Below are positions 1 to 64,000 of a stretch of 64,000 nt of DNA, piece by piece (position 1 is the stretch's first letter; every line of letters begins with the position of its first letter). Made by a program: the position numbers and the translations under genes. The notes under the pieces are model-generated. The model was not told the DNA's origin. It saw nothing but the letters and a program-made list of their open reading frames with translations, and did no database searches. Origin of the DNA: Pyropia yezoensis (taxonomy: Eukaryota > Rhodophyta > Bangiophyceae > Bangiales > Bangiaceae); contig CM020620.1 of the NCBI GenBank assembly GCA_009829735.1, positions 22,914,020 to 22,978,019 of the forward strand, read 5' to 3'.

Positions 1-2956
1 CCCCCGCTACATTCCAGCGGGCTATCGACATCATACTGTCTGGGGTGAAGTGGCGTAACTGCCTAGTGTACCTCGATGACGTCATCGTCTTCTCACGTAA
101 CATGGATGACCATGTACAACATGTTGACGAGGTACTCACCCTCTTGAGGAACGCCGGGGTAACCCTGCGTCTGAAGAAGTGCGCCTTCTTCCAACAGACG
201 GTCGAATATCTGGGCCACCAGATAACCCCTGGTAAACTAGGGGTACTCGAAGCCAATACCTGGGCACTCCGGGATGCCCGGTTCCCTAACACCCAGACGC
301 AGCTCAAGAGCTTCCTGGGAATGTGCAATGTATACCGACGGTTCGTCAAGGACTTCGCTCGGATAGCTAAACCGTTAACGGTTCTTACGAGCAGTACCTT
401 ACCCAAGGTACTCCAACCCCCTTCGCCTAGCGAAGAGGAGGCATTCGAGTCGCTGAAGCGAGCCCTACTAGCCCCACCCGTCCTTGCGTTACCGCATAGA
501 CGGGGTACCTTCGTCATCGATGTCGATGCGTGTGATACACAAGTGGGATGCACCCTGTTACAGGGAGAGACGTTGATCGGTACCGATAACGTTATCCCGG
601 ACCTACGTCCGGTAGGGTACTTCAGCCGGACACTCAACCCGGCTGAGCGGAACTATAGTGCCACCGAGCGTGAATGCCTCGGAGTTATATGGGCAGTCCA
701 ACTGCTCCGTCCATACCTGGAGGGCTCCAGGTTCATCGTGAGGTCCGACCACGAACCCCTACGATGGCTCCTCAACCTTGGTGACAAGGATTCCGATAGC
801 CATGGGAGGCTAGCCCGATGGAGGCTGAAGATGGCCGAGCACGACTACCGCACGGTGTATAAGGCTGGGTCAACCCACCACCTCGGAGACGCGTTGTCTC
901 GACTCGACACCCCCGAGCGGGGATACCCGCCCGGTGGACGAGGACATCCCGGTAGTACCGGTGTGCATGGTGGGTAATGCTACCCAGGGTATGGCTGACC
1001 ATACCATGGCACACCTTGCGTGCCCATTGACCCTCGCGGACTTCCGCGAGGCACAGGCCAACGACGATGACTGTAGACGTCATCGTGCTAACCTCCTGGC
1101 CGGTACGGCCGGCATCTTCTCCGAGAACGAAGACGGACTCATATACCGGCGGGCACCCGCCGATGGACGACATCAAGTCGTGGTTCCCGTGTCCTTACGG
1201 CAAGCCGTCATGGAACGAGAACATGAGAACCCTACAGCCGGACACCCGGGGGGGTTCACGTATGTTCGCAGCAATGCGAAGGTTCTTCTACTGGCCAGCA
1301 ATGGCCGTCGACGTGGTCGACCACGTAAGGGGATGCACCCCTGTGCGCGTAACCGCATGAGTCTACATAGGCAGGCGTCTGCCATGAAGCTATTCCCACC
1401 CGATGGGCCCAACGAGCAAGTCGCTATCGACATACTCGGGCCACTTCCGGTAACGGAAGAAGGGAACAGGTACATCCTGGTCATGTCTGACCGATTCACC
1501 AAGCTGTCACGAGCGGCAGCCATCCCGAATGATACGGCATACACGATTATGAAACGCAGTGGTTCACCACTGGATCAGTGCATACGGAGTCATGAAGCAA
1601 CTCCTCTCCGATAACGGAGCAAACCTTACGTCGGCATTCTGCACTAAGGTCCTGGGCATGTTTCGGTATCGAACCACGTCGGGCATCCGACTACCACCCG
1701 CAGTCCAACGGGCAGGTGGAGCGGTTCAACCGCACCATCGTCAAGATGCTACAGTGCTACGTGGCAGAGCACACGAACACTTGGGACAGGCTTCTGTCCG
1801 TACTCACCCTGGCATACAATGCCAGGCCACATAGGAGTACCAACATCGCCCCACTGGAATGGGTCATGCCACTAGGCGTCGGTAACCTGACGCTGCCACC
1901 CGGCAGGTGCACTCGGTATGATACACCGAAGGGCCGACCCGCCGAACGCATCCACCTAGCTTGGTTGGCCAAGCTATCGTGGATGATTCCTAAGCTCAAG
2001 GGTGCCCTTGACAGAAACACAACTTCGATACAAGAAGAACTTCGACGCCCGACTACGGGTACGCAACGCAACCCTGGTAACAGGTGACTGGGTCTATATC
2101 AGACACCAGAAGTTCCGAGGGAACAAGCTTATGCAACCGGTCAAGGGACCGTAACCAGATCCTCCACAGAGATGACCACTCTGTTATCTTACACTCCGAT
2201 ACGGAGATCCAACGCATCAGTATGAATGATGTCACACCTGCTCCGAAGCCGGAACAGCCTCAGCCGGTACCGGCTGGGTTGCTACATGAAGCTCTTACAA
2301 CCCACCGGTCGGATGACCCGGTGGGACCGGATGGGATTCCATACCAAGTAGAGAGCGTGGTCGGACACACCGACCCGGACATACCAGGACCCTGGTACGT
2401 CAAGGTTATGTGGGTCGGATACGACTCACCCACCTGGGAACAGGCGGCAAATATACCCCGCCAACTACTCATGCCTTACATGAGGCGACGACGCCTACTG
2501 TAACAACCCAACCGACACCGACTTCGGCTGTTGGGGGTGAGGCTTATACCTACTAAGTAGGGTGTGACATGGTTAAGGCAGACTTAGGTTTCTAAGTCAA
2601 ATCAGACTTAGGTTTCTAAGTCGAACCAAGCTTAGGTAACTAAGTAGAGCTAAGCTTAGGTAACTAAGTAAAACCTGAACCTTAATAAGTTAACTTAAAG
2701 GTAAAGGCTAACCTCGATAATATCGAAGTAACTAGGGGGCTTACACGGGAGGATGACCTCCCAAAGCCAAGACACAAAGTGAGGGAGGATAACCTCCCCA
2801 AGCATGAACCAACCGGAAGAAGTTGGACGGGAGGCAAGGCACCACTGAGCCAGAAGGGGTACTCCCCAGGGCAGCAAACAGAGGCAAGCAATGCCCCCAC
2901 GGGGGATGAGTTTATACTCACTACTACCCGGCTACCATAAGGGTTGCCGGGCCCTC
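1..2956 (+). mobile_element. Element A: 3' part of a Ty3/Gypsy chromovirus (B family)
   Basis: This is a fossil copy of the same family as element B and is almost identical to B positions 8030-10985. It enters from the left window edge in the middle of the reverse transcriptase. In order it shows the end of RT (YLDD motif near position 70), RNase H, integrase and a C-terminal chromodomain, with the pol region ending near 2503. A non-coding stretch follows with four short palindromic repeats (2581-2670). Pol is broken in roughly six places. The copy disappears into the assembly gap at 2957, so its 3' LTR is not visible. Near-identity with B implies a very recent origin or a duplicated assembly segment. 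Confidence 0.9.
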
Positions 2957-3456
2957 NNNNNNNNNNNNNNNNNNNNNNNNNNNNNNNNNNNNNNNNNNNN
3001 NNNNNNNNNNNNNNNNNNNNNNNNNNNNNNNNNNNNNNNNNNNNNNNNNNNNNNNNNNNNNNNNNNNNNNNNNNNNNNNNNNNNNNNNNNNNNNNNNNNN
3101 NNNNNNNNNNNNNNNNNNNNNNNNNNNNNNNNNNNNNNNNNNNNNNNNNNNNNNNNNNNNNNNNNNNNNNNNNNNNNNNNNNNNNNNNNNNNNNNNNNNN
3201 NNNNNNNNNNNNNNNNNNNNNNNNNNNNNNNNNNNNNNNNNNNNNNNNNNNNNNNNNNNNNNNNNNNNNNNNNNNNNNNNNNNNNNNNNNNNNNNNNNNN
3301 NNNNNNNNNNNNNNNNNNNNNNNNNNNNNNNNNNNNNNNNNNNNNNNNNNNNNNNNNNNNNNNNNNNNNNNNNNNNNNNNNNNNNNNNNNNNNNNNNNNN
3401 NNNNNNNNNNNNNNNNNNNNNNNNNNNNNNNNNNNNNNNNNNNNNNNNNNNNNNNN
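2957..3456. other. Assembly gap (500 N)
   Basis: A run of exactly 500 N, the conventional placeholder for a gap of unknown size. The end of element A and most of the pol of element D must lie in it or be lost. Any ORF spanning it is an artefact. Confidence 0.99.
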
Positions 3457-3587
3457 GTAGGGTCACGGCACCAACGATGGGAAGTACCCCACCATTGATG
3501 TCAATCATATGGTCAGCTTTGGACCTCCAGCGTTGGAGCTTCAACTTCTTTGGTAATAGCGACTTGCGTATCAAGGAGGCTCCTGAC
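3457..3587 (-). mobile_element. Element D, inner fragment: retropepsin remnant left of the B insertion
   Basis: Read on the minus strand, this short piece has the look of the second half of a retroviral-type aspartic protease (SLIRKSLLPK near its start, followed by a GxLPIVG-like stretch). It abuts the 5' LTR of element B and ends in ctgac, the same five bases that follow B's 3' LTR at 14408-14412. It is therefore the left flank of the site in element D into which B inserted. The rest of D's pol is hidden by the gap. Confidence 0.7.
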
Positions 3588-3946
3588 TGTAGCAATATGG
3601 GTTGTCCGATTGTGACCCTAATATTAGGGGGCTACTTCTAACCCTTAACTTTCAATTTGATAGTTCGTACTGGTCACGGTATCTATAAGTTACGTATGAC
3701 CAGAGGGACTTGCATCTTGGGTGAGGGTAGTTAGTAGTGTCTCCGAGGGTTATAACGAGGGGGCCGGTGGCGAATCCACCGCCGGCCAAGGTAGAACAAC
3801 AAACCCCTCCCATTTGGGCTCCCATCTTGGTCCCGTGGCTTGCGCTCCAAGGACAGCAACCTTGGCCTCCCGGTGACGTTGGTGCCGATCCCCCTTGGTG
3901 AGTGTTCCCTGAGAGTGGACGTGCGACGGATTCCTATTGTGCTACA
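3588..3946 (+). repeat. 5' LTR of element B
   Basis: Begins TGTAGCAATATGG and ends GTGCTACA, so its tips are short inverted repeats (TGTAGC/GCTACA). It matches 14045-14407 almost base for base. The transcription start and poly(A) site are expected inside it; I could not place them. Confidence 0.93.
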
Positions 3947-3947
3947 T

Positions 3948-3964
3948 TGGTGGAGCAGCAGGGG
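3948..3964 (+). other. Primer-binding site of element B
   Basis: TGGTGGAGCAGCAGGGG lies one base after the 5' LTR. The leading TGG is the complement of a tRNA CCA end. The same string follows the 5' LTRs of elements C and D and, slightly changed, E. I could not assign the tRNA; it does not match the initiator-methionine site used by many plant and fungal elements. Confidence 0.75.
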
Positions 3965-4172
3965 ACGGGTTTCCGTCACCCTTGTGGTGACGCCGTCTTC
4001 GGCCCTGGCACACGGATAGGGATCCGGTCCTTTTCTTGTACTCGTGGTGTTGCGACCTGATCGATTTGTGTTGAGCTTTTACCTGTGACTGTGACCTACT
4101 GTTACTCTCCCCAATCTACCCCCTCGCTCTCTTATTCGTGGTGATCGTTACGTCGGTTGACTGATTGTGACT

Positions 4173-6355
4173 ATGTCTACCCAAGAGACGGGGAACGTTC
4201 AAGATGACGGATCGGCGTCGACGCCGACTCCGGAGGTGACTACGGGAACCGGGATCGGGAACCCGATCGATAACATTGAGACGCCAATGCTTTCCGGTGC
4301 CGGATCGACGTTTGGCACGGCTCGGACGGCAGGAGGCGGGGGCCCGCCTCAACTGTCGTCGACCGACCTCACTCCGCCGCCTCCTTCACCAGGGGATTCC
4401 CTGATGGCATCATTGGCCCGCATCGAGGCCCGGTTTTCCGGGCTCGACGCCCGTCAAGATCGGACGGAGGACGCAATGGCAGTGTTGATGTCAACACGCC
4501 ACACGACGGGACCCCGTCGTGTTCCTCCTACACCGGTACGGTTCGAACCGGCCGGACTACTTTCGGAGTCCACCAGGGTCAACCCCGGTGTTGCTACTCC
4601 TGGACAACCCCCGGACACAATGGGGTATGGGTCCGACTCGTCGGCAGAGTTGGAACGGAGTCACACGGAGCGATACGCTCGGAGCACCCGAAGCGGACTC
4701 CGCGGACACGACCCGGCGGATACGTACGCCGGGGGAGAGTCGGTTATTGGGGGAGGGGGTACCCTCTCGCAGTACCCCCACGACGAAGGAGGCCAGGCAA
4801 CTCGGGTTCCCGAGGTGCCGACGCCTGAAGTACCATCTTCAGTGGTGGAAGCTATGACCGCGCAGGTAACTGCGAGCCTACTGAAGCGGATGGAGTCCGA
4901 TGAGTTTGCTCATCAACTGGCTAAGCGACTGGATATCCAGGACGCTGACACGGAGATCGTCAACGAGGTCTTCCGGTCGGTTCTTACTCCGGAACGTTAT
5001 CGTTTGGAGGACCGCTCTACCACCGTATCGGAATCGATGCGTAATACGTCGCATCGGGCGATCCGCTCTATGCAGACCCTTATGAAGGGAGTCCCTATGT
5101 TCGGGGGGCCGAACGGACGCCCGTTGGCAGTCATCGGCTTCTTGACTAGCTTCAAGGCAGCCGCAGACAAGGCGCTCGTTAACGAGGGGCTGGCCCTGGA
5201 GATCCTCCCGTTCTTTGTTGATGAACGGGTGCGAGGCATTCTTCGCCAGGCATCCCCGATGCCGGGAATGAGGGTCGCGGCCACCCCCATGGATTACCGT
5301 GGGATATTGAAGGAGCTGCTGAGCAGCTACCTCAGTGAGGACAAGTGCGAGGACCACTATCGGCCCTTCGCACTGCCACCGCCCAGTCCTGGGAGGATGA
5401 GGAGATGTTTGGACGCCGGATCCAAGAGCTCGACTACGAGCTGGGGAAGCTCCTCGGAGAAGGGGAGCTACGGGCCATCCTGTTCGCAGGAGTACCCAAC
5501 TACGTGCGGATATCCGCACGGGGCGCCAACACGGCACGGACGAACTTCAGTCGACTGATGCACATGTGCAAGTCCCTAGGGGACGCCTACCGGGTGCTAC
5601 ACCCGGAATGTGCCTTGGCCCCGAAGCCCAAGGGTGAGGGAGGCAAGCCCAGTCTTACCCCGGTACCGAGGCAAGAGAAGGTGGAACGTAAGGCCGCACC
5701 AGTACTGGTGGCGACCGAACATACCCCGACGGGTGAGGGTGACCCTCTGGTCGACCAACAGGGCCACCTGTTGCTACCGGCGACGCCGGTGATTGATGAA
5801 CATGGTACGGTAGCGTACATCGCCCCGGCTGGAACCCAGTTCCAGGTCAACGAAGGAACGAGACGGCGCGTCCCGTATGTGCGGACTACGGGGTACTCCC
5901 CGGTGACGGGTAACCCTCACCAACCCTTGCCAACATGGGCGGTGCGCACGGAGGCACCCCCGCAGATTGCGGGCCGACCCAACCGGTTGGGGGAGTCCAT
6001 GTTCCGGTTGACCCAAGGACCCAAGGCCTACCAGGGAGCAGGCACTCGGGCGCCCGAGGGAGGCAACCGTAGCTACGGGGCTACCCCGATGCGACCTCAA
6101 GGGGGGACCGGCACGTCCGGATGTATGTTGTGTGGGGATCCCCAGCACTGGGTGTCTTCCTGCCCACTCATCCCCGAGGAGTCTCGGCGGGCAGCGGCGC
6201 AACGCAAGGCATCCACCGGGGGGTATCCCGCCCGAGCACCCGGACCCGCACCGGGTAGGCAGCCAGCTCCAGGTGGAGTACTGGCCGTCGAGGGGGCACC
6301 TCCTCAGCCGGATGTCCCGGCGGACAGCACCCTACCAAGGGCGGGAAACGAGTAA
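4173..6355 (+). pseudogene. gag region of element B
   Basis: Capsid/nucleocapsid polyprotein region. The likely start is the ATG at 4173, within ACTATGTCTACCC, which is conserved in copies E and F. The N-terminal part is Ser/Thr/Pro-rich, followed by a helical capsid-like section. Near the C terminus is a CCHC zinc knuckle (CMLCGDPQHWVSSC, C-x2-C-x4-H-x4-C). The protein ends GNE-stop, as in families C and D. The region looks broken about once. The stop is preceded by a GGGAAAC heptamer, with pol in the -1 frame. Confidence 0.85.
6343..6349 (+). other. Candidate -1 ribosomal frameshift site, gag-pol of element B
   Basis: GGGAAAC fits the canonical X XXY YYZ slippery pattern in the gag frame (gcG GGA AAC GAG TAA), four bases from the gag stop. 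The -1 frame is open from here into pol. A GC-rich stretch beginning about 20 bases downstream (CCGGGG pairing with CCCCGG) could be the stimulatory structure, though the spacer is longer than usual. The same arrangement occurs in F, C and D. Confidence 0.65.
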
Positions 6356-9300
6356 GAGGAAGGATGACCGGGGGGCGCTGGGGTTACCCAAGCAAGCCAC
6401 CCCGGAGTACCGCGGGGAAAGCCCCACGGAGAGCGCGGTTGAGCCGACGCCGCATCAACCCCCGGGTACACCTTCCGGCCCCGACGACACGGCGTCAGGG
6501 GATTGATGACCAACCTCCAAGTTTGGGAGGAGAGGACGGGAAGCCCCGTCACGTTGAACCAGACAAGGGCCCTGTTCAGGATGCCCGAGCTACACCGGAT
6601 ATCGGTGTAGGACATGTGTTGTTTACCTTGGAGAACTTCAAGGTATCAGCCACACTGGGGGTTGACCCCCAGTCGACACGATCGTACTACCCTGTACTGG
6701 ATACAGGGGCTGGACCCAACCTTATCCGGAAGGATACCCTCCCGGACAAGTGGCTTCCACGAGTCAGAGTGACTCGGGGACCCACCATCAAGGACGCGAA
6801 TGGTCGACTCATTCGTACGACCGCAGCGATGTCGCTGCAGGTTACCATCGGGGATCTCACCACGGAAGTTGACTTCCTGGTATGTGAAACGCTATCGGTG
6901 CCCTGCATACTGGGGTGCACCTTCATCAACGTTCACGTTGATGCAATCCGGCCAGGCCGGAGGACCGTCGAGCTTCAAGAAGCCGACGGGACGAAGCGAG
7001 GACACACGGCTATCGTCAGGGACCTGACGCTACAAGGAAGCCACGTTAACGTGGCTGAGGTGTACGCAAGCGTCGAGCCGAAGACACTTCGGTTGGCCAA
7101 GCGAACTCGCTTTGAGCCGTTGTCGGAGACAGTCCTCCCGGTTAACTGCGACCTCGCAGGCATCTGCAGAGTCCAGTCCAACCTACGGACGTACAAGCGC
7201 CATGGGTTGACCATGGCCAACGGTCTCATAGACCTCCCAGCAGGAGGGTCGTCCCTCCTAGTGATGGCGAACTACCGCCGTAAGGCAGTCACCCTCCCGA
7301 AGGGAACTATCCTCGGGATTGCCGAACTCTACGAAGGAGATATCCTTACCCCTGATAAGGAAGGTCAAGTGGAACCACTTGAAGTACTGGCGGTCGCCGA
7401 GACCACCGAGCGACAGCAACCCGATGACGGGAAGCCTAACCCATCGGCGGCTCCGGCGGACCTGCCGCCAAAGGACCAAGAGGCCTTGAAGGCACTGGCC
7501 GAGGCTGACCTCGACCACCTTCCCCCTTCGGTAGCCGAAGGGGTACGACGGATGCTAAGAAAGCATGACGTTATGTGGACAGGCGGGGCCTTGGGGACCA
7601 TTGGGGCAACCCAACATCGTATAGACCTGGTACCAGGCGCACGACCCGCCCGCTCACAACCGCACCGAGCGGGACCTATGCAACGAGAGATCGTTGATGG
7701 AGAAGTGAAGAGGATGAGTGAAGCTAAGGTGATCCGACCTTCGATGTCGGAATGGGGTGCCCCAGTCGTTATTGTGCCGAAGAAGGATCAAACCCCTCGG
7801 TTTTGCATCGATTATCGACGCCTCAACTTGGTTACCAAGAAGGACTCATACCCTTTACCAAGGATGGATGAATGCATCGACTCCCTGGGGGAGGCTACGG
7901 TGTTTACCACCATCGACTGCAATGCCGGATACTGGCAGATCCCGGTGGCGGACGAGGATATCCCCAAGACGGCATTCGTCTGTCACAGTGGAGTGTACGA
8001 GTTCCTAAGGATGCCCTTCGGATTGTCCAACGCCCCCGCTACATTCCAGCGGGCTATCGACATCATACTGTCTGGGGTGAAGTGGCGTAACTGCCTAGTG
8101 TACCTCGATGACGTCATCGTCTTCTCACGTAACATGGATGACCATGTACAACATGTTGACGAGGTACTCACCCTCTTGAGGAACGCCGGGGTAACCCTGC
8201 GTCTGAAGAAGTGCGCCTTCTTCCAACAGACGGTCGAATATCTGGGCCACCAGATAACCCCTGGTAAACTAGGGGTACTCGAAGCCAATACCTGGGCACT
8301 CCGGGATGCCCGGTTCCCTAACACCCAGACGCAGCTCAAGAGCTTCCTGGGAATGTGCAATGTATACCGACGGTTCGTCAAGGACTTCGCTCGGATAGCT
8401 AAACCGTTAACGGTTCTTACGAGCAGTACCTTACCCAAGGTACTCCAACCCCCTTCGCCTAGCGAAGAGGAGGCATTCGAGTCGCTGAAGCGAGCCCTAC
8501 TAGCCCCACCCGTCCTTGCGTTACCGCATAGACGGGGTACCTTCGTCATCGATGTCGATGCGTGTGATACACAAGTGGGATGCACCCTGTTACAGGGAGA
8601 GACGTTGATCGGTACCGATAACGTTATCCCGGACCTACGTCCGGTAGGGTACTTCAGCCGGACACTCAACCCGGCTGAGCGGAACTATAGTGCCACCGAG
8701 CGTGAATGCCTCGGAGTTATATGGGCAGTCCAACTGCTCCGTCCATACCTGGAGGGCTCCAGGTTCATCGTGAGGTCCGACCACGAACCCCTACGATGGC
8801 TCCTCAACCTTGGTGACAAGGATTCCGATAGCCATGGGAGGCTAGCCCGATGGAGGCTGAAGATGGCCGAGCACGACTACCGCACGGTGTATAAGGCTGG
8901 GTCAACCCACCACCTCGGAGACGCGTTGTCTCGACTCGACACCCCGAGCGGGGATACCCGCCCGGTGGACGAGGACATCCCGGTAGTACCGGTGTGCATG
9001 GTGGGTAATGCTACCCAGGGTATGGCTGACCATACCATGGCACACCTTGCGTGCCCATTGACCCTCGCGGACTTCCGCGAGGCACAGGCCAACGACGATG
9101 ACTGTAGACGTCATCGTGCTAACCTCCTGGCCGGTACGGCCGGCATCTTCTCCGAGAACGAAGACGGACTCATATACCGGCGGGCACCCGCCGATGGACG
9201 ACATCAAGTCGTGGTTCCCGTGTCCTTACGGCAAGCCGTCATGGAACGAGAACATGAGAACCCTACAGCCGGACACCCGGGGGGTTCACGTATGTTCGCA

Positions 9301-10530
9301 GCAATGCGAAGGTTCTTCTACTGGCCAGCAATGGCCGTCGACGTGGTCGACCACGTAAGGGGATGCCACCCCTGTGCGCGTAACCGCATGAGTCTACATA
9401 GGCAGGCGTCTGCCATGAAGCTATTCCCACCCGATGGGCCCAACGAGCAAGTCGCTATCGACATACTCGGGCCACTTCCGGTAACGGAAGAAGGGAACAG
9501 GTACATCCTGGTCATGTCTGACCGATTCACCAAGCTGTCACGAGCGGCAGCCATCCCGAATGATACGGCATACACGATTATGAACGCAGTGGTTCACCAC
9601 TGGATCAGTGCATACGGAGTCATGAAGCAACTCCTCTCCGATAACGGAGCAAACCTTACGTCGGCATTCTGCACTAAGGTCCTGGGCATGTTCGGTATCG
9701 AACCACGTCGGGCATCCGACTACCACCCGCAGTCCAACGGGCAGGTGGAGCGGTTCAACCGCACCATCGTCAAGATGCTACAGTGCTACGTGGCAGAGCA
9801 CACGAACACTTGGGACAGGCTTCTGTCCGTACTCACCCTGGCATACAATGCCAGGCCACATAGGAGTACCAACATCGCCCCACTGGAATGGGTCATGCCA
9901 CTAGGCGTCGGTAACCTGACGCTGCCACCCGGCAGGTGCACTCGGTATGATACACCGAAGGGCCGACCCGCCGAACGCATCCACCTAGCTTGGTTGGCCA
10001 AGCTATCGTGGATGATTCCTAAGCTCAAGGGTGCCCTTGACAGAACACAACTTCGATACAAGAAGAACTTCGACGCCCGACTACGGGTACGCAACGCAAC
10101 CCTGGTAACAGGTGACTGGGTCTATATCAGACACCAGAAGTTCCGAGGGAACAAGCTTATGCAACCGGTCAAGGGACCGTACCAGATCCTCCACAGAGAT
10201 GACCACTCTGTTATCTTACACTCCGATACGGAGATCCAACGCATCAGTATGAATGATGTCACACCTGCTCCGAAGCCGGAACAGCCTCAGCCGGTACCGG
10301 CTGGGTTGCTACATGAAGCTCTTACAACCCACCGGTCGGATGACCCGGTGGGACCGGATGGGATTCCATACCAAGTAGAGAGCGTGGTCGGACACACCGA
10401 CCCGGACATACCAGGACCCTGGTACGTCAAGGTTATGTGGGTCGGATACGACTCACCCACCTGGGAACAGGCGGCAAATATACCCCGCCAACTACTCATG
10501 CCTTACATGAGGCGACGACGCCTACTGTAA
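6350..10530 (+). CDS. pol: pol polyprotein of element B (PR-RT-RH-IN-chromodomain)
   Basis: A single open frame of nearly 1,400 residues, the replication polyprotein of a Gypsy chromovirus. Numbered from the ATG at 6364, it shows an aspartic protease (DTGAG near residue 113), reverse transcriptase (YLDD near 580), RNase H (about 725-860), and integrase with an N-terminal HHCC zinc finger (about 970-1010) and a D,D,E core starting near 1031. A C-terminal chromodomain lies near 1335-1380, ending in an Arg-rich tail. The ATG at 6364 lies nine bases after the gag stop, but the frame is also open back to the slippery heptamer, so expression by -1 frameshifting is more likely than independent initiation. 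It looks whole. Confidence 0.93.
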
Positions 10531-11010
10531 CAACCCAACCGACACCGACTTCGGCTGTTGGGGGGTGAGGCTTATACCTACTAAGTAGGGTGTGACATGG
10601 TTAAGGCAGACTTAGGTTTCTAAGTCAAATCAGACTTAGGTTTCTAAGTCGAACCAAGCTTAGGTAACTAAGTAGAGCTAAGCTTAGGTAACTAAGTAAA
10701 ACCTGAACCTTAATAAGTTAACTTAAAGGTAAAGGCTAACCTCGATAATATCGAAGTAACTAGGGGGCTTACACGGGAGGATGACCTCCCAAAGCCAAGA
10801 CACAAAGTGAGGGAGGATAACCTCCCCAAGCATGAACCAACCGGAAGAAGTTGGACGGGAGGCAAGGCACCACTGAGCCAGAAGGGGTACTCCCCAGGGC
10901 AGCAAACAGAGGCAAGCAATGCCCCCAGCGGGGGATGAGTTTATACTCACTACTACCCGGCTACCATAAGGGTTGCCGGGACCCTCTCCCTCACAAACAA
11001 ATAGCACTCC
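10531..11010 (+). other. Post-pol spacer of element B with palindromic 24-bp repeats
   Basis: Non-coding stretch between the pol stop and the end of the converging antisense ORF. It holds four copies of a short palindromic unit (of the type acttaggtttctaagt) spaced 24-25 bp at 10609-10698. The same array occurs in element A at 2581-2670. Its place between two converging genes suits a transcript end or a structural signal, which is inference. Confidence 0.7.
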
Positions 11011-13458
11011 TCAGTGGGTAGACCCACTGCCCGAGGGAGGCCACTCACGCGTAAGCGCGTATACCTCCGTGCTCCACCGGTCGGCAATGTCACGACGGTC
11101 GACCACCCGAGTTACCTCGGTGCATAGCTGGACGAGGGTGCTGCGGCCAGCCTCCACGTCCTCCAGAGCTTTCTGGAGGCGGTCCAGCACGCCACCAAAG
11201 CAACGCGCTGACCCAACCAGCGCAGCACCTGGGGGGATATCCCCCCAGCTAACAGAGAGACCCCCACGCATTGCGCGGGTAACAAGGGCGTCAACGCCTT
11301 CATACCAGAGACGGGGACCCCCGTCATGTAGGACAGGGGCGGGAGGTGACACTGGCGCAGCCAGAGGAGCCACAGGAGCCGACACGGCTACCACCGGAGC
11401 CGGTGGCACCTGATACGAGGCCCGGTAGGACCCTACCGAAGGGGCTCCACCGTAACCACGGCGGTACTCCGCCCGACGACGGGACACCTCACGCTCCCCA
11501 CCCGCAGAGCCCCACTCTCGGGGACGACGGCCAACCGCCGCAGGCATCGGGTTACCGAACCACGGAGCAAGGACCTGAAGAGGGTCATGGATAACCATGG
11601 GAATACCCAGGTCAGGAACGGCCTCGGTGGACGCCCACCCATGGCAACTAGGCTCACCCGGCTGAGTACGCCGGACACGCAACGAGTGACGAGGCAAGGG
11701 GGAAGCCCCAGCCTGCGGGTCCCGGTACGGGGGAAGGGCCAACACCCCAGCCCAGTTCACGGCATCGTGAACAGCCAGCAGGGCTTCGAACTCCCGGGCC
11801 AACCCGGTCTTGGCAGCTATCAGATCCACGCCCAACTGCGCGATGTGCCGACGGACACCCGTCGGAAGATGAAACAGACGACCCTGCCGGCGGACGGACA
11901 GCAAGAAGGATGAAGCCTGCCCGAGGGTAACCTCAAGGGTGAAGGTACCCTGCAACGGGTGGACCGGCCGGGAGGCCAACACACTCCCGAAGTATCGGAG
12001 GCAGGAGCCGGTGTCAAACCGGAAAGCAGGGGCGGGTTCCCACCCCTCCTGCCATAGCGGCGGGCGCACGGGAGTGTATACCGGAGCACGACCGTTGCCG
12101 GTCTGCAACGCACACGTTATATCCGTGCGGAACGCATCGGCCATGACACCATGGTTACGTCGCCAACTCGACGCCGACTTCAACACCGCCATGGGCGGGT
12201 AGGGAGCCGTCAACGACAGATACGGGGGTACCCCCGGGTAGTAGTCAAAGTCGGGATACCGACCGGTACGGCTCACCGTCTCCCCAAACGCAACCGGCTC
12301 CGCCGCCGCCGCAATCCCCCGAGCACTAGCCGGGTAGTCAATCTCCCGCGGCAACGCGGGGGCAATCAAGTCGCAGACCCCGAAGTTGGGGTCGAGGTAG
12401 ACCTCACCCCGTCCCACCCGGGTGCGCCAGAGCTGCGCATGCCGGTCGTCCGGCTGACTCAGGATCCAATGGTGTTCCACCCGGACCGCGTTCGGCTGGT
12501 TGACCAGCCGCACCAACTCCCGCTCCCAGCACGGGTCCACCTTGACGCGCCGGGAGGATTCTCCACGGGGATGCACCAGGTGGAAGTCCACCCGCATACG
12601 CCCATCGGACTCCATCGACTCTTGCACCGTGAGGCCTCGAACCCGAGCCACCAAGTCGGACACCGACATGGCGGGTTGACCCGCCGCCACGGCGACGCCG
12701 CCACCCAACGGGGCAACCCGGGCAGGACCAGGAAGAATCGGGGGCGCCGGGGGACGCACCACCGGCAGAGGGGCCGACGTCGGAGATGGACGAGGCCGAG
12801 GAGGAAGAAGAAGGGCGGGCGCCCGCCCGGAGTAACTCCCGGTGTCAACCGCCATGGGAGAAGGAGCGTCTTGACCGCTCGACGCCCGCGGCACCGCAGG
12901 TACGGCACCGGCGCCGGCACCACCCGTCGGCGTAGCCCCCGCCTCGGACGGGGAAGGCACTTGGACAGCCTCCGGAGCCGGAGCCCCGGCCGTGCGGACA
13001 CCCGCACCGTCTTGACCCGCCGCACCGGGTGTCTCACCGCCACCACCACCCGCGTCAACGTCGGGACCGCCTCGAGGAGTCACCGCCCGGACACCCGGAC
13101 CACCTTGACCAGCCGGAGTCGGCTGCGGGTCGCGACCTCCGCCGCAGGGCGGACCATTTTGAGGTACCTGCGGTGAGCCGGCATCGGCACCAGGCCCCAT
13201 CCGGGCAGCCGGCAGAGAGGGGGTAGAAGCCGCCACGCGCGGTTGACCGCCGGGTTGACCTCCGGCCGACGGCACCGTCGTGCCGCTGCACACGGACGAC
13301 AGTCCTCCGGCCGACAGACGGACGGACACCGCAGGCCCGTCGTCGTCAGACGAGCTCACCCCGTAACGCGCGGCGTCGGGACCGACAGGCGCGTCGTCCT
13401 CCATCTCCTCCCCGATCAGGAGGTCTTCCTCCTCTTCAAGCACCTGGGGATAGGACAT
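11011..13458 (-). CDS. Antisense ORF of element B, unknown function (about 815 aa)
   Basis: A long ORF on the strand opposite gag-pol, between pol and the 3' LTR. The frame is open from 13740; the ATG at 13458 (protein start MSYPQVLEEEEDLL) is my preferred start because the upstream part is low-complexity. The N-terminal 250-300 residues are acidic, then Pro/Gly/Ala-rich and probably disordered. The rest looks folded, with many aromatic residues. Its C-terminal half resembles the antisense product of element C in several blocks: around RLFHLP versus RLWFLP, FEALLAVHD versus FRRLVPVHD, and the last 60 residues. I recognise no domain. Antisense genes in the same position are known in some plant Gypsy elements (for example Grande), but I see no evidence of homology to those. 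Confidence 0.75.
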   Translation of the reverse strand: MSYPQVLEEEEDLLIGEEMEDDAPVGPDAARYGVSSSDDDGPAVSVRLSAGGLSSVCSGTTVPSAGGQPGGQPRVAASTPSLPAARMGPGADAGSPQVPQNGPPCGGGRDPQPTPAGQGGPGVRAVTPRGGPDVDAGGGGGETPGAAGQDGAGVRTAGAPAPEAVQVPSPSEAGATPTGGAGAGAVPAVPRASSGQDAPSPMAVDTGSYSGRAPALLLPPRPRPSPTSAPLPVVRPPAPPILPGPARVAPLGGGVAVAAGQPAMSVSDLVARVRGLTVQESMESDGRMRVDFHLVHPRGESSRRVKVDPCWERELVRLVNQPNAVRVEHHWILSQPDDRHAQLWRTRVGRGEVYLDPNFGVCDLIAPALPREIDYPASARGIAAAAEPVAFGETVSRTGRYPDFDYYPGVPPYLSLTAPYPPMAVLKSASSWRRNHGVMADAFRTDITCALQTGNGRAPVYTPVRPPLWQEGWEPAPAFRFDTGSCLRYFGSVLASRPVHPLQGTFTLEVTLGQASSFLLSVRRQGRLFHLPTGVRRHIAQLGVDLIAAKTGLAREFEALLAVHDAVNWAGVLALPPYRDPQAGASPLPRHSLRVRRTQPGEPSCHGWASTEAVPDLGIPMVIHDPLQVLAPWFGNPMPAAVGRRPREWGSAGGEREVSRRRAEYRRGYGGAPSVGSYRASYQVPPAPVVAVSAPVAPLAAPVSPPAPVLHDGGPRLWYEGVDALVTRAMRGGLSVSWGDIPPGAALVGSARCFGGVLDRLQKALEDVEAGRSTLVQLCTEVTRVVDRRDIADRWSTEVYALTREWPPSGSGSTH

Positions 13459-14032
13459 GATAACGGGTGCGGAGTCCCCCGCGCCCACAAGCCGTCGACG
13501 GCTACAACCCGGTACGGTGGGATAACCGGGACGAGCCAGGGAAGCGCGGACACCCGCGCTTATGACCACAAACGGCCACGAGAAGCGCCGCAGGCACGCG
13601 GGTCGACCCGCGCCCCACGGGGCTACGACCGCGCTCCACCCAGGCACCTGGGCGGGACGGGGCCACACCCACACACGGGGTAAGCAAGGGGGGTCACCCC
13701 CAACCGCCCCCACGCAACGCGGGCAGCCCCCGCCCCCCACTCAATCGTCCACAAGAGAGGGGCCCCCTACCACCAGGCACCTGGTGGCGGATCCGCTTGC
13801 ACCACCCCTCGGAAAGGGGGGGCGTGAACAGCAACCCGCATCGGGAATTTAACGGTCCGGAAAACGGATCGTGTGTGTGTACCACGCAAAGGGGGGCACC
13901 CCCCTGAGACAACCTCGAAAAGGGGTGTCTGTCGCGACGGGGCGCAAAGCCCCACCCGACGGGTAAACGGTCACGCGACCCACTTACATTCGGTACCCCG
14001 AATGCAACTCGACCCGAGGACGGGCCGAATCT

Positions 14033-14044
14033 AAGGGGGGGATA
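14033..14044 (+). other. Polypurine tract of element B
   Basis: AAGGGGGGGATA lies directly before the 3' LTR, the usual place for plus-strand DNA priming. It sits beyond the antisense ORF, so that ORF is inside the element and is carried in the genomic RNA. Confidence 0.7.
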
Positions 14045-14407
14045 TGTAGCAATATGGTTGTCCGTATTGTGACCCTAATATTAGGGGGGCTACTTCTAAC
14101 CCTTAACTTTCAATTTGATAGTTCGTACTGGTCACGGTATCTATAAGTTACGTATGACCAGAGGGACTTGCATCTTGGGGTGGAGGGTAGTTAGTAGTGT
14201 CTCCGAGGGTTTATAACGAGGGGGCCGGTGGCGAATCCACCGCCGGCCAAGGTAGAACAACAAACCCCTCCCATTTGGGCTCCCATCTTGGTCCCGTGGC
14301 TTGCGCTCCAAGGACAGCAACCTTGGCCTCCCGGTGACGTTGGTGCCGATCCCCCTTGGTGAGTGTTCCCTGAGAGTGGACGTGCGACGGATTCCTATTG
14401 TGCTACA
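14045..14407 (+). repeat. 3' LTR of element B
   Basis: Pairs with 3588-3946 and has the same TGTAGC...GCTACA tips. It is followed by ctgac (14408-14412), the target duplication. Confidence 0.93.
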
Positions 14408-14656
14408 CTGACCCGGTATCAAGTACGATACGGGTACAGCATGCACGGCCGGGGGCAAGTTGCACCCGTCCAGCCACCTGGAAGTTCTCACCCGTCAGCA
14501 CCGCGATGACCCGACGTGGGTTTACGTTCTTGGGGAGTCCTACCCGAGGTGGGCGGACTCCCTTAGGTCGCCGCAGTATCCGGCACGGTTGGTTCGTCCT
14601 CCTGGCCCACTTGGCCGAGGCTGCCGTTGTGAGCTTCGGACGACCAGCCCCAACGG

Positions 14657-16627
14657 TCATTCGTTTCCCGCCGACTTGGCGTCCGAATCTGAGGGCGGGG
14701 AGGAAGACGACGAGTCCGAGGACGACGTGTCCGCCTCCTCCGCCGAGGGTGTGGCGACCGCAACGACCGGTCGAGACCCACCCTCGCGGCGTGAACGTAC
14801 TTCGTTCGTAGCCGACTTTTTACTCGCATTCCTAACAAGTTGTTGGATGCGTTTACTCAACTTGGGGCAATCATATGCCCAGTGACCATCGGAGTTGCAG
14901 TTCCAACACCGATGGTCCGTTCCGGGAGGGGTCTTCCCAACTGGGGAAGACGAAGGGATACCCTGGGAAGTTCCCACGGCAGCTACTACCCTCTCCTTGC
15001 GGATTCGGCGTGCCTCTCTCAACTCTCTGGCCTGGCGCGCCTCCTCCCGTTCCTTGGCCAACTCGGCCTGACGCTCCTGGCGTTGTTCCTCCCGCAACTT
15101 GCGGTAGGCCTCGCCTCTGCGATAGGCGAACCTGGCCAACTCGGTCAGGGTCGCCCGGGCAGTGTTATGCTCCCGGGTCTCCATCCGGACTGACCAATGG
15201 AGTCCCTCCACAAACCGACTCTTCACCACAGCTTGTGGATGAAGAAACCCACAAAGATTGTTGAGCTTACGGACTCGCTCCGCAAAGGACAACTCGTCCT
15301 CCGCCTTTTCCTGATGGGCTTGCGTGAACTCCTCGACTTGAGAAGCCAACGCTGCCTCATCAACCATGGCTCTCAACAACCAGTTGACGAGCTCCAAATA
15401 GGACGTCACCTCCCCAGCGCCTCCACTTGAGGAGCTGGGCATGACGGACATAAGTTCTGTCCGCAGGTCGCCCTTTGTAAACTCCTGTAGCATGTAAAAA
15501 GCCATGCCTTCACTTATGGCATTGTCGTCACAGGCTTTTGTGAAACGACGTAGGAGCTCAAAGACACGGAGGGGGGGAGTTCCATCCCACTCCGCTTTGT
15601 GCCCAAAAGAGTGAAGTGCATTCTTCTTGGCACGGCCCATGGCTCGGGCCTGGTCAGGACCATACGCCACCGACTTGTTGTGGAGGGCGTAGGTCTCACA
15701 GTCAAAGATCCTCTGGTAGACCGGGTTGGCTACCTGGATCTTAGGCGGCACCTCACGTTGATGGAACAGCCGCTGTGGCACTGGGGTAAGTTGACTCTCA
15801 GTGCCTGTAGTCCGGCGCGGCGCGCTTGGTGTAGCCGCCGGCGTTTCCGGGGGGAACTCCCCCGTGAAGGGCGTACGCCCCACCGAGTATGGTGTGGCTC
15901 CCTCGTTGGGAGTCACAGGTGTCGCCCCCAGTTCGGGGCGACCAGAGATAGGCGTAAGGGGGGATTCCCCCTGCGCCTGCGGGCTCGAAAGCCCCAATCC
16001 GGTTTGGACATTAAGGCCATCTGGCAAACTCGCCACAATCTGATTCAGAATAGTATTCGTCATCGTGACCACCAGGTCCTGCAAAGTCTGCCGCAACACA
16101 TTGGTCGCCTCCCGACGGACAGTTTCCGCGAGGAGTGGATTGACGACTCCAGTTGAGTCTCGGTCCGCCTCCGGGAGTCCACCTGAGGGGTAACCACGTT
16201 CCTCAGAGGTCTCAACCGGGGGCATGGGCGCGAGCCCATCGCCGACCAACGGAGGTCCACCGACCTCCGAAAGCCTAGTTGGCGACGACTCCAAGCCAAA
16301 GTTGGCTCCAACCCGAGTGGAACCCGCGGGGACAGTCCTCACCCCTTGGAACGTTCCCGTTGAGTATACCACACGGTGGCCAGGCCTCGGCCCACCCACA
16401 TCAGAAGTGTCACCCGAGTGAACTCCCGACTGAGTCGGGGTGGCCTGTTGCCCGCCCGTACTTCCAGTCCTGCTGGCTTGAGGGACCTCTAGTCCCTCTG
16501 CGACCCCAGGTAAACCCACCTGTGTCTCACCAGTATTCAAAGGCACTGAAGTACGTGCGTCACCCGTGTACTCCCCGGACGACGGGGGGTCCGAACTAGC
16601 CATGTTGGCTGACGATCCGTATGACAC
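14657..16627 (-). CDS. gag: gag of element D
   Basis: An open ORF of 656 residues. The first 250 or so are Ser/Thr/Pro/Gly-rich. A helical capsid-like middle follows (FELLRRFTKACDDN is very like the matching stretch of element C gag, FAFLRRFVKACNDN). A highly charged Glu/Arg segment comes next, then a CCHC knuckle (CWNCNSDGHWAYDC). The protein ends in an acidic Ser-rich tail and SAGNE-stop. The similarity to C gag shows that families C and D are cousins. The gag stop overlaps an ATG in the -1 frame (gaATGA). The ORF looks whole. Confidence 0.85.
   Translation of the reverse strand: MSYGSSANMASSDPPSSGEYTGDARTSVPLNTGETQVGLPGVAEGLEVPQASRTGSTGGQQATPTQSGVHSGDTSDVGGPRPGHRVVYSTGTFQGVRTVPAGSTRVGANFGLESSPTRLSEVGGPPLVGDGLAPMPPVETSEERGYPSGGLPEADRDSTGVVNPLLAETVRREATNVLRQTLQDLVVTMTNTILNQIVASLPDGLNVQTGLGLSSPQAQGESPLTPISGRPELGATPVTPNEGATPYSVGRTPFTGEFPPETPAATPSAPRRTTGTESQLTPVPQRLFHQREVPPKIQVANPVYQRIFDCETYALHNKSVAYGPDQARAMGRAKKNALHSFGHKAEWDGTPPLRVFELLRRFTKACDDNAISEGMAFYMLQEFTKGDLRTELMSVMPSSSSGGAGEVTSYLELVNWLLRAMVDEAALASQVEEFTQAHQEKAEDELSFAERVRKLNNLCGFLHPQAVVKSRFVEGLHWSVRMETREHNTARATLTELARFAYRRGEAYRKLREEQRQERQAELAKEREEARQARELREARRIRKERVVAAVGTSQGIPSSSPVGKTPPGTDHRCWNCNSDGHWAYDCPKLSKRIQQLVRNASKKSATNEVRSRREGGSRPVVAVATPSAEEADTSSSDSSSSSPPSDSDAKSAGNE
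14663..14669 (-). other. Candidate -1 frameshift site, gag-pol of element D
   Basis: On the minus strand GGGAAAC sits in the gag frame as gcG GGA AAC GAA TGA, with the protease/pol frame open in -1. This is the same layout as in B, F and C. Confidence 0.6.
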
Positions 16628-16703
16628 GGTCCAAGACCACCGTTCCTCTGAGACAGAGGGCCCCCTACACCCGGGTGCACCCGGAGGTAAAGTTTACCTC
16701 TGT

Positions 16704-16720
16704 TCCCTGCTGCTCCACCA
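16704..16720 (-). other. Primer-binding site of element D
   Basis: Minus-strand TGGTGGAGCAGCAGGGA, two bases after the 5' LTR. It is the same unusual site as in B and C. Confidence 0.7.
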
Positions 16721-16722
16721 AA

Positions 16723-17190
16723 TGTGGCAAAAACCACTAGCACACACGCACCCAAGTTGGGGCGGTGTGCTAGGGCTGCCTCCCGTGTCGGGGGAACCGG
16801 AAGAAGTGCAAGTCGCACACACTCTGTCCCTGTTGTGGGGCAAACCCCCCACGGACAAACAAGAGGATGGTGTGTGGTCCAACGGTTTCTTGGTCGGGAC
16901 GGGGACGCAGGGCCAAGCCCCGCTGTCCCTCCCCTTATCCCCCCAGGGTCCACTCAGAATCTCGCCACTCAGAATCTCCCACCCCAGCACCTGCCCACCG
17001 GGCCGCACGAAAATTCAAGACGATAAATGCAGAAAACCCTCAAATCCAAGTTGGATTTACTACTAAGCTAACTATCCCAAACTTAGGGAATATGAACCCA
17101 AATGCAGGGGGAGGAACGGATCAGGCTAGTGGCCTGCCGCCCCTTGCATGGCACGTGTTGCCCCCCTACCTGGGGGTCAATACTGCCACA
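16723..17190 (-). repeat. 5' LTR of element D
   Basis: Inferred from its position beside the primer-binding site and from matching tips: on the plus strand it begins TGTGGCA and ends TGCCACA. No second copy is visible to confirm it, because D's 3' end is lost. Length is 468 bp. Confidence 0.65.
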
Positions 17191-17516
17191 AGGGCCTTCT
17201 AAGAGACCCGCGAGGGTGTATGAACGGTGCGACCGAGGGCGAGGGCAGAGAGAGGAGGGGGAGGAGGATGAACGATCGAACCCGAGACCCCAAACAAAGA
17301 CCACTTTACCTTCGACTACCTGCCCACCGTCGTCAAGTTCACCCCCACTGCACACCCCCACACCCTCGACACCCTTCTTCTTCCCTGGACCCTCCACCGC
17401 TCCCCCAAGAGTACGCGACCGTCGCCCTTAGCGTGTGCTGTGTGGAGTGGGCGCGGGGTCGGGGCGTGCGTGTTTGCGCAAGTGTGCGCGTGCCTACCCG
17501 CCGACTGACCCTGCAG
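17191..17516. other. Spacer without recognised gene
   Basis: About 325 bp between the D LTR and a gag fragment. It is GC-rich, with purine-rich (17240-17290) and pyrimidine-rich (17340-17410) stretches. I see no gene, repeat or signal in it. Confidence 0.5.
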
Positions 17517-18343
17517 GATGCCTGGCGCAAGATACCTCGGACCCGCTCATCAACAAAGAACGGGAGGGTGTCCGGGGCCAGTCCCTCGTTATCGAGTGAC
17601 TTGCCCGCGGCTGCCTTGAAGCTGATCAAGAAGCCGATGGCTGCCAGCGGGCGTCCGTTTGGCCCTCCGAACATTGGAACTCCCTTCATTAGGGTCTGCA
17701 TAGATCGGATAGCCCGATGTGAGGTATTACGCATCGATTTAGATACGAGGGTGGTACGGTCCTCCAAACGGTAACGTTCCGGAGTCAGCACTGACCGAAA
17801 AACTTCGTTGACAATCTCCGTATCAGCGTCCTTGTTATCCAGTCGCTTGGCCAGTTGGTGAGTAAACTCATCCGACTCCATGCGCTTCAATAGACTCGCA
17901 GTAACCTGCGCGGTCATGGCCTGAACTAGTGAGGCTGGTACTTCTTGCATGGTCGCCTCGGATTCCCGAGTAGCTGGCCTTCCTCCCTTTTGAGGATACA
18001 GGGAAGGGGTACCTTCTCCTCCGATGGCGGATTCTACTCCGGCGTAAGTGTCCGCCGGGCTGTACCTGCGGAGTCCGCTCCGGGTACTCTGTGAATAGCG
18101 CTCCGTGTGGCTCCGTTCCAACTCGGCCGACGAGTCGGATTCAAAACCTGCCCCGTCCGGGGCTTGCCGAATATAGGCTGCGCCGTGGTCAACCCCGGTA
18201 GATCCTGGAGAAAATCCGGGCGGTCCGAACCGCACCGGTGTGGGTCGAATACGACGGGGTCCCGTCGTATGGCGTGCTGACATCAACACCGCGATCGCGT
18301 CCTCCGTTCGCTCTTGACGGGCGTCGAGTCCGAAAAACCGGGC
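17517..18343 (-). pseudogene. B-family gag fragment inside a 402-aa open frame
   Basis: The minus-strand translation closely matches the middle of the B gag, from the GLDARQ stretch through the HRAIRSMQTLMKGVPM block to ILRQAS. No LTR, pol or primer-binding site flanks it. The open frame runs beyond the similarity on both sides (17339-18547), adding about 70 unrelated N-terminal residues and a short foreign C terminus. It is either a truncated relic or a piece taken into another transcript. It differs more from B than F does, so it is an older copy. Confidence 0.75.
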
Positions 18344-18620
18344 CGTGCCGTCCCCCATGTACATAGCGGCCGCCGCGCCCCGGCTTGGTGCGCGCCGCTC
18401 CCACAGCCACCCCACCATGTCCGAGGGCAGGTCGGGCGGGTGCGTGGAGCAGCCCGAAGCGATGCTTTGGGAGCGTGCTGACTCGTTTTTGTGACAATTA
18501 CTAAGAAAAAATCCGAGGCTAGGGTGTTTTCGCGAACGCGCTTTCAATTCTCGACTTTCGAGTCAAGGCCGCGCCACATACACGTCTCGAGTTGTTGACG
18601 GGACAGACGGTGGTGCGCGG
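18344..18620. other. Left flank of the giant transposon
   Basis: Sequence between the gag relic and the transposon's target duplication. I see no gene beyond the gag-linked open frame. The last 80 bases before the duplication share nothing with the inverted repeat, which helps place the transposon edge. Confidence 0.5.
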
Positions 18621-18628
18621 TAGGGGGC
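18621..18628. repeat. Candidate target-site duplication, left
   Basis: TAGGGGGC is repeated directly at 42723-42730, immediately outside the opposite end of the inverted repeats. An 8-bp duplication is what I recall for Zisupton elements. The string is short and G-rich, so chance identity is possible, but both copies sit exactly where the arm similarity stops. Confidence 0.65.
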
Positions 18629-21024
18629 AACACGGGGATACACTCCACTCCGCCTCGAGAGAATAGTGCTCCGCATCGAGACTTTTCCACTCCGGGTACG
18701 CCCAGAGAGGGCTCTGGGGCATGCAGCCTGCGGCTGTGAGCCGGCACTCCGCATCGAGACTGGCCCGTGGACCTATAGGAAGCGTGCAATCGGCATGGGT
18801 CGGCCTCGCTCTCGCCCAATTTGAGGCTGGCAATCACTCCGCTGCCGTGGCCTGAACCGCATATTCACGCCACCGTCGCGCGCAGGATGATATCCCAGGC
18901 GCCCCAGATTGGGGCGGGGGTGTGCCACGTTCCATGCTTTCCACATTTTTTATTCAGGTGCAATACCAAATATTTGACGTGAAAACTGTGGACCGCCCCG
19001 CATCGCGCCCCGCCGGCCGCGCGTCCCCGCGCCGCTCGCCAACTGGGCGCGCCCGCTCGCCCGCTCGCCCACGCCCTACTCGCGCAGTGCCCACGCAGGG
19101 TCAATGCTCGTTAAGCTGCGGACACCGTCGGCGCCTCGTGCCGCCCACGCCGCGCTCCGCCGCACAGCCGCCCACGCCGCCACCGATCGCCCCTGCCCTC
19201 CGATCGCGCCTCTGGGCCCGGCCGCAGGTGCCGCGCGCCTCTGCGCCGCTCGCGCTTCCAGCACAGCTCTTGATCGGCACTACCCGCACCCATCCAGCCG
19301 CCTTCGGCGCTGGTGCGGCGATTCGCGCCATTCTCTGCGCTCCGCGCGCAGCGCGCCGATCACCACCCTCGCCGCGTCTCGACAAGCCCTCTCGCCCTTC
19401 CAACCTTCCAATGGTGGTGCTCGTACCTCTCCACAGTGTGGGTCCAGTTGTGGAGCCTGTTTAGCGCCGGCGGGGCTCCATTTGGCGCTTTTCGCCTGGG
19501 TAGCTCACTTTGTGACCCCGCCGCCCGGGCGGCCCCATGGACTCTCCTGCCTCTCCTTACATCCCGGACCCCCTCTGTGGTCTGTCCACACGTCTCACGA
19601 AGACGGCATCTGCCTGGGCGCCTGGAGATGGCGGTGCGCCAAACGAACGGACGCGACCTTCCATCGCCCTGTCAGAATTTCAAGAAACAACGGTGGACTT
19701 GTGTCGGCACTTGTCTGCCGATTCTATCACTCCAGGGAGCTCAACGACTCCTGAACCCACCGACCAGATCAACACTGGTGTGCCAACATATTTCGTAAGT
19801 GATGCCGTACAAGTAACTACATTGTGCCACGCACTGCTGACAGCAAGATGAAATACTAATGATGTAGTGAGCGTATTATACAATGGCCAAACTAGTTTCA
19901 TGGATCGCGCCACAATATTGTTTTTGCCCTCTTTGCTGCCGAGATCAGTGGCCTCAGGGCACCTCCCACCGCTCCCCCATTGCAGTGGGGGGCTCGGTTC
20001 CTGCAGTGGTCGCGCTCTTTTTCGTCCCCACGAGCTCTGTACCGCTCGTCAGCGGATAGGGATCGGGGGCGCTTCCTATCCGACCGATCCACAGCGCCGC
20101 TGGCGCCACCCAACCTTATCGCGCGGCTGCGTTGGTGCACTTGTTCCCATCCCGCGCCATCGTTGCCGCAGGCATCCTGTTGCGCGCGCGCGTGGGCGCT
20201 GCGATACTCCTCTCCCGTTCCATGCGCGTTTGAGCACCCGGAGTGGCGGCTACCATCGCACTCGACGCCCGCGAGCCGCCTCGCTGTGCCACCTACTGCC
20301 CCCCTTCCCCGCTCGCTGTGGCCAGCCTGTGATCTGCAGCTACCTTCGTCTTGCACGCCGTGTCGGCAGCTTCGCCGCGGTGGGGCTCTCTTGGGTGGCG
20401 GCCTGTCTCGTCCGTGCCGGCACCACACCCCCACCTCTCACTGCACGGGCACCGCGTGAGGCGTTGCCGTTTTGCCTCTCGCCCCGGCGCCGGCTGCAGC
20501 AGCTAGGCTACTCCCGCTCGCACGCCGACCGCGAGTCCTGTCCTGAGCTACCACTGTACGGCGTCCACCTCTGCCGCACCTCCCTGGAGGCGTGGGCTTT
20601 CTTGGCGTCACTCCTGGCATCGGCTTGTCAGTGCGGCAACCTCCGGCGCGGCACGACGGCGGACGGCCGTGCCAGGTTGGTGTCGCCGTTGTCGCCCCCT
20701 CCCTGTCGACCATTTCAGGTTTTGAATAATAGCAGCGGTGACTGCCGGCGCTTGGCGCGGATCTCCTTCTCGTGCCAACTCCGGTTCCATCGATGTCGCC
20801 AGGGCACACCACTTGACGGCCCCCACCGTCCTCTATGCAAGTATTTGACGGCCCCCACCTTCCTCGACGTAAGCTTTGAAGGCCCCCACCTTCCTCTGTA
20901 CAAGTTTTGACGGCCCCCATCTACCTCAAGGCAAGCTTTGACGGCCCCCTACTCCCTGTACGCAGCCGTGAGAGTCGTCCACCTTAGTCCACGCAGCGCT
21001 TGGCGGCCGCACGGTTCCTTCCTG
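18629..21024 (+). repeat. Left terminal inverted repeat, 2.4 kb
   Basis: Reverse complement of 40326-42722. Similarity begins at 18629 (AACACGGGGATAC against GAGCACAAGGATGC on the other arm, differing by transitions) and stops sharply near 21024. It carries ORFs on both strands that I regard as non-coding, a GC-rich core, and five 31-32-bp repeats near the inner edge. Its inner end lies about 245 bp upstream of the OTU gene, so it may supply that gene's promoter. Confidence 0.92.
20814..20965 (+). repeat. Five iterons in the left arm (period 31-32 bp)
   Basis: Unit of the form TGACGGCCCCCACCTTCCTC plus a variable AAGCTT-like end, starting at 20814, 20846, 20877, 20908 and 20939. The mirror copy in the right arm is at about 40385-40536. 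Regular iterons near a transposon end are often transposase-binding sites. Here they also lie just upstream of the inward-reading gene, so a promoter role is equally possible. Confidence 0.85.
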
Positions 21025-21269
21025 TTTCCATTTAGCCTTTGCTTGTCTGCTCCCGAGCTGGCGCTCGTCCACTCCGTGCCGTTCTGTGTAAAGCGGCCAC
21101 CGCTCGAGGCTGCTTTCTCTGGCTCCTATTTCACAACGCATCTACTCGCAGCTATCGCCTCAGCGCTGGGCTTGAAGACCTTTATACCTGCGTAGGTAGC
21201 GACATCGGACGGGCTTTGCGGCATCAATAGGCCCATCGACAGCACATTCGCCTTTTAGTCTTCTTCGGT

Positions 21270-23363
21270 ATGTCCATCACGCTCGGTGCTGTGAATGCGA
21301 GGCACTTGTGGCATATGCAAGACATTGGGCGCCTTTGGGAGCAGCATGCCCTCAGCTGCGGCTCTCCTGTTCGCGTCGCTATCCTGTTGGACGTGCCTTC
21401 GCACGCACCTGGTCAAGCCGGTTCAACTGTGCATGTTTTTCCTGTCGCCGCAGGCAACGATGAGACGTTTCTTGGGCGGTTCCTGCACGCCTACACGTCG
21501 AAGGAGCCGTCTCAGGTTTTGCTTGGTAACACTCAAGCATTCGTGGCCGCGGACGGCGACCCCCAGACTCAAGACCCACCGCTGTCTGTTGCACTTCACA
21601 GCGCTGCTCCTGCTGTCCCGGCCACGTCGGCGCCACCTGATCCGAACCACTTTGACGGCCTAGGCGTGGCTGCGAAGGTGGGCGACGAGTTTGGATTGAA
21701 GAGGTTCCAGGCCGCCTGGGCACAAGACAGGCTCATCGGCTACGCAGATGTGGAGCATTTATGCCCGCGCATTCCATTTCTTCAAGACGATGACACCTTG
21801 GTTGGAGCGGAGAAGCCAGTCGTCAGGCTGGAGGAAGGTGCCGTCACCAGGTTTTTGGACATCGTGAGCAGGCCCTCGCTTGAAAGCGTGACATGGGATA
21901 CTGTCAACGGCGTCACCAGCTGCGCTCGCTTTTTCATTGACAAGGTCTCACTCAACAGAGCGTGGTACAGCATTGGGCCCGAGCAGGCAAGGACTGTAAC
22001 GTACGTGTACAACATCGCTGGAGTGGACCAGTTTACCTTGTCGGTTGCGTCCATGGCGAGCAAGCAGGGTGGCGTGCCCCTACATCGACGCGTTCTGACC
22101 ATTGCTGTTCTAAGCGCTCTTTCCCCATTTTGGCGCATGGTGGTCGTGACCTCTACACTCTTCAACCCTGGCCGACGGCAGGTGCGGCGGGCAAGACAGC
22201 AAAGGAATCCGATGGGAAGTCCTCCGGCGAAGAAGGTGCGACCGGGCTCGGCTCCTGCTGGAAACAAAGGCGACAACCCAAGCATTCATCTGGGGTCCGA
22301 TTGTCCTGTTTCCTCTCTTGGACCCTCAGCAGCGTCGCCGCTGAGTGACGCGCAAGAGCTGAAGCTATGGCAAGAAGCCCCTGGCGTAGACGTTGAAGAT
22401 CGGGAAGTCACGCAGGCCGATCTGTCTGGGAGATGTGGCTGGTTCTGGCAAAACCGCCCGCAGCCGGGAAGTCGATGCCTTCCTCTGATGTCGTACAAGA
22501 CTCTTGCGGACCTGTACCAGATTCGAGGTAAGCGTGCTGCGGCAGCGGGGACTTCAAGAACTTTCGGGCGGCTGGTCAACGTGCCAGGTGACAACGACTG
22601 TTTCTACCACGTCATCGCAAGTGGTCTCATGGACAGGCTGGCGGCCTTCCCGGACCTCCCCCGGAGCTACTTCTGGCAGGACGTAGGTGTCCACCCAGGC
22701 TTGCTGAGGTGGGGAGTCGCTGCATACCAGCGGGCTATGTTGGGTAATGGTCCTTTGTCATATCTTTTCCCCACTTGGCTTGCGCTGACTTGTCCCGGAC
22801 AGAGCTTTGATGATCCCGCCGACAGCCAGGCAGTGCTAGGGAAGGCCATTGTCGAATGTGAGGGAGAGCGATCGTGGATGGGCAGTTCTCACGGAGAGTA
22901 CGCCGTTCTGGCGGACATCCTCGGAGTTGTCATTCGTGTGTTTTCTCCGATTGGTCGCCAGCCGGACGGTGCTCTTCTGCCAGCGCCCGCCCAGTTAGAT
23001 CCTGCCCTGTTCTCTTTGGAGGACGCTCGTGTGGATGTCGTCGGTGAGGAAGGTCGTCGACGGTGCGTATTGCGGCCGGGCCAGGACGTTGTGCAGCTCA
23101 AGCCGTCATGCGTTCACGTGCCATTGCACTATGTCGTGGAGGCTTCAAGGGAGACGCTCTCAGGCGGGTCGCAGGCCCACCCTGGTATGTCGGTCCACAA
23201 CAGAGCCAAAGAGCTGGCCAAGGAGCGACGGTGCCTGGTGTTAGGTGTGATTCATGACGGTAGCGCTCACTTCATGTACCCTTCTGTTCATCTTCAACTG
23301 CTCACTGACTACACGGGGGCATCATTGCCGGCCTTCAACATCAGCAGCAGGATGAGTGAGTGA
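21270..23363 (+). CDS. OTU-family cysteine protease carried by the transposon
   Basis: A 697-residue ORF with an ATG start about 245 bp inside the left inverted repeat. The C-terminal part (about 434-625) has the OTU deubiquitinase layout. VPGDNDCFYHVI has the conserved Asp (441) and the candidate catalytic Cys 444, then a WMGSSHGEYAVLADIL stretch as in other OTU domains, then a closing VPLHYVVE with candidate catalytic His 620. OTU enzymes cleave ubiquitin or ubiquitin-like chains; the substrate here is unknown. The first 300 residues contain aromatic-rich blocks I do not recognise, followed by a basic Pro/Lys/Arg linker near 310-345 that could be a nuclear localisation signal. No signal peptide or membrane segment is evident. 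It reads toward the transposase gene. Protease cargo is known from other large DNA transposons, so a role in transposition or in evading host control is possible but not shown. Confidence 0.8.
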   Translation: MSITLGAVNARHLWHMQDIGRLWEQHALSCGSPVRVAILLDVPSHAPGQAGSTVHVFPVAAGNDETFLGRFLHAYTSKEPSQVLLGNTQAFVAADGDPQTQDPPLSVALHSAAPAVPATSAPPDPNHFDGLGVAAKVGDEFGLKRFQAAWAQDRLIGYADVEHLCPRIPFLQDDDTLVGAEKPVVRLEEGAVTRFLDIVSRPSLESVTWDTVNGVTSCARFFIDKVSLNRAWYSIGPEQARTVTYVYNIAGVDQFTLSVASMASKQGGVPLHRRVLTIAVLSALSPFWRMVVVTSTLFNPGRRQVRRARQQRNPMGSPPAKKVRPGSAPAGNKGDNPSIHLGSDCPVSSLGPSAASPLSDAQELKLWQEAPGVDVEDREVTQADLSGRCGWFWQNRPQPGSRCLPLMSYKTLADLYQIRGKRAAAAGTSRTFGRLVNVPGDNDCFYHVIASGLMDRLAAFPDLPRSYFWQDVGVHPGLLRWGVAAYQRAMLGNGPLSYLFPTWLALTCPGQSFDDPADSQAVLGKAIVECEGERSWMGSSHGEYAVLADILGVVIRVFSPIGRQPDGALLPAPAQLDPALFSLEDARVDVVGEEGRRRCVLRPGQDVVQLKPSCVHVPLHYVVEASRETLSGGSQAHPGMSVHNRAKELAKERRCLVLGVIHDGSAHFMYPSVHLQLLTDYTGASLPAFNISSRMSE

Positions 23364-23691
23364 CTATGTTTATGGCGTTGAAGCACACCAAAAAACCATC
23401 AGGCACTGGAAACCGTCATAGTTAAGAATGGGACAGCCCGTCCTCCCTCAAGCTGAAAGCGTAACCCCCGTCAGCGTCACTCTTCTAACCGACCCCTCAA
23501 CCAACGTACTCCGGCCCGTCCCGCCTAAGCCACAGCTGCTGGTCACTTGCACAGAATGCTGTTAAGGACGCCGCACGTCCCAGAGCGTTGTTCCAACGAT
23601 CTTCTCGCGCGCGCCTCAAATGCTGCAGCAGCCGACGTGAGTAAGGGCGATGCAGCGAATCCGCAGGAGCCGCGACCGTGTCATCTCAGCG
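23364..23691. other. Spacer between two converging ORFs
   Basis: About 330 bp between the stop codons of the OTU gene and the minus-strand ORF. No further gene seen. The transcript ends of both genes should lie here; I found no diagnostic poly(A) signal. Confidence 0.5.
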
Positions 23692-24894
23692 TCACTGTCG
23701 GCCGCTTCCAGCATTGGCAGGTCCATCATCTTCGATGTTCATCGCCGCGAATAGGTCTTCATGCGGGGAGTCCACGGCAACAACTTGCTTCTGGATCTCA
23801 ACAGCGGTGTGGTCGAGGGCGCTTGTAACAGAGGCTGCAGCGTGTACGGTGCCCAAGCGTTCATTTCCTGCTTCCCGCTCCGCCGCGTTCAGTAGAGACG
23901 ATGTCCAGTGTTCGATGCGCTCCATAGCGAGAGCATCCATGTCCGTGACCGCCGTTTGTAGCACGCGGGCCGTGCGGACCAGCAACGCTCGATCATAGCG
24001 AAGATTGTCTCGATCTCCAACCGTACAGCCACGTGCAGCACTGGGGGGGGGGCCCAGTTGCGCCGCGCAGGAGGTCGCTTCCGATCCCGGGCCAGATGTG
24101 CATGAAGATCCCGAAGCTGGTGCAGCCATGCTGACCCCATATACCCCGATAGTCGATACCTGCAGGGACGCAATCAGATCATCATAGGAGTACGGGCCAC
24201 TGTGCCGGGGCACTACAATTGGCAGCAGCAATGATGCGGGGTCGACGGCTTTGGAGCGGGCGTTGCCAGAAGCGCTCCCGTCAAGAGCAGACCCACATGC
24301 GCGCATGCCCGCATGGGTAGCTTGGCGAGAAGTGCTTCCTGAGGCAGGCGACGCGGTCGGATTGGATGGATCTGCCAGCGATGAGGCCCGTCCGTCATCC
24401 AGCGCGTCGAAACGAGCCTCTTTGTATGCCTTCACCACCTGGTAGACGGGTGTCCGTACTTGCTGGATCTCCTTATGGATCCCATTGCCAATCGTCCGGT
24501 AGTTTTGCAGCGCGCCAACTAGCGGCTCCCACTTGTCAGCCTCCATCTTGGCCGATAGCATGTAAGCGGCGACAAAGAAGAACTTCCGCTCCGCGGCGTT
24601 ACTCGCGGGTGGCTCGGTGTGCGAGGAAGAAATGCTCCCAGCAAGCCGACGGGCGCGCTGGCGGTCCATAGCAACGATGTCACCCACCAGCTCGAGTACC
24701 GCCGACACGTCGGCAGCAACAGGAGTCGCTGCCATGGCCAGAAAATGTCGGGTCAGAGTGGAGAATGTGGACGTCTTTGTCGCCCCGAGGGTCCCGCTGA
24801 GAACTCCAGAGCCGCGTAGGCGCGCAGGTGATGGATTGCCACGCCGGTCACGCCCGTCACCTCGCAGACACTCACGGGAAGGGCTTGTCGCCAA
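23692..24894 (-). CDS. Unrecognised 400-aa ORF of the transposon
   Basis: A minus-strand ORF, probably expressed, that I cannot assign to a family. From the N terminus: a basic Arg/Ser-rich start (an alternative start is the Met near residue 53, before AATPVAADVSAVLEL), a helical section (about 55-160) with FFFVAAYMLSAKMEADKW, a Ser/Ala/Gly-rich linker (about 175-290), and a second amphipathic helical section ending in an acidic tail. No zinc finger, DDE core or nuclease motif is visible. Element C is inserted only 72 bp upstream of the first Met, so its promoter may have been displaced. A structural or DNA-binding accessory role is a guess from its position. Confidence 0.5.
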   Translation of the reverse strand: MATSPSRECLRGDGRDRRGNPSPARLRGSGVLSGTLGATKTSTFSTLTRHFLAMAATPVAADVSAVLELVGDIVAMDRQRARRLAGSISSSHTEPPASNAAERKFFFVAAYMLSAKMEADKWEPLVGALQNYRTIGNGIHKEIQQVRTPVYQVVKAYKEARFDALDDGRASSLADPSNPTASPASGSTSRQATHAGMRACGSALDGSASGNARSKAVDPASLLLPIVVPRHSGPYSYDDLIASLQVSTIGVYGVSMAAPASGSSCTSGPGSEATSCAAQLGPPPSAARGCTVGDRDNLRYDRALLVRTARVLQTAVTDMDALAMERIEHWTSSLLNAAEREAGNERLGTVHAAASVTSALDHTAVEIQKQVVAVDSPHEDLFAAMNIEDDGPANAGSGRQ

Positions 24895-24971
24895 CGACTG
24901 CGCACTCTGAGAGACGACCTCAGATCTGGACCTCGAATGAAACGGGTGGCTTTACACTATCTAGGGATGAC

Positions 24972-25542
24972 TGTAGCATCCCTGGCCCCGACTTGGCGCC
25001 GACCCGGGACTACAACCAGAGGGCACCAGGTGCCAGAACACGCCCGCCGTGTGGTGATGGTTGGCGGCCGTGGCCCGTGCCCGGCACTGGGATGCGGTGG
25101 ACTACGCTATCCACACGTGAGAGAGGGATTGCTGATGGGTTTTTGCATACTTGTGAGGGACTTGATTTGAGAGAATTCGAGTGTGAGATTAGTGAGTGGG
25201 AATAGAATTAGTAGTGATAGTGGCCCCCGACCTGACGAGGTTAGACTCGGGTCGGGGCCGCTCGGGGTTATGGGGGGGCTACCTGGCCAACGTGCCGAGG
25301 CTCCCCCAGATGCACGTTAAGAGGGACAGCGAGGCGCCCTTGGCCCGCGCCCTCAGGAAAAAGACAACTGCGCGTTTGCTTTCCTCTTCCCCGTGTGCAC
25401 TACCGTGCGTATCCGTTTGCTCTGCGAGCAGGCACGTGAGGCAACAGGCATACCATTCTCGTAGTTCCCCTTTCTGTGTTACCTGTCCCTTTCCCCCGAG
25501 GGATATTGACACGTGTCTGAGAGGATCGAGTTTTATACCACA
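24972..25542 (+). repeat. 5' LTR of element C
   Basis: Begins TGTAGCATCC and ends TATACCACA. It is 571 bp, the same length as the 3' copy. Confidence 0.95.
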
Positions 25543-25546
25543 TATT

Positions 25547-25563
25547 TGGTGGAGCAGCAGGGG
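25547..25563 (+). other. Primer-binding site of element C
   Basis: TGGTGGAGCAGCAGGGG, identical to the site in element B although the LTRs of the two families are otherwise unalike. Confidence 0.75.
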
Positions 25564-25754
25564 ATGATTGGAGTGTTTGAGAAGAGACATTTGGGAGCAG
25601 CGGTTGGGTTGTTCCTGTTCTGTCTTTTTCGGTGGTTTGGGAATTATTTGCACCCGTTCACGGGAATCCCATTCCTGGCTCTCCAACCCCTCTCTTGTGG
25701 TCTGGCGATCTTTGGACACGCAGGCAACTGGACTGTGGCTGTCAAGAGACCAAC

Positions 25755-27515
25755 ATGGCTACCCTCCCTGGCACGACGGTGCCCGAAGGGGTAGACCCCG
25801 CGTCCCTTGATGCATCCCTGGTCACCGCGGGGGACGGTGCCCAACCCGGCGTTCTCCCTACGGGTGAAGCAGACCTGGGTGTGACATCCGGTAGCGGACT
25901 GGAGTCCACAGGCGGCCAAGCACCACCTGCTCCCGTTCCTCCGGCTGTTCCTCCTGTGGGAGCCACCCCGGGGTCAACGGCGTTTGAGTCCGCTCGCAGC
26001 AGACGTCTCCCTCCTGTCGGTTCTACTCCTCAACCTCCAGGGATAGCCCCTGGTGTGTTTACTCCTGGACCCACACATGGCAGTTGGGTGTATACACCTC
26101 TTCCTGTGGGCACTAGCGATGCCAGAGGCACCGTTGTGACTGGTTCTACGGGTCTCCCTGAGACCTCGACTCCTGGGACCGGCCAAGCTTTTCCTCCCCT
26201 TGCATCCTATGGGGCGGGGAGCCCCAAGACCGGTAACCGGAGCAGCCGAAGGCGTCGGCGTCATCGCCGTCGCTCTAGCACCAGCGAGACCAGTTCCTCC
26301 AGCTCTGAGGAGGGATATGATTGGGATGCATCTCCCGGTCCCACCCGGCGCAGGCTAGTCGAGTTTGACTTCCCTGCCCACCAAGTGGGAGATGCCACCC
26401 TGAACAAGGTCACGTATTGGGGTAACTACCGGCTGGAGAACCAAGACCAAGGTTACACCCGGAAGATGGCCAAGAAGATGGCGTCCCTGAACCGGCGAAT
26501 GCAGCCGAGCTTCGGGGGACATCCTAAGTTTTCCGGGAAGAGACCGGCGCATATCTTTGCCTTCCTGCGCCGGTTTGTCAAGGCATGCAATGACAACGAT
26601 GTGTCCGAGGGCAAGGCTCTCTACCTCCTTGTTAACTTCATGACCGGAGAAGCGGAACAGCGGTTTGCACAGGTTCTACCAGACTCTGCCGGACACATTG
26701 TCGGACGTACCGTCGCGAGTTATCCGGAGGCGATCAACTGGCTCCTGTCCAACTACGCTGACGCGGACTCTCTGCGTAAAGCAGTCGGCAGGCTGAACCG
26801 GGCAACCATGGAAAGACAAGAGACTCCAGAGGCGTTCGCCCGTCGTGTCCGGGAGATGAGCGATGCTTGTGGCAACGTTTACCCTGAGGACAGGCTCAAG
26901 ATGATCTTCTCGGAAGGGCTTCCTGAATATCTTCAAGTGGATGCGGAGAACTACAACCAGGAACATCAAGAACATACCTTCCAGCAGTTGATGGCCTACA
27001 CCCAGGGCAAGTACCGGCAAGCCAGGGCCCTCCAAGCTCCCATGGTATCAACTCCCAAGCCGTTGTCGCGAGTTCGACCCGGACCCGACAAGTATAAGGG
27101 AGGTGATAGCCCTGTACCGGTACTCGCAGTTGGCGAGGCCTCACCCATGGGGTCAGGGGACAAGTGGGGCGGCTTCGTTTCCAAGGAGCAACCATCCCTG
27201 GTCGCCCCCAAGCAAGTCAAGAACCAGCGGTTCCGGTCTTGTTGGCTGTGCCAGAAGGAGGATCACATGTCCTACCAGTGCCCGACCATTCCCAAGGACC
27301 TCCAGGAGATACTCAAGCGTCAAGGACTGGTGTTTGCAAAGGCGGTCAACTGGGCTGACCGGCGGGCACCCTCCAAGATGGACCAGGCACAGGTACACGC
27401 AATCGGAGTGGCAACCTTACAGAGCATCACGGAGGCTCTGGCAAGGGAAGCTCCTACGGACTTTGACCTGGAGATCGAAGCCTCTAAAGACTCCTCGGAC
27501 CCGGGAAACGAGTAG
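25755..27515 (+). CDS. gag: gag of element C
   Basis: An open gag of 586 residues from the ATG at 25755 (MATLPGTTVPEG), chosen because the upstream in-frame part is LTR-proximal leader. A Pro/Thr/Gly-rich N-terminal third is followed by an Arg/Ser-rich patch. The capsid-like helical region (AFLRRFVKACNDNDVSEGKA) is clearly related to element D gag. A CCHC knuckle (CWLCQKEDHMSYQC) lies near the C terminus. The end is DPGNE-stop, preceded by GGGAAAC. It looks whole. Confidence 0.87.
   Translation: MATLPGTTVPEGVDPASLDASLVTAGDGAQPGVLPTGEADLGVTSGSGLESTGGQAPPAPVPPAVPPVGATPGSTAFESARSRRLPPVGSTPQPPGIAPGVFTPGPTHGSWVYTPLPVGTSDARGTVVTGSTGLPETSTPGTGQAFPPLASYGAGSPKTGNRSSRRRRRHRRRSSTSETSSSSSEEGYDWDASPGPTRRRLVEFDFPAHQVGDATLNKVTYWGNYRLENQDQGYTRKMAKKMASLNRRMQPSFGGHPKFSGKRPAHIFAFLRRFVKACNDNDVSEGKALYLLVNFMTGEAEQRFAQVLPDSAGHIVGRTVASYPEAINWLLSNYADADSLRKAVGRLNRATMERQETPEAFARRVREMSDACGNVYPEDRLKMIFSEGLPEYLQVDAENYNQEHQEHTFQQLMAYTQGKYRQARALQAPMVSTPKPLSRVRPGPDKYKGGDSPVPVLAVGEASPMGSGDKWGGFVSKEQPSLVAPKQVKNQRFRSCWLCQKEDHMSYQCPTIPKDLQEILKRQGLVFAKAVNWADRRAPSKMDQAQVHAIGVATLQSITEALAREAPTDFDLEIEASKDSSDPGNE
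27503..27509 (+). other. Candidate -1 frameshift site, gag-pol of element C
   Basis: GGGAAAC in the gag frame (ccG GGA AAC GAG TAG). The -1 frame stays open for the 45 codons up to the first annotated start in pol, where there is no good ATG. That favours frameshifting over separate initiation. Confidence 0.68.
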
Positions 27516-30500
27516 GGCAGGCGCTCTCCCCAAGTGTCTTCCCGAACCTCCAACGGCAGGGTACTTCTACCTGTTCCCCCCTTGCGTTCCGGGAGAAAGG
27601 ACGGCGGTTACCTGCTCAACCGGTAGCCGCCTGGACACCCTGTTTGTTCAAGGGGACATTGCTCGTCCTGCGTAAAGAAAACCTCGAGATTAATGCTCGT
27701 ATGCGTGTGGGGGATAGCCTCCCCCAAGCTGTTACGCCGGTGGTTGACACGGGAGCCGGACCAAGCGTCATCACTGAGAACCTGTTACCTCCGGGCTGGC
27801 GTCGACATGCCTGGAGAGCGCCTACCCGGACCCATGTCGTCGACGCTTCGGGTCAAACCCTACGACCGCTTGGCCGTCTTCCTGTCGCCATCTATGTCAA
27901 CAATGAACCAATGCTTTTTCCCTTTCTAGTAGTCAAGACCCTATCAGTCCCCCTCATCCTAGGGTGGGACTTCCAGAAGCAGCATGTCAAGAGCATCCTA
28001 CCCGGAGAAGGGAAGGTCCAGTTCAACCATGGGTTTGTGTCACCGGTATTGGAGCATCTGGACGCCAAGGTTCGTGTAGCCAAGAGCAAGAGGGAACGCA
28101 TCCCACCCTCTACCTTGACTCTCTTCAAACCGGTGCTCCTACCTCCTCGCTCGGAGACCATGGTTCAAGTAACGACCCGGATTGCAGGTCAATGCCTGAT
28201 CTACGGACGTAAGGAATTTCTGGCGAAACACCGGTTATACTTGGCCCACGGACATCACAAGAAGGTAGAAAGGCACACCCCGTTCTCGGTGCTAATCGTC
28301 AACGTGAGCCGGAAGCCAATAACCCTCGCCAAGGGCACCCGAGTTGGTGCAGCAGAGCCTTACCGGGGATCCGCCCGTGCTATGAGCAAGGAAGACCTCC
28401 TGAACCTGCAACAAGAACTGGCATCCAACTTGACGGCCTTAGACGTCTCTCCGAAACAAGTGCAGGCTGGCAGCGCTACTCCGAAACCCGAACAAGCACC
28501 ACCCGGGATGCCGAAGGTCAAGCAAGAAAATGTCCCTCCCGACTTGAAGGAGGCACTGGAGAAGCTTCTCCAGGAATATCGGCACCTGTGGTCGGGAGAG
28601 CTCGGCAAGATGGACGCCACTCTACACCGGATTCAACTCAAGGCGGAAGCTAAGCCAGTGCACATGCAACCATATCGGGCCGGACCTCATCGCCGGGATG
28701 AGATTGAGAAGCAGGTTAACAAGATGCTCAAGATGGATGTTATCGAGCCGTCTGATGGCGAGTGGGCCTTCCCGGTGGTAGTCGTCCCGAAAACCGGCGG
28801 TCACTTCCGTTTCTGCGTTGACTACCGGCGCCTGAACGAGATGACAGTCAAGGACGTATACCCGATACCCCGGATGGATGATTGCCTCGACTTTCTTGGT
28901 GATGCCACCCTCTTCTCGACGGATTGTAATGCCGGTTACTGGCAGATCCCTCTGGCTGACGAGGACAAGGACAAGACCACCTTCACGTGCCACCTGGGAC
29001 TATTCCGGTGCAAGCGTCTTCCTTTTGGTCTCACCAATGCTCCGGCAACCTTCCAAAGAGCCATCGACATCATCCTGTCCGGGCTAAGGTGGAGAACATG
29101 TTTGGTCTACCTGGACGACATTATCGTTTTCTCCAAGACCCCAGCGGAACACCTGGAGCACCTTCGGGAGGTCCTGGCCCTCCTGTCCAAGGCTGGAGTT
29201 ACCCTCAAGGCCGAGAAGTGCCACCTGTTTGAGACTGAGGTGGAGTATCTGGGGCACGTGCTGAGTCCGGGGGAGCTCCGAGTCAATGAGAAGAACATCA
29301 AGGCCCTCCGGCATGCACGACAACCCAAAACCCAGACGGAACTCAAGAGCTTCCTGGGTATGTGCAACGTCTATCGCCGGTTCGTACGGGACTATGCTCT
29401 GATTGCCCGGCCATTGACCAAGCTTACCAGCAAGAAGCTTCCCGCACAACTCCCGGTGTTCGACGAGAAGCAGACCGCGGCCTTCGAAGAGCTCAAGAAG
29501 CGCCTGACCACCACTCCAGTACTGGCGTTACCCAAGCGGGAGGGCCAGTTTGTTCTGGAGACTGATGCCTGTGGCGTCCAGGTGGGGTGCTCACTACTCC
29601 AGCAGCAACCTGATGGGCACTTCCTCCCGAAAGGCTACTACAGTCGCGTCTTGACTCCAGCCGAGAAGAACTATTCCACGACGGAGCGCGAGTGCTTGGC
29701 AGTCGTCTGGGCTTGCTTCTTGTTACGGCCATATCTTGAAGGACAAGAGTTCCTCATCCGGACGGATCACGCCAGTCTAAGGTGGCTGCTATGCATGGAC
29801 AGCAGTCAAGGAAGGGTCGCCCGGTGGCGCCTACGCCTTTCGGAGTTCAAGTACAAGGTGTGCACCAGAGCAGGGAGGGAGCACCACTGCGCCGACACCA
29901 TGTCCCGGCTGGAGACTCCTGCAGCCGATACCGGTCCTATCCCGGAGAAAAATACCTTGCTTCATCCTCCCAAATGTCGGACGTGGCTGGCACGCTCCCC
30001 TGTATGAGACACCTGAAGCTCATGAACCGGTGACCATTCACCGGATGCTTGAGGCACAACTGACGGATCCTCAATGCTTGGAGCTTCGCCACCAAATGGA
30101 CCTGAACCGGAACAGTCGTTTCTCCGAGTCTACGGACGGACTCCTAGTACGGGTGTCACCCTTCGATGGGGCCACTCAAGTCTACGTACCCCGGGGCCTA
30201 CGAGCTGACATCCTACGCCTGGAGCACTCGTCTCCCCAGGCCGGACATCCTGGTATCAATCGGATGTACGCTTCCATGAGATGACACTATCACTGAGAAA
30301 CCATGGCCAGTTACGTCCATAAGTACCTGGAGGCTTGTGCTTCGTGTGCAAGGAACCGGTTGTCCCAGAGGAAGAAGACTTCTAAGCTACGCCTATTCCC
30401 TGCGGCCGAGCCCTTTGCAAGCTTAAGCATGGACATCCTGGGGCCCCTACCTGAAGCATCCAGTGGCAACATATACCTGCTCATCATATGTGACCGGTTC

Positions 30501-31113
30501 TCCAAGCTCACTCGAGCAATCCCGCTGAGGACCATCACGGCTCTGGATGTCACGTCAGCCTTCTGCGAGTACTGGATAGCTGCCTACGGCCCTCCAGACT
30601 CCGTCTTAACCGACAACGGTCCCCAGTTTGCATCCCTGCTCTTCCAAGGAGTCTGTGACCTGATGGGCATCAAGAACTTGTACACTACGACGTCTAGACG
30701 TGGATGGCTCCCCGTACCGCGTGAGCAGCGACCATGTCACCCGAGCTCCACCGCCAAGCCAACGAGACTTGACCCGGCGCAAGCGGGCCGCAGCACCCTG
30801 GCTATCCCAAAAAGAAGGTCGGGAATATGTCTACGTCAAGTTTGTGGACCATGCCTGGAGAGACGGACGCCTGTACCTGCGAGTACGCTGGTTCGGTTTT
30901 AACCCGGCAGATGATACCTGGGAACCCTCAAACCGGCTACCCATCGCGGATGTCTGTGCCTACACGCGACGGAACGGGATAGAGGGCACTCCCGTGGCCA
31001 GAGCCGGCAAGATTCTGGAGTCGGACTCGGAGGAGGACCAAGAGGATGGGGCCAACCAAGACCCTCGGGACGAGCCGAGTTCATCCGCAACGGATGCGGA
31101 ACAAGAGGATTGA
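27510..31113 (+). pseudogene. pol region of element C
   Basis: Gypsy pol in the usual order: aspartic protease (VVDTGAGPSVI), reverse transcriptase (YLDDIIVFS near 29110), RNase H, integrase with zinc finger and catalytic core, and a C-terminal chromodomain (around 30820-30940, with FVDHAW and WFGFNPADDTWEP) followed by an acidic tail. It is shorter than the pol of B and looks broken in about two or three places, mainly in the integrase part. Confidence 0.85.
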
Positions 31114-31258
31114 GAAGAAGGGAACGGGTATATCAAGGAGAACACGCAATACAAGCATGGAACAATCAAGGAAAACAAGCACCCGCTCGGGCAACCCTTC
31201 TCTCCGCCTCTTCCCTCCTCGCTTCTCCCAAGACCCTCACCCTCCTTGCCTCCAACTA

Positions 31259-33376
31259 CTACTCCCGGCGCGGACGCTGAGCCGCGGGAGTGTCCTCCAG
31301 CGCTGCCTCCGCGGCACGACGGGAACCGGAGGAAGACGGGATGACGTAGTGCGGTGGACGCGGTGCATCCCGGTATGACGCCATCGGAGTAGTACCGGTA
31401 GTTGCCGGGGGCTCCCGCTCATCCAAATATGCCCGTCGGCGCCCCTGAAAGCCAGTGAAGGTTTCTGACCACTGCTGGGCCAAGCCATGCCGCGTCAAGG
31501 TCGCCAGAAGTTCGCCAACCACCGGGCTGTTCGACATCTGGCCGCTGTCCGCGCAAGCAAACACCCGGTCAACCACGTTGTTCAAGACGCTGGCGTAAGT
31601 GCCCAGCACCAGGGAAGACCCGACGCCCTCAACCTGCACCGGAAGACGACCCAGCTGGTCTTCAATCATACCGACGTCGTACTGGTCGCATGTCGGGCCA
31701 CCTTGGTTCAGGTACCAGTCAGGCACCCGGAAGCGGGTAAGGCGCAGAGTCGGCGCCGGAGTCTCGAACCGCCCCGAGGATGACACCACCGGACGGTCCA
31801 CAACGGCCCCCGAAACCGGAGTACCCAACTCCAGCGGAGGCACAGCGCCGCCGGCGTTGGAAGAAGGCGTCCGAGGCGGAGCGGCCGGAGTGGTAGGCGA
31901 CCGCACAGTCACCCCCAGACTCGCCGCAGACAGGCGCGGTGCCGGAGGAGCTCGAAGTACCGGCACAGCCGGAACGGGGCGTGAACGCGCCGGCGACGGT
32001 TCAGGCGAGGCCACCGGGGCGACAGGTGCAACAGGAGGAAGCGGAGCCGCCGCAGACGCCTGACCGACCGCCGCGGCCTATCCCGACTCCTGCACCGGCG
32101 GCCCAACTGGCAGAAGATCAAGGGCGGCCGGGGCAGGAAAGCTACCTAGCTGCGGCCACGCCGGAAGCGGCGTCGCCAGCTGCACCTTGGCCGGAGAAGA
32201 CTGGTAGACCACCTGCGCCCAACCGAAGCCATCCCGACGCGGGCGGTTCTGGTCGGCAATCGCGTTCAAGAAGTTCCGGTCATGCACCGGCACCAGACGC
32301 CGAAAGTCAATCATCGCCTGGAAGAGCCCCTTGTACTCTTCGTCCTGGCTGCAAAGGAAGTCGACGGTCAACTTGTCGACAATCCAGACCATCAGGAGGT
32401 CAGGGAGAAACCAAAGCCGGTTGTACACCAAGACCTCGTGAAGCCAGTGGTTGGCCGCCAAGACTGTCATCTCGGACGTGTACATCATGTACGGGATCGA
32501 GTGGAAGAAGCCCTTGATCGACGCCTGAGTCAAGGCGTCCAAGAAGTACCAGGTGAAGGGGATGCTGGAAGGAGCAAACCCGACCGGGATCTCGACTTCC
32601 TGCTGCTGCGGAATGACCTTGGGGTAGTACGCCGCCCGGTTAGCCTTATCCAGCTTCCAGAACTTCTGATGGTTGCAGCTCACGAGGAAGTCTCGCTGAC
32701 GGCCGCGTCGCTCGCCTTGCTCCCGTGCCGGTGACAACTTGGAGTACTTCCGGGTCAGGAAAGGCGGCTCCAGAGCGACCATGCTCGGACGGGGGTCGCA
32801 GTTCAGGCTCCCCGACCCCTTGAGCGCCTCGTCCCAGACCTTGAGCGCCCGGTGGACGTACCCTTCCTCCTCCGGCCACCGGAGAACGGACACGGACACG
32901 CGACGCTCGGTCAAGGGCAGATCCAGCACCAGCGCGAAGGGGAGATCCTCCAGACGAGCAACCCAAGAGGAACCCGAGAAGCTCTGGGAGCGGTCTTGGG
33001 CCAGGCGCATCTGGTCCGCCGTGTGAAGACGAGCCTTATCCATCTCTGTCAAGACCCCGCGCTGGAGTTCCTTGCGCCAGAGGTCCAAGCAATCCTGCTG
33101 GCACTGGGCCGCGCCGGCGTTGCCGACCACCGTGGAGTAACGCCGGGCCGCCAGAGGGTCCTGCCCAAGAAGCATCTCCGGGAGACCCACCGGGGGGGTC
33201 TCGACCGGGTGCATCACAGAAGCCGGGGGAACCCGATCCGTCCCCGCCGTGGCGACCGGCGCCGACATCGACACCAGAGGAACCGGAGGCAGGAGAGGGG
33301 CGCGACTACCCGAGTTCTCCTCCGCAACACTCGCCGCCGGAACCACGGGCCCAGCTTGGATCTCGGAACTGGACAT
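31259..33376 (-). pseudogene. Antisense gene region of element C, related to that of element B
   Basis: Minus-strand coding region between pol and the 3' LTR. Its likely start is the ATG at 33376 (MSSSEIQAGPVVPAASVAEE), after a hydrophobic stretch that may be leader. Several blocks match the antisense product of element B in the same order: RLWFLP..., a VHD-containing stretch, and a 60-residue C-terminal block around LNNVVDRVF and WSETFTGF. The region appears interrupted about once, although an intron is an alternative. It has no recognised domain. Shared position and sequence across two divergent families indicate an inherited component. Confidence 0.65.
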
Positions 33377-33560
33377 GACGTCCAGACTCCAGGGGAACGC
33401 GAGGGCCAAGGTGAAGGAGAGAAGGGGGGCAGAGAACCGGAGCAGGTGATCGTGACCAGGGTGAAGACGCTCGACCTCGGCACCGGTGTGGACGTGCTCG
33501 AGGCTGTGCACGGTGGCACCTGGTTCGGCCCGAGGACGTGCCGGACTAGGGAGGGAGCTA

Positions 33561-34131
33561 TGTAGCATCCCTGGCCCCGACTTGGCGCCGACCCGGGACT
33601 ACAACCAGAGGGCACCAGGTGCCAGAACACGCCCGCCGTGTGGTGATGGTTGGCGGCCGTGGCCCGTGCCCGGCACTGGGATGCGGTGGACTACGCTATC
33701 CACACGTGAGAGAGGGATTGCTGATGGGTTTTTGCATACTTGTGAGGGACTTGATTTGAGAGAATTCGAGTGTGAGATTAGTGAGTGGGAATAGAATTAG
33801 TAGTGATAGTGGCCCCCGACCTGACGAGGTTAGACTCGGGTCGGGGCCACTCGGGGTTATGGGGGGGCTACCTGGCCAACGTGCCGAGGCTCCCCCAGAT
33901 GCACGTTAAGAGGGACAGCGAGGCGCCCTTGGCCCGCGCCCTCAGGAAAAAGACAACTGCGCGTTTGCTTTCCTCTTCCCCGTGTGCACTACCGTGCGTA
34001 TCCGTTTGCTCTGCGAGCAGGCACGTGAGGCAACAGGCATACCATTCTCGTAGTTCCCCTTTCTGTGTTACCTGTCCCTTTCCCCCGAGGGATATTGACA
34101 CGTGTCTGAGAGGATCGAGTTTTATACCACA
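33561..34131 (+). repeat. 3' LTR of element C
   Basis: Direct repeat of 24972-25542, preceded by a purine-rich tract (AGGGAGGGAGCTA) and followed by the atgac duplication. Confidence 0.95.
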
Positions 34132-34136
34132 ATGAC

Positions 34137-36739
34137 GTCATTAGGTACAGGGGGAGTTCTTTTCTCCGTCATCTTCGCTGCTTGTTGATTAAGGCCTTTG
34201 ACCAAGTACCCAAGCAGTGGTCGGCGAGAAGCTTGCCACTTCTCGGGAAGCCTCGGGGTCTCTCCAATGCAGCCACTGCACGAGCGGGACAGATGCTGCG
34301 TATTCGCGCCCTATTCACTCCCCCTGTGATCACACAGAACAGGCGACGGCGCCGGGCGCTGCGCATAAGCCGAGGCCAGCGGGGGCGCCGCTGTTGTAGG
34401 AAATGCTCTCCACGACGCCCACCCCCCGCACAGAACGTGAGGGGCGGCGGTAAACAGCGCTTTTGTTTGCAGAGGTAGCGACTCTCATAACAGGGGCAGT
34501 GCCATGCCCGCTACTGCCGGGGATCCCACCTCACTCCTGAACGCCCCATCTTGGGCGTGGGCGACGCTGCGCACCAGCTAGACTGCGGCCAGCAGAAGAT
34601 GGCCAGTGCCGAGCCCCACCGTAACAGCGTGCGAAGGCCGGTGGCCAGCTCTACCAGGTCCTCTTCCTTCAATCACAGCATCCTTCTCCCTGCCTAGTGC
34701 CACCCGACGGCGATCGGTGCTGCCCAATGCAGGTGCAGCAGCTTGCCCGCAGAGGGGTGCGCCGCGCCTGAGTGTTCCTGCGGTCCGCCAGCGCATGCCC
34801 TATCCCTGGCTTCCGAGTGCCTCATGGCATCACGTTTCCCCCATCTACGACTGTTCTGGCGTTGCCGTGGACAGCTGCGCCCACCGGGGGGCGGCACACC
34901 TGGAGCCGACTTGGACCCACTCCGCGAATTGCCACCGCCGCGCTCGCAGGTGTGCTGCTGCACAAGGTCCCCCCGGCTTCTGCGAACGGAGCTGGCGTTA
35001 GATGGGGCAACTGTGCGCACATGGAGAGGATCGTGAAGCATGAGCAAATAAGTCCTGTGCCGCACCAGACCCAACCGTCACAGTTGCGGGAGCCTCGAAC
35101 TACTTCGGGTACCCCTTGGACTCGGCACAGTCTTTGGCGTTGGTGGCAGCACCAACGCACGCCGGAGCGTCACACCTGCAGTCACTAGCATCTCGCCCTG
35201 CTGGAAATCTCATGCCAGCTTTCTGGTGTGTCTCTATGGGAATCCCTGGCGTCTACCCAGAGATCCTCCACTGGCCCGGGCAACCTTTCAATCGTGGAAC
35301 GGAGCGTCACAGCTGGAGTCACTAGTGACCTTCCCGATCAGGATCCACCTGTATGCTTGCCAGTTTCCCTCTCTGGCCATCCCTCCCGTCTGCGCTCAGA
35401 GCTGCCACTAGCAAGGCCATCAGCTCTAACAAGGTTCGTGGCGTCATGCTTGGGTAAGTGTCCGCGCCCGCTTGTGGGTGCTCCGTGGCACCACGTTATA
35501 CCATCCTGCTCACCACGCTGGAGTTCGCGGCGGCCACCACGAACAAAGGCGAAAACCTCCATGTCGCAGGGAAGAAGCCGAGGACAGTACCTTTAGCGAT
35601 GGATCTTACACCACTGGTACGCACCGCACCTTCAATCCCCGCGTGGGCATAACGTGTATTTCCTCCTGTACCTGCACTACAGGAAGAAGGCCCTGGGAGT
35701 ACGCAATGACACAGCAACCACTGGTGTGAGACGCCAGACTGTCGCTGACGCCCAACCGTTCAATGCGCCAAGCATTGAGTTGGGAAAGACTGGAGCTCAC
35801 GCCGTCCCTCCGGTCCTGTGGCAGCGCCGTGGCAGGCCATGCATTTCCATGAACGCCCCATCTCCTCAACTAATAAGCAGTCGCGTGCAGCACCACCCCA
35901 CGACCCTGACGCATATGAACGAAAGGAAGAGGAGAGGAAGCACGTCAGCGCGAGTGGCGGTACGACGTAGAGCGCACCTTGGCCATCCCCTGTTACCAAT
36001 GAGCGCCATGCCCGACGCCGCCATCAGCCCCTAGTCTCTCTATGGCTCTATCGACCCCAGTAATTTGTGCGCTGTTCAAGCCGTCTGTCCACGAGTCACA
36101 ATGTGACGTAATGGTGTGTAATTCATGGCAGTTTTTACTCGTGGCTCTTGCCTCGAGTGTGTCAGCCTTGCGCTTGTGCGTGCAGCCATTCTGTTGCCGT
36201 TCATTGGCGGAAGGTGGACCGTAACAACTCCGGGTGGGCGCATCGGGAGATCGGTGGACGCGGGTGAATGTATGCACACGTCCACCGCTTGTTCTGCACT
36301 ATCTCTTGCGCCACTCTGCTGCCCCGTTGGGTGCGTATCGTTCGCGCCACCGGGACAAACTGTATCTACGCCCATCAGAGGGCGGGCTTCTTCGCGCCAG
36401 TGGCGGTTACAGTGTATTCAGGACCGGAGTATTGCTCTCTGCCACTTGTCGTGCTATCGCATCGGGGGCGTCGCCTCCTCATCGGGGTCCTTGCCAGCCG
36501 CGCATGCGGCGCGCCGGCGTTCCCTGCATATGTGTGCCTACGCGATGGGTACTTGGGGCTGGGGCTGCAGTGGTGGGCAACCCTGAATTGACATGCTCCA
36601 CTTTCTTAGTGATACAGGTTAAAAACAACAGCACGTGTGCTGCATTACTGACTCCCAGTTTATTCCGCGCCCAAACCACCCGCACGCATCTCTCTATACC
36701 TTGCATTGGTTGGCACTGGCAGCAAGTGCGATGCGATGT
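34137..36739. other. Transposon interior without recognised gene
   Basis: About 2.6 kb between element C and the transposase stop. Only short overlapping ORFs on both strands, none with a recognisable domain. It contains weak internal repetition (for example two copies of a GGAGCGTCACA...GAGTCACTAG-type stretch near 35170 and 35305). An intron-containing gene cannot be excluded. Confidence 0.45.
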
Positions 36740-39700
36740 TTATTCTCCCTTGCGTTCACTCTCGCCACCCAGGTGTGTCTCTCTATACCACAGTGGCCAA
36801 CCAATGGATCTCAAACGGTGCGCCGGGCCAACCTCGTCGCATGCTTCCCGATACATCGCCATGATGTTGCTGATGCTCTGCTGGTACGCAGAAAATGTGA
36901 GGAAGTTGCGCTGGTTGAGTAGGGTAATAAATTGCTTCAGACGCCTTGACGCTGCGTTTCTCTGCTCAGACGAGGACGTGTTGACGCCAAGAAGAGACTC
37001 GTAAGATGTCGGGCACCTTGCATTGGAGCATGTCTTGTGACTGGAGCGGAAGTGAAACGCGTCCACGCACGTGTTCACTAGCCGAGCCACGCGTGGCACG
37101 CGACAGGCTGCCGCCTTGTGCGTGCCACAAGCGAAGTTATAAATGACACTACTGGGTAGCGAAGGAAGGCGAAAAACTATGAAGTCCAACGGCATTCGTG
37201 GACCCTCGTGCCCATCCATCATGATGACCGCCACACACTTGGGATGGGAGCAACAACAGAAAACGCCAAACGATCCCGGCGTCCACCCATCTGCACACCC
37301 GTAGCCTTTTTCGCAAGTTGAGTCTTCCTCAGTCCGTCGCCCGCCATTCACGAAGTCAAGGCCAGGGCGCAAAGGACGCAACAGAGGGCAAAACACACCA
37401 GATTGATGGTAGTCGGAGGCGGCATCCACGCGCTCGTCACCGTACGCAGCTCTCAGCGAAGAGGGAAGAAGCGGCTGCAGCCATAGGTCTTCAAACTCGG
37501 TCGGCGAGATAGACCGCCCAGTGTGTCCATCAGCGACGGCCTTGCGCGTCAACGGTTGGTCGCCCTCGACGACAGCTGCCCTATCGGCCTGAAGGAACCG
37601 GTTGTAGCGCACTGCGGTGACAACAACAGCCCCGAGCACGGCCTGCAGCGACCGCCGAACATGCGGCAAAGCAACCATCGCGGGCACAAGACACGCAACG
37701 GCACCGCGTAATACGCGGAGCTCCCGAACGCGCGGATCTCGAAGAGTCACCTCAAGGGCGTCCTCCGACCAGCCGCCGTCATCCAAGGTGCGCATCAGCA
37801 GCTGTACAGCTCCCCAGTCCCCTGATGTGCACCATGGAAACACAGTCTCGGCGCACAGCGCCCGCACAAACGAGACAACCTTCGGCGCCGCATTGATCGT
37901 CGTCGGAAATGAGGAGTGCAGAGCAATCTTTGGTCGCCTTGCGCGCGACGCACCACGGTCGCCCCCTGTGTCCGCTAACGCCGGTTCGTCAAAAACAGCA
38001 GCTCGCCGGCGGTCGGGGCATTGCGGCGGCGGGTCCTGCTCAGCAGTCTGGTCGGGTGCGTCTGTAAGCCTCTTCAGCAACGACAGAACTGACGCCGGGA
38101 GCTTGGTGCGGATGTCCCGCGGGCAGTCCATGACCGCCCGAGCTAATATGAGTGCCACGTCCGTGCCCAACAGCACTGTCCGCATGAACTGTACAAGGGC
38201 TGGGTGCATCTTGTTCTCTCTGACAGGGTCAAAGAGCACCTGGCCAGCAGCATCCTCCCACAACCCTGGCGAGACGCCCAAGTCCGCTCCAACGCCTTCC
38301 ACAGCTCGCAAAGCGTCCGGGTGAACGGCCGCTATAGCGTAAGCTGCGCTCTTGACGGCGCCTATTGACTTGAATCGGAGCGCCTCGAACTTCGCCTTGC
38401 TGTCCGCCCGGGCATGCCTCAATCCACAAGAGAGCGCGAGAACGACTTGGTTGTTGTACACCAAGCTGCAGGCAGCTACGGCACCAGCGGCAATGTTGAG
38501 GGGCACCTTAATGCGAACCATGTCTCGTCGATGTTTGGCCCGGATCCCCTGGTAGAGACCATCGAAACAAAGGACTTTGTACGAGCCGTCGGGAAGAGCA
38601 CAAACCTTGCACCTCAGCACATCTCGCGGCATGCCGGTCACGACAAGCTCCAGGTACAGCATGACGCCTTGCCGCAGCACTTTGAGCACTCTTAGGTCGG
38701 TGGCAGTGAAAGGAAAACGGCTTCCGCCCGCTAGCTCCACAAGGTGGCCCCTCAACTGCGCAGACCCCGTCAAGCTGGACCCATTAGCGACGAGACCGTA
38801 AGCCACATTGAACAAGAATACCTCCGTGAAGCCGGTGTTCGGAGAAGAAAATATGACGCCCTGCGAGTCCCCGTCCGCCATGACCTTGAGGTCACAGAAA
38901 CTGCAAAGCCACCACTTCACCCAGCAGTCAGCCGCACCGTCCTCGAACTCAACCCTGGCGGCATCTTGTCCACGGTGACCTCCTCTCAAAAATACGGTCC
39001 CGCAAGACGGGCAAGAGTCCATCGGAGTATACTTGTAGGCCTGATGGAGTAGCGCATGCCGTCGAAGCTCTGCGTCATGCAGGAATGCGGCAACGGATGG
39101 CACAGCACTACGTGGCCGATGCGACTTCCGATACTTGAACTTGATCTTCTCCAGACGCGTCATGCTCTCCATTGGCTCCTCTTCGTTGTCAGCTTCCTCG
39201 TCCGCAGCGCCAACGGCTGCCGCTTCACTAACTGCCAATCGAGCAGCTTCTGCGTGCGTGCACGCTAGGCCCTGCTCGGTGCACGACATGCAAGTCCAAA
39301 AGCTCGCCCTTGACTTACGCACGAGCGCCCATGGCCAGTTGCCGCCTACACTGCGGACGCCGCACAGTGCATCCCCAAACAGGTGACCGTCACCCTCAGA
39401 TCGTGGCTGACCCAGGCGGGAGTGGAAGATCCTCAACAGCTGAGCGGGTTGCACTCCGCAGGCGTTGCTCACGAGTACAAACGCGCGCTGCACATGGTTA
39501 GCGAACATGCATGTCACGCGCAGACACTGCTCCGCACAGCTGCAGGCACAAACAACGTCGTCGTCCTGATCCTGGACTAAACAGAGCTCGATGGCGGCTG
39601 CCTGGTCCAACCCGTCCTTCGTGCGTGGTCCGTTCCGGCCAAACTTGGCAACTAGTCCAACATGGCCAATGGGAGCCATCGAGAAGACCCGGCCGTTCAT

Positions 39701-40297
39701 TTTCTTGTCGCTATAAAACGCCAGCTTCTCCCGCAGCTCATTGACACGTTCAACCGCATCGAAATGAAAGCCCTGCACAAGGCCATCACGCAAAACCACG
39801 GAGAGGACGTCTCTGCAGAATATAACTGCTGACACCTCAGCTAGCGACACCCGAACATCCAGGCCAGAGCCAAGCTCTCGACCCGTTCCAGGCCGCTGGA
39901 ATCCCCTGAGCTTGGCTGGGGTGACCCAATCCTCGTCCGGTGGGAGAGCATCAGGATCGTCAACAAGCTCCTCGTCGGTTGCACACGATGCACCCACCGC
40001 GGCGCTCTCGACGGCCGTCCCATCAGCTGCGACGGTCTCCCCGTCTAGAAGTGCCGCGTCGATGACTGCTTGCGTGTTGTAGAGCAGCGCATCGACGGAG
40101 AACAGACGCGAGCGGAGGCCGCGCAACGCCAGCGTCGACCGCATTGCATCCAAGTCCTGACCCCTCCCAACGGCAACGCCGCCGATGGAAAGGGCAAGCT
40201 CCTGCTGCACAGGCGCGTACAGCACAGCTTCATCGCCATGACGAATCAACCCGTGCGCAACAACAGAGTCCAGCAAAATTGGACGAGGTCGCTTCAT
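36740..40297 (-). CDS. KDZ/Zisupton-like transposase (1,185 aa)
   Basis: One uninterrupted ORF from the ATG at 40297, only about 30 bp inside the right inverted repeat. It resembles the Kyakuja-Dileera-Zisupton/HMGXB3-type DDE transposases. A SWIM-like zinc motif C-x2-C-x6-C-x-H lies at C336, C339, C346 and H348, and a zinc cluster at C429/C432 with C465/C468. VLCFDGLYQG carries the presumed first Asp (579). Then come TPGSFGVFCCCSHPKC, VIYNFACGTH, VDAFHFRSSHKTC and SSSEQRN with the presumed Glu 1111. In relatives I recall the VIYNFAC position is YDFAC/YDNAC, with the second catalytic Asp; here residue 1054 is Asn (codon AAC). The protein presumably cuts and pastes the element in the nucleus by binding the inverted repeats. 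The Asn may mean this copy is catalytically weak or uses another Asp. Family assignment is from motif recall, not a search. Confidence 0.78.
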   Translation of the reverse strand: MKRPRPILLDSVVAHGLIRHGDEAVLYAPVQQELALSIGGVAVGRGQDLDAMRSTLALRGLRSRLFSVDALLYNTQAVIDAALLDGETVAADGTAVESAAVGASCATDEELVDDPDALPPDEDWVTPAKLRGFQRPGTGRELGSGLDVRVSLAEVSAVIFCRDVLSVVLRDGLVQGFHFDAVERVNELREKLAFYSDKKMNGRVFSMAPIGHVGLVAKFGRNGPRTKDGLDQAAAIELCLVQDQDDDVVCACSCAEQCLRVTCMFANHVQRAFVLVSNACGVQPAQLLRIFHSRLGQPRSEGDGHLFGDALCGVRSVGGNWPWALVRKSRASFWTCMSCTEQGLACTHAEAARLAVSEAAAVGAADEEADNEEEPMESMTRLEKIKFKYRKSHRPRSAVPSVAAFLHDAELRRHALLHQAYKYTPMDSCPSCGTVFLRGGHRGQDAARVEFEDGAADCWVKWWLCSFCDLKVMADGDSQGVIFSSPNTGFTEVFLFNVAYGLVANGSSLTGSAQLRGHLVELAGGSRFPFTATDLRVLKVLRQGVMLYLELVVTGMPRDVLRCKVCALPDGSYKVLCFDGLYQGIRAKHRRDMVRIKVPLNIAAGAVAACSLVYNNQVVLALSCGLRHARADSKAKFEALRFKSIGAVKSAAYAIAAVHPDALRAVEGVGADLGVSPGLWEDAAGQVLFDPVRENKMHPALVQFMRTVLLGTDVALILARAVMDCPRDIRTKLPASVLSLLKRLTDAPDQTAEQDPPPQCPDRRRAAVFDEPALADTGGDRGASRARRPKIALHSSFPTTINAAPKVVSFVRALCAETVFPWCTSGDWGAVQLLMRTLDDGGWSEDALEVTLRDPRVRELRVLRGAVACLVPAMVALPHVRRSLQAVLGAVVVTAVRYNRFLQADRAAVVEGDQPLTRKAVADGHTGRSISPTEFEDLWLQPLLPSSLRAAYGDERVDAASDYHQSGVFCPLLRPLRPGLDFVNGGRRTEEDSTCEKGYGCADGWTPGSFGVFCCCSHPKCVAVIMMDGHEGPRMPLDFIVFRLPSLPSSVIYNFACGTHKAAACRVPRVARLVNTCVDAFHFRSSHKTCSNARCPTSYESLLGVNTSSSEQRNAASRRLKQFITLLNQRNFLTFSAYQQSISNIMAMYREACDEVGPAHRLRSIGWPLWYRETHLGGESERKGE

Positions 40298-40325
40298 GCC
40301 AAAGACACAGAGATACAAATAGGAT

Positions 40326-42722
40326 CAGGAAGCAACCGTGCGGCCGCCAAGCGCTGCGTGGACAGAGGTGGACGACTCTCACGGCTGCGTACAGGGAGTA
40401 GGGGGCCGTCAAAGCTTGCCTTGAGGTAGATGGGGGCCGTCAAAACTTGTACAGAGGAAGGTGGGGGCCTTCAAAGCTTACGTCGAGGAAGGTGGGGGCC
40501 GTCAAATACTTGCATAGAGGATGGTGGGGGCCGTCAAGTGGTGTGCCCTGGCGACATCGATGGAACCGGAGTTGGCACGAGAAGGAGATCCGCGCCAAGC
40601 GCCGGCAGTCACCGCTGCTATTATTCAAAACCTGAAATGGTCGACAGGGAGGGGGCGACAACGGCGACACCAACCTGGCACGGCCGTCCGCCGTCGTGCC
40701 GCGCCGGAGGTTGCCGCACTGACAAGCCGATGCCAGGAGTGACGCCAAGAAAGCCCACGCCTCCAGGGAGGTGCGGCAGAGGTGGACGCCGTACAGTGGT
40801 AGCTCAGGACAGGACTCGCGGTCGGCGTGCGAGCGGGAGTAGCCTAGCTGCTGCAGCCGGCGCCGGGGCGGGAGGCACAACGGCAACGCCTCACGCGGTG
40901 CCCGTGCAGTGAGAGGTGGGGGTGTGGTGCCGGCACGGACGAGACAGGCCGCCACGCAAGAGAGCCCCACCGCGGCGAAGCTGCCGACACGGCGTGCAAG
41001 ACGAAGGTAGCTGCAGATCACAGGCTGGCCACAGCGAGCGGGGAAGGGGGGCAGTAGGTGGCACAGCGAGGCGGCTCGCGGGCGTCGAGTGCGATGGTAG
41101 CCGCCACTCCGGGTGCTCAAACGCGCATGGAACGGGAGAGGAGTATCGCAGCGCCCACGCGCGCGCGCAACAGGATGCCTGCGGCAACGATGGCGCGGGA
41201 TGGGAACAAGTGCACCAACGCAGCCGCGCGATAAGGTTGGGTGGCGCCAGCGGCGCTGTGGATCGGTCGGATAGGAAGCGCCCCCGATCCCTATCCGCTG
41301 ACGAGCGGTACAGAGCTCGTGGGGACGAAAAAGAGCGCGACCACTGCAGGAACCGAGCCCCCCACTGCAATGGGGGAGCGGTGGGAGGTGCCCTGAGGCC
41401 ACTGATCTCGGCAGCAAAGAGGGCAAAAACAATATTGTGGCGCGATCCATGAAACTAGTTTGGCCATTGTATAATACGCTCACTACATCATTAGTATTTC
41501 ATCTTGCTGTCAGCAGTGCGTGGCACAATGTAGTTACTTGTACGGCATCACTTACGAAATATATTGGCACACCAGTGTTGATCTGGTCGGTGGGTTCAGG
41601 AGTCGTTGAGCTCCCTGGAGTGATAGAATCGGCAGACAAGTGCCGACACAAGTCCACCGTTGTTTCTTGAAATTCTGACAGGGCGATGGAAGGTCGCGTC
41701 CGTTCGTTTGGCGCACCGCCATCTCCAGGCGCCCAGGCAGATGCCGTCTTCGTGAGACGTGTGGACAGACCACAGAGGGGGTCCGGGATGTAAGGAGAGG
41801 CAGGAGAGTCCATGGGGCCGCCCGGGCGGCGGAGTCACAAAATGAGCTACCCAGGCGAAAAGCGCCAAATGGAGCCCCGCCGGCGCTAAACAGGCTCCAC
41901 AACTGGACCCACACTGTGGAGAGGTACGAGCACCACCATTGGAAGGTTGGAAGGGCGAGAGGGCTTGTCGAGACGCGGCGAGGGTGGTGATCGGCGCGCT
42001 GCGCGCGGAGCGCAGAGAATGGCGCGAATCGCCGCACCAGCGCCGAAGGCGGCTGGATGGGTGCGGGTAGTGCCGATCAAGAGCTGTGCTGGAAGCGCGA
42101 GCGGCGCAGAGGCGCGCGGCACCTGCGGCCGGGCCCAGAGGCGCGATCGGAGGGCAGGGGCGATCGGTGGCGGCGTGGGCGGCTGTGCGGCGGAGCGCGG
42201 CGTGGGCGGCACGAGGCGCCGACGGTGTCCGCAGCTTAACGAGCATTGACCCTGCGTGGGCACTGCGCGAGTAGGGCGTGGGCGAGCGGGCGAGCGGGCG
42301 CGCCCAGCTGGCGAGCGGCGCGGGGACGCGCGGCCGGCGGGGCGCGATGCTGGGCGGTCCACAGTTTTCACGTCAAATATTTGGTATTGCACCTGAATAA
42401 AAAATGTGGAAAGCATGGAACGTGGCACACCCCCGCCCCAATCTGGGGCGCCTGGGATATCATCCTGCGCGCGACGGTGGCGTGAATATGCGGTTCAGGC
42501 CACGGCAGCGGAGTGATTGCCAGCCTCAAATTGGGCGAGAGCGAGGCCGACCCATGCCGATTGCACGCTTCCTATAGGTCCACGGGCCAGTCTCGATGCG
42601 GAGTGCCGGCTCACAGCCGCAGGCTGCATGCCCCAGAGCCCTCTCTGGGCGTACCCGGAGTGGAAAAGTCTCGATGCGGAGCACTATTCTCTCGAGGCGG
42701 AGTGGAGTGCATCCTTGTGCTC
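40326..42722 (-). repeat. Right terminal inverted repeat, 2.4 kb
   Basis: Reverse complement of 18629-21024. I noticed about a dozen to fifteen substitutions, including four transitions clustered at the outer tip, and essentially no length difference. The inner edge lies about 30 bp from the transposase ATG, so the promoter of the transposase must lie in this repeat. Confidence 0.92.
40385..40536 (-). repeat. Five iterons in the right arm (period 31-32 bp)
   Basis: Mirror image of the left-arm iterons. The array ends about 90 bp upstream of the transposase start codon. Confidence 0.85.
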
Positions 42723-42730
42723 TAGGGGGC
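42723..42730. repeat. Candidate target-site duplication, right
   Basis: TAGGGGGC, matching 18621-18628. Confidence 0.65.
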
Positions 42731-43067
42731 GACTCTGCTGGGCGGCTGCGGTGGAGTGGGGCAGCAGCGACGGCCGCGGGCGCCCGTGGCGGCGGCAGCT
42801 TGCCCCTTGCCTTCTACCTCGCTTGTCCCGGTGCTACGCGTCGGCGTGCGTTTGCAGCGGACACTGCACGGCTGGCCGTTGGCACGGACCAGGACGACGC
42901 TTGTGGTGCTGCAGAAGGCGGCTTACCCTCGCGGCGGCCCATGCCTCGTCCTGAGCTGGCAAACGATATAGCCGGCTTTCTCCCTGGTGCAGGAGCAGTG
43001 GTTGTGCCTGCCGGCGACCCCGATGCGGAGGCATTGACGACGGCTGTGACGGCGCCCTCATCTGCGC
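42731..43067 (+). other. Possible 5' exon or leader of the NTPase-nuclease gene
   Basis: About 340 bp between the transposon end and the long ORF. One frame reads through with coding-like composition (for example PELANDIAGFLPGAGAVVV near 42950-43010), out of frame with the ORF at 43068. A CTCCGCAG that could be a 3' splice site lies at 43133-43140. A short intron joining the two is possible but unproven. Confidence 0.3.
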
Positions 43068-45908
43068 ATGATGCACGCCACTGCCGCTTTTCTGGTTTCC
43101 GCTGCTGCTGCGCCTTTCGTTCGTCCTTCTAGCTCCGCAGATTCGTTGTGTGTGGATTTCCCGCGTGCTTACGCCACGGCGCCACGTGCAACGAGTGTGC
43201 CGGCCACCGCGCTGCGGCACGTCGCAGCGCCGCTCCAGCCCGTCGGTTTTCTGTGCAGCTTCAAGCTGCCTCGATCATCGCTTTCGTCAAAGTCGGTGCC
43301 CGTGGTGCCTGGTCTCGGCCGAGCGACCCTTGGTGACTTGCACTTTCCCTCAAGAGATGCGGGTGTACTGGTCGTCGACTTGCTTTCCGCGGCCAGTCTT
43401 GACGCAGGCAGCGGGGGCGTGAAGCAGTCTGACTCGGTGGCGTCCGTTTTGACGGATGCTGAGCGAAAGAGCTTGCGCGGCGCGTCGTCTGTGGCAGCCA
43501 TCGTCAACTCGTTGGGGGCGTCAAGAAAGCAGCCGCGTTACCAGTGGAGGCTGATCTTCCCGACCTTCCCGGACACCCCACCTTCCACCGTCAGCGTTGA
43601 ACGCACCATTGAGCAGTTGGTTGGGTTTTGGATGAAGACCATGCGGCGGCGGAAGAAGTCGGAGGCGCGCTACGTCTTGTCGGGTCTCGTGGCCGAGGCG
43701 GGGAGCGGTAAGTCTTTCATCGCGCAGCAGCTGCCACTGCAAACGTCCACCCTGTTCAAGCAGCAGCGGAATGTGAAGCGTAAGGCCATGTTTGCAAGCA
43801 AGGTGTCCTTCCTCGGCGTGAACTTCAACAGCTCCTTCAAGGTTCGCGACAGGGAGACGACTGCCGTCGTGGAAGGCACAATCGAGATCTCCGACATGTG
43901 GCGATTGCGCATGATGTTCAACCACTACGCCAACTTGCGCTGCGTGGACGTCAGCCTTCTGTTCGACCGCTACATCTCTGGCGTCCTCTACGCTCTACGG
44001 GAGGGAACACTGCAGCTGGACGACATTAGAGAGGAGGCGACTGGCATCATGCGGGCGACTGCTGGGCTCGTTCCTGGCGGTATTGCCGTGCTGGTAGTCG
44101 ACGAGCCGGCCAAGGCCGACGACAACATGCCGAAGTTGAGGACGTACATCAATGACAACCAGCATGTCTTCAAGCACCAGGATGGCTATGTTCCGGCAGC
44201 GTCGGAGATTTTGCTTGGCTCGATGTGTGCCGACGGCGACATCACGCGTACCTGCGTGTGCTCAACATCTCTCACGGCGTCGACGATGATTAAAGCTGCA
44301 ACACCTTCTGGTCGGCCGGTCGATTATGCGGATGTCAGCAGGGACGATCCGACGGACCTGAAGGAGGTCATCCTTGACGGGCTCGTTGCACTCGCTCTCA
44401 AGCGTATGTACATCTCCCGCTCGACGGCTTGCATGCCAGGGTTTTACGACCTGATGGCCCTCTGCGAGGAGCACACGGCCGCACCCTCACGCATGGAGAA
44501 AGCAGATATCAAGGTGCGGTTGCGGATGTTGCTAGGAGAAACGGCCGTCGGCTTGTCGTATTGCGCAAGCGCGCACCTACGCACGGCGGTGTATGTCAGT
44601 ACTGCCGTGGGCGAGACTTCCCTGGCGAGAATGAAGACGGCAAGCAAGAACCGTCCGGGTGGTGATGTGGACACGGGCGTTGATGGCGACGATATAAATG
44701 CAGGTCTCCTCAAGCAGAAAAGTGGCAAGAACAAGAAGAGCGATACTAGCCAGGAGGGCGACAACTACCAGGGGGGGAATCGCGTTCCCGTCAAGGACAT
44801 CCTGGACTCGGTGGCTGACGACGTCGGCATGAGTGTCGCTGAGCGGTACTGGGTCGATGCCGCTGGTCACTTCCGTGCTTTGGACAATATGCTGGCCACT
44901 GTCATCTTATCCAAGGAGGTCAAGCATGACGCAATATGCCTGCCAGGCAAAGCGTCCAATGACCCGCCCATTACCTGGGACCTGGCGCGTCGAGCGGGCC
45001 TGGTGTTCGGCTCCGGGAAGGTGTTTCGTCCTCGCTTCAGCGTGGTCACGATGATCAAGCTCCTCAGTCGAGAAGAGTCCAAGGACCTGCTCTTCTACGA
45101 CGTCATGTCGCGGCAGCTGGGGCAAACTGTGGACCAGATGGCATTATCTTCCGGAGCGGAGCGCGCGGCATGGCGCAGATGGGAGATGTTTGCCCCTGAG
45201 ACGGAGGTCAGCCATTCGATTGCACGCTCCTTGAAGCAGCGCGAGTACAAGGCGATCACTTTGAAGGGTCTGATGGCCCCCGGCAAGTTCGCCTATCTCG
45301 GGAATGGGGAGCTGCTCAACGACATCATGGTGGACGCGTCGCGGCCGCGGAAAGGCGTCGTGGTGCACGACATGAAGCCGCTCCTGGCGCTGCCCGATGA
45401 CGACGACGACGTGCTGGACTTCGTGTACCGGCTGCCCGATGGCTTCCCAGGCATTGACGCTGTCATGTTCTTCCGGTGCGTGTCGGCCCCGCACAAGCCG
45501 AAGCTCGTTGGCAAGAATATTGCAGCGGTTGTGCAATACAAGCACTCTGACCCAGAGGCGGACACGTACCTGCGCGGAAAGGAGGTCGTCGACAACTGGC
45601 GCAAGATGGAGATGGAGCTGTTTGAGCCAAAGCTTTTCATGCCTGAGAACAAGCCTGTGGTGGATGCCCGTGTGCAGCAGCTCCGGGAGACTTGGAAGGA
45701 GCGGATCGTGTACCTGAACGTGGCTAATCGCAAATGCAAGCGCGTCCAGCCGCGTGTCGTTGAGTCGGACAGTGACCTCGTCAAGCACTGCTCGCGGAAT
45801 GCCATCGTGCTGGGGAGAAACCACATGAGCTCCTTGTTGGGACGCACGTACAGGGACTTCAGCTTGGGAATGGACTGGGTGCTGGGTTGTCATGTCATCC
45901 GGTTTTAA
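43068..45908 (+). CDS. P-loop NTPase with PD-(D/E)xK-like nuclease domain (Crinkler/RHS-like)
   Basis: An intact 946-residue ORF. It has a Walker A motif (AEAGSGKS, 209-216), a Walker B motif (VLVVDEP, Asp345-Glu346), and near the C terminus a pattern fitting a restriction-endonuclease fold: PGIDAVMFF (Asp 797) followed 26 residues later by VVQYKHS (Gln823-Tyr-Lys825). An NTPase followed by such a nuclease is the architecture described for Crinkler-type and trypanosomal RHS proteins, which are thought to derive from selfish elements. A low-complexity Gly/Lys/Ser/Asp segment (about 525-570) separates the NTPase from the C-terminal part. The first 60 residues are Ala/Ser-rich and may be a leader, or the true start may lie upstream. 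It lies outside the transposon repeats and just beyond them. Function here is unknown: effector, genome-defence or mobile-element gene are all possible. Confidence 0.6.
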   Translation: MMHATAAFLVSAAAAPFVRPSSSADSLCVDFPRAYATAPRATSVPATALRHVAAPLQPVGFLCSFKLPRSSLSSKSVPVVPGLGRATLGDLHFPSRDAGVLVVDLLSAASLDAGSGGVKQSDSVASVLTDAERKSLRGASSVAAIVNSLGASRKQPRYQWRLIFPTFPDTPPSTVSVERTIEQLVGFWMKTMRRRKKSEARYVLSGLVAEAGSGKSFIAQQLPLQTSTLFKQQRNVKRKAMFASKVSFLGVNFNSSFKVRDRETTAVVEGTIEISDMWRLRMMFNHYANLRCVDVSLLFDRYISGVLYALREGTLQLDDIREEATGIMRATAGLVPGGIAVLVVDEPAKADDNMPKLRTYINDNQHVFKHQDGYVPAASEILLGSMCADGDITRTCVCSTSLTASTMIKAATPSGRPVDYADVSRDDPTDLKEVILDGLVALALKRMYISRSTACMPGFYDLMALCEEHTAAPSRMEKADIKVRLRMLLGETAVGLSYCASAHLRTAVYVSTAVGETSLARMKTASKNRPGGDVDTGVDGDDINAGLLKQKSGKNKKSDTSQEGDNYQGGNRVPVKDILDSVADDVGMSVAERYWVDAAGHFRALDNMLATVILSKEVKHDAICLPGKASNDPPITWDLARRAGLVFGSGKVFRPRFSVVTMIKLLSREESKDLLFYDVMSRQLGQTVDQMALSSGAERAAWRRWEMFAPETEVSHSIARSLKQREYKAITLKGLMAPGKFAYLGNGELLNDIMVDASRPRKGVVVHDMKPLLALPDDDDDVLDFVYRLPDGFPGIDAVMFFRCVSAPHKPKLVGKNIAAVVQYKHSDPEADTYLRGKEVVDNWRKMEMELFEPKLFMPENKPVVDARVQQLRETWKERIVYLNVANRKCKRVQPRVVESDSDLVKHCSRNAIVLGRNHMSSLLGRTYRDFSLGMDWVLGCHVIRF

Positions 45909-47150
45909 ACAGGTCGCCATCATCTCGGTGGCGGCTGCGGCGGCGGTGAGGCCTGTGGGGGCGGACCTGCGGCGGGGGCGGGGGCAGCGGCGGCGGCGAG
46001 CTGGTCATGCTCGCCGCCTTCCACGACGACCCCTTGCCGCCGGGGAGAGTGACCGGCGACGCTGACGTTGGCGCCGACGGGGGCGACGCCGCGGTGGGGG
46101 GCCCCCGCCCGCCCACCGAGCGGCGGCGGCGGCAACCTCCCCCCCCGAGGTTTTCCTCCCACACGACGTCGGCGCGGCTTGCGGGCGCATTTTTGTCGCC
46201 TTCTACGACCTCCTCGCCGTCGAGGGTGGGGGCGCCGCCGAAGTGGCCGCCGGCACGGGCGTCTGTATCCTCGATTTGGACGACTGCACGCCGCCGAAAC
46301 GGCTCTTGTGTACGAGCCGTCGCCGCCGCCGCCGGGGGGGGGGGGCTGCAAGGCGCCGGAGCTGGTGGTGTTGGACCCAGCGCTGCCGTGCTGGGGCGTG
46401 GCGGCGGACCTGGGCGACTGGTACTTTCTCGCCGCCCACGTGCGGAGGCGGCCGGGGCGGCGGCGTTGACCGGTGGGACGGCTTTGACGACGACAGCGGT
46501 GTGCGGGCGCTGGTGGCGGTCATGAATAGCGACGGTGAATGCCGAGCATGCACATCATTGCGGGCGTCACGCCGCTGTGGGCGCCGCCACTTGACGCAGG
46601 GGGCGGCGACCGCGTGGCGGCGGCGGCGGCGACAACGGCTGCGGCGGCGGCGGCGGCGAGGACGGCAGCGGGGGCGGCGGCACGGCCCGCGCCGCCGCCG
46701 CCGCCACCCGCGCCCGGTCGGCATATTGGCGTTCACGGCCCTCCTCCCACCTGCGGCTGTCGCAGCTCCGCTTCGGCTACAACACGGACGACACGTCCTC
46801 GGCCGACAGGGAGGCTACAGCCGGAAACCAGGGGTGGCACACCGGCGGACGGCCTGTGAGGCCGCCGCAGCGCACGAGAAGGTCGGGGGGGGAGGTATGG
46901 GTGATGGCACCGCCGCCAGGCGGGTCCGGCGTCCACGCATGGGCGGGGTGGGGGAGAGGAGGTGGGGCGGGGTTGGCCATGGTTACAGCCTGGCGCCTGC
47001 CTGCCAACAAGTTCTCTCCCCCGCACCCCCCCGCCCGCCTCCCATCCTGCCCTTCCCCCCAGGCTTTTACGGCATGCCGGACGCAATCCCCACGGCTGTG
47101 GCTCGAGGCGGCCGGGCGCCCCGCCTCTCCCGGCCCCTGCACCCTTGCCG
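45909..47150. other. Extremely GC-rich region with coding-like pieces
   Basis: Dense CGG/CCG triplets make all six frames open, so ORF length means little. Some plus-strand pieces look like ordinary protein rather than triplet noise: GRIFVAFYDLLAVEGG and GVCILDLDDCTPPKRLL (46180-46310), ELVVLDPALPCWGVAADLGDW (46360-46430, another frame) and GFDDDSGVRALVAVMNSDGEC (46480-46550). They shift frame at G-runs. This may be a decayed or mis-sequenced host gene. I cannot name it. Confidence 0.35.
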
Positions 47151-47154
47151 CCGC

Positions 47155-48135
47155 CGTTCGCCGCCGTCGTGGCCGTGCCCATCCCCCGAGTGGGGAGGGT
47201 GGCGCCGTCGTTCCCCGCCATGCCGCCGCCGCGCAGCTGGGCAAGAGGGGCGGCGGCGGGGTCCAGCCCCCGCCCGCCCCCCCCCCCCCCCCCCCCCCCC
47301 CCCCAGCCAGCCGCCCACCCTGCCGGCAGCGCCGTGGGCGGGGCGAGCAGCACCTCCGCCCCGCCCGCTGACCCCAACGCCCCCGCCAGCCGCGCCGCCG
47401 ACCGTGGCCGCCGCCGCCGCCGTCGCCGCCCTCGCCTCACCCACCGCCACCGCGCAGCCGCCTCGCGCCGCCGTCGTGGCCACGCACACCCCCCCCGTGG
47501 AGAGGGTGGCGCCGTGCCGCTGCCGCCGCGTGGCTAGGCGGAAGGGGCGGTGGCGGGGTCCAGCCCCGGCCCACCTCCCGCCCAACCGGCCGACAGTGCT
47601 TCCGCCACCGCCGCGGGCGGGGCGAGCAGCTGCTCTGTCCCGCCCGCCGACCCCCGCACCCCCGCGTGCCCCGTCACCGACCGTCGCCGCCGTCGCCACA
47701 GGCGCGGCCGTTAACGCCACTCCCGCCGACGCGCCGCCGTCACAGGCCGCCGTAATGACCGCTTCCACCCGCCCCGCTGGGAGGGCGGCGCCGTCGTCCG
47801 CCGCCGTGCGGCCGTCGTTCAACTGGGCAGGGGGGGTGGCGGCGGGGCTGAGCCCCGATCCACCCTCCACCCCCTGCCCAAACGGCCGCCAGCGCTGCCG
47901 GCCAACGCCGCGGGCGGGGCGAGCAGCAGCTCCGCCCCGCCCGCCGAGGCCCACACCTCCGAGCGCCCAGCCACCGACCGTGGCCGCCGTCGCCATCATC
48001 GCGGCAGTCGCCGCCGTCGCCACCGTCGCCGCCACAGTCCGCCGTCGCGGCCGCCCCCACCCCCCCCGCGGGGATGGTGGCGCCGCCGTCTGCCGCCGTG
48101 CGGCCGTCGTTCGGCAGCAGCGTCGTCCGGGTACG
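47155..48135. repeat. Degenerate GC-rich tandem repeat, period about 280-310 bp
   Basis: Roughly three and a third copies. A ccgaccgtngccgccg landmark recurs at 47398, 47677 and 47974. A second landmark, a GCC-rich stretch leading into GGTGGCGCCG, recurs near 47155, 47465, 47750 and 48050. Long ORFs on both strands (647 aa plus, 427 aa minus) are by-products of the composition. A run of 28 C (47277-47304) lies in the first unit. Confidence 0.7.
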
Positions 48136-48559
48136 TGTCGTAAGCATTGGCGGCAGTGCCGGCGACCGCGACGACGACGCCAGTGACCAATGGCCCCCTC
48201 CGCCTCGCTGACATTCGGGACGGGAAAGAGCCCAACACACGATCCTATCGCCAAAAAGATGTGCAGCCATTCGAGTGCAGACAATGGAAGTTTCGAGGAC
48301 TCGACCTCGACTTTCTCCATCCCAGCCGTGCTCTCTGTCTCAATGTGCATAATTGACGTCTTACCTCACATTGAGTGCTGACAAACACATTTAGGCACGT
48401 GAGTTGGCCACTGGCTGCCTGGCCAGTGATACATTGCGCAAGAAGAGACACATGGCAGCGGCAAAAAATTGTTCCGACTTCGACGAGCGCGACAGATGCG
48501 ATCCCATGGATCTGAGACACAGTGCTGGGCGCTAATGATATTGGCGTCATCATGGCTCA
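48136..48559. other. Spacer without recognised gene
   Basis: GC content falls back to ordinary levels here. Short ORFs only; nothing recognised. The right end runs into a CCGCCACC/poly-C tract (48580-48630). Confidence 0.4.
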
Positions 48560-48567
48560 TCCAGCTG

Positions 48568-49385
48568 TCACCGCCACCGCCACGGCCACCGCCGCCGCCA
48601 TCCCCCCCACCCCCCCCCCCCCCCCACCGCGCGGCGGAGCGTCGCCCGCACGTCGGCGGAAAAGTCCGCCGCCCAGTACCCCGCGTGCGCGTGGAGCTGC
48701 ACGACGGGATGGCCCGCCGCCCGCGCTGCCAGCCGCCCCACGCTCTTCTTCCCCGTCCCCGCCGCGCCAAAGCGCGCCACGTGGCCGCCGGGGGAATGGA
48801 GCGCCCGCTCGACGGTCGTCGCGTGGCCGGCGAGGCCGTCGGTGTCCCCCGCGTCGGCGGCGGCGCGGCCACCGCCGCCCCCGCCCCCTCCCCTGCTGCC
48901 GCTGCTGCCGTCGCCACCACCGTCGTCGGTGGCCGCGGCGGCATCCACCGCCTAGTAGGCGCGGTGCTCGATGAGCTGCCGCAGCAGTCCAACGGCGGTG
49001 GCGGTGCCGTACGCGTCGGGGACGCCCAGGTTGACCTCGTTGTAAAGGAGGACCAGCCTGGGTGGCGCCGCAGCCGCCGCCGCCGCCTCCCCCGGCGGTG
49101 GCGACGTATCCGCCACGGCCGCCGGCAGCGGCAGGCCAACCCAGCCATTGTCGACGCCGTCGGTGGCGGCGGAAGCAGCGGCGGCGGCGCCGCCGTCGCC
49201 GCTCGCCCCGCGGGGCACCAGCACCGGTCGCCCCCGCGCGTCGGCCACCACCCCCGCCGCCGACAGGAGCATTCGCAGCACGCCGGCGGGGCCAGTGGCG
49301 GCGGAGAATGAGAGCGCCGCCACGGGCAGCGGCGGCACCACGCAGGCCAGCGTCACCGCCAGTGTCGTTGGGGTTACCGATGCCG
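48568..49385 (-). pseudogene. Dynein heavy-chain motor fragment (AAA3 then AAA4), decayed
   Basis: Two stretches in one minus-strand frame resemble cytoplasmic dynein heavy chain. The first (49385-48955) has LSFSAATGPAGVLRMLL and LVLLYNEVNLGVPDAYGT followed by LLRQLIEH, matching the AAA3 region of known dyneins (NFSSATTPE..., LVLFCDEINLPDMDKYGT...). The second (about 48860-48670) has HSPGGHVARFGAAGTGKKS and YWAADFSADVRATLRRA, matching the AAA4 P-loop and what follows. In a working dynein about 300 residues separate these; here there are about 30, with a TAG between (48952-48954). The AAA3 Walker B Asp is Asn, and the AAA4 P-loop has GKK in place of GK[ST]. Gly- and Ala-runs fill the loops. 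It is best read as a rearranged pseudogene, cut at its 5' side by element E. Confidence 0.65.
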
Positions 49386-49541
49386 GCTCCCACAATCACC
49401 TTCGGAATCCGCGTACCCGATCCGTCATCTTGCGCGTTCCCCGTCTCTTGGGTAGACATTGTGACAATCAGTCAAACGACGCAACAATCACCACAAAGCA
49501 GAGAGCGAGGGGGTAGGTTGGGGGACGTAACACTCAACATA

Positions 49542-49992
49542 TTGCAGTTTTCTGAATTTTGTCCCATGTGGACAAGAGCAAGAGCAAGTGTACAATAGCA
49601 AGGGCCAATCGCATGCTCGCAGCAGCGGGCTTACCAATGGCGTGCTGCAACACGTCTGTCGGAAGAACCTGGTGATTGGCTATGGCCACAACTGCTCTCG
49701 CAACGAACGCTGGTTGGTCAAAACACTCTTGTTTTTTCATCGGATCTCGCCGGTTGGCCCTTTATCTCAGGTCATCTCTGTCAAGAACAGTCCGAAGCGC
49801 TCAGCCGGTGCTTGTTCTACCCTCGAAGTGGTCAGAAATCCCGAGAGAACCCCCGATCACACTGTTCGTACAACAACGGACCCTCATGCAGAGCAGTCAT
49901 TGGCCAGAGAGGCAGCATCTGAGTCATATCATTGGTCAAACACAGTTTGCTCTTGCTCTTGTCCACATGGGACAAAATTGGGAGAACTGCAA
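49542..49992. mobile_element. TA-flanked MITE (451 bp)
   Basis: Terminal inverted repeats of about 45 bp begin TTGCAGTT and contain TTTTGTCCCATGTGGACAAG and AGAGCAAGAGCAA, at 49542 and, inverted, ending 49992. TA lies on both sides (49540-49541 and 49993-49994), the hallmark of Tc1/mariner-type insertion. No coding capacity. It interrupts the leader of element E, so it is younger than E. Confidence 0.82.
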
Positions 49993-50114
49993 TATTCAAT
50001 CAGATCGCAACACCACGGGTACAAGAAAAACGACCGACTCCCTGTCCGTGTGCCGGGGCCGAAGAGGGCGTCACTACTGGGGTGACGCAGGCCAGTCCCC
50101 TACTGCTCCACCAA

Positions 50115-50476
50115 TGTCGCACAATAGGAAACCGTTACCAGTCCACTCTCAGGGAACACACACCATGGGGAATAGCCGTCAAAGCCACCGGGAGGCCAAG
50201 GTCGCTGTCCTTGGAGCGCAAGCCATGGGACCAAGATGGGAGCCCAAATGAGAGGGGTTTGTTGTTCTATCAAGGCCGGCGGTGGATCTGCTGCCGGCCC
50301 CCTTGTTATATACCCAGGGAGACACCACTAACTACCCTACACCCCGCGATGCAAGTCCCTCTGGTTGTACGTAACTCGAAGATACCATAACCATAGTGAA
50401 CTCCCAACTTGACCGTTAAGGATAGTAAGTAGCCCCCCTGGATTATGGTCGCAAGACGAGTTCCCATATTGCTACA
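50115..50476 (-). repeat. 5' LTR of element E
   Basis: Minus-strand TGTAGCAATATGGG start at 50476 and a GTGCGACA end at 50115. It aligns along its length with the B LTR. Confidence 0.85.
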
Positions 50477-52126
50477 CGTTCCCCGTGCCCGCCCAAAATG
50501 AAGCGCAGTCGTGCGAGCGCGTCCAACGTAAAGGCAGAGTTTACAAACGTAATAACAAGACAACGAAAGTGGAGCGAGACGGCCGCCTGCAGCATGTCGC
50601 CGGCTCGCTTCAGAACACCCCTCTCCACTCGGCCCACAAGCCCAGTCACGCGCACGGCCGTGCGGCCGTGCGCCAGGGCCTCGTGTGGCCCCCAATCGCG
50701 AGGCCGCCCACAAGGCGACAAGGGGCACCCGGCTAACGGGGCGTCCCTCCTGCTCGAGCAGCCGGAATGGTTTTGATTTCCTCTTATCGGCATTTTTCCC
50801 GGGTCGAGCGGCCTGTTTCAACTATTTAGGACAACCTTGTTATGTACGTATGTATGCGCAAGGCACGGTAGTGAGGTGTGAGTGTCCGGTGACTTTGTCT
50901 GGAAAGCCCGGCTTTCGTCGTAATCACCGATACCACAACAAGCGCAAGTCAGTTGGTCTGAAGCTAGCATTTGCGCCACATATCAGTTGGACGTTTGAGA
51001 GTCGTCTATCTGAATCCTGTGGCTGTTCTGTTCTTTTTTCACTCGCGGCTTCCAACCTAGGTGAGCCCTTATATTTGAATATAAAGGCAATTAAAATGTT
51101 TCATGACGAGTCTACATACAACACAGGACTTGGCATCACGGGCAATGGTCAGGTCGCCAGTGCGCGCGGGCCACGGCGCGGGCAGGGGTGCCGTCTCTTC
51201 CAGCGGTCAACACGAAGCACCCGCCGCGCCTCACTACCAGGGTGGCAAGACTTCAATTAAACCACTCTCCGAACCTTTGATTTTACTGCAAGTTTCCTTC
51301 GTTCTAGTTGACAATAACAGAAACAATATACATGCTACGAGGTCACGCAGCATGTCCAAATATGCGCTCAAAGTGCTACGATCATGAAGGTCATATCTGG
51401 ACGGCAGTCGGACAAGTGCACCTGGCTGCCGAGACAAAAGGTTAACTCCGTCTGTTCGCGTCCTTGCACCGGGGCCGTCTTGACGGCCAGGCACAAAGCA
51501 CACAGAAGTGTTCGTGCCTGGTAGGCGCCTGGGAAGTTGTACCAACAATTGTAGGCTGTCTCCATTGCAAGCGCACGCCATCCGATGGCTGGATCTGTCT
51601 AGTGACATCTTCGCAGGAGGCTGCGAGCCACTCATTTGCTCTCTGGGGCGGAGACGAGGTGCTCGAGGCGTGCTTCAGATTGGTCGAAAAAGCACAGTGT
51701 TTTCCGACCACTCGCCGGGCGTATCGGGCATGTCTGGAACTCTATTTTCATTCTTGTGTCACTCAGTAATTTTTGCTGTGCCCCACAACGTGCTTCCGAG
51801 GTGTGATCCCTGTACACCTGTGCATCCGGCAATGTGAGGGCTCCCTGCTTGTGCTTTGTGTCTGTGTTTATACAGCCTGTGCCTGTCTTGCTCTTTACTC
51901 ACTTGCGGTTTCCATCCTGGCTTTGCCCATACTGTTCACGCTGTTCACCACGTTTTTATGTATGTGCAATGTATAGGAGCTGAGTGTGCATGAGATATTA
52001 GTACTACGTCTGAGAGTGGCCTGATGCCTGTGGCTGGTTTGCTATTCATTCCCTGCGGCTTACATCCTGGGTTAGCCCACACTTTTCACGACGTTAACCA
52101 CTTGCTGAATTTTGTTGCAGTAGTAT
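50477..52126. other. Degenerate repeat-derived DNA, no gene recognised
   Basis: Lower GC than the surroundings. It contains old repeat pieces shared with later parts of the window: a GTCCGGTGACTTTGTC stretch near 50886 (also near 53015), a GGCAATGGTCAGGTCGC block at about 51100-51270 (also about 55500-55680), and a GACAATAACAGAAAC block at 51306-51385 (also about 56995-57070). No ORF looks real. Confidence 0.5.
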
Positions 52127-52565
52127 CAATTTGGGCGGTTGTGCATGTGTACAACTGCACGACAACAAGTAGCTGACAGCACTTCAGCCAATGACGTTCG
52201 AGGAGGGCATGAGAACGGCGCAGTTATGACGAGGCTGTCGGGTCCCGGAAGAACGCGATTGGCCGCAGGTCCTGGGGCTTCTCCATCAGAGTTCCCATAG
52301 GTCAGAATACTGTTGTTCTACGCGACAATATCTGCTTGCTTTCCTCCATCTCAAGCGATTACTTCGCAGAAACAGTTGGGAAGCCTTACCCGCTCTCGGT
52401 TCTACGGTTGTTCGGCTCAGAAATTGTTCGAAAATCTCCGACGGCTCTGTTTGCACACCAACAGATCCCGATACGAGGCTGCCATTGGTCGCGGCAGCAA
52501 GATCTGACGCACGTCATTGATCAACCACTGTTGTCCTCTTGGCTTTGAGCTGACCGCCAAAATTG
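52127..52565. mobile_element. Second, diverged MITE-like copy
   Basis: The right half (52390-52565) aligns with the right half of the MITE at 49542-49992 (shared CAGAAAT, CATTGGTC, TCATTGATCAA-type blocks and a closing CCAAAATTG). The left edge has CAATTTGGGCGG, inverted relative to the right edge. No clean TA duplication remains, so the borders are approximate and the copy is old. Confidence 0.45.
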
Positions 52566-54089
52566 GGACGGCCGCAGTAAGTCAGGCGTTTGTAGATACG
52601 ACAAGACAAGAACCATCCAAGTGTATTGACACCCTTGAGCACGACTGACTGTATCCATACAAAACGGCCGAAACGAAAATAAATCACAGTGGAACGTATC
52701 GAGGCTGCCATTCCCGATGAGCAGTGCGCATGCTGAATGCACAGATATATTTTTTTTTAGGTCTGTAGACGCCTTCACGAAGTTATTGTAAACATGCATG
52801 AGACCCTCGAAGATCTGAGGCGAGCGTACGACAGATACTGTTAGATGTCCACTATTTACCGAAGAATGCATACGCCCTGTAAACCAAGATCCGTCATTTG
52901 TATCGAAAACACCCTTGTTTTGTTACCCTTACGATAACGGTGGCCAAATACCCTTGAGCACCCCTAACGTAGTTGTCTTTGTGAGCGCAAAGAACGATAG
53001 ATCAAGTGGTGTGACCGTCCGGTGACTTGGTCCGAAAAGCGCGGCTCTGCTCGTGGACACTGACTCCAACACAAGAGCGAAGGTGCTTTTCTGACTCACG
53101 CATTGTATACCGACATGAGGTTGGCAATACGTTTGACAGCGGTTTCAAGTCTGAGGCTGTCTTCTCTATCTTTCAGGGTTGCACGGGGGGTGATTCGGGT
53201 TCGGGTTTGGGTTTTGAACTAGGGTCGAATTACAGCAATCCCATGGGCAATCGACCCGAACGCGCTTGCGGATTAAACACGTGGCAACGAGTTTAACACG
53301 TGTGTGCAATTGTGACGGCGGACTGCCCTGGGCTGATGTGAGCAGCCTCATCGGGCCCGCACCAGCACCTGTCATTTGGGAGGTGGGGAGTCCCGTGGTC
53401 TAATCGCCGTCTACAGTGACGCTCAGGTTGCCGCGCGCCGTCTTGTCCCGCGCAGTGGGGTCTCAAGGGGGACCACCGATTTCTTGCATTCCGGGTGTTT
53501 TGCTCTTGCGCAGGATTTTGCAACCCCCTCTCAGTGCTTGAAGAACGTCGATTTTGAGGACTAAATTTGCTTTACGCTTCCAGATGCAAGTTGCACGAGC
53601 CCGCATGGATGGTGCTTGTCTGCGCCGGAAGTGCACGACCCTCAGCTTCCTTGTGGTATCGACAGAACAACTTGCGAGCTTGTGAAGCGCTCCCTGAAGA
53701 GGAAAAGGTAGAAGTTACATCTGGGATCTGTCCTGCACAGCAAGCACTGCACCCACAAGCAACGGACGATGCAGGTCTGTATCCCACTGCAGGGCGCCCC
53801 CAGAGCAGGAACAAAATTCTCCCGGCATTCCGTTTGGAACTGCGACCAGTCTTATGTTCTCAATCGTGACAGCGGAGTCATCCGGGCCGTTCTATTGGAC
53901 ACTAGCGGAGAAAGAGTAAGGATCAGTCACGGGAGATTTTTCGCTCGTGCCGAAGAAATCGGCCGACCTGGGCTGTCCTCTTGTTGTGCCTTGCAAGAAG
54001 TTGCGCTGCGCAGCAATCTCAGGAATCTTTCTTGCGCCCGCGATGCAAACTCAGCGTCGCTAAAAGCAAGGTCTCGGGCCAGGACCCCG
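52566..54089. other. No gene recognised
   Basis: Contains one copy of the GTCCGGTGACTT repeat (about 53010-53100) and a G/T-rich stretch with GGGTTCGGGTTTGGG (53190-53220). The ORFs are short and unrecognised. Confidence 0.4.
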
Positions 54090-54310
54090 CTTGCTCGTGG
54101 TCCTGGCTTAAGCACCACTGCGCCGGAGCTGCTTAACGGCCGCCGAGGCGGCGCCCTCGTGCCCTTCCTCCAGCTTCTGCTGCATCACCAACTTGATGTC
54201 ATTGCCGGCGAACTAGGGGTGCCTCACAATGTGCTCGTTCAGGTGGGTGGAGCTGCTACCCTGCTCCGCCCTGCACAATTTGCACGTAAAGCGCTCCGTG
54301 CTACCGACGC
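54090..54310 (-). pseudogene. Possible hAT-type BED zinc-finger remnant
   Basis: The minus strand reads TERFTCKLCRAEQGSSSTHL and then NEHIVRHP: C-x2-C, a spacer, then H-x4-H-x3-H, the layout of a BED finger such as begins many hAT transposases. A TAG follows at once (54211-54213), after which the same frame continues with a helical stretch (DIKLVMQQKLEEGHEG). No DDE core or hAT dimerisation region is seen nearby. This is a fragment of a plain DNA transposon at best, or a host BED-finger pseudogene. Confidence 0.35.
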
Positions 54311-57300
54311 GGGTCACGGCGCCAAGACGATGTCTACCATGGCTATGATCAGCAGGCTCGTGCGGCCCACAACTGGTGGCGCACAGGGCAAGATGCGCGA
54401 AGGTTCTGGGCGTCCAGTCCGCCGAGCATGGACCGTCGCATAGTGCGCTTGGCGCGCAGCGACGGCAGCGAGGCCAGCTCGGACGCAGCACTGTGAATTC
54501 TTGGCTGAGCAATCAGGACAATGCTGGGTATGACTGCAGCATTGCATGGACGTTAAATTTAAATTAATTCAAGTCCATCCGAACTCGGTTCGTGTTTGGA
54601 AGTGCAATTACACACTAATATCCAAACGCATCAGAGGTTCGTGTGCAATCATGCAATGCTGCCATCTTTTATCTACGTTCTCCATCTTGGGTCGGCCAAA
54701 TTTTCCCACTACGTTAACTACTCTTTGTATGTTGGTACATTGAACAGTAGTTGAATGTGCAACTTTAAAACGTTTCTAAGGGGGAGCCCGCCTCTCGTTG
54801 AAACCACGAAACGCAGCCCTGGTTCAAACCGCGCTTTACTGCAGCACGCACCATGTTTGAGGTATGTCTAATACGTTGGTGTATGTTTTCATCCCTGATC
54901 CTGCAATGTGCTTCCCTCATCTAGACATCCGTTTTGGGTTCGCACATACTGTTGACTACGTTAACGGCATTGTGATTGTGTGCTCAATCCACTGCAGTTG
55001 CGTGCAGAGGGAGCTCTTCTCTCATCGTAAGCTCATAATCTGCGACTGGACCAGCCCGTGCCTCACTGGAACACGCAATCTGCATGAACTAAGTATACTT
55101 CGTTTGCGTAAGGTTCAATTGCTATGGCTGCATTGTGCTTCGCTCACTTTAGTTTGCTATCGTGGGGTATCCCACTTTGTTGAGGAAGTGAAGAGTGTGG
55201 TGAGACTATCCGGTGAGTTTCGCAGGGGTGATTGACTCTAGTCCTGATGTCCAGCTTCAACAAGTGATTAAGGAAGCTCCTCAGAGCCACGCGTCCTGCA
55301 CGTGATGTGTGTGATACAGTTGCAAATGGTTTAAAGCATGCAATTGCTCGAATGGCTGTGCAGGCTCTTTTGGCAGGAATGTCAAAGTGCAACACTTGTT
55401 CCTGGTCTTCTGTAAGTGCATTAACTTTTTGCATTCTTTGTTTTTTCATTATTTAGCGACACATGCATATTTTTCGAATTTAAGGCCACGATTTTGTTTC
55501 ATGAAGAATCTGCGTACAGTACAGCACTTTCTGTGGCAATACTGGCAATGGTCATGTCGCGACCGTGCGCCGGCCACGGGGCGGGCAGTGGTGCCGTCCC
55601 TTTCAGCCGGTAAACACGAAGCACCATCCGCGCCTTCCTGCCAGGGTTGCAACATTTCAGTAAAAACAACCTGCGAGGCTTTAAGAGTGCACGTCCGCCA
55701 AAAATTATACATGCCGAGAATGACCTGGAAGACCTCCCCCCCCCGCATGCTTTGCCATTCACGGGCCAGGTGAAACTCGGCTTTGATCGTCAGACTGCGT
55801 CGCAGTCTCGATGCCAGCCGAGAGAGAACTTTTCAGAAACTATAGCTCCTCGAGCATTAAGCTACCGGGGCATGTTCTAATACCGGCTTGGACGGGGAGG
55901 GGGTTCGAATCGGGCTGGCTGGGCCCAACATGGGGACTCATTCTCTTCAGGAACATTTGCGGCTCCTGGGCTCACTTCGAGGGTGTTTTCTGTCAGGGAA
56001 AAGCTGGGGGGCCTGGTGGCTCGCAGGGGTGCTTCTGGTTAGTGTAACAGAGAGCGGTGGACCTTGTAGTTGTTTTAAGGTATAGGCGTCTAGCACCCAG
56101 ATAAAAAGAGAACCTTACCGTGGAGAAACATAGGGAGACCGGTGAGATACGGAGCCCCCAACCGTCTGGCAGTCTAAGACGTGACGAGCACGCACTAGAG
56201 CGGCAGTATTCACTCACACACAAGTTTGCCTTCACGAAGGAGACAAGTAACGAGCACCCCCATGCGCACATATACCCCCCTCACCCCGCACACAGCCACC
56301 CTACACCCCGGGCCACGTGCGGGCCAATCATATTCCAGGCCAGCGGTGCAAACAGGAATCTCTCCGCACTCCTCCCACGGATCATCCCAGCCAGCGGGGC
56401 ACTGGCCCCAAAGCAGAAATTCAAAATAAAGTAGCCCCCCCTTGGGGGTAAAACCCATACAACTGGATTGGGCTTACGCCCACCCAAATCCAGTATCTCG
56501 GGGAGATACCGGTGCTGGTTTCGGGTCACCCCATTCCCGGATAAGCCGAAGGATCCCGGCGGGACCCGCCGACTGGGGGCCATGCGGATAGCCGCGTGGC
56601 CACCCAGTGAGGGCTCCACGTGTGCGTGCCTTTGCACCGGTGCCACGGTATGCCACCGTATCGCCTGGGCAGTGCCCCGGCGCGAGTGGTGGGGGATCCC
56701 TTGGATCCCCATAGACCTCACGGGTTTGTCCGCTGATGGCCTCTCTCAAAGTCTTGCTTCGACGGGCAGGCCCGCAGGTCCACTGGACGACCGCTGTAGG
56801 AGCATGATCCCATCACGAACGGGGACAGCATCAGGACCAGGCGTGGTCCGCTACAGGGGCACTTGGCTCGGCCTCTCATTGGACAACTACTCGAACGCGA
56901 AATGAAACAATAGTTTGATGTCCTTCGGAGACCCGCCCACGCGCACGTACACTTTTCGGCGGACCTGACAATATCACTACAAGTATAACTCGTCTCAGTT
57001 GATAATTATAGAAACCAGATCCGTGCGACGTGGTCGCGCAGTAGCCCAGGAGATGCGCTCAAAGCGCAGTACGGCGATTAAGCCTGAACAGCTGGAACCA
57101 CATGCCAGCCCAGGTGGTCATGGTATCTGTGAGTTCCAGGCGTAGCACGGCGCCGCGAAGTCCCTGGCGCATCATGTGTGTATCACCTCTGCTGTTAGGC
57201 CCACCACTCCCTGCTTTTTTGTTGAAGGAGCAGCAAGTAATGTACGGCTCCTGGACAAGCGGGTAGTGCTCGTCGCGTATCAGCCCTGCTGCCAAACCAT

Positions 57301-58323
57301 CGCCCTCTCGAAGGTGCTGCTCGCATATTTCCCCAGTAGATACGTTGTTATGTTGCTCAGAATTATGGAAGCGCCTCCGACGGTTCAAGTTATGACGGTG
57401 TTATTGTCACCCTCGCAAGCTTGCTCCCAGCGCAGTGCGCCTGCGTGCCTCCGCTGCCACCCCTTGCGATGTGGAAGGCCGCCCAGCTTCACCTGGGATC
57501 CCTCGCAGTAGCTTCTGGCCTAACGCTCCCCCGCCCGGAGGGGGCAGAGGGCACGCTGCCGCCCCAGCCCCAGAGGACGGTGGGAACGTTGCAGGCGACC
57601 TCAACGATCTGATCTCCGTGGTGTCGACGGGCGTCAGAGCGCTCTTAAAGAAAGGATCTTGCGGCGAGTGTACTCTTCGCAACTACCCACGCAAGCCAGA
57701 GTTGCCAGCCGTAGTCACGGCGGCGGTGGAGCTTGTAGCGTTATTGGCCCTTACAGACCCGACAACCACACACAAACAGGAAATCACAGACAGGCCAGGA
57801 AGGAACAGGTAAGAGCCCAAGCGTAGTCCGCTCGCCCACCCCGTGAGAGGTAAAGGTAACGAGGACACAAGCCCGAGGAAGAAAGAACCCAAAGCACTGT
57901 TGATTTTACAAGATGGCCTCGGGGAGACCCCGGAGCTACCCTCAAGAACCTCCCCCCTGTGCCAAATTCGGTAATGCGTACCCTGTGCACGGTCTGGGCC
58001 GCGGCGTATGCCCTGTGAAGATCCATGTGCTTTGATCGCACCATGGGTGGCGGTGGTGGCAGGTCCTGGGACCTGGACTAATAAGTCTAGGAGAACGACG
58101 CATTTGTGGAACACAAGTACATGATTCTAAGTGTATTATCGAGATTTCCATCGCAATCGTGCGCCAACCCTGACGGAGGAGGGGCTCTGCGGCCACGCAC
58201 GTGCGACGACGTCACTGCCACTGCACCGCGTCATCTCTTCGCGACCCAGACACACCACCCACCGACAGCCTCACCGTCGTCGCCCCATCCTGCTCCCCCC
58301 GTGTCGCGCCTCCCCGTGCGATT
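54311..58323. other. Repeat-rich DNA, no clear gene
   Basis: Holds further copies of the degenerate repeats (about 54655-54760, 54900-54990, 55500-55680 and 56960-57070) and a GTAGCCCCCCCTTGGGGG stretch near 56430 that resembles inverted LTR sequence of the B type. A 125-aa plus-strand ORF (57435-57812) has ordinary-looking composition (for example DLNDLISVVSTGVRALLKK) but no recognised domain. Nothing else can be supported. Confidence 0.4.
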
Positions 58324-58574
58324 TTAGCAATATGGTTGGCCGTATTGTAACCCTATTATTAGGAGGGCTACTTCTAACCCTTAACTTTCAATTTGAGAGT
58401 CCGTACTGGTCACGGTATCTATAAGTTACGTATGACCAGAGGGACTTGCATCTTGGGGTGGAGGGTAGTTAGAAATGTCTCCGAGGGTTTATAACGAGGG
58501 GCCGGCGGCGAATCCACCGCCGGCCAAGGTAGAACAACCGTGGTGATTGTTACGTCGGTTGACTGATTTTGACT

Positions 58575-60758
58575 ATGTCTATCCAAGAGACGGGGAACGT
58601 TCAAGATGACGGATCGGCGTCGACGCCAACTCCGGAGGTGACTACGGGAACCGGGATCAGGAACCCGATCGACAACATTGAAACGCCACTGCTTTCCGGT
58701 GCCGGATCGACGTTTGGCACGGCTCGGACGGCAGGAGGCGGGGGTCCGCCTCAACTGTCATCGACCGACCTCACTCCGCCGCCTCCTTCACCAGGGGATT
58801 CCCTGATGGCATCATTGGCCCGCATCGAGGCCCGGTCTTCCGGGCTCGACGCCCGTCAGGATCGGACGGAGGACGCAATGGCAGTGTTGATGTCAACACG
58901 CCACACGACGGGACCCCGACGTGTTCCTCCCACACCGGTACGGCTCGAACCGGCCGGACTACTTTCGGAGTCCACCAGGGTCAACCCCGGTGTTGCTACT
59001 CCTGGACAACTTCCGGACACAATGGGGTATGGATCCGACTCGTCGGCAGAGTTGGAACGGAGTCACACGGAGCGCTACGCTCGGAGCACCCGAAGCGGAC
59101 TCCGCGGACACGACCCGGCGGATACTTACGCCGGTGGAGAGTCGGTTATTGGGGGAGGGGGTCCCCTCTCACAGTACCCCCACGACGAAGGAGGCCAGGC
59201 AACTCGGGTTCCCGAGGTGCCGACGCCTGAAGTACCATCTTCAGTGGTGGAAGCTATGACCGCGCAGGTAACTGCGAGCCTACTGAAACGGACGGAGTCC
59301 GATGAGTTTGCTCACCAACTGGCTAAGCGACTGGATACCCAGGACGCTGACACGGAGATCGTTAACGAGGTCTTTCGGTCGGTTCTTACTCCGGAACGTT
59401 ATCGTTTGGAGGACCGATCTACCACCGTATCGGAATCGATGCGTAATACGTCGCACCGAGCGATTCGCTCTATGCAGACCCTTATGAAGGAAGTCCCTAT
59501 GTTCGGGGGCCCCAACGGACGCCCGTTGGCAGTCATCGGCTTCTTGACTAGCTTCAAGGCAGCCGCGGACAAGGCGCTCGTCAACGAGGGGCTGGCCCTG
59601 GAGATCCTCCCGTTCTTTGTTGATGAACGGGTGCGAGGCATTCTTCGCCAGGCATCCCCGATGCCGGGAATGAGGGTCGCGGCCACCCCCATGGATTACC
59701 GTGGGATTCTCAAGGAGCTGCTGAGCAGTTACCTCAGTGAGGACAAGTGCGAGGACCACTACCGGGCCCTGCGCACTGCCACCGCCCAGAGCTGGTAGGA
59801 TGAAGAGATGTTTGGACGCCGGATCCAAGAGCTCGACTACGAGCTGGGGAAGCTCCTCGGTGAAGGGGAACTACGGGCCATCCTGTTCGCAGGAGTACCC
59901 AACTACGTGCGGATATCCGCACGGGGAGCCAATACGGCCCGGACGAACTTCAGTCGACTGATGCTTATGTGCAAGTCCCTAGGGGACGCCTACCGGGTTC
60001 TACACCCGGAATGTGCCTTGGCCCCAAAGCCCAAGGGTGAGGGAGGCAAGCCCAGTCTTACCCCGGTACCGAGGCAAGAGAAGGTGGAACGTAAGGCCGC
60101 ACCAGTACTGGTGGCGACCGACCATACCCCTACGGGTGAGGATGAACCTCTAGTTGACCAACAGGGCCACCTGTTGCTACCGGCGACGCCGGTGATTGGT
60201 GAGCACGGTACGGTAGCGTACATTGCTCCGGCGGGGACCCAGTTCGAGGTCAGCGAGGGCACAGGACGTCGCGTCCCGTACGTACGGACTACGGGGTACT
60301 CCCCGGTGACGGGTAACCCTCACCAACCCTTGCCAACATGGGCGGTGCGCACGGAGGCACCCCCGCAGATTGCGGGCCGACCCAACCGGTTGGGGGAGTC
60401 CATGTTCCGGTTGACCCAAGGACCCAAGGCCTACCAGGGAGCAGGCACTCGGGCGCTCGAGGGAGGCAACCGCAGCTACGGGGCTACCCCGATGCGAACT
60501 CAAGGGGGGACCGGCACGTCCGGATGTATGTTGTGTGGGGATCCCCAACACTGGGTGTCTTCCTGCCCACTCATCCCCGAGGAGTCTCGGCGGGCAGCGG
60601 CGCAACGCAAGGCATCCACCGGGGGGTATCCCGCCCGAGCACCCGGACCCGCACCGGGTAGGCAGCCAGCTCCAGGTGGAGTACTGGCCGTCGAGGGGGC
60701 ACCTCCTCAGCCGGATGTCCCGGCGGACAGCACCCTACCAAGGGCGGGAAACGAGTAA
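58575..60758 (+). pseudogene. gag region of element F
   Basis: Matches B gag from start to finish, including the conserved HRAIRSMQTLMK block, the zinc knuckle CMLCGDPQHWVSSC and the GNE terminus. Broken at least once. Confidence 0.85.
60746..60752 (+). other. Candidate -1 frameshift site, gag-pol of element F
   Basis: GGGAAAC in the same frame context as in B (gcG GGA AAC GAG TAA). It is conserved although the copy is decaying. Confidence 0.6.
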
Positions 60759-63700
60759 GAGGAAGGATGACCGGGGGGCGCTGGGGTTACCCAAGCAAGC
60801 CACCCCGGAGTACCGCGGGGAAAGCCCCACGGAGAGCGCGGTTGAGCCGACGCCGCATCAACCCCCGGGTACACCTTCCGGCCCCGACGACACGGCGTCA
60901 GGGGATTGATGACCAACCTCCAAGGTTGGGAGGAGAGGACGGGAAGCCCCGTCACGTTGAACCAGACAAGGGCCCTGTTCAGGATGCCCGAGCTACACCG
61001 GATATCGGTGTAGGACATGTGTTGTTTACCTTGGAGAACTTCAAGGTATCAGCCACACTGGGGGTTGACCCCCAGTCGACACGATCGTACTACCCTGTAC
61101 TGGATACAGGGGCTGGACCCAACCTTATCCGGAAGGATACCCTCCCGGACAAGTGGCTTCCACGAATCAGAGTGACTCGGGGACCCACCATCAAGGACGC
61201 GAATGGTCGACTCATTCGTACGACCGCAGCGATGTCGCCGCAGGTTACCATCGGGGATCTCACCACGGAAGTTGACTTCCTGGTATGTGAAACGCTATCG
61301 GTGCCCTGCATACTGGGGTGCACCTTCATCAACGTTCACGTTGATGCAATCCGGCCAGGCCGGAGGACCGTCGAGCTTCAAGAAGCCGACGGGACGAAGC
61401 GAGGACACACGGCTATCGTCAGGGACCTGACGCTACAAGGAAGCCACGTTAACGTGGCTGAGGTGTACGCAAGCGTCGAGCCGAAGACACTTCGGTTGGC
61501 CAAGCGAACTCGCTTTGAGCCGTTGTCAGAGACAGTCCTCCCGGTTAACTGCGACCTCGCAGGCATCTGCAGAGTCCGGTCCAACCTGCGGACGTAAAAG
61601 CGCAATGGGTTGACCATGGCCAACGGTCTCATTGACCTCCCAGCAGGAGGGTCGTCCCTCCTAGTGATGGCGAACTATCGACGTAAGGCAGTCACCCTCC
61701 CGAAGGGAACTATCCTCGGGATGGCCGAGCTCTACGGAGGAGATATCCTTACCCCTGACAAGGAAGGTCAAGTGGAACCACTTGAGGTGCTGGCGGTCGC
61801 CGAGACCGCCGAGCGACAGCAACCCGATGACGGGAAGCCTAACCCATCGGCGGCTCCGGCGGACATGCCGCCAAAGGACCAAGAAGCACTGAAGGCCCTG
61901 GCCGAGGCTGACCTCGACCACCTTCCCCCTTCGGTAGCCGAAGGGGTACGACGGATGCTAAGAAAGCATGACGTCATGTGGACAGGCGGGGCCTTGGGTA
62001 CCATTGGGGCAACCCAACATCGTATAGACCTGGTACCAGGCGCACGACCCGCCCGGTCACAACCGCACCGAGCGGGACCTATGCAACGAGAGATCGTTGA
62101 TGGAGAAGTGAAGAGGATGAGCGAAGCGAAGGTGATACGACCTTCGATGTCGGAGTGGGGTGCCCCAGTCGTTATCGTACCGAAGACGGATCAAACCCCT
62201 CGGTTTTGCATCGATTATCGACGCCTCAACTTGGTTACCAAGATAGACTCATACCCTTTACCAAGGATGGATGAATGCATCGACTCCCTGGGGGAAGCTA
62301 CGGTGTTTACCACCATCGATTGCAATGCCGGGTACTGGCAGATCCCAGTCGCGGAAGAGGATATCCCCAAGACGGCGTTCGTCTGTCACAGTGGAGTGTA
62401 CGAGTTCCTAAGGATGCCCTTCGGATTGTCCAACGCCCCCGCTACATTCCAGCGGGCTATCGACATTATACTGTCGGGGGTGAAGTGGCGTAACTGCCTA
62501 GTGTACCTCGATGACGTCATCGTCTTCTCGCGTAACATGGATGACCATGTGCAACATGTTGACGAGGTACTCACCCTCTTGCGTAACGCCGGGGTAACCC
62601 TGCGTCTGAAGAAGTGCGCCTTCTTCCAACAGACGGTCGAGTATCTGGGCCACCAGATAACCCCTGGTAAACTAGGGGTACTCGAAGCCAATACCCGGGC
62701 ACTCCGGGATGCCCGGTTCCCTAACACCCAGACGCAGCTCAAGAGCTTCCTGGGAATGTGCAACGTATACCGACGGTTCGTCAAGGACTTCGCTCGGATA
62801 GCTAAACCGTTAACGGTTCTTACGGGCAGTACCTTGCCCAAGGTACTCCAACCCCGTTCGCCTAGTGAAGAAAAGGCATTCGAGTCGCTGAAGCGAGCCC
62901 TACTATCCCCACCCGTCCTTGCGTTCCCGCACAGACGGGGTACCTTCGTCATCGATGTCGATGCATGCGATACAAAAGTGGGATGCACCCTGGTACAGGG
63001 AGAGACGTTGATCGGTTCCGATGACGTTATCCAGGACCTACGTCCGGTAGGGTAATTCAGCCGGACACTCAACCCGGCTGAGCGTAACTATAGTGCCACC
63101 GAGCGTGAGTGCCTCGGGGTCATATGGGCAGTGCAACTGCTCCGTCCATACCTGGAGGGCTCCAGGTTCATCGTGAGGTCCGACCACGAACCCCTACGAT
63201 GGCTCCTCAACCTTGGTGACAAGGATTCCGATAGCTATGGGAGGCTAGCCCGGTGGAGGCTGAAGATGGCCGAGCACGACTACCGTACCGTATATAAGGC
63301 TGGGTCAACCCACCATCTCGGAGACGCATTGTCTCGACTCGACACCCCGAGCGGGGATACCCGCCCGGTGGACGAGGACATCCCGGTTGTACCGGTTTGC
63401 ATGGTGGGTAATGCCACCCAAGGTATGGTTGACCATACCATGGCACACCGAGCATGCCCACTGACCCTCGCGGACTTCCGCGAGGCACAAGCCAATGACG
63501 AAGACTGTAGACGTCATCGCGCTAACCTCCTGGCCGGCACGGCCGGCATCTTCTCCGAGAATGAAGACGGACTCATATACCGGCGGGCACCCGCCGATGG
63601 ACGACATCAAGTCGTGGTTCCCGTGTCCTTACGGCAAGCCGTCATGGAACGAGAACACGAGAACCCCACAGCCGGACACCCGGGGGGTTCACGTATGTTC

Positions 63701-64000
63701 GCAGCAATGCGAAGGTTCTTCCACTGGCCAGCAATGGCCGTCGACGTAATCGACCACGTAAGGGGATGCCACCCCTGTGCACGTAACCGCATGAGTCTAC
63801 ATAGGCAGGCGTCTGCCATGAAGCTATTCCCACCCGATGGGCCCAACGAGCAAGTCGCTATCGACATACTCGGGCCACTTCCGATAACGGAAGAAGGGAA
63901 CAGGTACATCCTGGTCATGTCTGACCGCTTCACTAAGCTGTCAAGAGCGGCAGCCATCCCGAATGATACGGCATACACGATCATGAACGCAGTGGTTGAC
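60753..64000 (+). pseudogene. pol region of element F
   Basis: Protease (DTGAG near 61105), reverse transcriptase (YLDD near 62505), RNase H, and integrase zinc finger and first part of the core; the window ends inside the integrase. Broken in about two places. Confidence 0.88.

Follow-up and report, generated by a model that had tools for sequence, protein, structure and literature searches.

The window analyzed here, a stretch of 64,000 nucleotides from the red alga Pyropia yezoensis (nori seaweed), contains a real DNA transposon of a little-studied group. The element is framed by two inverted arms at 18628..21034 (plus strand) and 40317..42722 (minus strand), tips included; aligned to each other and mapped for mismatches, these are identical at 2382 of 2398 positions without a gap, bearing out the near-identical 2.4-kb arms described in an earlier note on this sequence. 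The left arm carries the tip CAACACGGGG and the right arm the tip GAGCACAAGG, the ends of the element read CAACAC...GTGCTC, and an exact direct repeat, TAGGGGGC, lies outside both arms at 18621..18628 and 42723..42730, directly adjoining the right one; the left copy shortens to the 7-bp TAGGGGG if C is the first base of the element. Three subterminal repeats, CTCCGC(A/C)TCGAGA, start at 18648, 18669, and 18747 (18648..18760, plus strand; spacing 21 and 78), with a mirror set starting at 42591, 42669, and 42690 (42591..42703, minus strand), and these may be transposase-binding sites. A 31-bp tandem repeat occupies the inner edge of the left arm (20813..20949, plus strand; mirror copy at 40401-40537).

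Two genes adjoin the arms and read inward, as previously described. On the left, a gene for an OTU-like protein of 697 amino acids (P0002; 21270..23363, plus strand), recognized by motifs and weak profile matches, starts ∼236 bp from the arm; on the right, a large open reading frame (ORF) spanning 36740-40318 on the minus strand encodes a KDZ-type transposase (P0001; 36740..40297, 1,185 amino acids from the first methionine at 40297, ∼20 bp from the arm). Between them lie a third ORF of 400 amino acids without a Pfam family (P0004; 23692..24894, minus strand) and an LTR retrotransposon that is foreign to the element (24972..34131, plus strand; LTRs at 24972-25542 and 33561-34131). The retrotransposon, Ty3-like according to our reading of its reverse transcriptase and RNase H domains, is young, with LTRs identical at 570 of 571 positions and a 5-bp duplication, ATGAC, at 24967-24971 and 34132-34136. 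Removing it leaves 14,930 bp, in agreement with the single mobile unit of ∼14.9 kb postulated to have existed before this insertion. We rejected it as a means of dating the arms because a single LTR difference in 571 positions makes it too young. A search of the interval between the retroelement and the transposase (34137-36740) for shared genes yielded, apart from matches at the end of the transposase itself, a single weak match (51 residues, E value of 0.003).

Pfam searches returned nothing useful for P0001, P0002, P0003, P0004, or P0005, and structure models were unusable for both the transposase and the OTU-like protein (mean pLDDT of 40.6 and 34.8, respectively). By profile-profile comparison, the window transposase is nonetheless a divergent KDZ member: an hhalign comparison of its family profile (A3) with a profile of seven proteins of the same genome (A4), all seven of which match PF18758 at E values up to 0.01, gave a probability of 98.3 and an E value of 1.4e-14 over 624 columns that include the FDGL, YD-AC, VD-FH, and EQ-N blocks. 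This link runs through KDZ proteins of the same genome rather than through reference Zisupton, Kyakuja, or Dileera sequences, and it is made by profiles, since none of the genome's 10 PF18758 places is among the at least 52 P0001 matches (39 of 134 candidates scored). Of the KDZ/Zisupton-like identity first proposed, the KDZ part holds at the level of profiles and weak family hits, but P0001 itself has no PF18758 match even at an E-value limit of 10, with filters that drop most weak hits. Within its family, PF18758 was detected in 3 of 16 members at E values up to 1 (best, 3.7e-4); P0012 scores 18.2 bits, under the curated cutoff of 26.6 bits. CxC4, a KDZ-associated cysteine cluster, was detected in 2 of 16 members at the same limit (best E value, 4.3e-4) and CxC5 in 1 of 16 (E value of 0.93); P0001 has no CxC match. 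The absence of PF18758 from P0001 and from 13 members, together with long arms, which are unlike Kyakuja as described in the accessible part of PMC12730594, could indicate a different DDE superfamily that only resembles KDZ, but the length of the profile match, its motif blocks, and the cysteine cluster in two relatives make this improbable. The window protein has an asparagine where all relatives aligned there keep the aspartate of the YDFAC motif; given this missing conserved residue, the window copy is probably inactive and immobile now.

OTU cysteine proteases have an Asp-x-x-Cys block and a C-terminal block pairing histidine with an aromatic residue. Both have counterparts in all nine whole-domain OTU-like sequences of our alignment A5, where GDNDCFYH (G16-H23) and HF-YP (H243, F244, Y246, and P247) are invariant; P0023, in alignment A2, reads GDKDCFYH and stops ahead of the second block. 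A profile of the domain searched against the PDB recovered 14 matches up to an E value of 10, all of them OTU domains as their entries read, albeit with a best E value of only 0.26, whereas the full-length profile recovered OTU proteins in three of four matches up to an E value of 1, the best match not being among them. We therefore describe P0002 as OTU-like on the strength of motifs and weak matches; the "protease cargo" of the earlier note stands as to the motifs, but the protein has no Pfam match, and the word "cargo" fits poorly with what is found elsewhere in the genome.

The genome holds two further elements complete at both ends, one of ∼45 kb with 2.1-kb arms and one of ∼30 kb with 1.5-kb arms. 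The first (C2:5,528,254-5,573,747; the C2 element) has arms 97.2% identical over 2,142 bp and the duplication CCATACC; the second (C1:11,862,199-11,891,881; the C1 element) has arms 97.9% identical over 1,461 bp and the duplication CATGGTG/CGTGGTG. The subterminal-repeat spacing of 20-21 and 79 recurs at the right end of the C2 element and the left end of the C1 element; their other ends match only two of the three repeats exactly. Both encode the transposase (70 and 64% identity to that of the window; a 197-residue N-terminal piece in the C2 element has 45%) and the third ORF (33 to 34%), and the C2 element also encodes the OTU-like protein (58 to 63%), no match to which was found in the C1 element. 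Pairwise dN/dS was 0.09 and 0.14 for the transposase, 0.09 for the OTU-like gene (against the C2 element), and 0.31 for the third ORF, values to be read with synonymous sites near saturation and with no finite dS in two of six comparisons. Two further loci with related ends, long arms, transposase, and third ORF, one of them with the OTU gene, indicate that the window structure is not due to chance. In this genome, the third ORF has matches (E values up to 0.01) nowhere but in the window, in the two related elements, and in one apparent remnant, and outside the window OTU gene and third ORF matches occur only in the related elements or side by side in the remnant (C1:23,825,309-23,828,495), around which the comparisons made in 18 kb gave no transposase match and no inverted match. 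Because of this confinement, both look like standing genes of the lineage rather than casual cargo.

Arm sequence is not private to single elements: the C2 element arm has a counterpart in an incomplete locus at C1:3.19 Mb (91.6% over 570 bp), and a more inward part of the window arm has one in a broken locus at C3:11.41 Mb (75% over 659 bp). At a sister KDZ-like locus (C3:16,624,653-16,638,644), we saw an inverted match of 91 bp (86%) but no long arms, which suggests, from this one locus, that long arms are special to the window element's lineage. A 10-bp direct repeat was seen by eye near the ends of the sister locus.

The repeat outside the arms matches at 8 of 8 positions in the window, at 7 of 7 in the C2 element, where the eighth base is unlike, and at 6 of 7 in the C1 element; the 8-bp duplication reported earlier is exact at this locus, but when the three complete elements are taken together, a 7-bp target duplication is the more probable reading. 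The other loci with different flanks that had been anticipated exist as the two related elements, though none is a near-identical second copy, and the anticipated empty site was not found in this genome; searching for occurrences of TAGGGGGC by itself was uninformative, with 2553 and 2538 places as against 3893 and 3851 for a reversed control. Inverted ends, a target duplication, and relatives at other sites with other flanks are what cut-and-paste transposition leaves, and we put at roughly 80% the probability that the window element is a three-gene cut-and-paste transposon of the KDZ superfamily, belonging to a red-algal lineage.

Two readings would dissolve the element altogether. Arms as alike as two recent copies might be two insertions, in inverted orientation, of a separate 2.4-kb element around unrelated genes, but no solo arm was found (besides the two window arms, 13 of at least 15 matches span at most 659 bp), the element tips sit at the outer ends, and two other loci keep the transposase and third ORF, and in one case the OTU gene, between different arms of their own; we consider this very improbable. 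Slightly more improbable still is a palindromic false duplication of one arm during assembly. Scaffolding with optical maps and Hi-C, as stated in the accessible part of the published assembly description, and a 500-bp run of N at 2957-3456 are compatible with such an error, yet that run is the window's only one and lies outside the element, 16 sites and also the tips distinguish the two arms, an exact duplication flanks them, and the same layout with other arms recurs at two loci.

The transposon reading leaves the history of the arms to be explained. Within-element arm identity is 97 to 99% in all three complete elements, while the window arm aligns with the C2 and C1 arms only over its outer 251 to 336 bp (71 to 78%), and the C2 and C1 arms align with each other over 144 and 61 bp; from these alignments, the arms of a complete element thus appear to be held identical to each other, although between complete elements arms differ almost entirely. 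The window tips differ at 5 of 13 bp, compared to 11 of the next 2,376 (Fisher's P of 8e-9), and all three elements share the same pair of unlike tips, CAACACGGGG and GARCACAAGG. The former lies on the OTU side, away from the transposase, in the window and on the transposase side in the C2 and C1 elements, so that the window element has its genes in the opposite order with respect to the tips. We read these features as homogenization and occasional inversion between arms, and it is quite possible, if short of probable, that this KDZ lineage has a self-homogenizing, invertible frame in which intra-element recombination maintains the identity of the two promoter arms and turns the coding interior around, and in which the short, protected, unlike tips provide a left and a right end; for inversion and tips, the argument draws on three elements. 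We find it rather unlikely that the arms were instead made afresh in each element in a recent event, for example by copying one end onto the other in postexcision repair, with no continuing exchange. Such an origin would equally produce identity within and divergence between elements, but copying of whole ends would erase the unlike tips common to all three. Moreover, a retroelement abutting the left arm of the C1 element has LTRs only 89.4% identical, compared to 97.9% for the arms (Fisher's P of 8e-13), and so appears older than the arm differences, with the caveat at its boundary that its two ends have no matching duplication and its placement is therefore partly rearranged. A second retroelement in the C1 element has identical LTRs (468 of 468), and nested direct-repeat pairs in the C2 element, at 93.5 to 99.8%, do not separate homogenization from plain age.

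Combining the transposon reading with homogenization, we envisage that the transposase would bind the subterminal repeats, cut with a 7-bp stagger, and reinsert the element. The arms extend almost to the starts of the outer genes and would act as two copies of one promoter driving converging transcription. Gene conversion or crossing over within the element would keep them identical, and crossing over would from time to time invert the interior, leaving the difference between the outermost ∼13 bp of the two ends intact. For the OTU-like protein, our guess is a deubiquitinase or protease that would serve to protect the transposase, to process it, or to act against silencing by the host.

So far, KDZ transposons have been described mainly in fungi and some animals, and little has been established about how they move. 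The accessible part of PMC12730594 gives duplications of 7 bp for Kyakuja and 8 bp for Zisupton and Dileera and reports extra genes (TET/JBP in fungi); there, no KDZ element is said to have 1.5- to 2.4-kb arms, an OTU-like gene, or a third ORF, and the word "protease" is absent from the main text. The elements described here resemble this superfamily in transposase core motifs (by profile), the cysteine cluster of two relatives, 7- or 8-bp duplications, and extra genes, and they differ in exactly those arms, the OTU-like gene, and the third ORF. The Kyakuja families of PMC12730594 have CA..TG termini and no terminal inverted repeats (TIRs), whereas the window element has 2.4-kb inverted arms and the ends given above. 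A literature search recovered no paper that mentions Zisupton together with OTU. Very long inverted ends also occur in foldback elements such as Tetris, but tandem repeats form only a small part of the window arms, and a transposase and two more genes lie between them. MuDR has two converging genes, and MULE elements make duplications of ∼9 bp with a transposase of another kind. In Mutator/MULE elements, promoters and sites bound by the transposase lie within long TIRs (PMC3310237, accessible part). The long TIRs and converging outer genes are shared here, with arms ∼10 times as long as those of MuDR. In helentrons, which are eukaryotic DNA transposons, an OTU-like cysteine protease occurs as an extra domain according to the accessible part of PMC6431247, but these elements encode a rolling-circle Rep and helicase protein in place of a DDE transposase.

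With its three genes, OTU-like partner, and symmetric kilobase-scale arms, this red-algal lineage extends the range of forms known for the KDZ superfamily. For nori genomics, it provides a defined element family where repeat finders could report unrelated pieces. Concerted evolution between inverted repeats can also be tested here in a natural setting, by comparing the divergence of the arms within an element with nested insertions whose age can be estimated. If the frame is indeed self-homogenizing, arm sequence would turn over fast between lineages while the symmetry of the element would never be broken.

The window element, 24,095 bp in total, is bounded by a left inverted arm at 18628-21034 and a right inverted arm at 40317-42722, which match at 2382 of the 2398 positions aligned, with TAGGGGGC outside both ends. 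Between the arms lie the genes for an OTU-like protein (+), a 400-aa open reading frame (−), and a transposase (−), as well as a nested retrotransposon (24972-34131) in which reverse transcriptase and RNase H domains were found and which is Ty3-like by our reading of these domains. Removing this insertion together with its second target copy leaves 14,930 bp, bearing out the earlier note's mobile unit of about 14.9 kb before the nested element landed.

Used as a query against the genome, the window arm recovered at least 15 matches: both arms of the window element plus 13 partial matches. Two pairs among the partial matches delimit elements that are complete at both ends and have their own arms, confirming related loci at other genomic sites: one on contig C2 (5,528,254-5,573,747; arms 97.2% identical over 2142 bp) and one on contig C1 (11,862,199-11,891,881; arms 97.9% identical over 1461 bp). 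In the C2 element the OTU gene and the third open reading frame are each in two pieces, as is the transposase, which also carries two stop codons; in the C1 element the third open reading frame has two stops, the transposase is broken, and the OTU search found nothing. Further arm-type ends occur singly elsewhere in the genome, and an end-motif pattern allowing up to 3 mismatches found 11 places (among them C2:2,200,101 and C2:18,406,421) versus 1 for the reversed control.

Reading the ends from their two tip types, CAACACGGGG and GARCACAAGG, we found target duplications of TAGGGGG in the window (7/7, next base also agreeing), CCATACC in the C2 element (7/7, next base disagreeing), and CATGGTG/CGTGGTG in the C1 element (6/7). 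Taken over the three elements, this favors a length of 7 bp over the 8-bp duplication proposed earlier, although 8 bases agree in the window. PMC12730594 gives 7 bp for Kyakuja and 8 bp for Zisupton and Dileera. Subterminal CTCCGC(A/C)TCGAGA repeats with spacings of 20-21 and 78-79 are present in both window arms and at two further ends, C2 right and C1 left; at the other two, C2 left and C1 right, exact matching recovers two of the three repeats. The empty site that the earlier note had envisaged was not found in this genome: no place among 15 matches spans the joined flanks, the query matching the window's own two halves and, through part of the first 173 left-flank bases, repeats elsewhere.

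A first search with the window transposase P0001 (1185 aa; 36740-40297, −) recovered seven relatives at E < 1e-3 (99 to 31% identity), and a region search with P0012 added P0024-P0031; each scored the 8000 best candidates. Among 16 aligned family members, PF18758 (KDZ) was matched by 3 and the KDZ-associated CxC4 cluster by 2, at E values up to 1. We compared the family profile with one built from seven PF18758-positive proteins of the same genome (7 of 10 loci taken; 7/7 match PF18758), and the two aligned with an E value of 1.4e-14, agreeing at FDGL, YD-AC, VD-FH, and the EQ-N region. On this comparison we take the family as a divergent KDZ lineage, which retains the earlier KDZ assignment at the level of profiles, although no relevant Pfam family was found in P0001 itself. 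The genome holds 52 scored P0001 matches (one gene may give several) and 10 other PF18758 places that do not coincide with them, so KDZ-type genes are abundant in Pyropia yezoensis. P0001 differs from its relative P0007 at 17 positions, and at positions 657, 981, and 1061 the window alone departs from the residue common to 15, 14, and 13 others aligned, respectively. Position 1061 is the Asp of YDFAC, which would be catalytic and is replaced by Asn in the window. These window-only substitutions are compatible with decay, less decayed relatives are present in public assemblies, and the window copy has probably lost the ability to move itself.

The OTU-like family (window member P0002, 697 aa; 21270-23363, +) conserves GDNDCFYH, the block WMG--HGEYAVL, and AHF-YP at its end, which we take to be OTU motifs. 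Its domain profile gave 14 PDB matches at E values up to 10, all on the Cys block; by our reading of the entries 12 are OTU domains of viruses and 2 are otubain. The full-length profile gave 4 at E values up to 1: three of the same viral domains and, as the best match, an unrelated VP3. Because the viral OTU domains matched are relatives of one another, these matches are suggestive and no more. The OTU protease proposed earlier is supported at the level of motifs; the best E value of the domain matches was 0.26, and no Pfam family was found in the protein. At E values up to 0.01, OTU matches in the genome fall in the window, the C2 element (two pieces), and C1:23.826 Mb; matches to the third open reading frame (P0004; 23692-24894, −) fall in the window, the C1 element, the C2 element (two pieces), and beside the OTU match at C1:23.826 Mb. 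The genes thus tend to travel together within this lineage. At C1:23.826 Mb (L039 1810-4996) the OTU-like gene and the third open reading frame are convergent, and 18 kb of sequence gave no match to the transposase; this locus is either a remnant or a divergent relative. In public assemblies, the transposase P0011 and the OTU-like P0017 each lie on one contig of 9697 bases, probably the same one.

Several other features of the window were observed. A 946-aa open reading frame just outside the right arm (43068-45908, +) has a P-loop-like GLVAEAGSGKS motif by eye, and no Pfam family was found in it. Retroelement sequence at 1-2832 recurs at 8033-10860, offset by about 8,030 bp and 100% alike in the stretches listed. 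It lies beside 500 bp of N (2957-3456), and the repetition reflects a tandem duplication or else an error of local assembly; a third copy (62436-63987) is 95-97% alike. P0006, a 909-aa GC-rich open reading frame (11011-13740, −), has relatives (53-95%, depending on the piece) at loci L033 and L035 and, in the C2 element, between the two pieces of the third open reading frame; it is probably part of a mobile element. A 129-bp stretch occurs in three direct copies (74-79% alike, starts 279 and 297 bp apart) at 47325-48029, a region of 77% GC.

In the window the arms stop about 20 bp short of the transposase start codon and about 236 bp short of that of the OTU gene; coordinates give the corresponding gaps to gene starts as about 100 and 256 bp in C2 and, next to the transposase in C1, as about 700 bp. 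Within one element the arms are 97-99% identical, whereas window arms align with those of C2 and C1 over only the outer 251-336 bp (71-78%), and C2 with C1 over 144 bp (81%) and 61 bp (77%), although the transposase and OTU proteins are mostly 58-70% identical; synonymous sites are near saturation. Exchange between an element's two arms is the natural reading of these alignments. Less distant arm pairs align further (91.6% over 570 bp for an incomplete locus at C1:3.19 Mb versus the C2 arm; 75% over 659 bp for a broken locus at C3:11.41 Mb versus the window arm). In the C1 element, the 5′ LTR of one retroelement adjoins an arm, and the LTRs of this retroelement are 89.4% alike versus 97.9% for the arms (Fisher 8e-13), a test with a weak point, since the far side of the retroelement lacks a matching duplication. 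Comparison of the window arms over 2412 positions, counted inward from the tips, gives 25 mismatches: 5 fall within the first 13 positions versus 11 within the next 2376 (Fisher 8e-9), and the others lie along the ragged inner edge. Both tip types recur in all three elements, few as these are, and the tips would escape homogenization. Gene order relative to the tips is reversed in the window versus C2 and C1, which crossing over between arms would produce, judging from only three elements.

The window element belongs to a real transposon family, a new variant of KDZ. A full-text literature search for Zisupton together with OTU found no paper, and Repbase or subscription literature may hold an entry for the family. 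The most interesting point of the element is its arms.
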